64,000 nt of DNA from Halichondria panicea (lineage: Eukaryota > Porifera > Demospongiae > Suberitida > Halichondriidae), in contig NC_087382.1 in assembly GCF_963675165.1 (NCBI RefSeq), positions 3,697,963 to 3,761,962 of the forward strand, read 5' to 3'. The notes beneath the pieces were generated by a model. The model was not told the DNA's origin, did no database searches, and was given only the letters and a program-made list of their open reading frames with translations. Positions 1-64,000 of the stretch are shown here, piece after piece. A program made the translations under genes and the position numbers. Position 1 is the stretch's first letter; the number at the start of each line of letters is the position of its first letter.

Positions 1-288
1 CGAAGCTTACGTCAGCTATTGACCATGTCTAACGCAATACTATCCAACACTGAAACTGCACACGCACACAACACGGAATATTTTCTAAGAAAAACCAATA
101 GAAAGATACACAACAAACTTAACTTTTGTCATTCTATTCGCACCAATAGGGAAACCAGTGTTAGGGGGAATCCCCTATTTGTTACGCTACATTATACCAC
201 AACATGATTTTTTAAGAGGATTTTAAATTACGTTATCATTGAAAAATGAGGCTGCTATTTGCACACAGTCTATAGTAACCACAGCAAG

Positions 289-424
289 CTATATAGTACT
301 TACAACATTGTTGACCCTTTACCAGTTTTACAAAACACTCTATATAGCACTAATAACATTGTCGACCCTTTACCAGGTAAACACCGAGCTATATGGTACT
401 TATAACATTGTCGACCCTTTACCA
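289..424. repeat. Imperfect tandem repeat, period about 49
   Basis: Three diverged copies of a unit of about 39 conserved bases (TATATAGTACTTA...CCCTTTACCAG) begin near 289, 338 and 386. Each ends with the conserved GACCCTTTACCAG. Non-coding. Confidence 0.7.
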
Positions 425-905
425 GACGACTACCAACGCTAATATTGTGGTTATCTATTAAACGCTCTTTACCATACACACATAACCCTAGAGGTGGGAC
501 TCACATTGGTAGTGAATCTTCTGGAGAGAAGCTCTTCTCTTTGTTTCTGTTCTTGCTCCTAAGAAGAGTAATATAATAAAAGTAAAACCTGCCTACATAC
601 ATATAAACCATTGTAACATTGAACATCAATTTGGGCACAATCAATAAAGTTCCTTTGGAGGGCATGACCTCCCTGATATCGAAAGGGGCATGTCTTTATA
701 CAACAAGGTATTTTAACTCCACCCGTACAAATACCAGTAATGCCTAGCCTAACAAAGAAGTAATGTACTGTCATAAATATCCCCTCCCCTGCATAAATTA
801 TCATTATCATGAGAAAATTAACCCGATGTTAAACACTTACAGGCATGGGCTATAGCCTACGATATTTTGTCATTGATTTTAAGACACCATCTTATTGAGC
901 TCATT

Positions 906-985
906 GTAAGCTTTCAGAAAATCATAAAATTAACAATATTGGACCAACAGAACTAAAGTTACAGCCGTTCAAAGATGCTCTATTG
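906..985. repeat. Dispersed repeat containing GCTTTCAGAAAATCATAA
   Basis: This copy contains AGCTTTCAGAAAATCATAA followed by an ACTAAAGTTACAGCCGTTCA-type motif. Related pairs of motifs occur around 16680-16960 and several times in 24440-25130, so this is a genome repeat rather than a gene part. Confidence 0.55.
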
Positions 986-1080
986 TGTGCTTACAGCTGC
1001 TGACTTCCTGTGCTGGTAGGTGTGGTAGGCATGTTGTATCTGTTGAAGATCTGCTCTCAGCTGATCAACACGGCTGTGTA

Positions 1081-1205
1081 AGTGGGGGTGGGGTTAGAGA
1101 GTGGGGGGCAGTAAGGGGGTGGGGTTAGAGAGGGGGGGGCAGTGAGTGGGGGGGGCGCAGTTAGAGAGGGGGGGGGGGCAGTGAGTGGGGGGAGGGGTTA
1201 GAGAG
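1081..1205. repeat. G-rich minisatellite
   Basis: Irregular tandem units of GTGGGG, GGGGTTAGAGAG and GGGGGGCAGT. The G runs of 5-12 on this strand could form quadruplex structures. No coding potential. Confidence 0.75.
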
Positions 1206-1611
1206 TTTTAGTATGTTGTGTTGGGTACAGTGGAACTCATCTTAATGGCCAACTGTGATATAAAGACCAGGTCCCAAATGAATAGTTTGTGTACAAAACA
1301 GCCCCTCAACAAAAACCACCTCTGTATTAAGGCCAAAACATTGTTCCCCAAAAATAAAAAAAGGTATCCAAAGAGGTTCCAGTCTGTTCTCATTAGAATA
1401 ACAGTTGGCCTACGTACATTACAAAACAGAGGGCCAGAATTTGCTTAATTATAATTATAAAATACCCCACTCAGTGTATATGTGTGTGTGTGCGTGTCAC
1501 TCACTTCCTGGCAGCTTGCCGTTGTGTGGGCGGTTGCTTTTGAGCAAATATTTGTAATCTGTGACAGTCTTGCTCCAACTGCTGTAGACCATCTCCTATC
1601 CGGGATTCAAG

Positions 1612-1613
<2 letters not shown>

Positions 1614-1679
<66 letters not shown>

Positions 1680-1689
1680 GTGTGTGTGT
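1614..1689. repeat. (TG)n microsatellite
   Basis: Nearly pure TG dinucleotide repeat. Open frames across it are low-complexity artefacts. Confidence 0.95.
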
Positions 1690-3559
1690 AATTTCGTTCA
1701 ATTGTTGAAGCAATCTTGAAACAATAGGCAGACCCATTTAGACTAGTTACTATGGTAACCAGTTTACTATGGTAACCAGTAGACATTACAGTACACACCA
1801 TCGACAAAGCAAGTTTCAGTACCAAAATAGAAAACCACACGAAATGACACAGCGTTAACTAGGGGATAGTCAAAATATGCTCAACAGAAAGGTTGTGTGC
1901 GGTAAAGATCATCAAATAAAATTCAAATCCCATTCTACACGTTGATTACGCCACTATAATATTATATGCCACTGGGCCGGTACCTGTTTCGTCCATACTC
2001 ATTCCTGACACTAGTTCTTGTACCATTCGTTGGTTGTCTACTAGATACCTATGTGGATGATGAGGGGGGGGGGTGGATTATGAGGTATCACACGTGTAGG
2101 GAGAGGTTAATACAAACCTTTGTACTTGCTGATGGAGCTGCTCCATTGCTGTATCCTTGGTACTTGGTGTATATGGTGTTTGGTGTTTGTCTTCTTGAAA
2201 ATTAAACCACATGGACACCCACGCACCGTCCGGTGGGGCATGCGCATTACGTCCCTTTGTCCTGTGAGCACAAATGCCCTTTGTAGAGCTTTGCTATTGT
2301 GAGCTGGTCTGCATGAGCTCATTTCATCCACTCTACAAGACCCCACTGAGCTGCTGCAGGACTGTGTCCAGTCACAGTCACAGAAGACCACCATCATTTG
2401 AGCTGAAGCATCTTGTGTAGAGTCTAAGTGGCTGCTGCACTTGCCACAAGTTCCATCCACCCCTCTCTATAGTGGTCTGCTGCCTGATCAAGCTAGCTAC
2501 AGGTGAGAACTGCTTACACTGCAATTGCACTGGAGCTCATGCAGCTAGGATTGTCCTGTACCAAATATTCTATACAAACCACATGTTTTTATTATTATAA
2601 GAGGATTCGAGCTTTGTAGGCTGCATATAATTATTAGAGCTCAGTTCGCATGCCGCATGATAAAGCCCGAACATTTATTTGCAAGTATCGATCCATTGTA
2701 CGAGTGGACTGTATAAAGAGGATAGGTCACAAACAATGTTGAGTTAATTACTGGGTTTGGTTTATTGAGCATCTGCTCGCCATATCAACCTGCTGCCATC
2801 AAAGACTTAGTAATTAAATGTTGGAAAACCTACTAAACAAGTCAGTCACAATTAAAGTAAGGTCTCATTCTACGTTACAAGCATTTGCTAAAGTGTTTGT
2901 GACTATAAATAGCGTATAATATATACGTGCCCCAGGCAAAATTCGTAAACAATCAACCCTTTGTTGTATAGTCAGTTCTATGGGATATCCGATTACCATA
3001 TCTTTATGAGGTCAACCCCAACAATGGCAGCAGATGGCCTCAATGGTCAGTCACTGATGAAACATTGGTCAGACTGTAGCTAGGATACCGTATTCCTTGG
3101 AATTACCACGCCTGCTGTGGGAAGCTAGCAAAAAGTTCGTAAACACGTCCATTGTGTGGGTGTATCGTTTGCCTGAAGGTATGTAGGTACAGCTGCTGGT
3201 TCTTTATCAAAGCTTATGATGCTGGCAGTGGTGGTGATTACCTACTTAAGTGTATGGACTTAGTGGTAAACTACGTCAGTGTGGTTCCATCAAAGCACCA
3301 ATTATGGTCAGCACAATCACTTGCAACAGTTGCAGGCCTTTCAGTTAGTGTGTGTAGAGCTTCTTGAGCAGCAGTTGCCCTTCTAGTTGCTCATTACCTA
3401 TACCATGTGGTCAGCATGCATGACTAGACTTTGACAGCATGTTCGCATGGAAACTGCATATACAATTATGCATGCAGATTATTGAACCTAGTACTATATA
3501 ATTATACACAGGAGCGTAATAACTTATCACATAACACACACACATACACCACATAAATT

Positions 3560-6500
3560 ATGCAGGTCATGGAGCCTAATACTACACACAGGAGCGATTC
3601 AAAGCCGTTCAACAAGTTTAGTTCTCCATCAACAACCCGAGTGTCTTCTCCGTCCTCGTTCCCGTTCCAACCAGTGAGATCAAAGTTCATCGGCAGCTTT
3701 ATCCACGAGGTCAACTTCGACCCCCGGCCGGTAAAGCAACGTCCTTCAAAACGAGCTAGACAGAGAATCAGAAAGAGACTTGCTAAACTGGAACTTGAAG
3801 ACAAAGCAAATAAAGTATCTCCTGAGAGTGGGTATGACACAACGTCAGGTGATTGCCAGACGCCACGGTTCTCCTCGCCCGAGAAAAGTAGCTTCAAATT
3901 GACAGAGACTCACCAATCTCAGAGCAAGAAGAAAGAAGTGAAACAGGAAAGAAATAACTTGCTACCCGCTGCTGCAAATGCATCCAGTAAGCCTCTGATA
4001 TACTTACAGTGTTTTATGTTCCTCATTCTAATTCTCGTAAATTGGTTCTTATTACGTGGATAATTCTTATTTTGCAGATGAAGGTAATACAGTTTCCTCA
4101 CGAGCACGGACCACCTCTGTTAGTAGCGTGAGCAGTTTAATCACTGACAAGAATCTTCGTAGGCCGCTAAAAGACCTCCACAGATGTGAGGTCTCCATTG
4201 CCAAGTATGAAGCCATGCTATCAGACGTAAGATGACACAAAGTTGTAATAGGCATTGTTATACAAAGTATAGTGAAATTCAGACAACGAATTTTTTAACA
4301 ATAGCAGTACACAACGTCATTGTTAATACACTCACTAAAGAATGCAAGCAAAAATTAATAGTGTCACTATATATCTCTATTATACTGCATACCATCTTCT
4401 ATTCAGTATTATTTTGTCCCTGCAGAAATGCGAAGAAGGACAGGTTCAATTGAGAGATGTGTTCTCCAGATTGCGTCACCAAGTGGATGAGCGGGAGACA
4501 GACCTGAGGCAAGAGCTGACAACTGTTAGGGACAATGCTGGTATGTACTGGCTTAATCGCCATAATAATTAATGGGTGTTGGGGCGTGTGCGGTAACTAA
4601 CTCGGTGCTTTTAGTATAGGTCCTTATAAGGTATTTATACAAGAGTGCATGGAGGGGGGGTGGTGTAGTTCTAGCTTCCACTCCGAATTCTTCAAAGCAA
4701 TAGCTATAATTATATATATATATATACGATTATCAGGACTCAATCTCATGTCTCATGATTATACAGCTGGCTGCATGCATGTATCACAATAGAAACCACA
4801 TACCTTTTTTTGATTGGTCAACACTCTTTCTGTTTTACTATACCTAAGGGCAGTATATTATGTGCATGCATGTCTTCACAGTTTATATGATTCTCCATGC
4901 AGCTGCTATTTTGGAGCGGCGCAAGAGGACTGCTCTTTACCTGAGGCAAGCCACCGAACAAGTGGCCAATCTAGAGGAGCCACAAGTCGAGGAGCTCAAG
5001 CAACAGATAAAGGTGAGTGGGCGTGTGTGTGTAGGCTTCGCTGGTGCCGTCTGTTTGCCCACAGCCACTTGTTAGGTGAAAACATTAGTTTCAGTTCGTA
5101 TGATACGTAACGATGTGTAAAACAAGTGCAGCAATTTTGGCTTTCCTTGTCCAAATTAAGTCGTGGTTTTGGTACTATAGACACGATAAGAACAAGTACA
5201 TGTACAATACACCCACTCATTTGTACGCGTAGCAATTTGTGACAGACCGAAGAGTGGACGAAGAGATTGGCACCATCACTCGTTTCCAAGCCGACTTAGA
5301 CGATATTCTGAGGCATGTAATGGGCTTCGGAAAAGGTGCAGCTATATATACTCTCTCCCACTGATAGTAGTTCAAAGCAACCTCTGTACTAGTACCAACT
5401 ATTTCTGGCACGTTACTATAATATACTTTCAGTAAAATGTGTTAAGTTATGCATGGCTGAATTGTCGTGTCCATAGATAACTATACTATACCAGCTCTTT
5501 TGTTTCCTCCCCCTTGACCCCCCCCATCATTACCCCCCACCCTTGACCCCTCACTCTTGACCCCCTTTATAACCCCCACCTCCCACCCTTGACCCCTTGC
5601 AGTGAACAACGTGAGGCACTTGTACACAGAGTGGGAGGAGAATCCCGGTGAAGCCATAGAGATGAGCAAGCATCGTCTGTCGTTCCCAATCTCCGCCCAC
5701 CATCGGTTCACGCCCTCCATCGACAGCGAGGTTGATAGCTCCTCCCCCGGCAACTCAATCAGCTCCAACAACATCGCTAGTTCTTGTAACAGCAGCTCCA
5801 CTGCTTCTTTGCTGACCGAGAAAGAAACAAGTTCTTTATCGCCTCCTTCACCAGTAGAACAGAACAACAACTCTAAAAAGCCGAAAGAAGATTCTCCAGT
5901 TTTGAAGGAATTGACTCAGAAGATAGGTCAACAGGCTAATGATGAAACTGATGGACAGAGCGCCAGCGGAAATAATGAGCCAGTCGCTATGAAACCAGAT
6001 GCTGTAGCCGATGGCAACAAAACTAACAAACCAATCTGTGCACTAACATTAAATATTGAGACAACGAAAACGGAAGAGACGATTGAAGAAGAAGAAGGAC
6101 TGGACACGATTGAGGATGATGGGCAGAGTGATAAAAAGATTACACCTGAGGAGCTGCTCCTAAAACAAGCCAGAGTGAGAGAGTCCCTTAAAATGCAAGG
6201 AGTGGTGAGTTTGCTAGAATTCTATGCATTCAATTTTTCAGAAAGCTTAGAAACAGACCTTTCAAATAATGTCATAAAATTTGCAGATGTTCAAACACAC
6301 CCCCTCTCGTTGACTGTACTATACGCGCATGTACCTTTGCATGGACAATATAATTATTTGCAATGTAGACTACAAATCATAATTATTACTTGTCCGATTT
6401 ACTGTGTTCTTTCCCTCCATATGCAGTTTCTCTACGACCCCATCACCGGCGAAGGTGGGACAATACAACATGCATGTATGATACCCATGCAGTACTAACA

Positions 6501-9036
6501 TGTACATGTACATGTATAGCAACATGCATAATTTATACAAAACCTAGCTATTATGCATGTAGTAGTACGACATACATGCTATATACACAGTACATCTCAT
6601 GCATACATTGATTAGCTATTAAAATTAATCACTGCATTTTTAATAATTATTTACTTTATTGCTGCAGGTCCACCCCCAACGCCCCCACCACAAGCCACAC
6701 CCCTCGATATGGGTATAATGGCCGACCACGATTTACGACCTTTGTCCCCTGCTAGCAGGAAGAAAAAAACGCCCACACAACTTCGGAGGGAGCGAAAAAA
6801 GAGGCAAAAAGAACGAGAGAAGCGACAAAACGAGATTGAAAGAAAAGTACGTGAAGATTCCTCAAAAAGTATATCTTCTGGTGAATCAAGTGACTCTAAA
6901 ACACCCGACATACCTAACACTGATAAGAGCTCTTCTGGAGTGGAGGCGGAGTCTAAGGTCAACTGGAGCCACGCCCCCTTGGGGGGCGACGATCGTGACG
7001 CTTCGAGTGAGAACAGTGAAGGTGAAGACAGTCCAATCGATTCTGGAGTAGTGCAGATAGCGGAGGAGACATTAACAATACCTGCTGATCAGCAGACCAA
7101 TAAAGAAGCCACAAATCAAGACATACCGTTGCATTCAGAGGATCAAGCCATTATAACCGTGGAAACACCATCAAGTAGCGACCATCTCTGTAGTGATATG
7201 AACAATGAACTAGACCAAGGCCCTACTGTATCAACTGATGATTATGTGAACTGCAATCAAGTGGAACCTGACACTCCAGCAACTAACTCTTCTACTAGCG
7301 AGATATCGATACCACCTTCATTCGAGGATGAATCAATTTTGTCATCTGAAGTCCCATCTTTGAAGCAGCTAGCTACAGTTGTAGCCACCGTTACTGAGGT
7401 TACCAGTCTGCCGTCCAATCAGCTACAACTTGACGATCCGCTGTCGCAACCCCCTCCCTCCATAGAGCAACAGACCATCGGAGCACCCCCCCTTGACTCA
7501 AGTGATGGAGAACACAGCAAGCACGTCATTGCAGACAGTGAAGTACCAACCATTGATAAAGAGGACGATCATCAACCCTCCATAGAGCAACAGACCATCG
7601 GAGCACCCCCCCTTGACTCAAGTGATGGAGAACACAGCAAGCACGTCATTGCAGACAGTGAAGTACCAACCATTGATAAAGAGGACGATCATCAACCCTC
7701 CATAGAGCAACAGACCATCGGAGCACCCCCCCTTGACTCAAGTGATGGAGAACACAGCAAGCACGTCATTGCAGACAGTGAAGTACCAGCCATTGATAAA
7801 GAGGACGATCATCAACCCTCCATAGAGCAACAGACCATCGGAGCATCCCCCCTTGACTCAAGTGATGAAGAACACAGCAAGCACGTCATTGCAGACAGTG
7901 AAGTACCAACCATTGATAAAGAGGACGATCATCAACCCTCCATAATAGAGCAACAGACCATCGGAGCACCCCCCCTTGACTCAAGTGATGGAGAACATAG
8001 CAAGCACGTCATTGCAGACAGTGAAGTACCAGCCATTGATAAAGAGGACGATCATCAACCCTCCATAGAGCAACAGACCATCGGAGCACCCCCCCTTGAC
8101 TCAAGTGATGGAGAACACAGCAAGCACGTCATTGCAGACAGTGGTGTACCAGCCATTGATAAAGAGGACGATCATCAACCCTCCATAGAGCAACAGACCA
8201 TCGGAGCACCCCCCCTTGACTCAAGTGATGGAGAACACGGCAAGCACGTCATTGCAGACAGTGAAGTACCAGCCATTGATAAAGAGGACGATCATCAACC
8301 CTCCATAATAGAGCAACAGACCATCGGAGCACCCCCCCTTGACTCAAGTGATGGAGAACATAGCAAGCACGTCATTGCAGACAGTGAAGTACCAGCCATT
8401 GATAAAGAGGACGATCATCAACCCTCCATAATAGAGCAACAGACCATCGGAGCACCCCCCCTTGACTCAAGTGATGGAGAACATAGCAAGCACGTCATTG
8501 CAGACAGTGAAGTACCAGCCATTGATAAAGAGGACGATCATCAACCCTCCATAGAGCAACAGACCATCGGAGCACCCCCCCTTGACTCAAGTGATGGAGA
8601 ACACGGCAAGCACGTCATTGCAGACAGTGAAGTACCAGCCATTGATAAAGAGGACGATCATCAACCCTCCATAATAGAGCAACAGACCATCGGAGCACCC
8701 CCCCTTGACTCAAGTGATGGAGAACATAGCAAGCACGTCATTGCAGACAGTGAAGTACCAGCCATTGATAAAGAGGACGATCATCAACCTTCCATAGAGC
8801 AACAGACCATCGGAGCACCCCCCCTTGACTCAAGTGATGGAGAACACAGCAAGCACGTCATTGCAGACAGTGAAGTACCAGCCATTGATAAAGAGGACGA
8901 TCATCAACCTTCCATAGAGCAACAGACCATCGGAGCACCCCCCCTTGACTCAAGTGATGGAGAACACGGCAAGCACGTCATTGCAGACAGTACTCTTGAT
9001 ATGCAGGATGTCTCATCAATTGATAGAGAAGAATAG
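3560..9036 (+). CDS. SPATS2: SPATS2/SPATS2L-like coiled-coil protein, 8 exons
   Basis: Exons as I join them: 3560-3986, 4078-4226, 4426-4540, 4903-5012, 5233-5335, 5603-6204, 6427-6454, 6668-9036. All junctions are GT-AG and in phase, giving 1300 codons plus stop. Residues about 172-300 match the conserved SPATS2 core (DUF1387): a LKDLHRC start, a long coiled coil, and the ELKQQIKQFVTDRR block ending in MGFGKVNNVRHLY, which matches the family across the exon 5/6 junction. SPATS2L in vertebrates is a stress-granule and nucleolar protein; the exact function is unclear. The N-terminus has a basic patch (RPSKRARQRIRKR) but no UBA-like domain as in vertebrate members. Residues about 525-570 are very basic and charged. 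The C-terminal 510 residues are a tandem repeat. Start could be 3560 or 3569, or lie in an unseen upstream exon. Family assignment is confident; exon 7 (28 bases) is the weakest exon. Confidence 0.8.
7459..8990 (+). repeat. Coding minisatellite, 13 units of 120/123 bp
   Basis: Twelve full units and one partial unit sit in frame in the last exon of the SPATS2-like gene. Each encodes 40 residues running from SIEQQTIGAPPLD to IDKEDDHQP, acidic and Ser/Pro-rich. Four units carry an extra ATA codon (SIIEQQ), giving 123 bp. Single variants (T/A in VPTID, S/G in EHSKH, G/E in SSDGEH) mark related subgroups. Near identity of units points to recent unequal exchange. Confidence 0.95.
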
Positions 9037-9321
9037 ATAGACGGAGTATTTTAATTAATTATAGGCAAAAATATCAACTTTGTATTATAAGCATTATAAG
9101 CACAGCATTTCTGCATTAACGTTTCTTTGTTTTTTAAAGATGTTATAATTATAAACAGGTATGCATTTAATTTTTGAAAAATAATTATAGAAACCACGCT
9201 GTATAATATAATAATTATAATTATACAAAACCTAACTGTGTGTGAAAATTGATATAACCTATAATGTTTAATATGAAAGGCTAGAACAGTTTGGTAAAAA
9301 AGTTATAGTGACAGTTTTTGA
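9037..9321. other. Short spacer between convergent genes
   Basis: AT-rich 285-base gap between the 3' ends of the SPATS2-like gene (+) and the MAP3K gene (-). It contains ATTATAATTATAC-type palindromic runs and probably both 3' UTRs. No gene seen. Confidence 0.6.
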
Positions 9322-12300
9322 TTAGATTTCACTGACTTGCACTCCAGACTGGGGACTCTGCAGAACAAAGAGAGATTATAATATGAGATTGTTGTCAATA
9401 GTTACGGCATATATAATTAAGCACACAAGATCACTTATATTAATGACAAATAACAGATCCTATTAACACATGCAATGTACGTATATATATACTTAAACTA
9501 TAATTATAGGACAGCCTTTACATGCAGTATACACGGCAGTTACCGTATAGCAAAATACAATAATATTATAGACTTCGTACTTAACCAAAAAGTCATGTGA
9601 CCTGCCTATGCACACCTGAAATCCACTGTCCTCTAGTTCAGCTGCGCTCAGTCTTTGCCCGTTGCCAGGGGAACGACTGACGTTCTCAAAGAAGTGGCGT
9701 ACTATAGTGTGACTACTGATGTCATCAGAGGAGGCAGACAATGACTTGGTACTAGCTAAAAGGGGAGAGGGAGGCATACAGTTATACATCATGTCTGTAC
9801 ATAACATGTAGGTAATCAAAAGAATGACTCTGTATGACACTGTATGACACTGTGATTATGACACTGTATGACACTATAATTATGACACTGTATGACACTG
9901 TATGAGCTATGAGGTGTTTCTTTGCAATAAGAGGCAGTTTAACAGTTTAAACACACAATACAGTAGGCACTTGAGAATGTGCATAAACAATACAGGTGCA
10001 GAAGAGCAGAAGAGCCTATAATTATAGTTATAAGGACATACAAAAACTCACAAAAAATTTTACAAAAACACTCACCTTTTCTCCAAACCTCCTCTGCCTG
10101 TTTTGGCGAGTAACTGCCCGAGATGTGGTCTCTTGTGATTGGTCGCCTGATGTGCAGAGGGACCTCGAGTGCCCTGGGAGTACTAACACCACTCGAAACA
10201 ACTAGAGACTCAACTACAGTGCTATCTCTTGGCATGCCTTCTTCAGATATATTATCTACACTTTCAAATTTCGAGATAAGTTGCGCTACTTGTTTACGAG
10301 TGGTCAGACTTGATAAATCTGTAGAATGGTTTAAAATTGACAAAGTTTCCGATCCTGCATACGTATCATGTGGTAATACCGAATCGGTTACTATTGACGA
10401 CAGAATAGAAATGTGGGTGTCATTGGGTGGGTAGTGATCGTAGGATGGTTGGTGATAGTTCATATTCTTCGGTTCCAGATCCAGGACAGTCTCGGTTCCA
10501 TACAGTAGATTGTGTGTGGACGGGCTATCGTCGCTATCAGGTACAGAAGGGGACGGCGCTGAACCCAACGTGGAATCGTTCGTTTCAGCTGTTTCGAATT
10601 CGCTCAAAGGGTCATCCCCGTTATTGGACTCGGAATCGGCATCGTTTCCTCCGTCACTAGCTCTGGTTCCAATACTGCTCTCGTTGCTGCAAATACTTCT
10701 TAGAGAAGCCTCGACATTTACAATGGTGGTAGGGTCGAAATCCTCCTCTCTTAGGGTGTCCGAATTTCGTTTCCGCGCTGGTACGTGATCATCATCGTAA
10801 GTACTGGTGGTTGTCGAGGTGATATTACCGGCTATGGCCGACGAATGCGTAGTGCCAGTCTCGTTCTCAGTTGACTCAGAACTGAAATCAGACATGCCTA
10901 GTTTTGAATATGGGATGATTGATTCGTGAACAGGTGTGGTCTTGTTGGAAGCACGTCGACTAGAAGAAGCAGCCGAGGGCAACGGACAATTGTAATAGAA
11001 ACCAGTAGCCCCGGACACTTGTCTCTTGACGGGGGATAAATTGAGAGGCGAGCCATTTCTGGAACCGCGTCTTCGACTTTTTGTGGACCCGTTTGAATCT
11101 GTTCTCCGTAGCGATGGGACACGCTCCAATAACTCAGTTACCCCTGGTGACAGCGTACCTCCTGGTGAGATTGCAGCAGTACCATCCGGTAGATCTTCAG
11201 GCGGTGAATCTTGAGATTGCAGATCGAGCTTCAATAATATATATTTCTCCTCATCCGGGGGCGTGAGAATAGCGAGTGAGGGGGTGTGTGTTGTGTGAGG
11301 GGGCGGAATCAGGCTCTGTAGTGGGGGGAGTGATTGCCGTCTAGTTAGGTCGTTATTAGTGACTTTATCGAGGAATCCTTGGCCTTCAGATGTGTGACGG
11401 GCGCCAGATCGTCTTTTACGTCTGATGTATCGTTTTCGATCGCTCTTGGGCGTGGCCGTTTCTTTTTTAGGATCCAGTTTGGGGGTGTGGTCTCCTGTAA
11501 AGCGGCTAGCTAGTTGTTCGTCTTCAGTCGAGTCGCTATGGCGATGGTCGTGTGGATATGCAGTAGAGCTTGATGAACGTTTGATTCGATACGCAGCTTC
11601 ATTCAACTGCCGCTCTCTCCTGCAGGGAACATGGAAGTATGAATGTACTGGAATTGACATTCTCGCAATGCCCATACCCATACAGTATAATAATAAAGCT
11701 CATTCGAATCTTAATTTTTGACCTATTTTCGACAAAATACAATGTACATGTGGTCCCATGGTGTTTTACCGAAATAAGACATTTTAGGGGTAAGCATCCT
11801 TATATAAGCTTTCAGAAAATAAAATCTGGATCATTTCAACACAATTTACATGTATGCATGGCTATTCAAAGAAGCTACACACAGACATGCAACAAGCCTA
11901 TCACCACCCCCTCACCTCTTCAGTTCCAGCTCCCTAGCGTCGAGGTGACTCTCACACGTTCGTAGATCCTTATATAACTGGTTAGCGGACTGCAGCCTTT
12001 CCTCATACACAACCCTAACATCCTGTGCGTGTTTAAGCTCCTCCTCCCTCCGATGAAGAAGGTCAAAGTCCTTCGGGATCCCGTCGCTACGTAATTTGCT
12101 CAGGTGTTGATTGATCTCAGCACGCCATGTTTCCTGGTCCAGGAGGTACGTCTCAGGGGGCGTGGCCAATAGAGCCCCTGCGGCAAGGTCAAGATGCAGC
12201 GATATCTGTCGGAAGGATGGTCGATTCTTTGGCTTAGGTTGCCTGGAAAAGTTATATATATAACAGAACCAGAAATTAATTCAAAACTGGCTAAGAATAT

Positions 12301-14266
12301 TTACGAAAAATTTATCTACTCTTGCATCTCCATAATTATTATTCATACGCTATTGCCTAAATGACACAACTGTTGTTCTTACCAGCACATTTCCAAGAGT
12401 ATCTTGAGCCCCACAGGACAGGTGGAGGGCACTGGTAGGTGGAGACTGTTACTGCCCACCCCCCAGATAATAGCCGAGCTGTTTACATTCTGAGGGAGAG
12501 GGAGGGGGGAAAGTGACCAATGGAATCACTGAACAGTAGCAGTGTGCAAACAAACGTAAGGACAGTATATGCATGGAAATGTACGGTAATATCTAAAAAT
12601 AGAGTTCTATTAATAGAATGTTGCATAAAGTGGATCGAATGCAGCTTTTGCTCCACATTCAACTAATAGTGGTTGCATCACCACGCCCCAGCTCTTGCAT
12701 GCCCTAGCTCTTTTCTTTATGCGCCCTTGCCACAACTTAGAATATTCTGGGACATGATTGTTATGCAGCGGTGTCCATGGTGATCAACTAATGGTACATT
12801 TTTACACATAAACACTTGACATCTACGCTATGTGTTAACACTGTTACACAGACAACATTACCTTATATGGCATTTCCTGAGTCAGCATCTCCCATAGCAA
12901 CACGCCGTACGCCCACACATCGACCTTCTCTGAGCAAGCCTCATGTCTAATGACCTCTGGTGCCATCCACGCCACAGTGCCCACGAAGCTCATTTTAGTG
13001 CTGCGATCACCAATGGAGCGACTCACTCCAAAATCAGATATCTTCACACGGCCGTCTTCACACACTAGAATACTGTGTGTGGGGGGGGGTGGTGGTGCGT
13101 GTGAGGTACGTGGGTGTGTAGTGTGTATGATGTGTGGGGGGGAGACCTTACTAACAGACACTGCACTGTACAGAATGCATTCTTGCATGTTTGGAGTCCA
13201 TTAATTAACCTGGCTGCATTACATTGGCCTGCTTATAGGGTGACCACAATAGACTGTACATGTACCAAAACTGGCAGTTTTCAATAAGTGAGTGGGTGTA
13301 TACATAACCTAGGATACCACACACTGGCACACAGTCTGGTAGACTAACCACAAGTATGTATTAGCACGTCACATGTCTCCCAGCCACCCACACAAGTGAT
13401 TTGTGCAATAAATACCACAGCTCGTGAATACTGCTAACGAACTGTTGAATACTGTTATGACTCTAGTCGCAAACAAGCAAGAACCGAGGTAACACAATAA
13501 CACACTCTAACAAAACAGTGCCAGCTGCCACTGTGTAATAGCGAGGGCAACAATACGCCCACTCACTCACTGAAGTGATTTCTGTCGTGGGAATTACAAA
13601 AAGCGTAGAATAACATATAAAATCAATCACTCAGTAATGAATACTATGTGCGTCAATAGAATTGGTCATTGAAGGCATAACAACACCGGCTGGCCGAGGA
13701 ATAGTGGTCATGCACACTAGTCAGAGGGAGTTCTCCTAAAGCCAACAAAATGTTCAAAGCTAGGATAGGTGCTTCAATTATTGCATGAATGTTAAATAAA
13801 AGCCCCTGATAGCACTGAACAGTCTCTAATGCTAAAACTCAATGTTTTGATCATATAAACGTTATTCAGATCTTGCTTGCTAAATAGACAAACACACCAA
13901 GCTAGCTAGGGAAGAGCTACAAATGCATCTATTCATTCTTCACTAAAGTTACGGGCTATCAAAGATAGCTCCAAAAAAAAACCGAAAGGCCTTCACTTTT
14001 TTAATTGTGGACAGCAAGTAAAAATTCGTCCACACACACACCCACACACACACCCACGCATACTCCCACTCACTTCATTGATTTGAGGTCTCTATGGATG
14101 ATCTTCTTGGAGTGGAGGTATTGCATGCCACCTGTGATCTGACGTGACCATGCTACCACTGTGTGAGGAAGGATCTCCACATCACTCTTGTGGATATAGT
14201 CGTACAAGTTGCCACGGGAACAATACTCCATTATGAGACAATGGACGGGATGGCTGGAGCTAACAC

Positions 14267-14316
<50 letters not shown>

Positions 14317-15522
14317 TGTGTGGGGGGGGTGCTGAGAAACATTCAGCGCAGCAGTATTATGTAGTGTCATTAAAATAAAATCACTTTGTATGATCGAAGC
14401 TGTTACAACATGTGACTACAATGGATACCTAATAAGCAGTTGTATATGTCTAAAGATGCCACCTGTCGTCATACAGAAAACTCCTTTTAATACATCAGAG
14501 GCTGACAATGAAAATACACGTCAGAAATAATAAAACGCAACTGTTACAATAATTTATGCGATATAGCCATTACAGAGGCGATCCCAAAATTCCCTATAAT
14601 ATAGCAAAAGCAAAAACAAAACAGTGGTGGTTGGAATGAGCTCTCCAAGCTATATCCTACGTACATTGGCCTGCATAGCGGATAATCATCTCCCCTTGGG
14701 CTGTAAACTACAATGTGCAATCAGACAGTCAGGGATGTGGTGGGCGGGTGGTGGTTGGTACTAACCAACGGAAATAAGCACCTCTGGCCTACCTAGTTTA
14801 CAGCTACAGTATAACACAAGGCAATTGTGTATTGAGGATTGCAAAGTAGCAACCACTTTTAAAATTCTGGGCACCACATCCGACAGCATATAAATTATTA
14901 TTACTCACTTTAAGACGACGATGTTTGGGTGTTTGAGCTTCCGCAAGTATCGTACTTCCTCACAATAACTCGGATCTTTCACTTTCTTCACGGCTACTTT
15001 ATTTCCTCTGTATTCTCCAACAAAAACCGCTCCCTGACTGCCAGAGCCGATAAATTCAAGATCTCGAATATCTTCAAACGGTACCTCCCACGCGTCCTTC
15101 TTGACTTTAGGGTCCAGGTCTCTGCGCAGGTATGCAGCAACCGGGTGTATACAGGCCATAAGGCCTCCCCAGAACCCGCGGCCTCTACCGGGGGGCTGGG
15201 TGGGGCTGGTCCTAGAATCGTAATGAGGTGGTGGGGTGGTGATACCTCCACTAGCAGACTCGGGGCTGTAACGCTCCATTGATGCTTCGTCATCTGTTGC
15301 AGTAGATGGATTCGCTCTCCTTGCATGAAGAATTTCATAGCCTCTTAATCTTTCTTCTAGCTCCGAGGGTTGCATTTGTGTGTCGGGTAGCTCCATCTCT
15401 GTGGCTGTGTCGCTGCTCTGATCATTCTCTTCTTGATCTTGGAGTAGATTGTTGTTCTCATATATTGGAGCTTCAGAATCGCTCTCCATTGGCATCCTAG
15501 CGGCCTCCACTGAAACTGCCAT
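9322..15522 (-). CDS. MAP3K12/13: Dual leucine zipper MAP kinase kinase kinase (DLK/LZK), 8 exons
   Basis: Exons on the minus strand: 15522-14909, 14268-14074, 13072-12862, 12489-12383, 12242-11916, 11619-10076, 9755-9616, 9357-9322. Every junction is GT-AG and in phase, totalling 1057 codons plus stop. Residues about 150-396 are the kinase domain: glycine loop GSGSQGAVF (159-167), VAVKK lysine (K179), HRDLKSMN (263-270), DFG (283-285), [16 protein letters not shown] activation loop (294-309). The exon 4 segment [19 protein letters not shown] is almost as in vertebrate DLK. Residues about 405-500 form the leucine-zipper coiled coil typical of DLK/LZK. The rest is a Ser/Thr-rich tail. DLK/LZK relay axon-injury and stress signals to MKK4/7 and JNK. 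The long insert-free tail exon has no close domain. The last exon (11 codons, [11 protein letters not shown]) is the least certain. Start is the ATG at 15522; nothing in frame upstream argues for an earlier one. Confidence 0.92.
9834..9906. repeat. Tandem TGTATGACAC repeat in MAP3K intron
   Basis: About seven irregular copies of TGTATGACAC, some separated by ATAATTA, lie in the intron between MAP3K exons 6 and 7. Confidence 0.8.
14271..14322. repeat. (GT)n microsatellite at a splice acceptor
   Basis: On the minus strand this is a (CA)n run that directly precedes the AG acceptor (14270-14269) of MAP3K exon 2. It stands where a polypyrimidine tract would be. Confidence 0.85.
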
Positions 15523-15862
15523 AGCTTCACTTGCTGTGTAGACTCTGAGTAGTAGTAATGAGCTCCAAATCCTTGGAAAAGCACTGTACTACAAGTAAAT
15601 GATGCAAATTGGAAGTTTGTGCACTTGCAATAAATAATTAATTTTTAGCATCGCAGGGGATTCCCCTAGGCCTATAGGCTACTTGTAGAATACGTCATTG
15701 TTTTTATAACTAAAAATAGTTTGGGCTCTCACAAATTACATAATCATTATTAGATCTAGTTGCTATCGCACATGCGCAGTAGAATATTATGAGACCTTAA
15801 ACTGCTAAAATGAAAGTTAATGACAAACATTTCTGATAGACATGATAAATAAAGGAGAGGCA
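15523..15862. promoter_or_regulatory. Upstream region of the MAP3K gene
   Basis: 340-base gap between the MAP3K start and the 3' end of the sulfotransferase, which reads the same way. It must hold the MAP3K 5' UTR or promoter. A CATGCGCA motif at about 15771-15778 resembles half of an NRF1 site. No TATA box is evident. This is position-based inference. Confidence 0.35.
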
Positions 15863-17985
15863 TTAAACATAATCTTTGATAGGAAATGAATTCTGCATCC
15901 CATTATCAGCTAACAACTGCATAGTCTCTGTAACAGTTCTTGATATTAATTGGCTCTGTTGAGTTGTAAAATGTTCAAAATTGTCTTCATGATTTCTATA
16001 GAAACTGTTATATCCTTCCCTTAGTTTAGATTGTATGCTTCCTTCAGTGAACAGGTCTTGAAATCCAAGAAATTTAACCATCTTTAACACCTCTTTAGCT
16101 GAATTATTTTTGACATCTTCGTATTTGATGACGAGGAAAGGGTTAAACTTTCCATCTACAATCCACCCACTGATGTGAGACTTCCATCTTTCCATTCTGT
16201 CTTGAATGTATTTGTCCCATAGCTCATTAGCTCCTGAAATAGAAATAGAGTGTGTGTGTGTGTGTGTAAAGTAAAGAGGGGTATACGTACGTGATCTGGT
16301 TGATGAAAACCTGTATGCACGTACTTTCAAATCATCAGTCAATCTAGACGGAAGCTATGGGCCCGCAAAGCCATCCGGACATCTAGACTGAAGCTATGGG
16401 CCCACAAAGTCAACTATATTAGCTCACCAAAGTACTCTTTCCCCACGTAGAGGTAGTGGTTGCTGACAGTGGAGTTTACCCGCCTCTTTGATCTCTCTCG
16501 ATGCCACTCGGCAATCATGGCTCTTCGAGGGTTCCTCACGAGGAGAATGGCACCACCGTACACCGGAGCATCATTGAGTATTCTTTTGGGGAGCTTCCTG
16601 TAAAGCAGTGACAACATACTACATAATTATGGTTATGATTGAAACTGTAGCATCTTTGAAAGGCCATAAACTTGTATTGCGATGATCCAATTTCTGAAAG
16701 CTTAAAAGGAGCTTTTTTAAAGATGAGATGTTCAACTCACAAATTTGCATACCACATTTCTAATTATCGCTAAACGACCGTCGAATAAACGCACCAACTG
16801 AAAGACCTTCTTTTATATAGAAAACCACAAAGCGTTGAAGTTGCACCAGAACTAAAGTTATGGCCGTTTATCTAGTGTGCATGCACGTAGCATTCGAATA
16901 GCCAATATTAATGGTCTGATTTTCAAAAAACTTAAAAGGAGCTCTTTTGCAACATGATTAAACAAATACAGTGATCACATTGTCAGCTGTATGTAGTACG
17001 GTATACACAATGGTATATATACCAACCTATTTGTGAAGAGTGCTCCCTTGCCGTGTGTTTTGATGACAAGGACACTTGCTCCGCGCACTCCCTCTCCTGT
17101 GAAGCCTTTAGTACGCAGGCCACTGTCACAGTAAAGAGCACCTTCGTGCCAAAAAAAGACAGTTAGTAATAATAATGGCTACCTTTGTTCCACAATGTAA
17201 TTTAAAAAACTTAATTATTCAGCATCATAATTATAAATTGCTGCCAAATCAGGCTCACGTAGAGTTTGGCAGTGTTGTGTATCTAGCTACATACATATAT
17301 TGAAAGTACAATTTTTTTGAGGCGCTTAATTTTTGGTCTTCCATAAAAATTAGGTCCACGAAATACTTAGCTAATGGACACAATGTCATACACAAATTTA
17401 TTCTTCAGAGGCCATTTTACGAAATTGAAGTGCCTCGAAAATTTCACACAACACAGTATAGCTAGCTTATTAATAACCTGTACAAATTCCAGTAACCTTC
17501 TCCAGTAGTCCTCTCAACCATGTATTACCAGATCCCGGGAAGCTAGCCAGAGCTACTGGAAATCGATTAGTTCCATTCTGAAACCGACATTGACTTGTGT
17601 TCAGAATCGGCCCGAATTTTGTCTCCTTTGCGATTGTCTTCTCCTTGCAATTGTTATAAAATGATCTCTCTTTTACAGATAAGTGGTCAATACATTGTGG
17701 ATCTGCACATACCATGGCTAGCAAGTCTTGTGTGTGAACAGGGAGTGACCTTAATTTCATAACGGCAGTTCTCATGTGTGTGGGGAAAATCGTGATAGCG
17801 TTTGGTGTGTGATCGTTTTCATTCTCTGTTAATAGGTTCAAATTGAATCTTCGTTCGTTACGTAATTTGTCCTCTTTCCAGTGTATATCGACCACAAACA
17901 TAGAGTGAAATATGAGCAAGAAAGCAGCTGCCAGAGTGCCCCATATCACAGCAATCAACAGCATGAGTTTGAGGGTCCTGTTCAT
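15863..17985 (-). CDS. WSCD-type sulfotransferase, 4 exons
   Basis: Exons on the minus strand: 17985-17478, 17141-17027, 16597-16428, 16233-15863; all GT-AG, in phase, 387 codons plus stop. Residues about 8-30 are a signal-anchor helix, so this is a type II Golgi-type membrane protein. VALASFPGSGNTWLRGLLE near the end of exon 1 is the 5'-phosphosulfate-binding loop; LLVRNPRRAMIAEWHR in exon 3 is the 3'-phosphate-binding segment; LVIKYEDVK in exon 4 fits the later conserved block. The FPGSGNTW plus TGICTG signature is that of WSCD1/WSCD2 proteins, which transfer sulfate from PAPS to glycans; the vertebrate ones also have WSC domains, which are absent here. Substrate unknown. It is divergent from the ADPRH gene, 478 bases apart. 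Confidence 0.88.
16342..16413. repeat. Two-copy 39-bp tandem repeat in sulfotransferase intron
   Basis: ATCTAGAC followed by GAAGCTATGGGCCC occurs twice with period 39, at 16342 and 16381. It lies in the intron between exons 3 and 4. Confidence 0.8.
16640..16980. repeat. Dispersed repeat copies in sulfotransferase intron
   Basis: Motifs of the family at 906-985 recur here: TCTGAAAGCTTAAAAGGAGC near 16693 and 16925, and an AGAACTAAAGTTATGGCCGT motif near 16850. They lie in the intron between exons 2 and 3 and do not look coding. Confidence 0.5.
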
Positions 17986-18463
17986 TTTAACTGAGAGAAC
18001 AGAACGTTGTACTGGTATTAAAACAAACTAAGCACTATCATTGATATCTAGACTAGCTATACTCAGTCTAAACTCAGACTATAGCTCTTAGTTTAAAGAC
18101 ACAATCCACACCTTTTATCTTACCATAAAATACTATCTGGCTGCTTTTATCTATGCTGCATTTACCATCTGTTTTTTGAGAGGCCAGAACAATGCTACCA
18201 TTGTGTGGTGTCTGTCAGTCAGTCTAGACATTAAGAAATGTATGTGGGTGGAGTCCATGCAACTATAGGGGGCGGGGCGATAGTCAAGAGCTGATTCCAC
18301 ACTCTCACTGCACTCGCTCTCTCACTGCATAAACAAACACAACTCAGTCAACAAGTCTTCTAAACAGGTAAGCTAAATCCTAATTGTTTCAGTGTATCTT
18401 GCTCTAAGCAAAGGGTCCAACAGCATTGTTTCATATTTCTCCCCTGCAGAGCTACTGGAAGAC
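17986..18463. promoter_or_regulatory. Divergent promoter region with a 5' UTR intron for ADPRH
   Basis: The region separates the sulfotransferase start (minus) from the ADPRH start (plus). A small intron, 18368-18449 (GTAAGC...CTGCAG), can be read just before the ADPRH start, with a CT-rich, Inr-like stretch at 18300-18350 as the likely transcription start. The two genes may share regulation. Splice sites are seen; promoter function is inferred. Confidence 0.5.
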
Positions 18464-19534
18464 ATGGTTGATTCTGATCTCAAGAAACGCTTTGAAGCAT
18501 GCAACGTTTTGTCTGGTGTGGGAGATGCCATCGGCTACAAAAACGGTGAATGGGAATTTTGTCGATCAGGACGCAGAATCCACGAAGATTTGTACAAAAT
18601 GGGAGGTCTAGAAAATATCAAAGTCGATTCTCGAAACTGGATGATTTCTGACGATACTGTAATGCACTTAGCAACTTCCGAAGCACTTGTTTCGAAATGG
18701 GAGAGTTTGCCTGAACTATACTCGAAAATAGCGCAGAAGTACGTTGAGTGTATGAGGGATATGGCTGGACGGGCACCTGGCTTAACCTGCTCAGCTAGTG
18801 TGCAGAGGTTGAGACCTCAAGTAGACAAAGGATGGTACATTCCGTTCAACCCACGCGGAGGCGGGTGTGGCGCAGCTATGAGAGCCGTGCCCATTGGTCT
18901 GCTGTATTGGAAACCGGAGGAGATATTGTTACTGATAACAATCTCGATTGAGAGTGGACGAATGACTCATAACAATCCAACTGGCTACCTTGGAGCTATG
19001 GCCGTCGCTCTGTTTGTATCGTATGCAGTACAGAAGAAACCTCTCAAAGAGTGGGGTGCCGGACTAATCGTAACACTGGAGAAAGCATGGGAGTATATCG
19101 AGAATGAAGGTCGAGATGTTGAAGAAAATCGTGGTGCCTGGGATTACTTCAAGAAATCCTGGACAGACTATCTCTCTCTTCGTGGTATCACTGATGGAAT
19201 CTCCAAGCCTAAATTCCCAGACACGTACAAAGTATCGGAACGGGACAAGTTCTACAAGAGCGTGAGTTTTGCAGGTACAGGTGGAGCTAGTGGCCACGAT
19301 GCTCCGATGATTGCGTACGATGCTTTGCTCAGTGCTGGTGATTCGTGGGAAGAGCTGTGTTTACGTAGCATGCTTCACGGCGGAGATTCAGACAGCACTG
19401 GTATTATTGCAGCCGCGTGTTGGGGAGGCATGAACGGTTACCGTGACGTCCCTGAAGGGCATTACAAGAAGCTCGAGTATTTGGATCGACTGAAGACACA
19501 GGGAAAGAAATTATACGAGAAATCTACAAAATGA
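18464..19534 (+). CDS. ADPRH: ADP-ribosylarginine hydrolase (ARH1)
   Basis: 356 residues, against about 357 in vertebrate ADPRH. The enzyme removes ADP-ribose from arginine of modified proteins, acting in the cytosol. Metal-site motifs of the family are present: SDDTVMHLAT near residue 63 and GGDSDSTG near residue 307. PFNPRGGGCGAAMRA, IESGRMTHNNPTGYLGA and SGHDAPMIAYDAL also match closely along the whole length. The coding part is one exon. I chose the ATG at 18464 because the frame upstream runs through a CCTGCAG acceptor at 18449, so the 24 upstream codons of the open frame are likely intron or UTR. No defects seen. Confidence 0.95.
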   Translation: MVDSDLKKRFEACNVLSGVGDAIGYKNGEWEFCRSGRRIHEDLYKMGGLENIKVDSRNWMISDDTVMHLATSEALVSKWESLPELYSKIAQKYVECMRDMAGRAPGLTCSASVQRLRPQVDKGWYIPFNPRGGGCGAAMRAVPIGLLYWKPEEILLLITISIESGRMTHNNPTGYLGAMAVALFVSYAVQKKPLKEWGAGLIVTLEKAWEYIENEGRDVEENRGAWDYFKKSWTDYLSLRGITDGISKPKFPDTYKVSERDKFYKSVSFAGTGGASGHDAPMIAYDALLSAGDSWEELCLRSMLHGGDSDSTGIIAAACWGGMNGYRDVPEGHYKKLEYLDRLKTQGKKLYEKSTK

Positions 19535-19901
19535 CTTGCTAATTAGTTAGAGATGTGTGTGTGGATGAGGAATTCTGTACACATAGTGTAGAACTCCCCA
19601 GCTAGTTAGAAGGTGTTTATTGTGTGCCTATTATGACATCATGCTATTTTTTTTAATGCTACAATTTATATATCATTGTGTAATATAATTATGTGTATGA
19701 CGTTGTTGGCACTTAATTCATAATGCTATTGTTCATGTTCATATATAAAGGTGTCTATTGTGTGCGGCCTATAATTAAAATGACATCATATTCTAATGCT
19801 ATAATTAATTTTGGTATGAATATATTTTTGTACATGATTCTGTTGATGACTTCATATCATACAGTGTAATAATTTTTATCATTAAGTCGGAGACCATTAA
19901 G
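19535..19901. other. Convergent spacer between ADPRH and GT92
   Basis: AT-rich, holding the two 3' UTRs. An old direct duplication of about 140 bases is visible: GGTGTTTATTGTGTGC near 19611 and GGTGTCTATTGTGTGC near 19749, each followed by a TGACATCAT motif. No gene seen. Confidence 0.5.
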
Positions 19902-21323
19902 TTATGTAAACAAGCAAAATATTAAATTGAAAACTAGCAAGAATACATTCGTAGTGTGTTCCCATGACCCATTCGCATGTGGTGGTCCAATATGCAGCGC
20001 TTCTCCAGTCATCATCTTGTTTCCCTTTCGAATATGAGCAGCATACATGACATCGAGCGAAACTTGGTTGACTTTGTAGCCCTTGAGCATTTTGTAAGCG
20101 TAATGCGTAGCTGCGTCAATGATCACATTAGCTTTATGCAGAGACTTCGGATTACCCTGAATGAAGTGAGAATAGTTCTTGAGTTGGCTAGTGAGGTTGC
20201 CATCTGGTATCGGTATCGATTTGTTTAATCCAAACTGGTCCGGGTAATACTCAATCCATTTGAACATACACGAGCCAATATTTTCACCGCGGCAATATTT
20301 GTTGATATAGTAATACAGTTGTTTTTCTGTCGGTATCCTTGGTGTTAGGAAATCATCCGTGTCTATTAAAATGAGGTAATCATATACACCTTGTAGTCTG
20401 TACACGCAGTCTTCATATATAAGTCCTTGGTTGTGGTACCACAGTTCGTTGGGGGCGAGATACTTGTTCCAAACATCCACACTCAGAAATCCCTCCTGCA
20501 TAGCTTTCTTTATAAAGGGTTTATCAAGACCACCAGCAAGCTTAAAAGAGTCTTCAGCATCTAGATGTACATGTTGTACCCCGAGAGCACGTTGATAGAG
20601 CAACCATTCTTCCAGCCACGGTGGTCTACTTCCAAATATTTTTGCACAGGCTGCAATAGTGAAACCATACTTCTTAGCCTCGGGGGTCAAGGGTTTAACT
20701 TTACGTTGAAGTATGAGGAGGGGTCGCTCAGAAGCTGCTATTTCAATCGGAGAATTCTCATCTCGTTTAAAATGAATGTAACCATTGCTCCCGTTTTTTG
20801 CAGGCATGTCAAAACATTCTACGAACGCTTCTTCATGATTAATTTTCGGATAGAAGTGTCGCCAGAGTGGAGTTTCACCAATTAAGCGAACTTCGAAATC
20901 TCGAGCAATTTTGTTGTCTATCTGACAACCGACAATCAGTTTACGATCAGTAATTGATTTTTTGACAACAATGAGGAAAACGGAAGAGTTTCGATGTTGT
21001 TGATATTTTTTAGCTCGACTGTCGAAATAAATAGCGCGTACAAAGAGTTCTTTTGACGGGTAGAAAGTAGGTAACACTTGAGTGGTCACGTTTTGCGGAG
21101 GGGAAGGGGATGCGGTACTGAATGTTGATGTTTCGCTGTGTGTTGATTGTTGTGTGGACGGTATTGACGTATAGGGATCCGTGTTTCTAGGGGAGGGGGT
21201 GGTCCGCCCAACGTGACGACTGAGAGCTATCAATATAACTATCACCCCCAGGGCAAGCAGTAGTATCAGTTTGTTTTGGGAGGACCTCAACATCATTACG
21301 TTTTGTTTAGACTTGGACTTCAT
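19902..21323 (-). CDS. Glycosyltransferase family 92 (DUF23) protein, copy A
   Basis: 473 residues, one exon. A single hydrophobic helix at about residues 18-36 after a basic start makes it a type II Golgi membrane protein, followed by a Ser/Thr/Pro-rich stem (about 40-85). The catalytic region runs from FVRAIYFDSRAKK to the end. Family motifs are GETPLWRH, FTIAACAKIFG, PPWLEEWLLYQRALGVQHVH and the metal-binding LILIDTDDF (DxD type). GT92 enzymes such as C. elegans GALT-1 add galactose to glycans; donor and acceptor are unknown here. The tandem neighbour at 21642-22955 is a paralogue in the same orientation, 318 bases upstream. The last 15 residues are hydrophobic and unlike the paralogue, so the true C-terminus may differ. 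Confidence 0.9.
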   Translation of the reverse strand: MKSKSKQNVMMLRSSQNKLILLLALGVIVILIALSRHVGRTTPSPRNTDPYTSIPSTQQSTHSETSTFSTASPSPPQNVTTQVLPTFYPSKELFVRAIYFDSRAKKYQQHRNSSVFLIVVKKSITDRKLIVGCQIDNKIARDFEVRLIGETPLWRHFYPKINHEEAFVECFDMPAKNGSNGYIHFKRDENSPIEIAASERPLLILQRKVKPLTPEAKKYGFTIAACAKIFGSRPPWLEEWLLYQRALGVQHVHLDAEDSFKLAGGLDKPFIKKAMQEGFLSVDVWNKYLAPNELWYHNQGLIYEDCVYRLQGVYDYLILIDTDDFLTPRIPTEKQLYYYINKYCRGENIGSCMFKWIEYYPDQFGLNKSIPIPDGNLTSQLKNYSHFIQGNPKSLHKANVIIDAATHYAYKMLKGYKVNQVSLDVMYAAHIRKGNKMMTGEALHIGPPHANGSWEHTTNVFLLVFNLIFCLFT

Positions 21324-21641
21324 ACCTACAGAGAGAGAGCTGCCATTTAGAGTCTACGTTTGATGACACCTCGGCACAGCATTTATAGCAGAACTTCGAT
21401 TCGGTTGCTCTCGTACTATAAAATTATACTGAGCTTGTATTTAGCTTGTTTATCAATAAAAAACTGCTGCTCACAAGAATGTGTCAAGTCAGCAATCTAT
21501 TTGAAAACCACAATTTATGTAATAATGATTATCAAAATACACACATAATAATAATTCATGGTGAACATAATACATGTAGATAATATATACATGTAACGGT
21601 CGTAAATATGAAAGTAAAAATGCTAGAGAGATACACAGAGA
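21324..21641. promoter_or_regulatory. Spacer and probable promoter of GT92 copy A
   Basis: 318 bases between the tandem GT92 genes. AT-rich, with no recognisable element apart from a CTCGTACTATAAAAT stretch near 21410. Promoter role is inferred from position. Confidence 0.3.
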
Positions 21642-22955
21642 CTAAGGTGGACTATAAACAAGGTTCTTGTGAAACGAAGGTTGTCTGTTCTTCCTAACAT
21701 GAGCCACATACGCATCAGTGATTTGAAACACTGCTCCACTGTAGCCATCTGTCATTTTGAAGGCATAGTGTGTGGCGGTGTCAACTAGAGCAATAGTTCT
21801 GTGCACTGACTTCGGGTTGCCCTGGACAACGTGCGTGTAATTGGATAGTAAGCTTGTCACGTTACCATCCTGTAGATTTGGAATGTCGGTGTTTTTAATG
21901 TATTTGTCTGGGAAGTATTCGACCCACATCATTTTACAAGAGCCGATATTGCTTTTGAAATATTTGTAAATATAGTAATGAACAGTATCTTGATCTGGGA
22001 CCCTTGGTACGAAGAAGTCATCCGTGTCCAGTACAAACATGAAATCATACGTCCCTCGAAATCGATATCCGCAATCTTCGAGAATCAATCCTTGATTATG
22101 GTACCACACTTCTTTGCCGTTAGCAAGCCACAGGACCCAGGGGTCGAGCGATAAAAATCCACTTTTTATTTCTGCTAAAACAAAATCCATTTTCTGTTTA
22201 TCAAGTTCTATAAAGAAGTAGTTATCAACGTCGATATGTACGTGGTCGATTCCGAGACGTTTCTGATACTTTATCCATTCCACAAACCACGGGGAGTTCC
22301 CGCCAAACACTTTAGTGCATGTGACCACGGTGAAGTTGTACTCTAGACCCTTGGGGGATGTGGGTGAAACGTGTGGGTCAGGTCGTCGTACAAATCGCTC
22401 TGAAACAGCCACTTCGATTTCCGACTTGTCACTGGTTTTGTAATACAGAAAAGCTTGGTCTCCGTTTTGTGAGGGGACATCAAAACAATCTATTAAAACT
22501 TCCTCGTGGTTGATTTTGTTGTAGACAGGATATGCCCTCCATAGTGGTGTTTCTCCAATAACCTTGACTTTGAAATTACTAGTTTTCACGTTTCCAATTT
22601 GACAGCCTACAATTAGATTATTATCAGTTATATTCTTCCAAATATTGGCCAATAGAACAGTGGCATTTCGATGACTCTCCCTCGGCCTATCGTCAATGTA
22701 AGCAGCTCGGACATTCACAAACTTTGATGGTAAAAACTCCACGTAGTTTAATTGTGGTCTGCCCTTTTGTGGCAAAATGTCTTGAAATTGGGCCAAATTT
22801 GACTGAAATTCTGTATTGAGATTATTCGCCCCTTGCCCAGTATTACAGAGGGGGGGTGGTCCAAAGTTAAATTGACTGAGAATGTAACAAACGATCAATA
22901 GAACGCCCCCGGCAACAATCCACACCAGAGTTTTGATAATTGTCGACAGTGCCAT
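21642..22955 (-). CDS. Glycosyltransferase family 92 (DUF23) protein, copy B
   Basis: 437 residues, one exon, with a membrane anchor at about residues 7-28 and a shorter stem than copy A. Shared blocks with copy A: FVNVRAAYIDDRPRES, NLIVGCQIGNVKT, VIGETPLWRAYPVYNKINHEE, VWYHNQGLILEDCGYR, FVLDTDDFFVPR (DxD motif), VVQGNPKSVHR and the closing DAYVAHVRK. As in copy A, the enzyme probably works in the Golgi on glycoprotein or glycolipid glycans. The two copies arose by tandem duplication but have diverged well. Several N-glycosylation sites are present. Confidence 0.9.
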   Translation of the reverse strand: MALSTIIKTLVWIVAGGVLLIVCYILSQFNFGPPPLCNTGQGANNLNTEFQSNLAQFQDILPQKGRPQLNYVEFLPSKFVNVRAAYIDDRPRESHRNATVLLANIWKNITDNNLIVGCQIGNVKTSNFKVKVIGETPLWRAYPVYNKINHEEVLIDCFDVPSQNGDQAFLYYKTSDKSEIEVAVSERFVRRPDPHVSPTSPKGLEYNFTVVTCTKVFGGNSPWFVEWIKYQKRLGIDHVHIDVDNYFFIELDKQKMDFVLAEIKSGFLSLDPWVLWLANGKEVWYHNQGLILEDCGYRFRGTYDFMFVLDTDDFFVPRVPDQDTVHYYIYKYFKSNIGSCKMMWVEYFPDKYIKNTDIPNLQDGNVTSLLSNYTHVVQGNPKSVHRTIALVDTATHYAFKMTDGYSGAVFQITDAYVAHVRKNRQPSFHKNLVYSPP

Positions 22956-23960
22956 TTAGAGTAGAACCTGTGTGAGGAGATAACACATTGTCACACAATA
23001 TTGAGAGGTACAAAAAATATTCAAATTATCGCCATGCTTTTTCTATTAAATAAGGCACTACTTTTAACGTTGTTTCGAGGCTACTGAGTATACTGAATGT
23101 AAAACAAGAATTTATGATTATGAGCTATGGAATGGAGAAATGTCATGTCCAGGTACGTGGCGCCTTATTCAGTTAGAAGTAGTGTGCGTACAAGTACTGA
23201 ATAGCTCCGAATAACACTACATCATTGACTATCCTTATAGGCACAGCACAATCGTTAGGCAACAATAAAAAAGTATGTAATCTTTTTGTGTATAATTATA
23301 ATAAATGTTACACTCACTTGTTATTATACATACAGCTAGCTTGTTACCCATTCAATACACTGACACAATGGATATATAATTTTATGACAAAAATTAATAA
23401 TGGCCATAATTACAACTATAGCTTGAACATCCCCCCTCGCCCCCGCTCCCGCCCTATTACTAGTCTAGAGTCTACACACACCCTCCATATATACACCACT
23501 CACCTTTACAACAGCCACCATTCATTCATATCATAAGCTGACCGGCCACAGCTAGCTCGAGCCACAGCTGCCATGAGCAGAGCACTGGGTGTTGGTCGTG
23601 TTAGTTAAATTACTAACACGACCAACACCCACAAAATTAAACGCACCAAGAGCCCCGCCCCCTTAGAGCATCTGCCTAATACTGTTTCAAATGCCATGCA
23701 AGAAAACCATGCAGGCTGGGCAGCTGGAGCTAATTATAATTCATGTGAAATACATACCGCATCGAGTTATCCCAGTAATTAATTAACTGCTCTTCCCTCG
23801 AAAAACACGAAATTTTGCACACCTCATGAGAAACTTTCCTGCTAATGTGTACCGTAATTGCAATGATAATAAGAATTAAAAATCAATTGAATATGCATAA
23901 TTATGATATCTATAATAATAGTTGCATATGTTCTGGATTGTAATGATTGTCCATTCATTA
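22956..23960. other. Intergenic spacer
   Basis: Contains the GT92 copy B upstream region, AT-rich unique DNA and one strong hairpin (23587-23630, listed separately). No convincing gene. Confidence 0.5.
23587..23630. repeat. Perfect 19-bp inverted repeat with 6-base loop
   Basis: Left arm 23587-23605 (GGGTGTTGGTCGTGTTAGT) is exactly complementary to right arm 23612-23630, loop TAAATT. It could be a transposon footprint or a stable RNA or DNA hairpin. Confidence 0.9.
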
Positions 23961-24439
23961 TTATCTTCCAAACTGTACAGACACGTTAGTAAAGATGGAC
24001 CTGCACGGGACATTAAAGATGACAATTGAATCAATGCATACCAAACAGAAGAACTCTAGACACTGATTTGTTTGCAATAGACTTCCCACGTATTTGACAA
24101 ATTTGGGCTTAGGCCTTCCTTAGAGCTACAGAATTGCTTTTTCGAAATTGGACCTTCCAAACTCAAGTTATAAGTGCTCAAAGTTAGCGACCACTGCAGA
24201 TACCCTCATACCTGTGGAGATAGAAGAATATGTATCCAGTGGTCTGCCTCCTTTGTCTAATGTCCTCTTCCCTCACTTCACTGACTTGTGAGTCATTGTA
24301 AGTACGCCAGCTGTGATCAGGGAACGAGTACACGTCACTGATGTAGTGACCTGTGTGAGGGGAGTGGGCGGATATGTGTGTGTGAGGGGAGTGGACAGCA
24401 GGTGTGTGAGGTATGTGAGGCTCGGACAAATGTTAGATT

Positions 24440-25130
24440 GAAATACATCATTTGAAAGGTAGTTTCTAAGCTTTCAGAAAAAATCATAATATTTTTGATA
24501 TTGGATCAACAGTACTCAAGTTATGGCTGTTCAAAGATGTTCAACTACAACCCTCCCCCCCTCTCTTGTATAGTTCGGGGACTCTTTCAGCTGCCATAAC
24601 TTGAATTCCGTGGATAGTGTCTATGATTTTCTGAAAAGAATTTTTAAGAGGTGTGATAAAATTTCATATTTGAGAGATAAAAGTATTTATTAATTTGGCG
24701 ATACCATAGATAATCAATAGTTTGGGGACTCTTTCAGCTGCCATAACTTGAGAATTCCAATGTCAATATTTTTATAATTTTCTATAAAAAGAATTTTCAA
24801 GAGCTAGGGTGTGATCAAATTTTATATTTGAGAGATAACAGTATTGGCCAATTTGGCGATACCCATGGTCTAAGGCCGAAAAATGACGAATTATGGTCCC
24901 AACAAAATTTGGATTTGAACACATCATTTGAAAAGTTTCTTTCTCAGCTTTCAGAAAATCAAAACATTTTTGAAATTGGATCGATAATACTAAAGTTACG
25001 GCTGTTGAAAAATGTTCAACTGCAACTCCCCTTCCGTTTAATGAATGATTTGGGGACTCTTTTAGCTGCCATAACTTGTATTCAAAATTCCGTGTATTTA
25101 ATTTAAACGATTTTATGAAAGCTTAGAGAG
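24440..25130. repeat. Cluster of dispersed repeats
   Basis: At least three copies of GGGGACTCTTTCAGCTGCCATAACTTG-type sequence (for example 24579-, 24723-, 25052-) alternate with AGCTTTCAGAAAATCA-type motifs (24470-, 24949-). This is the same family as 906-985. It falls in an intron of the decayed USP gene. Confidence 0.65.
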
Positions 25131-25628
25131 AGACCTTTCAAAACGGAACCCCATGCATGCATATTAGAGTGTGTGTATATCACCTTAGTGTGGACGCAGT
25201 GAAGAGAGGAGTGGTTCATACTGAGTCTTGGCCATGCATGTGTCCTGTATGATTAATTAAACAGCAATAGAATTATAAAAGAAGGCTATACTGCAAGACA
25301 ACATGCCAAACATGCCATGCAATGTGGTAGAGTACATTCATTGATCAAGCCAGAAAATTATACTGTAAAAACAATGTCTGGACATTTGAATTCTGTTAGC
25401 ACATAAATTACGGGCCAGATCATTGTCTAGTATAGCATCTTCGACCTCTACATTTGTACTATCTATATCTACACCAAATGCACTGACAGTGATGTTTGTG
25501 TTCTGTGCCCTCAGCTTACCAACATCGATGTATCGTGGTATTCTAATATTGTCCACTCTCTTAGAGTTCTCAGACAGCTGGTATATAGTTGTAACCATAG
25601 CGCTTGAGGTGGAGTATCATAATCGTGT

Positions 25629-25760
25629 GTGTGTGTAATGTGTGCGTGCATGTGATGTGTGTGAGTGTGTGTGTGTGTGTGATGTGTGTGTGTGTATGCG
25701 TGTGTACATACGCGCGTGTGCGTGGGTAAGTATGGGTGTGTGCATGCGTATGTGTGTACA
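25629..25760. repeat. (GT)n / (GTGTGC)n microsatellite
   Basis: Irregular GT repeat, read as (CA)n on the minus strand, ending five bases before the expected USP exon start. Open frames here are Thr/His low-complexity artefacts. Confidence 0.9.
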
Positions 25761-26158
25761 TGCATGGGGGGTGAGAGGACTATAAATACGATTCATACAC
25801 ACTACACATCTGTTTAAGTTATGGGAGGTATGAAAAAGGCTATAAATATTACCAAACGTACGCGACAGCAATTAATTTAGTCTGCCGTCGACAGATAAAC
25901 AAACAATCACATGTTTAGTTGAGTAGTCCAATTCTCACGGCAGCCAAAAATAATAGTAATACAAGACAGTGTAAAGTATAATCATCTCCCCCCACCTTGG
26001 TAGTCTAGCCAGTTGCAGGGAGAGTGTTGCAGTCTGACAGCCACAGCTGGTGCAGTTGAACTCAACCTCCTCAGCCTGTGAGAAGAAAATCAGGCATGAA
26101 TATTTTAATGTGAGGTATTTATTCCTGCATGCCTAGAACAGAGGTATACTTATACTCC

Positions 26159-26180
26159 CCTCCCTATAAAAGAAAGTGTT
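26159..26180 (+). promoter_or_regulatory. TATA-like box ahead of R0
   Basis: CCCTCCCTATAAAAGAAAGT, about 130 bases before the R0 start. The same CCCC-TATAAAAG arrangement occurs ahead of R10 at 49673-49686. Confidence 0.45.
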
Positions 26181-26305
26181 TGTGTAGCACAATTCACAAA
26201 AAGCAAGTAATATAGAACTATATATATAGAACAAGTCAATTAAAATTAGCAACAAGTCAACTACTGAGTCAAGTACGCACCTACGAATCGAAGGAAACAA
26301 GGGAA

Positions 26306-26494
26306 ATGGATGGACTAGATGACAACGTGTCCAACAACACAAACGTGTACTGTACAAATGTCAGTCAGATTCAAGTTGTGAGCATCTTTGGAATAATTAG
26401 CACACTATTGCTATTGGTTCCCTCACTTCTCTTTAAGCTGCACTGTAGTAGACATAAATTGTTTAATACAAGCTTCTCAGAAAATGAAGTCTAA
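26306..26494 (+). pseudogene. R0: truncated seven-helix family copy
   Basis: Starts MDGLDDNVSNNTNVYC and keeps the N-terminal domain and first helix (IFGIISTLLLLVPSLL), then diverts into unrelated sequence (CTGCACTGTAGTAGACATAA...) and stops. That same junction sequence recurs at 53765-53850, so it is part of a repeat. Only about one sixth of a full gene remains. Confidence 0.8.
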
Positions 26495-26593
26495 AACTGA
26501 CATACAACAATTCCTTAAACAACAATGAATATTTGAGTAAGTGGTTCTCATGCATATAGCAAGTCATGAATACACTCCTACACAATCTCCATT

Positions 26594-26603
26594 GCACATG
26601 TGC
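26594..26603. promoter_or_regulatory. Palindromic E-box-like motif ahead of R1
   Basis: GCACATGTGC, followed by AGGCTCGCCCC. The same ACACATGTGCAGGCTC block lies ahead of R5 (near 40353) and in the R16 upstream region (near 61975), about 150-230 bases before the gene starts. Confidence 0.4.
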
Positions 26604-26755
26604 AGGCTCGCCCCATTATACACAAGGGTATCTCTAATAATGCAGTAGCTATTTGAAGTGCTTTAGCAATAGAAGTAGCTGCATGCATAAAAGACAAGAC
26701 AGTTGAAGAGAACTATACTGAGTCCCAGTGATGTGGATATTATAAAACAAGGAAA

Positions 26756-27778
26756 ATGGATGGACTAGATTACTATGTGGACAACAGCACAAACTGTCTA
26801 AATATCAGTGATTCTGTGATAAAGTCATTCCAAACTTTCAGAATCTCTTGTATAATTGGCACACCGTTGCTATTGGTTCCCTCATTGATATTGCAGTTGT
26901 TTTTTATATACCGGTACAAGTCTACATTTCTACACCGTCAATTGCTCTACACAACTGTTGTTTTGATACTAATGAATGCTATCTACATTGTACACCTGAG
27001 CACTATTGATATCAGTTGTTCTTTGTCTTTCGCATATGTGACTAACGGTTTGAATCGGTACATATTTTATGTGGATATCATTCAAGTAACAATCATCCAT
27101 CTTCTACTCTTGTACAAGCTTTGCAAGCACATAGAAACAAGAACCATGCAACGTCTACGGACACTTTGCTGCAATATTCGTCCACGCCTGTGGCATGAAG
27201 TGATGATAGTGTGTATTCAACTTGGCCTCCCATTACCCGTACTAATAGTTAACATTGTGATGACATTAAAAACTCTATATTCAATTTTAAATGACATTAT
27301 AGATTCGGAAATGAGATATCTTTTTCTGCCTACACTGGCAGTCAACATACTACTAGGCCTGATATGCATAGTGTTGCTGGTGGTCTGGTTTTGTATGCTG
27401 ATAAAGAGAAAACTGTTGAAAAACAAAGCCAAATTTGTGTGCACTCAAATGGGTCACATATTAATCGTCTTAGTCGTCTTATTAATCGGGAACACAGCTT
27501 TTTTCTATAATTTAGATGATTCCTTTTTTGTATTTTTTGCCCTGCGAACATTTGCTACTGTATCGTTTAGTGTATACTTTCTCGTAAGCCTACCAGATTT
27601 ACAAAGGAGAGTCACTACAAAGGCCCAAGTTCCTGCAACTAATTGTCACACCAACCCGCCCTCTACTAGAGTCAGCCTGCCTACAGATACAGCCGAGCAT
27701 GCTCCAAACTTTCTAAGCCCAAGTACGGCAGGACCTTCAGAAGTGACTCCACTAGTGAACAATGAAACCTTATTGTAA
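26756..27778 (+). CDS. R1: intact orphan seven-helix membrane protein
   Basis: 340 residues, intronless. Layout as in the other copies: short N-terminus with NST and NIS glycosylation sites, then helices at about 26-48, 59-77, 92-120, 145-170, 190-215, 226-248 and 255-278, then a C-tail. Positive charge follows helix 1 (YRYKSTFLHR) and helix 3 (YKLCKHIETR), which puts the N-terminus outside. The C-tail is NPPSTRVSLPTDTAEHAPNF..., rich in Ser/Thr/Pro and ending NNETLL. There is no DRY, no NPxxY and no clear extracellular Cys pair, so it is not an ordinary class A receptor. A receptor role, perhaps chemosensory, is inferred from topology, single-exon structure and tandem expansion. It differs from the other copies by Cys in place of Arg in the tail (NCHTNPP). 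Confidence 0.85.
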   Translation: MDGLDYYVDNSTNCLNISDSVIKSFQTFRISCIIGTPLLLVPSLILQLFFIYRYKSTFLHRQLLYTTVVLILMNAIYIVHLSTIDISCSLSFAYVTNGLNRYIFYVDIIQVTIIHLLLLYKLCKHIETRTMQRLRTLCCNIRPRLWHEVMIVCIQLGLPLPVLIVNIVMTLKTLYSILNDIIDSEMRYLFLPTLAVNILLGLICIVLLVVWFCMLIKRKLLKNKAKFVCTQMGHILIVLVVLLIGNTAFFYNLDDSFFVFFALRTFATVSFSVYFLVSLPDLQRRVTTKAQVPATNCHTNPPSTRVSLPTDTAEHAPNFLSPSTAGPSEVTPLVNNETLL

Positions 27779-28184
27779 TCTAGCTAGTACAAGCACGTTA
27801 TATTTGTACATGCACACACACATGCACAATGTATGAGAACATAATCATTATTATACTCTAATGAAAGTAATATCAGAAACCAATGAGTATACTAGCTCTA
27901 TATAGCCTTAAACCTAGCTTGTACGACAATATCCCTCATATAGACAGCCAACTGCCCATAGTGGCAAGTCCAACACGTGAATACAATTAAAAATTGTGTT
28001 TGTCTGATAAATGCTATATAGGGTGACTTCCTTACAATCTTCCCTGTATACTCGGGTTCTCTTCTAATAAGCACAAGTCTTTGTCTAACACAATGCATAG
28101 AGTATAGCTACGTATAATTATTTTTAATCGGGAACATAGATTTGTGGTTTCAGGTTATACTGATGGTCTATAGTAGCAATACGA
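27779..28184. other. Array spacer
   Basis: Holds the R1 3' UTR (TGCACACACACATGCACAAT motif common to all copies) and diverged array DNA. No open gene seen. Confidence 0.5.
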
Positions 28185-28535
28185 ACAATTGCTCCAGTAT
28201 ATTTTGGTGTGTACATTAAGTCTATTTATTCTGAGAAAGAAAGTTCCATATACAAAGGCCCAAGTGTTTGCAACTAATCGCCACACCAACCCGCCCTCTA
28301 CTAGATAATACAAACAGCTGTTCCAGTATCTTTTGGTGTGTATATTCTCATAAGCATACCAAAATAATATGCGAAAGAAAGTCCGTACAAGAGCTTTTAC
28401 AAGCCACACCAACCCGCCCTCTACTAGAGTCAGCCTGCCTACAGATACAGCCGAACATGCTCCAAACTTTCTAAGTCCAAGTACTGCATGAGCATGCAGG
28501 ACCTTCAGAAGTGACTCCACTAATAAACTAAAAGT
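28185..28535 (+). pseudogene. Two fused receptor 3' remnants
   Basis: Two successive remnants of helix 7 plus C-tail: one to about 28316, ending at TCTACTAGA, the other 28305-28535. Both keep the almost unchanged tail sequence (CACACCAACCCGCCCTCTAC) but have no helices 1-6 and no open frame. Confidence 0.8.
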
Positions 28536-29239
28536 AGAATATTTGTACATGCACACACATTACAAGACAGAAAGTACTATCACAAACCAATGAGTACTAG
28601 CTCTAGCCTTATTCTTCTTCATATCTAGATAGACAAATTGCCTGTAGAGGCAATTTCCAAAACATGAATACAATTACAAAATGTGTTCAATACAAGGGAA
28701 GATGTGCATGTCCAGCAACTACACACAATCTCCACTACCACACATACACAAGCATGCAAGCGTACATGCAGTCTTGTCTAACCAAGAGCTCATAAATAGA
28801 GAGAAATAACTTCAGTGTATGCTCGAGGCTTATATACGTTTCGTAATTCGTACATTGTCAATTGTTAATTTGTACATGCACACACAATTAATGAGAACAC
28901 AGTATAATGAAAGTACTATTGAGTACTATAGCTCTAGCCTTATTCAGAACTAGCTGGTATAGATAACTCCCTCGTATAGATAGTCAACTGCCCAAATAGT
29001 GGCAAGTCCAAATGTGAATTAATGCAATTATAGAAGTTGTGTACATAAGGGAAGGTCGTCAGCAATTACGCTGAGATTGCAATTCTTGTGGCCTAGGGGT
29101 TAGATGATGGTGATGTCCAGCAACTTGTGTATACTTAGTTACAGTGCAAGGTCAAACAGTGGTCATAAGTCCTTATGTTACTTACAATGAATATCTGAGT
29201 GGTTCTCACACAAACAACTTACGAGAATAACCCACTTCC
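28536..29239. other. Array spacer with two promoter-like modules
   Basis: Contains array upstream-type sequence (TCCAGCAACTACACACAATC, near 28715) and the A-box-like module near 29060-29200. No coding region. Confidence 0.5.
29060..29200. repeat. A-box-like repeat module, copy 1
   Basis: Contains TGGCCTAGGGGTTAGATGAT (29089-); the first 11 bases fit the tRNA A-box consensus. Downstream, GTGCAAGG... is the counterpart of the GGTTTATCAAC seen in the other copies. Possibly a tRNA-derived SINE remnant. Other copies are at 45920, 49455, 51010 and 56180. Confidence 0.35.
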
Positions 29240-29440
29240 ACACAATAATCGTCTTAGTCTACGAAATCTATGAAAGAAATTCATGACAAAGGCCTATGTT
29301 CCTGCAACTAATCGCCACACCAACCCGCCCTCTACTAGAGTCAGCCTGCCTACAGATACAGCCGAACATGCTCCAAACTTTCTAAGCCCAAGCACGGCAG
29401 AACCTTCAGAAGTGACTCCATGCACTAATAAACTAAAAAC
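29240..29440 (+). pseudogene. Receptor tail-only remnant
   Basis: From a piece of helix 6-7 junction straight into the conserved tail (YVPATNRHTNPPSTRVSLPT...). Helices are absent. The tail frame is open but has lost its gene. Confidence 0.8.
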
Positions 29441-29923
29441 CCCTATTAAAAAAGACGTTAATTTGTACATGCACACACACACACAATGAGAGACAGTTTA
29501 TAATGAAAGTACTATCACAAACCAATGAGTACTAGCTCTAGCCTTATTCAGAAACCCTTCTTCATATCTAGATAGACAAACTGCCTATAGAGGTAATTAC
29601 CTAAATATGAATATAATTAAATTGTGTTCAATACAAGGGAAGATGTGCATGTCCAGCAACTACACACAATCTCCACTACCACACATGCATGCAAATACAC
29701 GCCCTGTATATAAGCAAGCGTACAGTCTTTGTCTAACCAAGAGCTCAGAAGTAACTTCAGCGTATGCTCGAGGCTTACGTTTCGTATAGTATAATTGCCG
29801 GTGAAACCGCATTTCTTTAATATATGGAAAGCCACCAAACCGCAGCGCTATATTGTATTGTGTATATATAACACGTATATAGGGATTCAACCCACTTTAG
29901 TTTTACAAATTCTCATGCATTAT

Positions 29924-29933
29924 CCATATATGG
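29924..29933. promoter_or_regulatory. CArG box ahead of R2
   Basis: Perfect CCATATATGG, 226 bases before the R2 start, inside an upstream module shared with R3, R7, R12 and R14. Confidence 0.5.
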
Positions 29934-30158
29934 CAATGCAGTCATCATATGACGCTCTTATGGTCTCCATCGGAGATCATGTGAGATAGAGTGTGTTGTA
30001 CTTGCTAATATTGCTCCTGGTCTAACACAATGCATGTAGTAGCTACATTAGAAGTATTCTAGCAATAGCTGCATACACACAAGTCAAGAGAGTTTAGCAA
30101 TGGACCAAATCAAGTGAAGAGAGAGGTACTGACTCAAGAATCTGACTATACAAGGAAA

Positions 30159-31027
30159 ATGGATGGGCAACTTTACAATGAGCCCAACAGCACAAACTAT
30201 CTTAATATCAATGATTCTGTGAAAAAGCAGTTCCAATTAGATATGAGGATCTTTGTTATAATCAGCATAGTGCTATTACGGTAGTTCCCACATTGATCTT
30301 GCAGCTCTTCTTTATCTGTTGGTACAAGTCTACATTTCTACACCGACAATTCCTCTACACAACAGTTTTTGTGCTATTATATTATATATCTTTGCAGCTG
30401 AGCACTCTTGATGTTGATTGTTCTTTCTTTCCTTTGTTAATGAATAGCTTGATTGGGTACATAATTATAAGTAGGTACATATCTTATGTGGAGATAATGC
30501 AAATAACAACAATCCATCTTCTCCTGTTGTACAAACTCTGCAAGCACATAGAAACAAGAATCACGCAACGGCTACGGGCACTGCGCTGCAATATTTGTCC
30601 ACACCTATGGCATGATGTGATGATAGTGTGTATTCAACTTGGTCTCCCATTACCCGTACTAATAGCTGACATTGTGATGACATTGAAAACTCGCTCAATC
30701 TACTTTATAGAAGAGGAACTTTATTATATTGTTAGACCTCTGCTGGCAGTCAATGCACTATTGGGCCTGACATGCACAGTGATACTGGTTAGTTGGTTTT
30801 GTATGCTGTGGAAAAGAAGATTGCTAAAGAATAAAGTGAAATTTGTGTGCACTCAAATGGGCCACATACTGTTCATCTTAGTCGTCTTATTAATTGGGAG
30901 CATACTTTTATTGCCTTTATATTATAGTTATGGTAATGCAGTAGTTTTTGTAATGCGAATGTTTCCTCCCATATCTTTTGGTGTGTACTTTATCGTAAGT
31001 CTACCAAGTATACGAAGGATCTTATGA
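30159..31027 (+). pseudogene. R2: seven-helix family pseudogene
   Basis: Starts MDGQLYNEPNSTNYLNI. About five extra bases around 30278-30283 shift the frame and create TAG at 30282-30284 within helix 1. The rest (helices 1-7) is open from about 30293, but the end breaks at GAAGGATCTTATGA, before any C-tail. The lost tail is replaced by the fragment at 31040-31335. Confidence 0.85.
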
Positions 31028-31039
31028 ATAAACCACTTT

Positions 31040-31335
31040 CACACGATACACAACTTATTTCTATTCAGCTATTCAGATTATGTTCATTTTTCTCTTGCAA
31101 TATTTTCTGCACTACGAACAATTGCTCTCGTATCTTTTGGTGTGTATGTTCTCATAAGCCTACCACATCTACAAAAGAAAGTCACTACAAAGGCCCAAGT
31201 TCCAACTAATCGCCACACCAACCCGCCCTCTACTAGAGTCAGCCTGCCTATAGATACAGCCGAACATGCTCCAAACTTTCTAAGTCCAAGCATGGCAGAA
31301 TCTTCAGAAGCGACTCCGCTAATACAATTAAACCC
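31040..31335 (+). pseudogene. Helix 6-7 plus tail fragment fused behind R2
   Basis: Resembles the R6/R8 version of helix 6-7 (TTATTTCTATTCAG...ACGAACAATTGCTC) followed by a complete C-tail, open from 31142. It makes R2 a chimera of two family members. Confidence 0.8.
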
Positions 31336-31773
31336 TTATTGTAAAAAGAAGATGTTATTATTTGTACATGCACACACATTACAAGACAGTTTATATGAAA
31401 GCACTATCACAAACCAATGAGTACTAGCTCTAGCCTTATTCAGAAACCATTCTTCATATCTAGATAAACAAACTGCCTATAGTGGTAATTATCTAAACAT
31501 GAATATAACTAGAGCACTAAAGTGCAAACCCTCGGCTGGTGACATGATTAAAAAGCAACCAGAAATATAATGCAGTGCATATAGTGACGTTGTTATCATG
31601 TATGACTTGCACAGCAACTCAGGAGCAATAAAACTAAACTCAAAACTAAAGTTGGAGTCTTAGACTAAGAGAAGTATGGCTCCTTCCAGGCTGGAGTACA
31701 TATAGGATCCAGAGTCAGTCAACAACCTTAGTCACACAATTCTACTTTTTCTTGACCGTATTCAATTGTTCCT

Positions 31774-31848
31774 GGTACGGGATCACTTCAGCTGAAAATA
31801 CATAATCAAGCCTTGACTAGATATTTTTAGCTGAAGTGATCCCGTACC
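31774..31848. repeat. 20-bp perfect inverted repeat in satellite unit 1
   Basis: Arm 31774-31793 (GGTACGGGATCACTTCAGCT) pairs exactly with 31829-31848; the loop is 35 bases. Resembles a small MITE-like hairpin. Confidence 0.9.
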
Positions 31849-32352
31849 TTGACTCAAGGCCACATGGCAAGTTTAAGCTTCTTAGCTTTTGCTCGCTTTT
31901 ACTCGACAAAGAAGCTTTAACATCAAAATCTGCCACTATTTAAACCAAGATATTGTTGTGTGAAGACTACCTATGCTGCAAACGCAGTGCTATGGCATCC
32001 AGGTGAGTAGATATACTCGTTACAAACAAACAAACAAACAAACTAGAGCACTAAAGTGCAAACCCTCGGCTGGTGACATGATTAAAAAGCAACCAGAAAT
32101 ATAATGCAGTGCATATAGTGATGTTGTTATCATGTACATGTATGACTTGCACAGCAACTCAGGAGCAATAAAACAAAACTCAAAACTAAAGTAACAACGT
32201 GCACATGGACTGGGATCACAGCAAAGAAGCCTGGAGTCTTAGACTAAGAGAAGTATGGCTCCTTCCAGGCTGGAGTACGTATAGGATCCAGAGTCAGTCA
32301 ACAACCTTAGTCACACAATTCTACTTTTTCTTGGCCGTATTCAATTGTTCCT

Positions 32353-32427
32353 GGTACGGGATCACTTCAGCTGAAAATACATAATCAAGCCTTGACTAGA
32401 TATTTTTAGCTGAAGTGATCCCGTACC
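32353..32427. repeat. 20-bp perfect inverted repeat in satellite unit 2
   Basis: Same hairpin as in unit 1, arms 32353-32372 and 32408-32427. Later units keep only one arm (for example GGTACAGGATCACTTCAGTT). Confidence 0.9.
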
Positions 32428-34856
32428 TTGACTCAAGGCCACATGGCAAGTTTAAGCTTCTTAGCTTTTGCTCGCTTTTACTCGACAAAGAAGCTTTAAC
32501 ATCAAAATCTGCCACTATTTAAACCAAGATATTGTTGTGTGAAGACTACCTATGCTGCAAACGCAGTGCTATGGCATCCAGGTGAGTAGATATACTCGTT
32601 ACAAACAAACAAACAAACTAGAGCACTAAAGTGCAAACCCTCGGCTGGTGACATGATTATAAAGAAACCAGAAGACTGATATAATGCAGTGCATATATTA
32701 TAGTGATGTTGTTATCATCATCATGCACTGGCATGACTTGCACAGCAACTCAGGACTAAACCAGACTGGAGGCATGCTGAAACATTTGAGAACAGGTGGT
32801 ACTGTAGATATAATTATGCACTGTGGATTAGGATCACAGTAAAGAAGCCTGGAGTCTCAGAAAAGTATGGCTCCAGGTTCTGCATGGAGTAGGATCCCAG
32901 TCAGCAGCAGGAGCTATAATTCAAGCTTCTACTTTAGTGACCCTGTTCCATTGTTCCTGGTATATACAGCTTTCTACTTTAGTGACCCTGTTCCATCGTT
33001 CTTGGTACAGGATCACTTCAGTTATAAGTAACGCATGTGCAAGTTCTGTTCAAGCTACATTTTGCTCGCTTTTATTAGACAAAGGAGCTTTAACACCGAA
33101 AGCTGCCACTATTTAAAGTACTAACTTGTTGTGTGGAGGCTACTCACGCTGTAAACGCAGTGCTAGAGCATCCAAGTAAGCAGACCTAGTCACAAGCTTA
33201 TTCAAGCTTCTTAGCTTTTGCTCGACAAAGAAGCTTTAATATCAAAATCTGCCACTATTTAAATCAAGATATTGTTGTGTGAAGGCTATCCATGCTGTAA
33301 ACGCAGTGCTGTGGCATCCAGGTGAGTAGATATACCTGTGACAAACAAACAAACAGACAAACTAGAGCACTAAAGTGCAAACCCTCGGCTGGTGACATGA
33401 TTATAAAGAAACTAGAAATATAATGCAGTGCATAATTATAGTGATGTTGTTATCATGTATGACTTGCACAGCAACTCAGGAGCAATAAAACTAAACCAGA
33501 CTGGAGGCATGCTGAAACATTTGAGAACAGGTAGTGGTACTATAGATATATTATGCACTGTGGATTAGGATCACAGTAAAGAAGCCTGGAGTCTCAGAGA
33601 AGTATGGCTCCAGGCTCTGCATGGAGTAGGATCCCAGTCAGCAGCAGGAGCTATAATTTAAGCTTCTACTTTAGTGACCCTGTTCCATTGTTCCTGGTAT
33701 AATACAGCTTTCTACTTTAGTGACCCTGTTCCATCATTCTTGGTACAGGATCACTTCAGTTATAAGTAACGCATGTGCAAGTTCTGTTCAAGCTACATTT
33801 TGCTCGCTTTTATTAGACAAAGAAGCTTTAACACCGAAAGCTGCCACTATCAAAAGTACTAACTTGTTGTGTGGAGGCTACTCATGCTGTAAACGCAGTG
33901 CTAGAACATCCAGGTAAGCAGACCTAGTCACAAGCTTATTTAAGCTTCTTAGCTTTTGCTCGACAAAGAAGCTTTAACATCAAAATCTGCCACTATTTAA
34001 ACCAAGATATTGTTATGTGAAGGCTACCTATGCTGCAAACGCAGCGCTATGGCATCCAGGTGAGTAGATATACTCGTGACAAACAGACAAACAAACTAGA
34101 GCACTAAAGTGCAAACCCTCGGCTGGTGTCATGATTAAAAAGAAACCAGAAATATAATGCAATGCATATAGTGATGTTGTTATCATGTATGACTTGCACA
34201 GCAACTCAGGAGCAATAAAACTAAACCAGACTGGAGGCATGCTGAAACATTAATTTTGAGAACAGGTAGTGGTACTATAATAGTACCACTACAGTATAGA
34301 TATATGCACTGTGGATTAGGATCACAGTAAAGAAGCCTGGAGTCTCAGAGAAGTATGGCTCCAGGTTCTGCATGGAGTAGGATCCCAGTCAGCAGCAGGA
34401 GCTATAATTCAAGCTTCTACTTTAGTGACCATTGTTCCTGGTATATACAGCTTTCTACCTTAGTGACCCTGTTCCATCGTTCTTGGTACAGGATCACTTC
34501 AGTTATAAGTAACGCATGTGCAAGTTCTGTTCAAGCTACATTTTGCTCGCTGTTATTAGACAAAGGAGCTTTAACACCGAAAGCTGCCACTATCAAAAGT
34601 ACTAACTTGTTGTGTGAAGGCTACTCATGCTGTAAACGCAGTTCTAGAACATCCAGGTAAGCAGACCTAGTCACAAGCTTATTCAAGCTTCTTAGCTTTT
34701 GCTCGACAAAGAAGCTTTAACATCAAAATCTGCCACTATTTAAATCAAGATATTGTTCTGTGAAGGCTATCCATGCTGTAAACGCAGTGCTGTGGCATCC
34801 AGGTGAGTAGATATACCTGTGACAAACAAACAGACAAACAAACAAACAAACCAACA

Positions 34857-35036
34857 GACTACTATACCCGTGGCCGCCCACGCGCCTCGGGTAACAAACA
34901 AACAAACAAACCAACAGACTACTATACCCGTGGCCGCCCACGCGCCTCGGGTAACAAACAAACCAACAGACTACTATACCCGTGGCCGCCCACGCGCGCC
35001 TCGGGTAACAAACAGACAAACAGACAGACTACTATG
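34857..35036. repeat. GC-rich minisatellite, cluster 1 (3 copies)
   Basis: Three units, each a GC-rich core of 27-29 bases (ACCCGTGGCCGCCCAC...CTCGGGT) separated by AAAC/AGAC runs and GACTACTAT. The core ends are inverted (ACCCG/CGGGT), with an inner GTGGCCGCCCAC stem. Confidence 0.9.
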
Positions 35037-36414
35037 CATACTATGCAGTGCATATAGTGATGTTGTTATCATCATCATGCATGACTTGCACAGCAACTCA
35101 GGAGCAATAAAACTAAACCAGACTGGAGGCATGCTGAAACATTTGAGAATAAGTAGTACTATAGATAATATGCACTGTGGATTAGGATCACAGCAAAGAA
35201 GCCTGGAGTCTCAGAGAAGTATGGCTCCAGGTCCTGCATGGATCCCAGTCAGCTAAAGCAAGCTTTCTACTTTAGTGACCCTGTTCCATTGTTTCTGGAC
35301 CTGGTACAGGATCACTTCAGTTATAAGTAACGTATGTGGAAGTTCTGTTCAAGCTACATTTTGCTCGCTTTTATTAGACAAAGAAGCTTTAACACCGAAA
35401 GCTGCCACTATTAGAAGTACTGACTTGTTATGTGGAGGCTACCCATGTTGTAAACGCAGTGCTAGAGCATCCAGGTAAGCAGACCCAGTCACAAGCTTGT
35501 TCAAGCTTCTTAGCTTTTGCTCGACAAAGAAGCTTTAACATCACAATCTGTCACTATTTAAACCAAGATATTGTTGTGTGAAGGCTATCCATGCTGTAAA
35601 CGCAGTGCTGTGGCATCCAGGTGAGTAGATATACTCGTGACAAACAGACAAACAAACAAACAAACAAACTAGAGCACTAAAGTGCAAACCCTCGGCTGGT
35701 GACATGATTAAAAAGAAACCAGAAATATAATGCAGTGCATATAGTGATGTTGTTATCATGTAGGACTTGCACAGCAACTCAGGAGCAATAAAACTAAACC
35801 AGACTGGAGGCATGCTGAAACATTTGAGAACAGGTAGTGGTACTATAGCACTGTGGATTAGGATCACAGTAAAGAAGCCTGGAGTCTCAGAGAAGTATGG
35901 CTCCAGGTTCTGCATGGAGTAGGATCCCAGCCAGCAGCAGGAGCTACTATCTATGCTATAATTCAAGCTTTTACTTTAGTGACCCTGTTCCATTGTTCCT
36001 GGTATATACAGCTTTCTACTTTAGTGACCCTGTTCCATCGTTCTTGGTACAGGATCACTTCAGTTATAAGTAACGCATGTGCAAGTTCTGTTCAAGCTAC
36101 ATTTTGCTCGCTTTTATTAGACAAAGGAGCTTTAACACCGAAAGCTGCCACTATCAAAAGTACTAACTTGTTGTGTGGAGGCTACTTATGCTGTAAACGC
36201 AGTGCTAGAACATCCAGGTAAGCAGACCTAGTCACAAGCTTATTCAAGCTTCTTAGCTTTTGCTCGACAAAGAAGCTTTAACATAAAAATCTGCCACTAT
36301 TTAAATCAAGATATTGTTCTGTGAAGGCTATCTATGCTGTAAACGCAGCGCTGTGGCATCCAGGTGAGTAGATATACCTGTGACAAACAAACAAACAAAC
36401 AAACAAACAAACAA

Positions 36415-36942
36415 ACAGACCAACATACTACTATACCCGTGGCCGCCCACGCGCGCCTCGGGTAACAAACCAACAGACTACTATACCCGTGGCCGCCCAC
36501 GCGCCTCGGGTAACAAACAAACAGACAAACAGACAGACTACTATAACCCGTGGCCGCCCACGCGCCTCGGGTTAACAAACAAACAGACAAACAGACAGAC
36601 TACTATAACCCGTGGCCGCCCACGCGCCTCGGGTTAACAAACAGACAAACAGACAGACTACTATAACCCGTGGCCGCCCACGCGCCTCGGGTTAACAAAC
36701 AAACAGACAAACAGACAGACTACTATAACCCGTGGCCGCCCACGCGCCTCGGGTTAACAAACAGACAAACAGACAGACTACTATAACCCGTGGCCGCCCA
36801 CGCGCCTCGGGTTAACAAACAAACAGACAAACAGACAGACTACTATAACCCGTGGCCGCCCACGCGCCTCGGGTTAACAAACAAACAAACAGACAAACAG
36901 ACAGACTACTATAACCCGTGGCCGCCCACGCGCCTCGGGTTA
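36415..36942. repeat. GC-rich minisatellite, cluster 2 (9 copies)
   Basis: Nine units with a period of about 60, with the same core as cluster 1 but mostly with AACCCG/CGGGTT ends. It closes the satellite; receptor-type upstream DNA begins right after, at about 36946. Confidence 0.9.
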
Positions 36943-37221
36943 ATTACAATTGTGTTCAATACAAGGGAAGATGTGCATGTCCAGCAACTACACACGATCT
37001 CCACTACCACACATACACACACTAAGCATGCAAGCGTACAGTCTTTGTCTAACCATGCAAGAGCTCATGAAAAGTAACTTCATGCAGCATATGCTCGAGG
37101 CTTACGTTTCGTATAGTAATTGCCGGTGAATTCTTATAAATTGAAAGCCACCAAACCGCAGGGTTGTATTGTATATATAACACGTATTATAGGGATTCAA
37201 CCCATTACAAATTCCCATTAT

Positions 37222-37231
37222 CCATATATGG
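37222..37231. promoter_or_regulatory. CArG box ahead of R3
   Basis: Perfect CCATATATGG, 180 bases before the R3 ATG. A TATTTAAGGC box follows at about 37259. Confidence 0.5.
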
Positions 37232-37410
37232 CAATGCAGTCATATACCCACGACGCTCCTATTTAAGGCTCCTGGTCTAACACAATGCTAATAATAATAG
37301 TAGCTTATAAGAAGTATTTTAGCAATATATAGTTGCATGCACACAAGTCAAGACATTTTAGCAATGGACCAAGTCAAGTTAAGAGAGGTACTGATTCAGC
37401 AATAAGGAAA

Positions 37411-38415
37411 ATGGATGGGCAACTTTACAATTTGTCCAACGGTACAAACTGCAGTTTAAATATCAGTGATTCAGAATATCTGATGATGCAGTACCAAGAT
37501 TTGAGTATAATCATCATAGTGCTATTGGTTCCCACATTGGTATTGCAGCTCTTCTTTATCTGTCGATACAAATCTACATTTCTACACCGTCAATTCCTCT
37601 ACACAACAATTTTTGTGCTACTATATTATATATTCTTCATTGTGTACTTGAGCACTATTGATGTTGGTTGCTTCTTTGCTTTATTTGTGAATAGTTTGGG
37701 ATAGTACTTGTTGTATGTGGAGATAATGCAAATAACAACCATCCATCTTCTCCTATTGTACAAACTCTGCAAGTATATGCAAACAAGAACCATGCAACGA
37801 CTACAGGCACTTTGCTGCAATATTCGTCCACGTCTGTGGCATGAAGTGATGATAGTGTGTATTCAACTCGGCCTCCCATTACCCATACTAATAGTTGAGA
37901 TTGTGATGATATTGAAAACAAATTCGATCTACTTTGTATACACGGTGCAATCCTACATTGAAATACCTCTGCTAGCAGTCAACGCACTATTGGGCCTGAT
38001 ATGCATAGTGTTACTGGTTAGTTGGTGTTATATGCTGTGCAAAAGAAGATTGCTAAAGAATAAAGTGAAATTTGTGTGCACGGAAATGGGCTACATATTG
38101 CTTGTCTTAGTCCTAGATTTAATTGGGAACATATGTTTGTTGCTTTTATTGTTGCCTTCAAGTTATGATTATAATATTGTAACTTCTGTAATGCGAACAT
38201 TTCCTCTCGTCTCTTTTGGTGTATATATTATCATAAGTATACGAAGTCTACAAAAGAAAGTCACTACAAAGGCCCAAGTTCCTGCAACTAATCGCCACAC
38301 CAACCCGCCCTCTACTAGAGTCAGCCTGCCTACAGATACAGCCGAACATGCTCCAAACTTTCTAAGCCCAAGTACGGCAGGACCTTCAGAAGTGACTCCA
38401 CTAATGAACTATTAA
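37411..38415 (+). pseudogene. R3: near-intact seven-helix copy with one stop codon
   Basis: 334 codons in one frame except for a TAG at 37702-37704 (residue 98, before helix 3). The close paralogue R14 has AGG (Arg) there. All seven helices and the tail (…EVTPLMNY) are otherwise undamaged. It could be a recently lost gene, a segregating allele or a base-call error. Confidence 0.85.
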
Positions 38416-39391
38416 ACCCTTATTGTAAAAAGAAGACGCTAATTTGTACATGCACACACAATGAGATGACAGTTTACAATGAAAGTATTATCACAAAACA
38501 ATGAGTACTATAGCTCTAGCCTTATTCAGAAACCATTCTTCATATCTAGATATTGCCTATAGATCGAGGCAATTACTTAAACATGAATAAATATAAGAGA
38601 ATATGTGCATATACTATAATTATGATCTATATAGTATTGATGGCAATTATATCATCAATACTATATATATTAGCTCTATATATACAGCCTAGGAGTACTG
38701 AGCTGGTACATATAACCTGAGTTCTCATTCGAAGATAACTAACTGAACATGAATACAATTACTGTAACAATTGTTCAACATAAGGGGAGGCTGTTATTCT
38801 CTTTAAACAAGCTCAGTCAATAACACAAGCTATCAAGCAAGCTGCTCTATATATATGTAGTTGGAAAAATACAGAAATGGTAGAACTTCAAAAAATACGT
38901 AATAGAAAATGTTGTAGTTTTTTCTGCATGACTTCCTTGATAACTGACCAATCCGAGCGCCTGCCATAGAGCCGCCACTTGCCTCGAGGCAGCAATAATA
39001 TTATTACCAAATTGTCATTATTGATCGCACATTTCAGACAGAAAGTCACGTACTCTCCGCATACATCTGAGCAAGGTAAGGCTTCGTTCGATAAATCGTC
39101 TCTTTTATTATGGACCCTTAGTTACAGCTCAAGGGTTTATAAGTCCTTGGTTACATGCAATGAGCACACGACTAGTTCCCACATTAGCATTAGCATTAGC
39201 ACCTTATGAATAACTATACTCTTATGCACACAATTTCCACTACTCAAGCTCACCCCATAATTATAAGCAAAAAAATCTTTGTCTAACACAGGGCATGTAT
39301 AGTAGCTATACCTTCAGAGTACTTATAGCAATAGAACTAACACTATATATTGTAGAGACCAAGTCTAGTCAAGAATCTGGCTACAAGTGAA
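38416..39391. other. Spacer R3-R4
   Basis: R3 3' region, a hairpin (38629-38666) and unique AT-rich DNA almost identical to the spacer at 60037-61021 in the duplicate block. The short open frame from 38979 is present in both blocks but has no recognisable features and may be chance. Confidence 0.5.
38629..38666. repeat. 14-bp inverted repeat
   Basis: ATATAGTATTGATG at 38629-38642 pairs with CATCAATACTATAT at 38653-38666. Also present in the duplicate block near 60250. Confidence 0.85.
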
Positions 39392-39892
39392 ATGGATGGA
39401 CCAGATTACTATGACGACAACAACACATACTGTCCAAATATCACCACAGAATTTGTGATAAAGCATCTCCTCCCAGCGCTTAGGACTTCTAGTATAATCA
39501 GTATAGTGATATTGGTTCCTACATTGATCTTGCAGCTCTTCTTTATCTAGACCTATACCGGTACAAGTTTACATTTCTACACCGTCAATTCCTCTACACA
39601 ACAGTTGTAACAGTTGTCATACTAATGAATACTGTCTACATTATTTACCCGAGCACGGTTGATGTCGGCTGTCCTTTGTTTTACCTATTTGTGAATACAG
39701 TGAATCGATACTTGCTGTATGTGGAGTCACTGCAAATTATGACTATCCATCTTCTACTCTTGTACAAACTCTGCAAGCACATAGAAACAAGAATCATGCA
39801 ATCTTCTTTTTACAATAGGGGTTATAATTGTTTATTAGTGGAGTCACTTCTGAAGAAGAATCATGCAATTAATAACTACAGACACTTTGTTG
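39392..39892 (+). pseudogene. R4: seven-helix pseudogene, truncated
   Basis: Starts MDGPDYYDDNNTYCPNI. The frame breaks after helix 1 by an insertion (TCTAGACCTATACCGG). Within the loop after helix 3, 54 bases of an inverted receptor 3' end are inserted (39802-39855). The copy ends at a hAT-like terminus at 39893. Helices 4-7 and the tail are gone. Confidence 0.85.
39802..39855 (-). repeat. Inverted receptor 3' end inserted in R4
   Basis: The reverse complement reads CTTCAGAAGTGACTCCACTA followed by the usual stop and 3' UTR start, that is, the end of the C-tail coding sequence in antisense. The same insertion is in R15 (61433-61486). Confidence 0.85.
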
Positions 39893-40255
39893 CAGGGGCG
39901 GATCCAGAAATTTTGAAAAGGGGGGCAGTTTAAAGAAATGTTTACTAGGTCAACAGTTGGCCGATTTAACTTGGATGGGTATAAGAAAAAAATCCCCAGA
40001 AGACCATGCAGCTATACAATGACAAACAATAACATACTTTGTGTACTGATGCATGCATATTTAATAACAATCATGTCAGTTGTATGATCTTCACTATGAA
40101 GTATTGTATTCAATAGCCAAAGGCAATTAATAGAGCACATTACCAGGTGCTCTATTAGAAATACACCACACAGCAACAATAAGCAAATACTGTAACACTT
40201 AACTTAAGTGATGGGGTCTAAATATAGAATAGAACTGGCGTACAGCAGTCAGCAA
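39893..40255. mobile_element. hAT-like element end (partial)
   Basis: Begins CAGGGGCGGATCCAG, a common terminus of animal hAT elements, followed by a GGGGGGCAGTTT tract. I see no matching right end; array-type upstream DNA resumes near 40256. Duplicate copy at 61524. Confidence 0.45.
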
Positions 40256-40583
40256 TTTTTTAATTAGTTATACATACAAAAAATATTTGAGTAAGTGGTT
40301 CTCATGCACGTATAGCAAGTCATGAATACACTCCTACACAATCTCCACTACACATGTGCAGGCTCACCCCATTATAAACAAGGGTTTCTCTAACACAATG
40401 CAGTATAATAGTTATTTGAAGTGCTTTAGCAATAGTTATAATTATACGTAGCTGCATCCACAGGCAGTTTAGCACTGATAGATCAAGACCAATAGAACTA
40501 TATATATAGCTTCATGCATGCAAAGACAAGACAGTTTAGCAATAAACCAAACAAACTACTGACTCAGGAATCTGACAAGGGAA

Positions 40584-41609
40584 ATGGATGGGCTAGTTTA
40601 CAATGAGTCCAACAATACAAACTGCTTGAATTTCAGTGAAAATCAGATAAAAGAGTATCTAGGTCTCAGGATCTTCGGTATAATTGGCATACCGTTGCTA
40701 TTGGTTCCCTCATTGATCTTGCAGCTCTTCTTTATCTACCGGTACAAGTCTACACTTTTACATCGTCAATTTCTCTACACAACAGTTGTTGTCATACTAC
40801 TGAATGTAATCTACATTATATACTCGAGCACTGTTGATGTCGGTTGTCCTTTGTTTCAACGAATTGTGAATAGTGTGAATCGGTATTTGTTCTATGTTGA
40901 GATGATGCAAATGACAACCATCCATCTTCTACTCTTGTACAAACTCTGCAAGCACATGGAAACAAGAACCATGCAACGACTACAGACACTTTGCTGCAAT
41001 ATTCGTCCACGCCTGTGGCATGATGTGATGATAGTGTGTATTCAATTTGGCCTCCCATACCCTTACTAATAGCTGAAGTAGTGCATGGTGATGATAAAAA
41101 CATTTTCAATGTTGGAATTCCTCATCGATGTGGAAATGAACTGCTTTATTAGACCCCTGTGGGTATTCAACATACTACTGGGCCTGATATGCATAGTGTT
41201 GCTGGTGCTCTGGGGCTATAGATTGTGGAAGATTAATTTGTTAAAAAGTAAAGTGAAATTTGTGTGCACTCAAATGGGCCACATACTGTTCATTTTAGTC
41301 GTCTATATAATCTGGAACTTAATATGTTTGTTTTCATTCTTTCCTTATAATGGTATAGTACTTTCTGTTATGCGAACTTTTGCTCCAGTCTCCTTTGGTG
41401 TATATATTGTCATGAGTATACCAAAACTCCCCCAAAAAGTCACTACAGCAAAGGCCGAAGTGTTTGCAACTAATCGCCATACCAACCCGCCCTCTACTAG
41501 AGTCAGCCTGCCTACAGATACAGCCGAACATGCTCCAAACTTTCTAAGCCCAAGCACATCAGAACCTTCAGAAGTGACTCCGCTAGTGAACAATGAAACC
41601 TTATTGTAA
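40584..41609 (+). pseudogene. R5: seven-helix copy with two frameshifts
   Basis: Helices 1-4 open from MDGLVYNESNNTNCLNF. One base is missing near 41058 (CCATACCC against CCATTACCC in related copies) and CATG is added at about 41084-41087. Together these restore the frame, but a stop (TAA, 41067-41069) lies between. Helices 5-7 and the tail (…VNNETLL) are intact. Confidence 0.85.
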
Positions 41610-41910
41610 TCTTGTACAAGCACGTTATATTTGTATACATATACATGCACACACAATGCTAATGAAGTAATTGTCGCAAACCAATGCGTACTATAGCTCT
41701 ACAGCCTTGTTAAAAAACTAGCTGTACAGAAAACCTCTCATATTGTACGTGTTCACTATATTCATGCATGGGAGCACTGCATGCATGATGTTCACACAAT
41801 CCTTCAATGTATACACAGGCTTGCCCCATATATAAGCATACAGTCTTTGTCTAACACAATGCAGGTACTGTAACATCAGAAGTGCTTCAATGTATACACA
41901 GGCTTGCCCC

Positions 41911-41920
41911 ATATATAAGC
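41911..41920 (+). promoter_or_regulatory. TATA-like box ahead of R6
   Basis: ATATATAAGC after GGCTTGCCCC, 185 bases before the R6 start. The element with its flanks is repeated once just upstream (near 41830) and occurs ahead of R17. Confidence 0.45.
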
Positions 41921-42095
41921 ATACAGTCTTTGTCTATAACACAATGCAGGTACTGTAACATCAGAAGTGCATGCTTTAGCAATATAGAACTAGCTACATG
42001 TACCAAAGTCAAGCCTGACAGTTTAGTACTATATCTAGTAGACCAAGTCAAATCAAAAATCGAGGCACTGACTCAAGAATCTGACTACAAAGGAA

Positions 42096-43096
42096 ATGGA
42101 TGGACTAGATTATTATGAGGACAACAACACGAACTGTCTAAATATCAGCGAAAATGTGATAAATCAGTTTCCAGTTCGTAAGATTTCTAGTATAATCAGC
42201 ATACCGTTGCTATTGGTTCCCACATTGATCTTGCAGCTTTTCTTTATCTACCGATACAAGTCTACATTTCTACACCGTCAATTCCTCTACACAACAGTTG
42301 TTGTCCTACTAGTGAATGTAATCAACATCGTATACCCGAGCAGTCTTAATCACTGTCCTTTGTCTTTACTTATTGTGTATAGATTGAATTGGTACTTTTA
42401 CTATGTGGAAATGCTGCAAATAACAACGATCCATCTTCTACTCTTGTACAAGCTCTGTAAGCACATGCAAACTAAAACCACGCAACGACTACAGACACTT
42501 TGCTGCAATATTTGTCCACGCCTGTGGAATGATGTGATGATAGTGTGTACTCAACTTGGTCTCCCATTACCTGTACTAATAGTTGACATTGTGGTGATAT
42601 TGAAAACAAATTCAGACGCCTTTACAATCAGGGAATATAATTATTTTTTTTACCTCTGGTGGCAGTCAATACGCTATTAGGCCTGGTATGCATAGTCTTG
42701 CTGGTGGTCTGGTTTTGTATGTTGGTAAAGAAAAAATTGTTGAAAAGCAGAGCAAAATTTGTGTGCACTCAAATGGGTCACATATTAATCGTCTTAGTCG
42801 TCTTATTAATCGTGAACACAGCTTATTTCTATTCAAATTATGTTAATTTTTCTCTTGCAGTATTTACTGCAGTACGAACAATTGCTCCGGTATCTTTTGG
42901 TGTGTATATTCTCATAAGTCTACCAAATCTCCAAAGGAAAACCACTACAAAGGCCCAAGTGTTTGCAACTAATCGCCACACCAACCCGCCCTCTACTAGA
43001 GTCAGCCTGCCTACAGATACAGCCGAACATGCTCCAAACTTTCTAAGCCCAAGCACAGCAGAACCTTCAGAAGTGACTCTACTAGTTAACGATTAA
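42096..43096 (+). pseudogene. R6: seven-helix copy with one homopolymer frameshift
   Basis: Open from MDGLDYYEDNNTNCLNI through helix 4. The frame changes in the T8 run at 42644-42651 and continues in the next frame through helices 5-7 and a full tail to 43096. A single-base T-run error would make this an intact gene of about 333 residues. Closest relative is R17, which ends before this point. Confidence 0.8.
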
Positions 43097-43245
43097 GCAA
43101 AAAAACTAGATTAGTAGATTCGCATGCACACAATGAGAAAAACACTCTAATGAGTAATTATTACAGAAGTGACTCAGTCTACTATAATTATAATACTATA
43201 ATTATGGTAAATAATTTAACCTTATTGCACTGTCTTTTTAAACAA

Positions 43246-44152
43246 TTAACCCTTTCCCGGCTTTAGCCGTCATATGACGGCAGCGGTAGTGATAATTTTC
43301 AAAAAATCGTTGTGGGCGCTGTGTTGGAGCTATGCGCACGCTGTAGGTACCAGCACATGCGCATTGGGCTGCTCTTTCACGTGGTATCTTTAATATCTTG
43401 CCTCGAGGTACACTTTGTGCAGTACTGTCGAAAGAAAAGTGACCGTTTGATAATGGCTACAAGATCTTTGTAGTACAACCTCAGCGAGGTTCTAGGGCAG
43501 CTAGACAGTGAGAATAACGATGCTTATGGCCTTGTTGAGTAAGAGGACAGTGACTGGGATCATACTAAGAGAGGAAACTACTTTTCAGAGGTCAAGCTAT
43601 AAACATAGAGCCTAAAGAGCCAGAGGAAGAAGCTCCTGAGCATGAACCAAAGTCCTGGACCTTGTAAGTAACTATGGAGTATCATATGTAGTCTGTATAG
43701 CTTCAGTATGGTATGCTTAGTCTAGTTAGTACACAAGTGGACATCATGAGCCACCATTGAACTTGTAAACCTGTGTGTAGGTGAAGAAAACATTTCCCGG
43801 GAAAAGAGCGTCTGCCGATACGACCTCGCAGAGAAGTTTCTGCTGATCCTGATTGAACCATGTCACCGTAAGAACATTGAGAACACTTACTTAGTGTTTT
43901 TAGTTACTTCATGCCTTCATACAATATTCTTTATGTTCATAATTGTAAAATGTGTAAAAAATCGTTAATTAGTGGGGGGTGGTCAGTTGCTAGGTAACGA
44001 TGATGATGTCATGGTACCCCCAGGATCTGGGCTACCTGTAGGAAATAGTTGCAAGTGATTTCAATGCATTGTTCATGAGATATTTATTTTTAAAGAAAAA
44101 TATGTATTTATTCTGTATTTTGTTTTTTTAATTAAAGCCGGGAAAGGGTTAA
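43246..44152. mobile_element. piggyBac-like non-autonomous element
   Basis: Flanked by TTAA on both sides (43246-43249, 44149-44152), the piggyBac target duplication. Terminal inverted repeats of 16 bp, CCCTTTCCCGGCTTTA at 43250 and its complement at the far end. Body about 899 bp. Inside, short scraps resemble an acidic transposase N-terminus (EEAPEHEPKSWTL near 43635) but no transposase frame survives. It is inserted in receptor 3' DNA, at the AACAATTAA that ends other copies. Confidence 0.85.
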
Positions 44153-44724
44153 ACCCTATTGTAAAAAGACGATGTTAATTTGTATGCACACACATTACAA
44201 GACAGTTTGAAAGTACTATCACAAACCAATGAGTACTAGCTCTAGCCTTATTCAGAAACTATATATACTGATACTGCAAATAATAACAATCCACCTTCTA
44301 CTGCTGTATAAACTCTGCAAGCACATAATTACACGCCCTATATAATTATAAGCAATTAGTGTACAATCTTTGTCTAACCAAGAGCTCATAAATAAAGAGA
44401 TGTAACTTCAGTGTATGCTCGAGGCTTACGTTTTGTATAGTAATTGCCAGTGAAACCGCATTTCTTTATATGGAAAGCCACCAAACCGCAGGGCTGTATT
44501 GTGTATAACACGCATATATAGGGATTCAACCCACTTTAGTTTACAAATTCCTATTCTCCATATATGGCAATGCAGTCATAGCCACGATGCTCCTATTTAA
44601 GGCTCTTGGTCTAATACAATCCATGCAGTAGCTACATTAGAAGTATTATAGCAATAGCTGCATACACACAAGTCAAGACAGTTTAGCAATAGACCAAGAC
44701 AAGTTTACTCGAATCAGGAATAAA
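44153..44724. promoter_or_regulatory. Upstream region of R7
   Basis: Receptor 3' UTR remainder, a short helix-3 remnant near 44270-44330, then the shared upstream module with the CArG box (44558) and a TATTTAAGGC box (near 44593). Confidence 0.5.
44558..44567. promoter_or_regulatory. CArG box ahead of R7
   Basis: Perfect CCATATATGG, 158 bases before the R7 ATG. Confidence 0.5.
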
Positions 44725-45720
44725 ATGGATGGACAAGATTACAACGAGGACAACACACTCTGTCAAAATATCAGTGCAAAGCAGTTCCAAGATCTGAGGA
44801 TTGTTAGTATAATCAGCATACTGTTGCTATTGGTTCCCACACTGATCGTGCAGCTTATCTTTATCTATCGATACAAGTCTACATTTCTACACCGTCAATT
44901 CCTCTACACAACAGTTGCTGTGATACTAATATATATAATATTCACTTTGTACCCAAGCACTATTGATGTTGGTTGTCCTCTCTTTTATTTATTAATGACT
45001 AGTTTGGGAGTGTACATAACTGTTGTAGAGATAATGCAAATAACAACCATCCATCTTCTACTCTTGTACAAACTCTGCAAGTACATAGAAACAAGAACCA
45101 CACAGCGACTACAGGCACTTTGCTGCAATATTCGTCCACAACCATGGCATGATGTGATGATAGTGTGTATTCAACTTGGTATACCATTACCCTTACTAAT
45201 AGCTGACATTGTGGTGATATTGAAAACACGTTCAATCGAAGTGTACAAGGTGGAAAACTATATTAAGTACATTGAAAAACCTCTGCTGGCAGTCAACGCA
45301 CTATTGGGCCTGATATGCACAGTGTTACTGATGCTCTGGTGTTGTATGCTGTGGAAAAGAAGATTGTTAAAGAATAAAGTGAAATTTGTGTGCACTCAAA
45401 TGGGCCACATATTACTCGTCTTAGTCGTCTTATTAATTGGGAGCATACTTTTGTTGCCTTCAAATTATAGTTATGGTCTTGCAGTAAGTTCTGTAATGCG
45501 AACATTTATTCCCGTATCTTTTGGTGTGTATATTCTCATGAGCATACCAAGTCTACAAAGAAAAGTCACTACAAAGGCCCAAGTTCCTGCAACTAATCGC
45601 CACACCAACCCGCCCTCTACTAGAGTCAGCCTGCCTACAGATACAGCCGAACATGCTCCAAACTTTCTAAGCCCAAGCACGTCAGGACCTTCAGAAGTGA
45701 CTCCGCTAATAAACAATTAA
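44725..45720 (+). CDS. R7: intact orphan seven-helix membrane protein
   Basis: 331 residues, one exon. Helices at about 26-48, 59-77, 90-118, 143-167, 186-210, 222-245 and 251-275; tail 280-331. One N-terminal glycosylation site (NIS, residue 15). The loop after helix 3 (RTTQRLQALCCNIRP) and helix 4 (MIVCIQLGIPLPLLIA) are the family hallmarks, and KFVCTQMGHIL opens helix 6. The tail has many Ser/Thr, possible kinase or arrestin targets. Extracellular loops vary most between copies (here RSIEVYKVENYIKYIEK between helices 4 and 5), as expected if that face binds varied ligands. Function inferred only. Confidence 0.85.
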   Translation: MDGQDYNEDNTLCQNISAKQFQDLRIVSIISILLLLVPTLIVQLIFIYRYKSTFLHRQFLYTTVAVILIYIIFTLYPSTIDVGCPLFYLLMTSLGVYITVVEIMQITTIHLLLLYKLCKYIETRTTQRLQALCCNIRPQPWHDVMIVCIQLGIPLPLLIADIVVILKTRSIEVYKVENYIKYIEKPLLAVNALLGLICTVLLMLWCCMLWKRRLLKNKVKFVCTQMGHILLVLVVLLIGSILLLPSNYSYGLAVSSVMRTFIPVSFGVYILMSIPSLQRKVTTKAQVPATNRHTNPPSTRVSLPTDTAEHAPNFLSPSTSGPSEVTPLINN

Positions 45721-46917
45721 TTGTAAATTAATTTGTACATGCGCACACACAATGAGATGACCATTTATAATGAAAGTATCACAAATCAATGAGTACTATA
45801 GTAGCCTTATTCAGAAACTATGGCTGGTACAGATAACTCCCTCGTATAGATAGTCAACTGCCCAAATAGTGGCAAGTCAAAATGTGCAATTAATGCAATT
45901 ATAAAAGTTGTGTACAATATAATGAAGGTGAGTAATTACGCTGAGATTGAAATTCTTATGGGCTAGGGGTTAGATGATGGTGATGCCCATGCAGCAACCT
46001 GTGTACTTAGTTACAGTGCAAGGGTTTATCAACCAGTGGTCATAAGTCCTTGGTTACATACAATGAATATATGAGTGGTTCCCACACTAACAACTTACGA
46101 GAATAACCCACTTCCACACAATAATCGTCTTAGTTGTCTACCAAATCTACGAAAGAAAGTCACGAAAAAGGCCCAAGTAAAGTAGTGGAAATTTTCCGAA
46201 CATGAATACAATTACAAATTGTGTTGTATACGGGAAGATGTGCATGTCCAGCAACTATACACACAATCTCCACTACCACACATACACGCCCTGTATAAGC
46301 AAGCACACAATCTTTGTCTTGCCTTTCGTATAGTAATTGCCGGTGAAACCACATTTCTTTATAGGAAAGCCACCAAACCGCAGGTTGCAGCAAAGCAGGA
46401 GAGTTTTCAGAGACTTTAGGAGGTCTGAGACACAACAACCTCTTTGTTTTTAAGGGAATCGTCGGTGAGGCTGTGAACAAACTTGATTGCTCTGACAATG
46501 CTCTTAGAGAGAAGAACCTAGGGCTGTATTGTGTATAACACTTATAGGGATTCAACTCACTTTAGTTTCCATTATCCATAATTATTATGGCAATGTGGTC
46601 ATAGCCACTTAATGATACGTAACACATGTATGTATAGATAGAGGCTGTGAATAGTTGTAATGAGTGTATAGTTCCCACGCGTAGGATCTTATGAATAAAC
46701 CACTTTCACACAATCTCCATTTTTCGTCGAGCCCCTCCCCTCTCCCCCTATATAAGGTTTATCTTGCACAATTTATGCAGCAGCTATATAACACCAGAAG
46801 AAGTTTAGCAATAGAACTATAATTATAGCCACAAGTCAAGACCCTTCTAGTATATAAGCCAAGTCATTTAAGGGAAGTATATAATTATACTGCCTCACGA
46901 ATCCCTCGACAAAAGAA
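45721..46917. other. Spacer R7-R8
   Basis: R7 3' region, an A-box-like module (45920-46060), a helix-6/7 scrap near 46090-46180, then a degenerate version of the CArG upstream module (TCCATAATTATTATGG near 46570). It also holds an insert of about 120 bases at 46390-46510 with no known identity. Confidence 0.45.
45920..46060. repeat. A-box-like repeat module, copy 2
   Basis: Diverged copy (ATGGGCTAGGGGTTAGATGA) of the module at 29060. Confidence 0.35.
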
Positions 46918-47963
46918 ATGGATGGACTGGATTATAATGAGTCCAACAACACATACTTGTACTGTCCAATTGTTTTTGAAGATCTGTTTCAAGTTTACAT
47001 GATCTTTGGTATAATTGGCATAGTGCTATTGGTTCCCACATTGATCTTACAGCTCATCTTTATGTGCCGGTACAAGTCTACACTTCTACACCGTCAATTC
47101 CTCTACACAACAATTGTTTTGATACTAATAGGTATAATTAACATTATATACCTGAGTAGTTGTCCTTTGTTTTCTCCAATTTTAATAATGTAAATCTGTA
47201 CATGTTGTATGTGGAGATACTGCAAATAACAACCATCCATCTTCATGCACCTCTTATACAAGTTCTCTAAGCACATGGAAACAAGAATAATGCAACGGCT
47301 ACAGACTCTTTGCTGCAAACTCTGCAAAAACATGGAGGAAATAAAAACCATTCAAAGGTTACACCTTGCTGCAATATTCGTCCACGCCTATGGAATGATG
47401 TGATGATAGTGTGTATTCAACTTGGTCTCCCATTACCCTTACTATAATAGCTGAGATTGTGGTGATATCGAAAACACATTCAGACTATTTTATATTCGGG
47501 GAATATAATTAATTTTTTCTGCCTACGCTGGCAGTCAACATACTATTGGGCCTGATATGCATAGTGATGCTGGTGGTCTGGTCCTGTATGTTGATAAAGA
47601 GAAAATTGTTGAAAAATAAAGCAAAATTTGTGTGCACTCAAATGGGTCGCATATTAATCGTCTTAGTCGTCTTATTAATCGGGAACACAACTTATTTCTA
47701 TTCAGATTATGTTCATTTTTCTCTTGCAATAATTATTTTCTGCACTACGAACAATTGCTCCCGTATCTTTTGGTGTGTATGTTCTCATGAGCCTACCAAA
47801 CCTACAAAGGAAAGTCACTACAAAGGCCCAAGTTTTTGCAACTAATCGCCACACCAACCCGCCCTCTACTAGAGTCAGCCTGCCTACAGATACAGCCGAA
47901 CATGCTCCAAACTTTCTAAGCCCAAGCACGGCAGAACCTTCAGAAGTGACTCAGCTAGTATAA
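46918..47963 (+). pseudogene. R8: seven-helix pseudogene
   Basis: Starts MDGLDYNESNNTYLYC; stops after helix 2 (47191-47193). The loop after helix 3 contains an internal partial duplication of the CTCTGCAA...CATGGA segment (47265-47345), and more frameshifts follow. Helices 5-6 and the tail remain readable in pieces. Confidence 0.85.
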
Positions 47964-48227
47964 GAAAAGACTGTCTTTATAAATACATTATATTTGTACA
48001 TGCACACATGCACACACAATGAGAAACACAATCTATTGAAGATAATTATCACAAGACAATGAGTATTACTACATATAGCTCTAGCCTTATTCATAAACTA
48101 CTTGCTATACAGATTTACTACAGAAGCAGATTTAATACGGAAGCAGATACAACAGGTCCAAGCTATCGCGTGCGCAGTATAATTGTACATCGCATGAGGT
48201 TCACAATCAATATCTGGTTACAAGGAA

Positions 48228-49244
48228 ATGGACAAACAAGTTTACTATGAGGACAACACAAACTGTCAAAAATCAGTGAATTTATGATAAAGTAGATCTA
48301 GTTAGTATAATTAACATACCGTTGCTATGGTTCCCATATTTATCTTACAGTTCTTCTTTATATATACAGGTACATTTCTACACCGTCAATTCCTCTATAC
48401 AACAGTTGTTGTCATACTATTCACCATAATATACATTGTAAGCCAAAGCACTGTTGATGTTGGTTGTCTATTTGTGACTAGTTTGAGTTAATTCCATGGT
48501 ACATAATTTATGTTGAGATACTGCAAATAACAACCATCCATCTTCTACTCTTGACAAACTCTAAGCACATAGAAACAAGAATCATGCAACGCCGACTACA
48601 GACACTTTGCTGTAATATTCGCTTATGGCATGATGTGATGATAGTGTGTATTCAACTTGGAGTGTGTATTCAACTTGGTCTCCCATTACCCTTACTAATA
48701 GCTGAGATTGTGGTGATATTCAACTGATCTACTTTATATATACAAGGTGGAGTGCGATTACATTGAAATATTTCTGCTGGCATGCAGTCAACATACTATT
48801 GGGCCTGACATGCACGGTGTTACTGGTGCTCTGGTTTTGTATGCTGTGGAAAAGAAGATTGCTAAAGAATAAAGTGAAATTTGTGTGCACTGAAATGGGC
48901 CACATATACTACTCGTCTATATACTAGTCGTACTATTAATTGGGAGCATACTTTGTTGCGTTATTTGTTGCCTTCAAAATATAGTGATTATAGTCTTGCA
49001 GTAACTTCTGCATGTGATACAAAAATTTCTTCCATTATCTTTTGGTGTGTATATTCTCATAAGCATACCAAGTCTCCAAAGGAGAGTCACTACAAGAGCT
49101 TTAATTTGCAACTAATCGCCACACCAACCCGCCCTCTACTAGAGTCAGCTTGCCTACAGATACAGCCGAACATGCTCCAAACTTTCTAAGCTCAAGCACA
49201 TCAGAACCTTCAGAAGTAACTCCACTAGTGAACATTGTTAATTA
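48228..49244 (+). pseudogene. R9: heavily decayed seven-helix pseudogene
   Basis: All segments are recognisable (N-terminus MDKQVYYEDN, helices, tail) but many short deletions and insertions break the frame. A short direct duplication of GTGTGTATTCAACTTGG lies at 48647-48678. Oldest-looking member of the array. Confidence 0.85.
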
Positions 49245-49454
49245 AACATAAATTATTGTTAATTTGTATACATGCACACACACACACAATGAGAAGACAC
49301 TTAATATTATCACAAGCCAATGAGTACTAGCCCGAGCCTTATTCAGAACTAGCTATACAGATAACTCCCTCGTATAGATAGTCAACTGCCCAAATAGTGG
49401 CAAGTCCAAATTTGAATTAATGTAATTAGAAGTTGTGTACAATGAATGAAGGTC

Positions 49455-49575
49455 AATAATTAATACGCTGAGATTGCAATTCTTGTGGCCTAGGGGTTAG
49501 ATGATGCCTAGCAACCTGTGTACTTAGTTAAAGTGCAAGGGTTTATCAACCAGTGGTCATAAGTCCTTGGTTACA
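49455..49575. repeat. A-box-like repeat module, copy 3
   Basis: TGGCCTAGGGGTTAGATGAT at 49486 and GGTTTATCAAC near 49549; the two are about 60 bases apart. Confidence 0.35.
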
Positions 49576-49672
49576 TACAATGAGAACCTGAGTAGTTCCC
49601 ACACTAGCAATTTATGAGAATAAGCCACTCCTACACAATCTTCACTATAGCCAGGACTGAGGTGTATATGCT

Positions 49673-49686
49673 CCCCCCTATAAAAG
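49673..49686 (+). promoter_or_regulatory. TATA-like box ahead of R10
   Basis: CCCCCTATAAAAGC, 165 bases before the R10 ATG, followed by the AAGTCTTTGTC motif common to the array. Confidence 0.5.
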
Positions 49687-49837
49687 CAAGTCTTTGTCAT
49701 TCAGTAATAATTATAGCAGAAGTACCTTAGCATAGCTGCATGCATGCACCAAAGTCAAAACAGTTTAATTAGCAATAGACCAAGCTAAGTTAAAAGAAGT
49801 ATAATTATACTGACTCAAGAATTTGTCTACAAGGAAA

Positions 49838-50821
49838 ATGGATGGACTAGATTACCATGAGGACAACGATACAAACTGTCTAAATATCAGTGATTCTGTG
49901 ATAAAGCAAAACATTATGATTTCTAGTATAATCATCATAGTGCTATTGGTTCCCACATTGATCTTGCAGCTCTTCTTTATCTGTCGGTACAAGTCTACGT
50001 TTCTACACCGTCAATTCCTCTACACAACAGTTTTTGTGCTCCTATTTAATATAATAATCATTGTAAGCCAAAGCACGATTAATATTGGTTGTCCTTCCTT
50101 TTATTTATTAGTGACTAGTTTGACTAGGTACATAACTTATGTCGAGCTACTGCAAATAATAACAATCCATCTTTTACTCTTGTACAAACTCTGCAAGCAC
50201 ATGCAAACAAGAGCCATGCAACGACTACAGGCACTTTGCTGCAATATTCGTCCACGCCTGTGGCATGATGTGATGATAGTGTGTATTCAACTCGGCCTCC
50301 CATTACCCTTGCTAATAGCTGACATTGTGGTGATATTGAAAACACATTCAATCGAGGAGGAACTTTATTATATTGTTAACTTTATTCTTAAACCGATGCT
50401 GGCAGTCAACGCACTATTGGGCCTGATATGCACAGTGTTACTGGTGCTCTGGTGTTGTATGTTGTGGAAAAAAAGATTGCTAAAGAATAAACTGAAATTT
50501 GTGTGCACTCAAATGGGCCACATATTACTTGTCTTAGTCGTCTTATTAATTGGAAGCATACTTTTGTTACCTTCAATTTATAGTTATGGTTTTGAAGTAA
50601 CTTCTGTAATGCGAACATTTCTTCCCGTATCTTTTGGTGTGTATATTCTCATAAGCCTACCAAGTCTACAAAGGAAAGTCGCTACAAGAGCTTTTAATCG
50701 CCACACCAACCCGCCCTCTACTAGAGTCAGCCTGCCTACAGATACAGCCGAACATGCTCCAAACTTTCTAAGCCCAAGCACAGCAGAATCTTCAGAAGTG
50801 ACTTCACTAATAAACAATTAA
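49838..50821 (+). CDS. R10: intact orphan seven-helix membrane protein
   Basis: 327 residues from the MDGLDYHEDNDTNCLNI start; an in-frame ATG-like codon at 49823 is less likely because all copies start at MDG. Same helix layout as R7, with WCCMLWKKRLLKNKLKF between helices 5 and 6. The segment between the last helix and the tail is shorter (VATRAFNRHTNPP). Glycosylation sites NDT and NIS at the N-terminus. Ends EVTSLINN. Confidence 0.85.
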   Translation: MDGLDYHEDNDTNCLNISDSVIKQNIMISSIIIIVLLVPTLILQLFFICRYKSTFLHRQFLYTTVFVLLFNIIIIVSQSTINIGCPSFYLLVTSLTRYITYVELLQIITIHLLLLYKLCKHMQTRAMQRLQALCCNIRPRLWHDVMIVCIQLGLPLPLLIADIVVILKTHSIEEELYYIVNFILKPMLAVNALLGLICTVLLVLWCCMLWKKRLLKNKLKFVCTQMGHILLVLVVLLIGSILLLPSIYSYGFEVTSVMRTFLPVSFGVYILISLPSLQRKVATRAFNRHTNPPSTRVSLPTDTAEHAPNFLSPSTAESSEVTSLINN

Positions 50822-51418
50822 ACCCTTATTGTAAACGTTAATTTGTACATGCACACACAATAATCGAGAAGACAGTTTATTATCTCAAACGAATGAGTAG
50901 TAGCCTTATTTAGCTAGTACAGATATATAACTCATATAGATAGTCAACTGCCCATAGTGGCAAATCCAAATGTGAGAAGTTGTGTACAATATAAATAAGG
51001 GAAGGTCAGTCAGTAATTATGCTGAGATTGCAATTATTGTGGCCTAGGGGTTAGATGATGGTGATGCCAGCAACCTGTGTATTGTTACAGTGCAAGGGTT
51101 TATCAACCAGTGGTCATAAGTGCTTGGTTACACACAATGAGAACTTGAGTAGTTCCCACATTAGCTAAGTTATGAGAATAAGCCACTTCTACACCATCTT
51201 CACTACCATGCAAAGTGCATGCTCCCCCCTATACAAGCAATGTCTATAAAATGCATTCAGTATAATTATATTATTATAGTATAGATCAGAAGTACTTTAA
51301 CAATAGAACCATATAGCTGCATGCATGCACCAAAGTCAAGACAGTTTAGCAATATACCAAGTCAGGTTAAAAGAAGTATAAATACTGTAACTCAAGAATC
51401 TGCATGACAACAAGGAAA
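50822..51418. promoter_or_regulatory. Upstream region of R11
   Basis: R10 3' region, an A-box-like module (51010-51130), then a CCCCCCTATACAAGC box near 51225 and the shared 5' leader (AAGTCAAGACAGTTTAGCAA). Confidence 0.4.
51010..51130. repeat. A-box-like repeat module, copy 4
   Basis: TGGCCTAGGGGTTAGATGAT at 51040 and GGTTTATCAAC near 51096. Confidence 0.35.
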
Positions 51419-52420
51419 ATGGATGGACTATAGATTACCATGAGGACGACAATACAAACTGTCTAAATATCAGTGATTCTGTGTTCCTAAATATTATAGG
51501 ATCTTTGGTATAATCAGCATATACCATTGCTATTGGTTCCAACATTGATTCTGCAAGCTCTTCTTTATCTACCGGTACAAGTCTACATTTCTACACCGTC
51601 AATTCCTCTACACAACGATTGTTGTGATTATATTATTTACAAACTACGCTGTATACCCGAGCAGTCTCAATGACTGTCCTTTGTCTTTCCTACTTGTAAA
51701 TAGTTTGAATGTGTAGCTACGTATTGTATGTGGATATCATTCAAATAACAACCATCCGTCTTCTACTCTTGTACAAATTCTGCAAGCACATGGAAACAAG
51801 AACCACGCAATGACTACAGACACTTTGCTGCAATATTCGTTCACGCCTATGGATGAAGTGATGATAGTGTGTATTCAACTCGGGGCCTCCCATTACTCAT
51901 ACTAATAGTTGAGATTGTGGTGATATTGAAAACACATTCAGTTTCTTTTAGATATGTGGAAAGATATTATTTTTTTCTACCTACGCTGGCAGTGAACATA
52001 CTATTAGGCCTGATATGCATAGTGTTGCTGATGGTCTGGTTTTGTATGTTGATAAAGAGAAAATTGTTGAAGAATAAAATAAAATTTGTGTGCACCCAAA
52101 TTAGTCACATCTTAGTCGTCTTATTAATTGGGAACACAGCTTTTTTCTATCCACTAAATTATTATTATCTTGTAATTTTTTCTGCACTGCGTGCAATTGC
52201 TCCATTGTCATTTGGTGTGTATATTGTCATAAGCATATACCAAATCTACAAAGGAGAGTCACTACAAAGGCCCAAGTTCCTGCAACTAATCGCCACACCA
52301 ACCCGCCCTCTACTAGAGTCAGCCTGCCTACAGATACAGCCGAACATGCTCCAAACTTTCTAAGCCCAAGCACAGCAGAACCTTCAGAAGTGACTCTATA
52401 TACTGTTGAACGATTAAATT
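51419..52420 (+). pseudogene. R11: seven-helix pseudogene
   Basis: A two-base change puts TAG right after MDGL; further frameshifts fall near helix 1, after helix 2 and in the 3' part. Helices 4-7 are open from 51869, with the tail out of frame. Overall still well preserved. Confidence 0.85.
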
Positions 52421-53374
52421 ACTGCTATAAAAAACACTGTATTTTATAAATGTTACGTTATATATGAAAATTGTACATCTGGAATGAATACTGTATGCAT
52501 ACAGTTCCAGATGTACAATTTTCATTCAAGATTTTTATGCATTCAACAGTATTAATTCAAGATTTCATTAAAGATGCACTATTCATTCAGATTACAAAAT
52601 TATGCATGCATACAATCATTCAAGATATGCATGCATATACAGTCATTAAAACACAACATTTAAGAGATGTCATTTGCTTCAAAACTCGGAAGTCGGCAAT
52701 GGAACCCACTTAACCTCTTGTTAATTTTCGTTTGGAACTATGCCCAATTAAACATTCTTGTATTTTTAATCAGTGACCTTGAACCTAAAATAATTTCATT
52801 TTCGTATGTACCACACTTACGTCACCACTAATTGATAACAGCTGTATGATACATGTACATATATAGACAGTTTTTAATTAAAGTTTTTTCTTAGTTTATT
52901 TTCCTCGACTTTTTGACCCTCTCGAACCCTGGGGTAGCGGAGGATACATGTATAATTATGCAGAGATAATCATAATTATAATGCCGTGGTGCATATCCTT
53001 CTCTAAGGTGTGCATGCATGGTCATAGATAAACAAAAGAGAGGCAGAGCGATAGTGAGAAAGCAAAGGAGGATCGTCAGGGTCAAAAGTATATAATAAGC
53101 TGCTTCCGGAGGACTTTAATTAAATCCCACTCAGCTAGCTCCGGACATACTAGAAGTGTAGATGAGTGGATCAATTAAAGTCCTCAGAGCAGCTTTGCAC
53201 ATCTTGAATGAATACTAAGGCATCTTAAATGCAAAAAAATCTTGAACTGATGAAAATTGTATATACATCTTGAATGAATACTGAGCTATGCATCTTAAAT
53301 GAATGTATTTTAATCTGAATGAAAATGTAACATTTGAATTTTTAAACAAAACGGCCCACCATACTAAAGAGTTC
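52421..53374. other. Spacer with palindromes
   Basis: Repeated ATTCAAGAT/ATCTTGAAT motifs, a strong palindrome (52465-52524) and a shorter inverted repeat at 53109-53185 (GAGGACTTTAATT against AATTAAAGTCCTC). The DNA differs from other array spacers, so it may be an inserted element. No gene seen. Confidence 0.5.
52465..52524. repeat. 60-bp near-perfect palindrome
   Basis: Arms TGAAAATTGTACATCTGGAA (52465-52484) and its complement (52505-52524); the centre contains a second palindrome, CTGTATGCATACAG (52491-52504). Confidence 0.9.
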
Positions 53375-53474
53375 GAGAGTCAGCCTGCCTACAGATACAG
53401 CCAAACATGCTCCAAACTTTCTAAGCCCAAGTACAGCAGAACCTTCAGAAGTGACTCTACTGGTGAACGATTAA
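53375..53474 (+). pseudogene. Receptor tail-only remnant
   Basis: Begins abruptly at GAGTCAGCCTGCCTACAG and runs to the stop codon (…LVND-type end, TAA 53472-53474). The preceding DNA is unrelated to the helices. Confidence 0.85.
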
Positions 53475-54412
53475 ACCTTTGGAAAGACTGTCTTTTTGTC
53501 ACATTACACACAATTACATGCACAAAAATTAAATGAGAAACACACTATTATACTTATTAGTCTATATATATACACAGAAGTGACTATTTTTTAATGTCAC
53601 ATGCACTGATTATATTTGTACGTGCACACTCAATAATAATATCACGTATACTATAGCTATTATAATTATAGCCTTATTGATATAATGATAGAAACAGCCT
53701 CCTTCAATTTATAATAGTTAGTCAACTGACGTGCATGCATGGCAATTTCCTAAATGGAATTACTAGGCTTCTCTTTAAGCTGCACTGTAGTAGACATAAA
53801 TTGTTTAATACAAGCTTCTCAGAGAATGAAGTCTAAAACTGATGTGCAACAAGTCCCTTATTTAGTTATACATGCAACGAATATTTGAGTAAGTGGTTCT
53901 CATGCACGTATAGCAAGTCATGAATACCTATAGCCTTATTCAGAAACTATTCTTCATATCTAGATATACAAACTGCCTATAGAGGTAATTACCTAAATAT
54001 GAATATAATTACAATTGTGTTCGATATAAGGGAAGATGTGCATGTCCAGCAACTACACACAATCTCCACTACCACACATACACAGTCGCTAATCCAAATA
54101 GAGCCAGACAAGACCCCATCCGAATAAATATGAAATTTCCGAATTATCGGATGTCTGATTATGAATATTATTAATAGACACTTGTGTGCATGTACACGTG
54201 CTGCTAGCTGGAATAGTCTTTATCTCAATTTTCTGTCCAATGTACAGTGAGTCTTGTGAGCTCTCTCTTCGTTTTCTTTACTGACAGTCCCTCTATTCAA
54301 TTTTTTGTTTGTTTGGAAGGTTTTGGACTAAAGGGGCAGATTAGTGAGGTTCTATTGTATAAGCAAGCATACAGTTTTTATCTAACCATGCAAGAGCTCA
54401 AAAATAAAGAGA
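53475..54412. other. Array spacer
   Basis: Receptor 3' UTR-like and upstream-type DNA. At 53765-53850 it repeats the sequence that truncates R0 (CTGCACTGTAGTAGACATAA). No coding region. Confidence 0.5.
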
Positions 54413-54621
54413 TACCGTATAGCGGGTATATTTCGAGGGTATAAATTCGTGGATGTGCCTTTAGCAAGGTTTTCGCGGATTTAATTTTCGTGGAATAGCG
54501 CCTTTTTTGCAGCATGCATGCATGGAATATTAAATTCGCTGTTATAAATGTTCGCGGTTCATGCCTAATCCACGAAAACCACAAACATTTTATGCCCTCG
54601 AAATATCCCCTCTATACGGTA
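54413..54621. mobile_element. MITE with 27-bp inverted ends
   Basis: Ends 54413-54439 (TACCGTATAGCGGG...) and 54595-54621 are complementary except at two positions. The outermost TA is duplicated, suggesting a Tc1/mariner-type TA target. It contains no coding sequence. It has split the upstream module of R12. Confidence 0.8.
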
Positions 54622-54770
54622 GTATACCTTCATGCAGCGTATGCTCGAGGTTCACGGTTCGTATATTAATTGCCGGTGAAACCGCATTTCTTTATATCGA
54701 AAGCCACCAAACCGCAGGGCTGTAATAACACGTATATAGGGATTCAACCCACTTTAGTTTTCTATTTTCT

Positions 54771-54780
54771 CCATATATGG
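54771..54780. promoter_or_regulatory. CArG box ahead of R12
   Basis: Perfect CCATATATGG, 190 bases before the R12 ATG, downstream of the MITE. Confidence 0.5.
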
Positions 54781-54969
54781 TAATGCAGTCATAGCCACGA
54801 CGCTCTTATTTAAATCTCCTGGTCTAACACTGCACAATGCATGTAAGTTAAGTAGCTACATTAGAAGTATTTTAGCAATAGCTGCATGCACACAAGTCAA
54901 GACAGTTTAGCATTAGACCAAGTCAAGTCAAGAGAAGTACTGATTCAGCAATCTGACTATACAAGGAAA

Positions 54970-55971
54970 ATGGATGGACTATATATAGATTACTATGAGG
55001 ACAACAACACAAACTGTCCAAATATAAGTGATTCTGTTGTAAAGGACTTCAGGACCTTTAGTATAATTGGTATAGTGCTATTGGTTCCCTCATTGATCTT
55101 GCAGCTCTTTTTTATCTACCGGTACAAGTCTACATTTCTACACCGTCAATTCCTCTACACAACAATTGTAGTGCTACTAATATATATAACGAACATTGTA
55201 CACCCGAGCACTGTTGATGTTGGTTGTCCTTTTTTTCCTTTATTTGTGACTAGTTTGGTTGGGTACATAATTTATGTGGAGATATTTCAAATAACAACCA
55301 TCCATTTTCTACTCTTGTACAAATTCTGCAAGCACATAGAAACAAGAACCACGCAACGACTACAGACACTTTGCAATATTCGTCCACGCCCACGGCATGA
55401 TTTGATGATAGTGTGTATTCAACTTGGTCTCCCATTACCCATACTAATAGCTGAGATTGTGATGATATTGAAAACACATATGAATTTAGTCAACTTTATT
55501 GACATGGACATTATTCTACCTGTTGTGGCAGTCAACGTACTATTAGGCCTGATATGCATAGTGTTGCTGATGGTCTGGTTTGGTATACTGATAAAGAGAA
55601 AATTGTTGAAGAATAAAGCAAAATTTGTGTGCACTCAAATTAGTCACATATTAATCGTGTTAGTCGTTTTATTAATCGGGAATGCAAGTTATTTTTATTC
55701 CCATTTTTATTTTAATGATGCTTTTTTAGTAGAGTTTGCAATGCAAATAGTTGCTATTGTATCTTTTGGTGTGTATATTCTCATAAGCATACCAAGCCTA
55801 CAAAGGAGAGTCACTACAAAGGCCCAAGTTCCTGCAACTAATCGCCACACCAACCCGCCCTCTACTAGAGTCAGCCTGCCTACAGATACAGCCGAACATG
55901 CTCCAAACTTTCTAAGCCCAAGCACAGCAGAACCATCAGAAGTGACTCCGCTAATAAACATTGTTAATTAA
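54970..55971 (+). CDS. R12: intact orphan seven-helix membrane protein
   Basis: 333 residues from MDGLYIDYYEDNNTNCPNI; the frame extends 28 codons upstream, but only through the conserved non-coding leader. Seven helices and tail as in R7. One residue is lost in the loop after helix 3 (TLCNIRPRPRHDL against TLCCNIRPRLWHDV), which also replaces the usual RLW by RPR. The loop between helices 6 and 7 is longer (YFYSHFYFNDAFL). Ends INIVN. Confidence 0.85.
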   Translation: MDGLYIDYYEDNNTNCPNISDSVVKDFRTFSIIGIVLLVPSLILQLFFIYRYKSTFLHRQFLYTTIVVLLIYITNIVHPSTVDVGCPFFPLFVTSLVGYIIYVEIFQITTIHFLLLYKFCKHIETRTTQRLQTLCNIRPRPRHDLMIVCIQLGLPLPILIAEIVMILKTHMNLVNFIDMDIILPVVAVNVLLGLICIVLLMVWFGILIKRKLLKNKAKFVCTQISHILIVLVVLLIGNASYFYSHFYFNDAFLVEFAMQIVAIVSFGVYILISIPSLQRRVTTKAQVPATNRHTNPPSTRVSLPTDTAEHAPNFLSPSTAEPSEVTPLINIVN

Positions 55972-56340
55972 ACCCTATGTTAATTTGTACATGCACACAA
56001 GTACACAATGAGAATTAAGACACACTTTATAATGAAAGTATTATCAAACCAATGAGTACTAGCCCGAGCCTTATTCAGAACTAGCTATACAGATGACTCC
56101 CTCATATAGATAGTCAACTGCCCAAATAGTGGCAAGTCCAAATGAATTAAAGTTGTGTACAATAATTATAAGGGAAGGTCAGTAATTACGCTGAGATTAC
56201 AATTCTTGTGGCCTAGGGGTTAGATGATGGTGATGTCCAGCAACTTGTGTACTTAGTTACAGTGCAAAGGTTTATCAACCAGTGGTCATTAGTCCTTGGT
56301 TACACACAATGAATATTTGAGTAGTTCACACACTAGCAAC
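55972..56340. other. Spacer after R12
   Basis: R12 3' UTR and an A-box-like module (56180-56300). Confidence 0.45.
56180..56300. repeat. A-box-like repeat module, copy 5
   Basis: TGGCCTAGGGGTTAGATGAT at 56209 and GGTTTATCAAC near 56269. Confidence 0.35.
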
Positions 56341-56351
56341 TATACTCAAAT

Positions 56352-56538
56352 ACCTGGTAATTTTCATGGGGCAAAATATTCGTGGTTTTCGTGGATGAAG
56401 CTCTGACCACAAATAATGAAGCGACCTTGCTTACTTTTACCTGCAGTGCAAGCAGCAACCACGAAAATATTATCCACGAAGTGACTAAATATTGCTCAAC
56501 AACGAATATTAATTTTTACCTCCTGAAAATTACCGTAC
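56352..56538. mobile_element. Possible MITE
   Basis: GGTAATTTTCA (56356-56366) pairs with TGAAAATTACC (56524-56534); between them are CGTGG/CCACG motifs typical of such elements. Ends are short, so the call is tentative. Confidence 0.4.
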
Positions 56539-56764
56539 AGTGGGACATTTTTGCGTTTTTCGAGGCAGAGAAGTTAACGCGAAAAGTTTAACTGGGAGAA
56601 ACTCCCACACACACGCACCGATTTCACATGTAAAGCTATTAGTGGGTGTCGTTTCCTGGTATTGAACCGCCAATATTAGAACCCATGACCATTTCTGCTG
56701 AGGGCTCTGAAGCAGAGAAAATTTACACAAGCGAATATTTATACGGTACCTGCTATACAGTACA

Positions 56765-56840
56765 TGCACCAAACACTTTCTAAGCCCAAGCACAACAGAA
56801 TTTTCAGAAATGACTCCACTAATGAACAATGAAACCTTAT
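56765..56840 (+). pseudogene. Degenerate receptor tail remnant
   Basis: CACTTTCTAAGCCCAAGCAC and the following codons to the stop correspond to the end of the C-tail; frame and start are lost. Confidence 0.7.
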
Positions 56841-57111
56841 TGTTATCTAGCTAGTACAAGCATGTCATATTTGTATATGCACACACACAATGAGAACACA
56901 CTCTAATCAGTAATGAAAGTAATATCAAAAACCAGAGAGCTATAGAGTTCCAGCATATTCAGAAACTAGATGGTATGACAACTAATTCGTATACATAGAA
57001 TCCAAAACGTGGATACAATTATAAGTTGTGTTCACAATAAGGGATGGTTCACACATGTAATCTTTAATACACATGCTTCCCTCCTAATAAGCAAGTCTTT
57101 GTCTACAAGTT

Positions 57112-57256
57112 GTGCATGTGTTCAACACAAGGGGAGGGTTATAGATCTACTGATGCATGTGTTCAACACAAGGGGAGGGTTATAGATCTACTGATGCATG
57201 TGTTCAACACAAGGGGAGGGTTATAGATCTACTGATGCATGTGTTCAACAATTGTG
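57112..57256. repeat. 41-bp tandem repeat, about 3.4 copies
   Basis: Unit contains GCATGTGTTCAACACAAGGG and TTATAGATCTACTGAT; copies begin near 57114, 57155, 57196 and 57237. Located in the upstream region of R13. Confidence 0.9.
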
Positions 57257-57388
57257 TCTAAAACAATGCATGCAGTATAGCTACAATCAGAAGTAACCAG
57301 CTGTATGCATGCATGCAACAAGGTCAAGATAGTTTACCAATAGACCAAGCCAAGTCAAGAGAGGTACGGGCTCACACATTTGGCTACA

Positions 57389-58395
57389 ATGGAAATGAAT
57401 GGACTAAAAGATTACTACGAGGACAACAAAACATCCTGTTTCAACATTAGTGAAATTGTGATAAACGAGTATCAAAATGTGATGATCTTTAGTGTAATTA
57501 GCATACTGTTGCTATTGGTTCCCACATTGATCTTGCAGCTCTTATTTGTCTACCGATACAAATCCACATTCTTACACCGTCAATTCCTTTATGCAACAAT
57601 TGTTGTGATATTATTAGGTATAATCTACATTTTGTACCCAAGCAGTTTCAATATTGGCTGTCCTTTGTTTTACATAATCGTGAATAGTTCGAACCGGTAT
57701 TTGTTCTTTGTTGAAATGCTGCAAATAACAACCATCCATCTTCTACTCTTGTACAAGTTCTGCAAGCACATGGAAACAAGAATCATGCAACGAATACAGA
57801 CACTTTGTTGCAATATTCGTCCAAGTCTGTGGCATGAAGTGATGATAGTGTGTATTCAACTTGGTCTACCATTACCCTTAATTATAGATGAGTTTGTGGT
57901 GAGACAATCAATGTACTTTAAAAGAATGGAACAAAATTACATTCTTATACCAGTGCTGATAGCCAACATACTACTAGACCTGGTATGCATAGTGCTGTTG
58001 TTGGTCTGGGTGTATAGGTTGTGGAAAAGAAAATTGTTGAAAAGTAAAGCGAAATTTGTGTGCACTCTAATTATTCACATGCACACTGTTAATCTTAGTC
58101 GTCTTTTTAATTGGGAACATAATTTTTTTGTTTTCAAATTTTGAAAATGCTTTTGTAGTATATTTTGCACTACGAACAATTGCTCCCGTATCTTTTGGTG
58201 TGTATGTTCTCATAAGCCTACCACATCTACAAAGGAAAGTCACTACAAAGGCCCAAGTTTTTGCAACTAATCGCCACATCAACCCGCCCTCTACTATAGA
58301 GTCAGCCTGCCTACAGATACAGCCGAACATGCTCCAAACTTTCTAAGCCCAAGCACAGCAGAATCTTCAGAAGTGACTCCACTAATAAACAATTA
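57389..58395 (+). pseudogene. R13: seven-helix copy with two indels
   Basis: Start MEMNGLKDYYEDNKTSCFNI. Open through helix 5; four extra bases near 58078-58085 shift the frame in helix 6, and two extra bases near 58296 shift it again in the tail. The loop between helices 4 and 5 is unusual (RQSMYFKRMEQNYILI). Confidence 0.85.
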
Positions 58396-58852
58396 AACCC
58401 TTATTGTAAAAAGAAGATGTTATTATTTGTACATGCACACACATTACAAGACAGTTTATATGAAAGTACTATCACAAACCAATGAGTACTAGCTCTAGCC
58501 TTATTCAGAAACCCTCGTTCATATCTAGATAGACAAACTACCTATAGAAGTAATTACCTAAACATGAATACAATTATAAATTGTGTTCAATACAAGGGAA
58601 GATGTGCATGTCCAGCAACTACACACAATATCCACTACCACACACACACACACTAAGCATGCAAGCGTACAGTCTTTGTCTAACCATGCAAGAGCTCATG
58701 AAAAGTAACTTCGTGCAGCGTATGCTCGAGGCTTACGTTTCGTATAGTAATTGCCGGTGAATTCTTATAAATTGAAAGCCACCAAATAGGGTTGTATTGT
58801 ATAACACGTATTACAGGGATTCAACCCACTTTAGTTTACAAATTCCCATTAT

Positions 58853-58862
58853 CCATATATGG
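58853..58862. promoter_or_regulatory. CArG box ahead of R14
   Basis: Perfect CCATATATGG, 176 bases before the R14 ATG. Confidence 0.5.
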
Positions 58863-59028
58863 CAATGCAGTCATACCCACGACGCTTCTATTTAAGGCTC
58901 CTGGTCTAACACAAAGCTAATAATAATAGTATAGCTTATTAGAAGTATTTTAGCAATAGTTGCAGTCAAGACAGTTTAGCAATGGACCAAGTCAAGTCAA
59001 GAGAGGTACTGATTCAGCAATAAGGAAA

Positions 59029-60036
59029 ATGGATGGGCAACTTTACAATTTGTCCAACGGTACACACTGCAGTTTAAATATCAGTGATTCAGAATATCTG
59101 ATGACGCAGGAGCAAGCTGTGAGGATCCTCAGTATAATCATCATACTGTTGCTATTGTTTCCCACATTGGTATTGCAGCTCATCTTTATCTGTCGGTACA
59201 AATCTACATTTCTACACCGTCAATTCCTCTACATAACAATTTTTGTGCTACTATTTTTCATTGTGTACCTGATCACTGTTGATGTTGGTTGCTTCTTTGC
59301 TTTATTTGTGGGTAGTTTGGGAAGGTACTTGTTTTGTGTGGAGATAATGCAAATAACAACTATCCATCTTCTCCTATTGTACAAACTCTGCAAGTATATG
59401 CAAACAAGAACCATGCAACAGCTACAGGCACTTTGTTGCAATATTCGTCCCCGTCTGTGACATGAAGTGATGATAGTGTGTATTCAACTCGGTCTCCCAT
59501 TACCCGTACTAATAGTTGAGATTGTGGTGATATTGAAAACAAATTCAATCTACTTTGTATACAATGTGCAACTCTACATTGAAATATCTCTGCTAGCAGT
59601 CAACACACCAATGGGCCTGATATGCACAGTGTTACTGGTTAGTTGGTGTTGTATGCTGTGGAAAAGAAGATTGCTAAAGAATAAAGTGAAATTTGTGTGC
59701 ACTGAAATGGGCCACATATTGCTTGTCTTAGTCGTAGATTTAATTGGGAACATACTTTTGTTGCTTTTATTGGTGCCTTTAAGTTATGATTATAATATTG
59801 TAGTTTCTGTAATAAGAACATTTCCTCCCGTCTCTTTTGGTATATATATTATCGTAAATATACGAAGTCTGCGAAAGAAAGTCACTACAAAGGCCCAAGT
59901 TCCTGCAACTAATCGCCACACCAACCCGCCCTCTACTAGAGTCAGCCTGCCTACAGATACAGCCGAACATGCTCTAAACTTTCTAAGCCCAAGTACGGCA
60001 GGACCTTCAGAAGTGACTCCACTAGTGAACAATTAA
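59029..60036 (+). pseudogene. R14: near-intact seven-helix copy with one stop codon
   Basis: 335 codons in one frame except TGA at 59458-59460 (residue 144, just before helix 4), where the other copies have TGG (Trp of RLWHE). Duplicate of R3, which has a different single stop. Otherwise complete, ending EVTPLVNN. Confidence 0.85.
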
Positions 60037-61021
60037 ACCCTTATTGTAATCTAGCTCTAGTACAAGCACGTTATATTTGTACATGCACACACAATGAGAT
60101 GACAGTTTACAATGAAAGTATTATCACAAAACAATGAGTACTAGCTCTAGCCTTATTCAGAAACCATTGTTCATATCTAGATATTGCCTATAGATCGAGG
60201 CAATTACTTAAACATGAATAAATATAAGAGAATATGTGCATATACTATAATTATGATCTATATAGTATTGATGGCAATTATATCATCAATACTATATATA
60301 TTAGCTCTATATATACAGCCTAGGAGTACTGAGCTGGTACATATAACCTGAGTTTTCATTCAAGATAACTAACTGAGCATGAATACAATTACTGTAACAA
60401 TTGTTTAACATAAGAGGAGGCTGTTATTCTCTCTAAACAAGCTCAGTCAACAACACAAGCTATCAAGCAAGCTGCTCTATATATATGTAGTTGGAAAAAT
60501 ACAGAAATGGTAGAACTTCAAAAAATACGTAATAGAAAATGTTGTAGTTTTTTCTGCATGGCATCCTTGATAACTGACCAATCCGAGCGCCTGCCATAGA
60601 GCCGCCACTTGCCTCGAGGCAGCAATAATATTATTACCAAATTGTCATTATTGATCGCACGTTTCAGACAGAAAGTCACGTACTCTCCGCATACATCTGA
60701 GCAAGGTAAGGCTTCGTTCGATAAATCGTCTCTTTTATTATGGACCCTTAGTTACAGCTCAAGGGTTTATAAGTCCTTGGTTACATGCAATGAGCACACG
60801 ACTAGTTCCCACATTAGCATTAGCACTAGCACCTTATGAATAACTATACTCTTATGCACACAATTTCCACTACTCAAGCTCACCCCATAATTATAAGCAA
60901 AAAAATCTTTGTCTAACACAGGGCATGTATAGTAGCTATACCTTCAGAGTACTTATAGCAATAGAACTAACACTATATATTGTAGAGACCAAGTCTAGTC
61001 AAGAATCTGGCTACAAGTGAA
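60037..61021. other. Spacer R14-R15
   Basis: Nearly identical to the R3-R4 spacer, including the hairpin near 60250 and a TTAGCATTAGCA motif near 60823. Upstream region of R15. Confidence 0.5.
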
Positions 61022-61523
61022 ATGGATGGACCAGATTACTATGACGACAACAACACATACTGTCCAAATATCACCACAGAATTTGTGATGAAGCATCTCC
61101 TCCCAGCGCTTAGGACTTCTAGTATAATCAGTATAGTGATATTGGTTCCTACATTGTCTTGCAGCTCTTCTTTATCTAGACCTATACCGGTACAAGTTTA
61201 CATTTCTACACCGTCAATTCCTCTACACAACAGTTGTAACAGTTGTCATACTAATAAATATACTGTCTACATTATTTACCCGAGCACGGTTGATGTCGGC
61301 TGTCCTTTGTTTTACCTATTTGTGAATACAGTGAATCGATACTTGCTGTATGTGGAGTCACTGCAAATTATGACTATCCATCTTCTACTCTTGTACAAAC
61401 TCTGCAAGCACATAGAAACAAGAATCATGCAATCTTCTTTTTACAATAGGGGTTATAATTGTTTATTAGTGGAGTCACTTCTGAAGAAGAATCATGCAAT
61501 TAATAACTACAGACACTTTGTTG
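61022..61523 (+). pseudogene. R15: duplicate of R4, truncated
   Basis: Same inverted 54-base insert (61433-61486) and same hAT-like break at 61524 as R4. It has its own one-base loss near 61157, so the frame after helix 1 differs from R4. Confidence 0.85.
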
Positions 61524-61890
61524 CAGGGGCGGATCCAGGAATTTTGAAAAGGGGGGCAGTTTAAAGAAATGTTTACTAGGTCAACAGTTGGCCGATTTAA
61601 CTTGGATGGGTATAAGAAAAAATCCCCAGAAGACCATGCAGCTATACAATGACAAACAATAACATACTTTGTGTACTGATGCATGCATATTTAATAACAA
61701 TCATGTCAGTTGTATGATCTTCACTATGTAGTATTGTATTCAATAGCCAAAGGCAATTAATAGAGCACATTACCAGGTGCTCTATTAGAAATACACCACA
61801 TAGCAACAATAAGCAAATACTGTAACACTTAACTTAAGTGATGGGGTCTAAATATAGAATAGAACTGGCGTACAGCAGTCAGCAATTTCA
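61524..61890. mobile_element. hAT-like element end, duplicate copy
   Basis: CAGGGGCGGATCCAGGAATT, the counterpart of 39893. No right end found. Confidence 0.45.
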
Positions 61891-62158
61891 ATTAGTTATA
61901 CGAATATTTTAGTAAGTGGTTCTCATGCACGTATAGCAAGTCATGAATACACCACTCCTACACAATCTCCATTACACATGTGCAGGCTCGCCCCATTATA
62001 AACAAGCACAATGCAGTATAGTTATTTGAAGTGCTTTAGCAATAGTTATAATTATACGTAGCTGCATCCACGGGCAGTTTAGCACTGATAGATCAAGACC
62101 AATAGAACTATATATATATACATATATATATATAGTTTCATGCATGCAAAGACAAGAC

Positions 62159-63048
62159 AGCTCTTCTTTATCTACCGATACAAGTCTAAACTTTTACATC
62201 GTCAATTCCTCTACACAACAGTTGTTGTCATACTACTGAATGTAATCTACATTATATACCCGAGCACTGTTGATGTCGGTTGTCCTTTCTTTCAACAAAT
62301 TGTAACTAGTTTAATTTGAATCGGTATTTGTTCTATGTGGAGATGATGCAAATGACAACCATCCATCTTCTACTCTTGTACAAACTCTGCAAGCACATGG
62401 AAACAAGAACCATGCAATGACTACAGACACTTTGCTGTAATATTCGTCCACGCTTATGGCATGATGTGATGATTGTATATGCATTCAATTTGGCCTCCCA
62501 TTACCGTTACTAATAGCTGAAGTAGTGGTGATGATAAAAACATTTTCAATGTTGGAATTCCTCATCGATGTGGAAATGAACTGCTTTATTAGACCCCTGT
62601 GGGTATTCAACATACTACTGGGCCTGATATGCATAGTGTTGCTGGTGCTCTGGGGCTATAGATTGTGGAAGATTAATTTGTTAAAAAGTAAAGTGAAATT
62701 TGTGTGCACTCAAATGGGCCACATACTGTTCGTTTTAGTCGTCTATATAATCTGGAACTTAATATGTTTGTTTTCATTCTTTCCTTATAATGGTATAGTA
62801 CTTTCTGTTATGCGAACTTTTGCTCCAGTCTCCTTTGGTGTATATATTGTCATGAGTATACCAAAACTCCCCCAAAAAGTCACTACAGCAAAGGCCGAAG
62901 TGTTTGCAACTAATCGCCATACCAACCCGCCCTCTACTAGAGTCAGCCTGCCTACAGATACAGCCGAACATGCTCCAAACTTTCTAAGCCCAAGCACATC
63001 AGAACCTTGAGAAGTGACTCCGCTAGTGAACAATGAAACCTTATTGTA
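62159..63048 (+). pseudogene. R16: duplicate of R5, lacking its start
   Basis: Begins inside the end of helix 1 (CTCTTCTTTATCTACCG) directly after upstream leader sequence; the N-terminus is deleted. Extra bases after helix 2 and at the loop after helix 3 break the frame. Helices 5-7 and the tail are open (from 62525) up to a TGA at 63008-63010 that replaces TCA. Confidence 0.85.
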
Positions 63049-63590
63049 ATCTTGTACAAGCACGTTATATTTGTATACATATACATGCACACACAATACT
63101 ATAATGAAGTTATTGTCGCAAACCAATGTGCGTACTATAGCTCTACAGCCTTGTTAAAAAACTAGCTGTATATATATATACAGAGTTGAGAACCTGGCCA
63201 AGGTTGCCAGAAGTGCTTGAGGGCACAAAATACTGAAGTGAGTCATATAAGTCACATTACAAGCTTGTGTTCTACACTGGGGTATCAATTACATAATTAT
63301 TGTAAGATCAGACAACCTCTCATATTGTACGTGTTCACTATATTCATGCATGGGAGCACTGCATGCATGATGTTCACACAATCCTTCAATGTATACACAG
63401 GCTTGCCCCATATATAAGCATACAGTCTTTGTCTAACACAATGCAGGTACTGTAACATCAGAAGTGCTTTAGCAATATAGAACTAGCTATACATGTACCA
63501 AAGTCAAGCCTGACAGTTTAGTACTATATCTAGTAGACCAAGTCAAATCAAAAATCGAGGCACTGACTCAAGAATCTGACTACAAGGGAA
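63049..63590. promoter_or_regulatory. Upstream region of R17
   Basis: Contains CCCCATATATAAGC (near 63407) and the conserved leader, as ahead of R6, plus an insert of about 140 bases near 63175-63315 not present ahead of R6. Confidence 0.45.
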
Positions 63591-64000
63591 ATGGATGGAC
63601 TAGATTATTATGAGGACAACAACACGAACTGTCTAAATATCAGCGAAAATGTGATAAATCAATTTCCAGTTCGTAAGATTTCTAGTATAATCAGCATACC
63701 ATTGCTATTGGTTCCCACATTGATCTTGCAGCTTTTCTTTATCTACCAATACAAGTCTACATTTCTACACCGTCAATTCCTCTACACAACAGTTGTTGTC
63801 CTACTACTGAATGTAATCAACATCGTATACCCGAGCAGTCTTAATCACTGTCCTTTGTCTTTACTTATTGTGTATAGATTGAATTGGTACTTTTACTATG
63901 TGGAAATGCTGCAAATAGCAACGATCCACCTTCTACTCTTGTACAAGCTCTGTAAGCACATGCAAACTAAAACCACGCAACGACTACAGACACTTTGCTG
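63591..64000 (+). CDS. R17: seven-helix protein, cut by window end
   Basis: Open for all 136 codons visible, from MDGLDYYEDNNTNCLNI to the loop after helix 3. Nearly the same as R6, with a few replacements (YQYKST for YRYKST, LQIATIH for LQITTIH). Whether it is intact beyond 64000 cannot be seen. Confidence 0.8.
   Translation, partial: MDGLDYYEDNNTNCLNISENVINQFPVRKISSIISIPLLLVPTLILQLFFIYQYKSTFLHRQFLYTTVVVLLLNVINIVYPSSLNHCPLSLLIVYRLNWYFYYVEMLQIATIHLLLLYKLCKHMQTKTTQRLQTLC

What the first reader, a model, noticed from the sequence alone, without database searches (positions are those of the whole stretch)
26306..64000. Tandem array of an apparently undescribed intronless seven-helix family
Eighteen copies on one strand in 38 kb, four intact, all single-exon. 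The hydrophobicity pattern fits seven helices with the N-terminus outside, but DRY, NPxxY and the usual disulfide are absent, and the loop after helix 3 plus helix 4 (CCNIRPRLWHDVMIVCIQLG) is a signature I do not know from any named family. Intronless, lineage-specific, tandem and rich in pseudogenes is the pattern of chemoreceptor clusters. A receptor role is inference.
Basis: partly seen in the sequence, partly recalled or inferred. Interest (0 to 1): 0.8.

Follow-up and report, generated by a model that had tools for sequence, protein, structure and literature searches.

The report
Uncatalogued seven-helix receptor-like gene family
This stretch of what is probably a sponge genome is part of a large, fast-evolving family of single-exon seven-helix membrane proteins that look and evolve like chemical-sensing receptors but match no known receptor family by sequence, and most of which carry the same conserved tail inside the cell.

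Summary
The window contains about 20 copies or fragments of one single-exon gene, all on the + strand: four intact, plus a fifth crossing the window end. The array runs 50 kb further: 47 copies/fragments and 12 intact ORFs in 87 kb. It grew by block duplications, 94.6-98.5% identical. It is one branch of a superfamily on at least eight contigs; I read 44 intact ORFs of >=300 aa.

No Pfam GPCR family matches any of 23 members scanned. Tail-less bodies match one another by profile, but not class A, class B or cAMP-type receptors of the same genome. Topology looks N-out/C-in; the 50 structural rows listed for the better model are GPCR-type, but that model is middling (pLDDT 64; Foldseek E 0.23).

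New: (1) a ~35-residue C-tail, 89% identical between two subfamilies whose bodies are 20% identical, ending in an acidic dileucine-like motif; (2) extracellular loops evolve faster than intracellular ones, clear in two of three subfamilies; (3) a predicted N-terminus-to-helix-3 disulfide.

Best reading: GPCR-fold, chemoreceptor-like. Ligand, coupling, expression and phylogenetic range untested.

The parts
26306..26440 (+). N-terminal scrap of a family copy (about 45 codons)
   Evidence: blastp of stop-free segments, E 2e-6
26756..27775 (+). intact family gene 1 (340 aa, single exon)
   Evidence: open frame; tblastn
28140..28528 (+). 3'-end pseudogene fragment, frame broken
29253..29429 (+). 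3'-end fragment
30159..31327 (+). full-length pseudogene, two frames
37411..38409 (+). full-length pseudogene, one in-frame stop
39392..39801 (+). 5'-part pseudogene
40584..41606 (+). full-length pseudogene, three in-frame stops
42096..43093 (+). full-length pseudogene, frameshift
44262..44336 (+). 25-codon fragment
44725..45717 (+). intact family gene 2 (331 aa); reference copy for the structure models
46918..47960 (+). full-length pseudogene
48228..49233 (+). full-length pseudogene
49838..50818 (+). intact family gene 3 (327 aa)
51430..53471 (+). broken copy and a separate tail fragment, joined by the chaining rule
54970..55968 (+). intact family gene 4 (333 aa from the conserved Met; an upstream in-frame Met gives 361 aa)
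56774..56842 (+). tail fragment
57395..58405 (+). pseudogene; a 251-aa open frame remains at 57389-58141
59029..60033 (+). full-length pseudogene, one TGA
61022..61432 (+). 5'-part pseudogene
62158..63046 (+). pseudogene, three frames
63591..64000 (+). first 410 bases of a fifth intact gene (333 aa), which ends 589 bases beyond the window
45610..45717 (+). conserved C-tail of gene 2 (PPSTRVSLPTDTAEHAPNFLSPST...EVTPLINN)

Best explanation
The array encodes a branch of an uncatalogued seven-helix, GPCR-fold receptor superfamily used like a chemoreceptor repertoire. The N-terminus and the loops between helices face outside and vary between copies to sense different cues; a disulfide between the N-terminal cysteine and the cysteine at the top of helix 3 caps the extracellular face (inferred). 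The basic intracellular loops and a near-invariant C-tail stay constant, because the receptors hand their signal and their trafficking to the same cell machinery. The tail probably serves endocytic or endolysosomal sorting through its terminal acidic dileucine-like motif (E-x-[T/S]-x-L-[LIVM]), with Ser/Thr sites upstream for phosphorylation-dependent desensitisation. New receptors arise by tandem and block duplication of intronless genes, and most decay. Shown by computation: copies, duplication, charge pattern, tail conservation, loop-rate contrast. Inferred: receptor function, ligand sensing, disulfide, tail partner, G-protein coupling.
For: Array and decay: 47 copies/fragments, 12 intact, one strand; block duplications of 5.7 kb at 98.1% and 6.7 kb at 98.5%, other receptor-bearing blocks 94.6-97.9%. 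Topology: basic excess in the loops after helices 1, 3 and 5; N-terminus acidic, with a glycosylation sequon in 31 of 37. Fold: helical elements that read as seven membrane helices in both window-only AF2 models (pLDDT 51 and 64); of the 50 VIA-align rows listed for the better model, 48 are named GPCRs, one is a designed GPCR-like fold and one is titled only 'Receptor', Z 14.0-11.2. One superfamily: tail-less bodies match by hhalign (W-T 94%, W-S 98%, W-U 98%, T-U 99.9%, S-V 99.4%; three reversed controls below 1%). Loops: omega outside 1.26 (0.86-1.82) against inside 0.29 (0.17-0.51) in 12 W copies; same order in 10 S copies (0.48 against 0.17). Tail: W against T body 20% and tail 89% identical; W-T tail consensus omega 0.037; E.[TS].L[LIVM] in 31 of 33 tailed members of A3.
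Against: No Pfam GPCR model matches any of 23 members even at E <= 10. Profile comparison with 20 class A, class B and cAMP-type receptors of the same genome reaches at most 5.1% probability, against 1.9% for reversed controls. Foldseek gives no match at E <= 0.001 (best 0.23), and non-GPCR rows appear from rank 27; in the VIA list of the poorer model 2 of 50 rows are not GPCRs. The Z values lie close to what unrelated helical bundles can score. In the T subfamily the outside/inside contrast is weaker (1.00 against 0.63; 9.3% of bootstraps reverse it), and in S only the third outer loop and the N-terminus exceed 1. The tail is less alike in W2 and L014 (64% and 68% to W) and missing in 4 of 37 members (U group). 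The strict [DE]xxxL[LI] form is present in only 21 of 37. No expression or ligand data.
Confidence: 0.6

Rival explanations
1. Highly diverged adhesion/secretin-type (class B) GPCRs that lost the N-terminal GAIN/GPS part, an already named kind in sponges ('adhesion-like' receptors without long N-termini).
For: Profile A1 matched ADGRG5 over the whole 7TM, positions 27-308, E 0.018; profile A4 matched the same chain in register at helices 1-3, E 6.1. Class B receptors are frequent among the structural rows. Krishnan et al. 2014 (PMC4302439, passages read) describe sponge adhesion-like receptors without long N-termini.
Against: The hit disappears with the larger alignment A3; A5 gives no receptor row. 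hhalign against 8 class B proteins of the same genome gives 0.15-5.0% over all family groups. No listed 7tm_2 match lies in the family clusters (the listing is cut at E 7.8e-6, so weaker ones were not seen). The members have about 26-residue N-termini in the single exon, no GPS.
Confidence: 0.25
2. A non-receptor seven-helix family (transporter, scramblase, enzyme or trafficking protein) in a fast birth-and-death array, for example under host-microbe conflict.
For: No sequence tie to any receptor class. The tail looks like an endolysosomal sorting signal, which many non-receptor membrane proteins carry (recalled).
Against: No conserved charged or catalytic residue pattern inside the helices: the four invariant columns of A3 are R57, Y61, C84 and W205, at loops or helix ends by the map. 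The structural rows of the better model are GPCR-type. Varied outer loops with conserved inner loops are what a sensor would show.
Confidence: 0.12
3. Insect-type GR/OR/GRL ligand-gated channel relatives.
For: Seven helices, tandem expansion, no GPCR motifs.
Against: Charge pattern gives N-out, opposite to GR/OR (recalled). No such Pfam match in 23 proteins.
Confidence: 0.03
4. Tail conservation reflects recent gene conversion or exchange of the 3' end between clusters, not function.
For: Fourfold sites of the W and T tail consensus agree at 12 of 21 against 0.28 expected (P 0.004), whereas bodies agree at 0.32, near chance. Tail synonymous divergence is low within W (pS 0.08-0.10 against mostly 0.2-0.4).
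Against: Between the W and T consensus the tail has dS 0.89 and dN 0.033, so protein-level constraint is strong whatever the exchange history. 3' flanks of W copies are only 62% alike.
Confidence: 0.3

Closest known systems
Vertebrate bitter-taste receptors TAS2R (class T)
   Same: Intronless, pseudogene-rich 7TM chemoreceptors (recalled; intronless T2Rs also in PMC11526382, passages); among the top structural rows, Z 13.9-11.6, tied with other GPCR classes; best Foldseek row, E 0.23
   Different: No sequence match in Pfam; different motifs; here a conserved C-tail and an N-term/TM3 cysteine pair
Sponge Rhodopsin clusters AqRho-A to E (Krishnan et al. 2014, PMC4302439)
   Same: 7TM, neighbouring groups of 2-8 genes, sponge-specific (passages read)
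   Different: Those were found through Pfam GPCR models; none of 23 members of this family matches one. None of the 33 rows of 7tm_1 in this genome lies in its clusters
Adhesion/secretin class B GPCRs (7tm_2)
   Same: Weak full-length profile match to ADGRG5, E 0.018 with one alignment only
   Different: No GPS/GAIN seen, short N-terminus; hhalign at most 5.0%
Dictyostelium-type cAMP receptors (Dicty_CAR), present in sponges
   Same: Short-N-terminus 7TM (recalled); 12 matches in this genome
   Different: None of the 12 lies in the family clusters; hhalign below 1% against three of them
GPRch3 and other new holozoan GPCR families (PMC12716839)
   Same: 7TM with short termini; GPRch3 is said to have sponge homologs (passages read)
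   Different: Sequences could not be compared here; identity not excluded
Insect GR/OR and GRL proteins
   Same: Seven helices, expanded arrays (recalled)
   Different: Opposite predicted topology; no Pfam match

Membership tests
GPCR superfamily | seven helices, N outside, C inside | tested here: met
   Prediction only. Positive-inside pattern and N-terminal sequons in 31 of 37. The models show eight and nine helical elements, read as seven membrane helices with breaks; the hydropathy segments were likewise grouped by me.
GPCR superfamily | GPCR 7TM fold | tested here: inconclusive
   VIA rows GPCR-type, Z 14.0-11.2, one of 50 titled only 'Receptor', but pLDDT 63.8 and Foldseek E 0.23 at best
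GPCR superfamily | G-protein or arrestin coupling | not testable with these tools
   needs assays
Rhodopsin (class A) | 7tm_1 profile match | tested here: not met
   Pfam: none of 23; none of the 33 rows of PF00001 in the genome lies in the clusters
Rhodopsin (class A) | DRY and NPxxY motifs | tested here: not met
   0 of 12 intact W copies
Rhodopsin (class A) | TM3-ECL2 disulfide | tested here: not met
   TM3-top Cys in 37 of 37, but no Cys in ECL2 in 8 of 9 W, 11 of 12 T, 4 of 4 U and the one W2; the S and V groups have one or two there, so for them it stays open
Adhesion/Secretin (class B) | 7tm_2 profile match | tested here: not met
   Pfam none of 23; hhalign at most 5.0%. Against this: A1 profile to ADGRG5 E 0.018, not reproduced with A3
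Adhesion (class B2) | GAIN/GPS extracellular region | tested here: not met
   N-terminus about 26 aa in a single-exon ORF; an upstream exon was not excluded
Dicty_CAR | PF05462 match | tested here: not met
   0 of 23 by hmmscan; none of 12 genome rows in clusters
Insect GR/OR/GRL | N inside topology | tested here: not met
   (prediction)
Chemoreceptor gene cluster (works like) | tandem, intronless, pseudogene-rich, birth-and-death | tested here: met
Chemoreceptor gene cluster (works like) | ligand-facing side evolves faster than the cytoplasmic side | tested here: met
   EC/IC contrast in W and S; same direction but not significant in T. Not a formal test of positive selection
Chemoreceptor gene cluster (works like) | restricted sensory-cell expression | not testable with these tools
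   no RNA-seq
Chemoreceptor gene cluster (works like) | lineage-specific expansion | not testable with these tools
   no other animal genome on hand; no relative confirmed in the prokaryote and viral collections

The most novel reading that the evidence does not exclude
A categorically separate class of animal chemoreceptors: a sponge 7TM class with GPCR fold but no detectable descent from class A, class B or cAMP-type receptors (classes C and F were tested only through Pfam). With 44 intact single-exon ORFs read it outnumbers the class-A matches found here (19 over cut-off), and all but one small branch share one C-tail that routes diverse receptors into a single trafficking and desensitisation pathway.
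Probability: 0.25. Interest if true: 0.85.

Novelty: new variant of a known kind. Interest (0 to 1): 0.6.

Why it matters
How animals without neurons or noses sense chemicals, including their microbes, is open. GPCR surveys of sponges that start from Pfam models, such as Krishnan et al. 2014, would probably not see this family (inference: none of 23 members matches). If it is a receptor family, it gives a ready list of candidate sponge chemoreceptors, and the shared tail gives an antibody or bait handle that could pull out most of the class and its common partner.

Tried and rejected
GPCR class assignment by ADGRG5 profile hit: E 0.018 with A1, lost with A3, E 6.1 with A4, absent with A5; kept only as a rival. 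One row of A1 (L016:1808-2854) was given with its last codons cut off, so it lacks its tail end; A3 uses only the other L016 gene. Search for relatives outside the genome: genome contigs (96 pattern stretches) and viral contigs (25), none confirmed; these hold prokaryotes and viruses, so they say little. phmmer of one S member against the PDB: no match. First AF2 model (8 window sequences): pLDDT 51, Foldseek best E 0.52; 2 of its 50 VIA rows are not GPCRs. The tail as simple 3'-end gene conversion: flanks only 62% alike; not settled. Literature: five searches listed no paper whose title or abstract start describes a Pfam-negative 7TM family in sponges; only passages of PMC4302439, PMC12716839 and PMC11526382 were read; preprints and most subscription papers are not held. 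OR/GR-type folds were not among the rows; that does not exclude them. 7tm_3 and Frizzled were not searched in the genome, only through hmmscan of the 23 proteins.

Rows dropped before counts: A3 holds 37 of the 44 ORFs read (left out: L002:6345, L003:1451, the 63591 copy, L010, L012:2369, L034, L016:1727). A 305-aa open frame with a frameshifted tail (L003:8036-8950) and a 206-aa one on C1 (L022) are not among the 44. One search used 20 of these genes. The W rate test used 12 of 12 W copies (without the single W2 copy); T used 12 of 15 (the C5 genes L009, L020, L035 left out), S 10 of 11 (L014 left out; three taken from an inner Met). Signs against are in the Against line.
Full report
What is there. 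The window lies on contig C6 of a 131.5-Mb assembly with 39 contigs. Tblastn with four intact copies found 21 merged places at 26756-63998, all on the + strand. A chaining rule over 119 kb of contiguous sequence (the window plus L001-L006) gave 47 copies or fragments from 26756 to 114000 in window coordinates, 12 of them intact: 11 of one subfamily, called W here, and one divergent neighbour, W2. Twenty start inside the window. None of 1105 HSPs is on the minus strand. Four intact genes lie wholly in the window and a fifth crosses its end.

How the array was built. Self-comparison shows block duplications: 37613-43253 with 74115-79758 at 98.1%, 44149-50821 with 79750-86447 at 98.5%, and 36942-40508 with 58572-62118 at 94.6%, plus others up to 97.9%. 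The closest intact pair has dS 0.017. This is birth and death by tandem and block duplication, with decay of most copies.

A superfamily, not just an array. A protein search of the genome gave 136 matches, falling into the window cluster and into clusters elsewhere, where the longest matches are 26-35% identical. Further searches with divergent members added C7, C1 and more of a C6:3.30-3.33 Mb group. I read 44 intact ORFs of 300 aa or more from the fetched DNA: W 12 (one on C5), W2 1, T 15 (C10, C5, C16, C17), S 11 (C6:2.85 Mb, C6:5.05 Mb, C14, C15), U 4 (C6:3.30-3.33 Mb), V 1 (C7). All are single open frames. With tails cut off, subfamily profiles match each other by hhalign: W-T 94%, W-S 98%, W-U 98%, T-S 98.8%, T-U 99.9%, S-U 98%, S-V 99.4%. 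W-V is weak (18%), and W2 was not tested this way. Three reversed-profile controls are below 1%. So the bodies are homologous.

Not a known receptor family by sequence. hmmscan against Pfam gave no GPCR family for any of 23 proteins at E <= 10. In the same genome 7tm_1 has 33 rows (19 over cut-off), Dicty_CAR 12 rows and 7tm_2 182 matches. None of the listed ones lies in a family cluster; the 7tm_2 list is cut at E 7.8e-6. hhalign of the family groups against 9 class A, 8 class B and 3 cAMP-type proteins of this genome gave at most 5.1%, while reversed controls reached 1.9%. The same method linked class A with class B at 49% and class B with cAMP-type at 83%, though class A with cAMP-type only at 2.9%. 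A profile of 26 members matched ADGRG5 across the 7TM at E 0.018, but the 37-member profile did not. A remote tie to class B is possible, not shown.

Topology and fold. Mean charges over 37 members put the basic loops after helices 1, 3 and 5 (K+R 3.8, 5.6 and 6.1 against D+E 0.0, 1.6 and 1.1); the N-terminus is acidic (1.3 against 4.1). The hydropathy trace of that call breaks into 15 short segments, which I grouped into seven helices. 31 of 37 have an N-glycosylation sequon in the N-terminus. This gives N outside and C inside. AlphaFold with window sequences only gave nine helical elements at pLDDT 51.3 (8 sequences) and eight at 63.8 (22 sequences, tail left out); I read both as seven membrane helices with a broken fourth, and in the first a short extra helix after the seventh. 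VIA-align of the better model: 414 of 501 chains preselected by Foldseek reach Z 8 or more. Of the 50 listed rows, Z 14.0 (yeast Ste2) to 11.2, 48 are named GPCRs of several classes, one is a designed GPCR-like fold and one is titled only 'Receptor'. For the poorer model 48 of 50 rows are GPCRs, Z 9.4-7.0. Foldseek's best is TAS2R4 at E 0.23, none at 0.001; the first 26 rows are GPCRs, then unrelated proteins mix in. The tool warns that helical bundles can reach about Z 13 by common arrangement, so I count the fold as likely, not proven.

Cysteines. 36 of 37 members have at least one cysteine in the N-terminus and 37 of 37 have exactly one at the ECL1/helix-3 top. ECL2 has none in 8 of 9 W and 11 of 12 T members; nine of ten S members and V have two there. 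The region borders are mine. I infer an N-terminus to helix-3 disulfide in place of the usual one.

Outer loops change, inner loops do not. Nei-Gojobori rates with codon bootstrap in 12 intact W genes: extracellular loops omega 1.26 (0.86-1.82), intracellular loops 0.29 (0.17-0.51); 0 of 2000 bootstraps reversed the order. S (10 genes): 0.48 against 0.17, 0.4% reversed. T (12 genes): 1.00 against 0.63, 9.3% reversed, not significant. The W N-terminus is not fast (0.39). Pairs are not independent and gene conversion is likely, so this is a pattern and not a formal test of positive selection.

The tail. The last ~35 residues, PPSTRVSLPTDTAxHAPNFLSPSTxEPSEVTPLIN, are 89% identical between W and T while the bodies are 20% identical; W2 and L014 have less similar tails (64% and 68% to W). 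The tail consensus of W against T has dS 0.89, dN 0.033, omega 0.037. The tail search found 98 places; by my comparison of coordinates all lie within or near family clusters except one unexamined place on C14. 33 of 37 members carry the first island; the four that do not are the U group. 31 of these 33 end in E.[TS].L[LIVM], against 4% for [DE]xxxL[LIVM] in shuffled ends; the strict [DE]xxxL[LI] form is in 21 of 37. That motif resembles the acidic dileucine sorting signal read by AP complexes (recalled). Fourfold sites of the two consensus tails agree at 12 of 21 against 0.28 expected, so the tail may also have been exchanged more recently than the bodies. The 3' flanks of W copies are not alike enough to make that obvious (62%).

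Interpretation. The evidence fits a chemoreceptor-like repertoire: intronless, tandem, decaying, varied outside, constant inside. PMC11526382 (passages read) lists tandem clusters, missing introns and many pseudogenes as typical of chemoreceptor families. Receptor function, ligands, coupling and expression are untested. Membership in any named GPCR class fails the tests I could run; 'works like a chemoreceptor' stands at about 0.6.

Known before? Krishnan et al. 2014 (PMC4302439, passages including part of the abstract) described sponge-specific Rhodopsin clusters found by Pfam search. PMC12716839 (passages) names new holozoan GPCR families, and I could not compare sequences with them; GPRch3 in particular is said to have sponge homologs and cannot be excluded. 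Five library searches listed nothing that by title or abstract start describes this family; preprints and most subscription papers are not held.

Noticed in passing
window 7456-8991 (ORF 6616-9036, +): About 12.7 near-identical 120-bp coding repeats (40-aa unit) inside a long open frame; 97% matches.
   Followed up: no
window 31492-37026: A repeat block inside the receptor array: ~740-bp units (92-93% over the long matches), followed by a 62-bp satellite with a GC-rich core.
   Followed up: no
window 18434-19531 (+), 19902-21350 and 21645-22955 (-): Single-exon ADP-ribosylglycohydrolase and two neighbouring glycosyltransferase family 92 genes beside the array.
   Followed up: partly
tail codons of W against T genes (e.g. 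window 45610-45717): Synonymous sites of the tail are less diverged than those of the body, between subfamilies and within W; the CCNIRP/helix-4 stretch also has low synonymous divergence within W. Conversion or a nucleotide-level constraint, unexplained.
   Followed up: partly
L005:8957-10000 (+), C6:3810919-3811962: Last gene of the array (W2) is only about 30% identical to the W reference overall, with a recognisable tail; it sits directly downstream of an intact W gene.
   Followed up: partly
C6:3295133-3336000 (L019, L023, L024, L036): Related 7TM group without the conserved tail.
   Followed up: partly
window 57113-57250: Perfect 41-bp tandem repeat, 3.4 copies.
   Followed up: no
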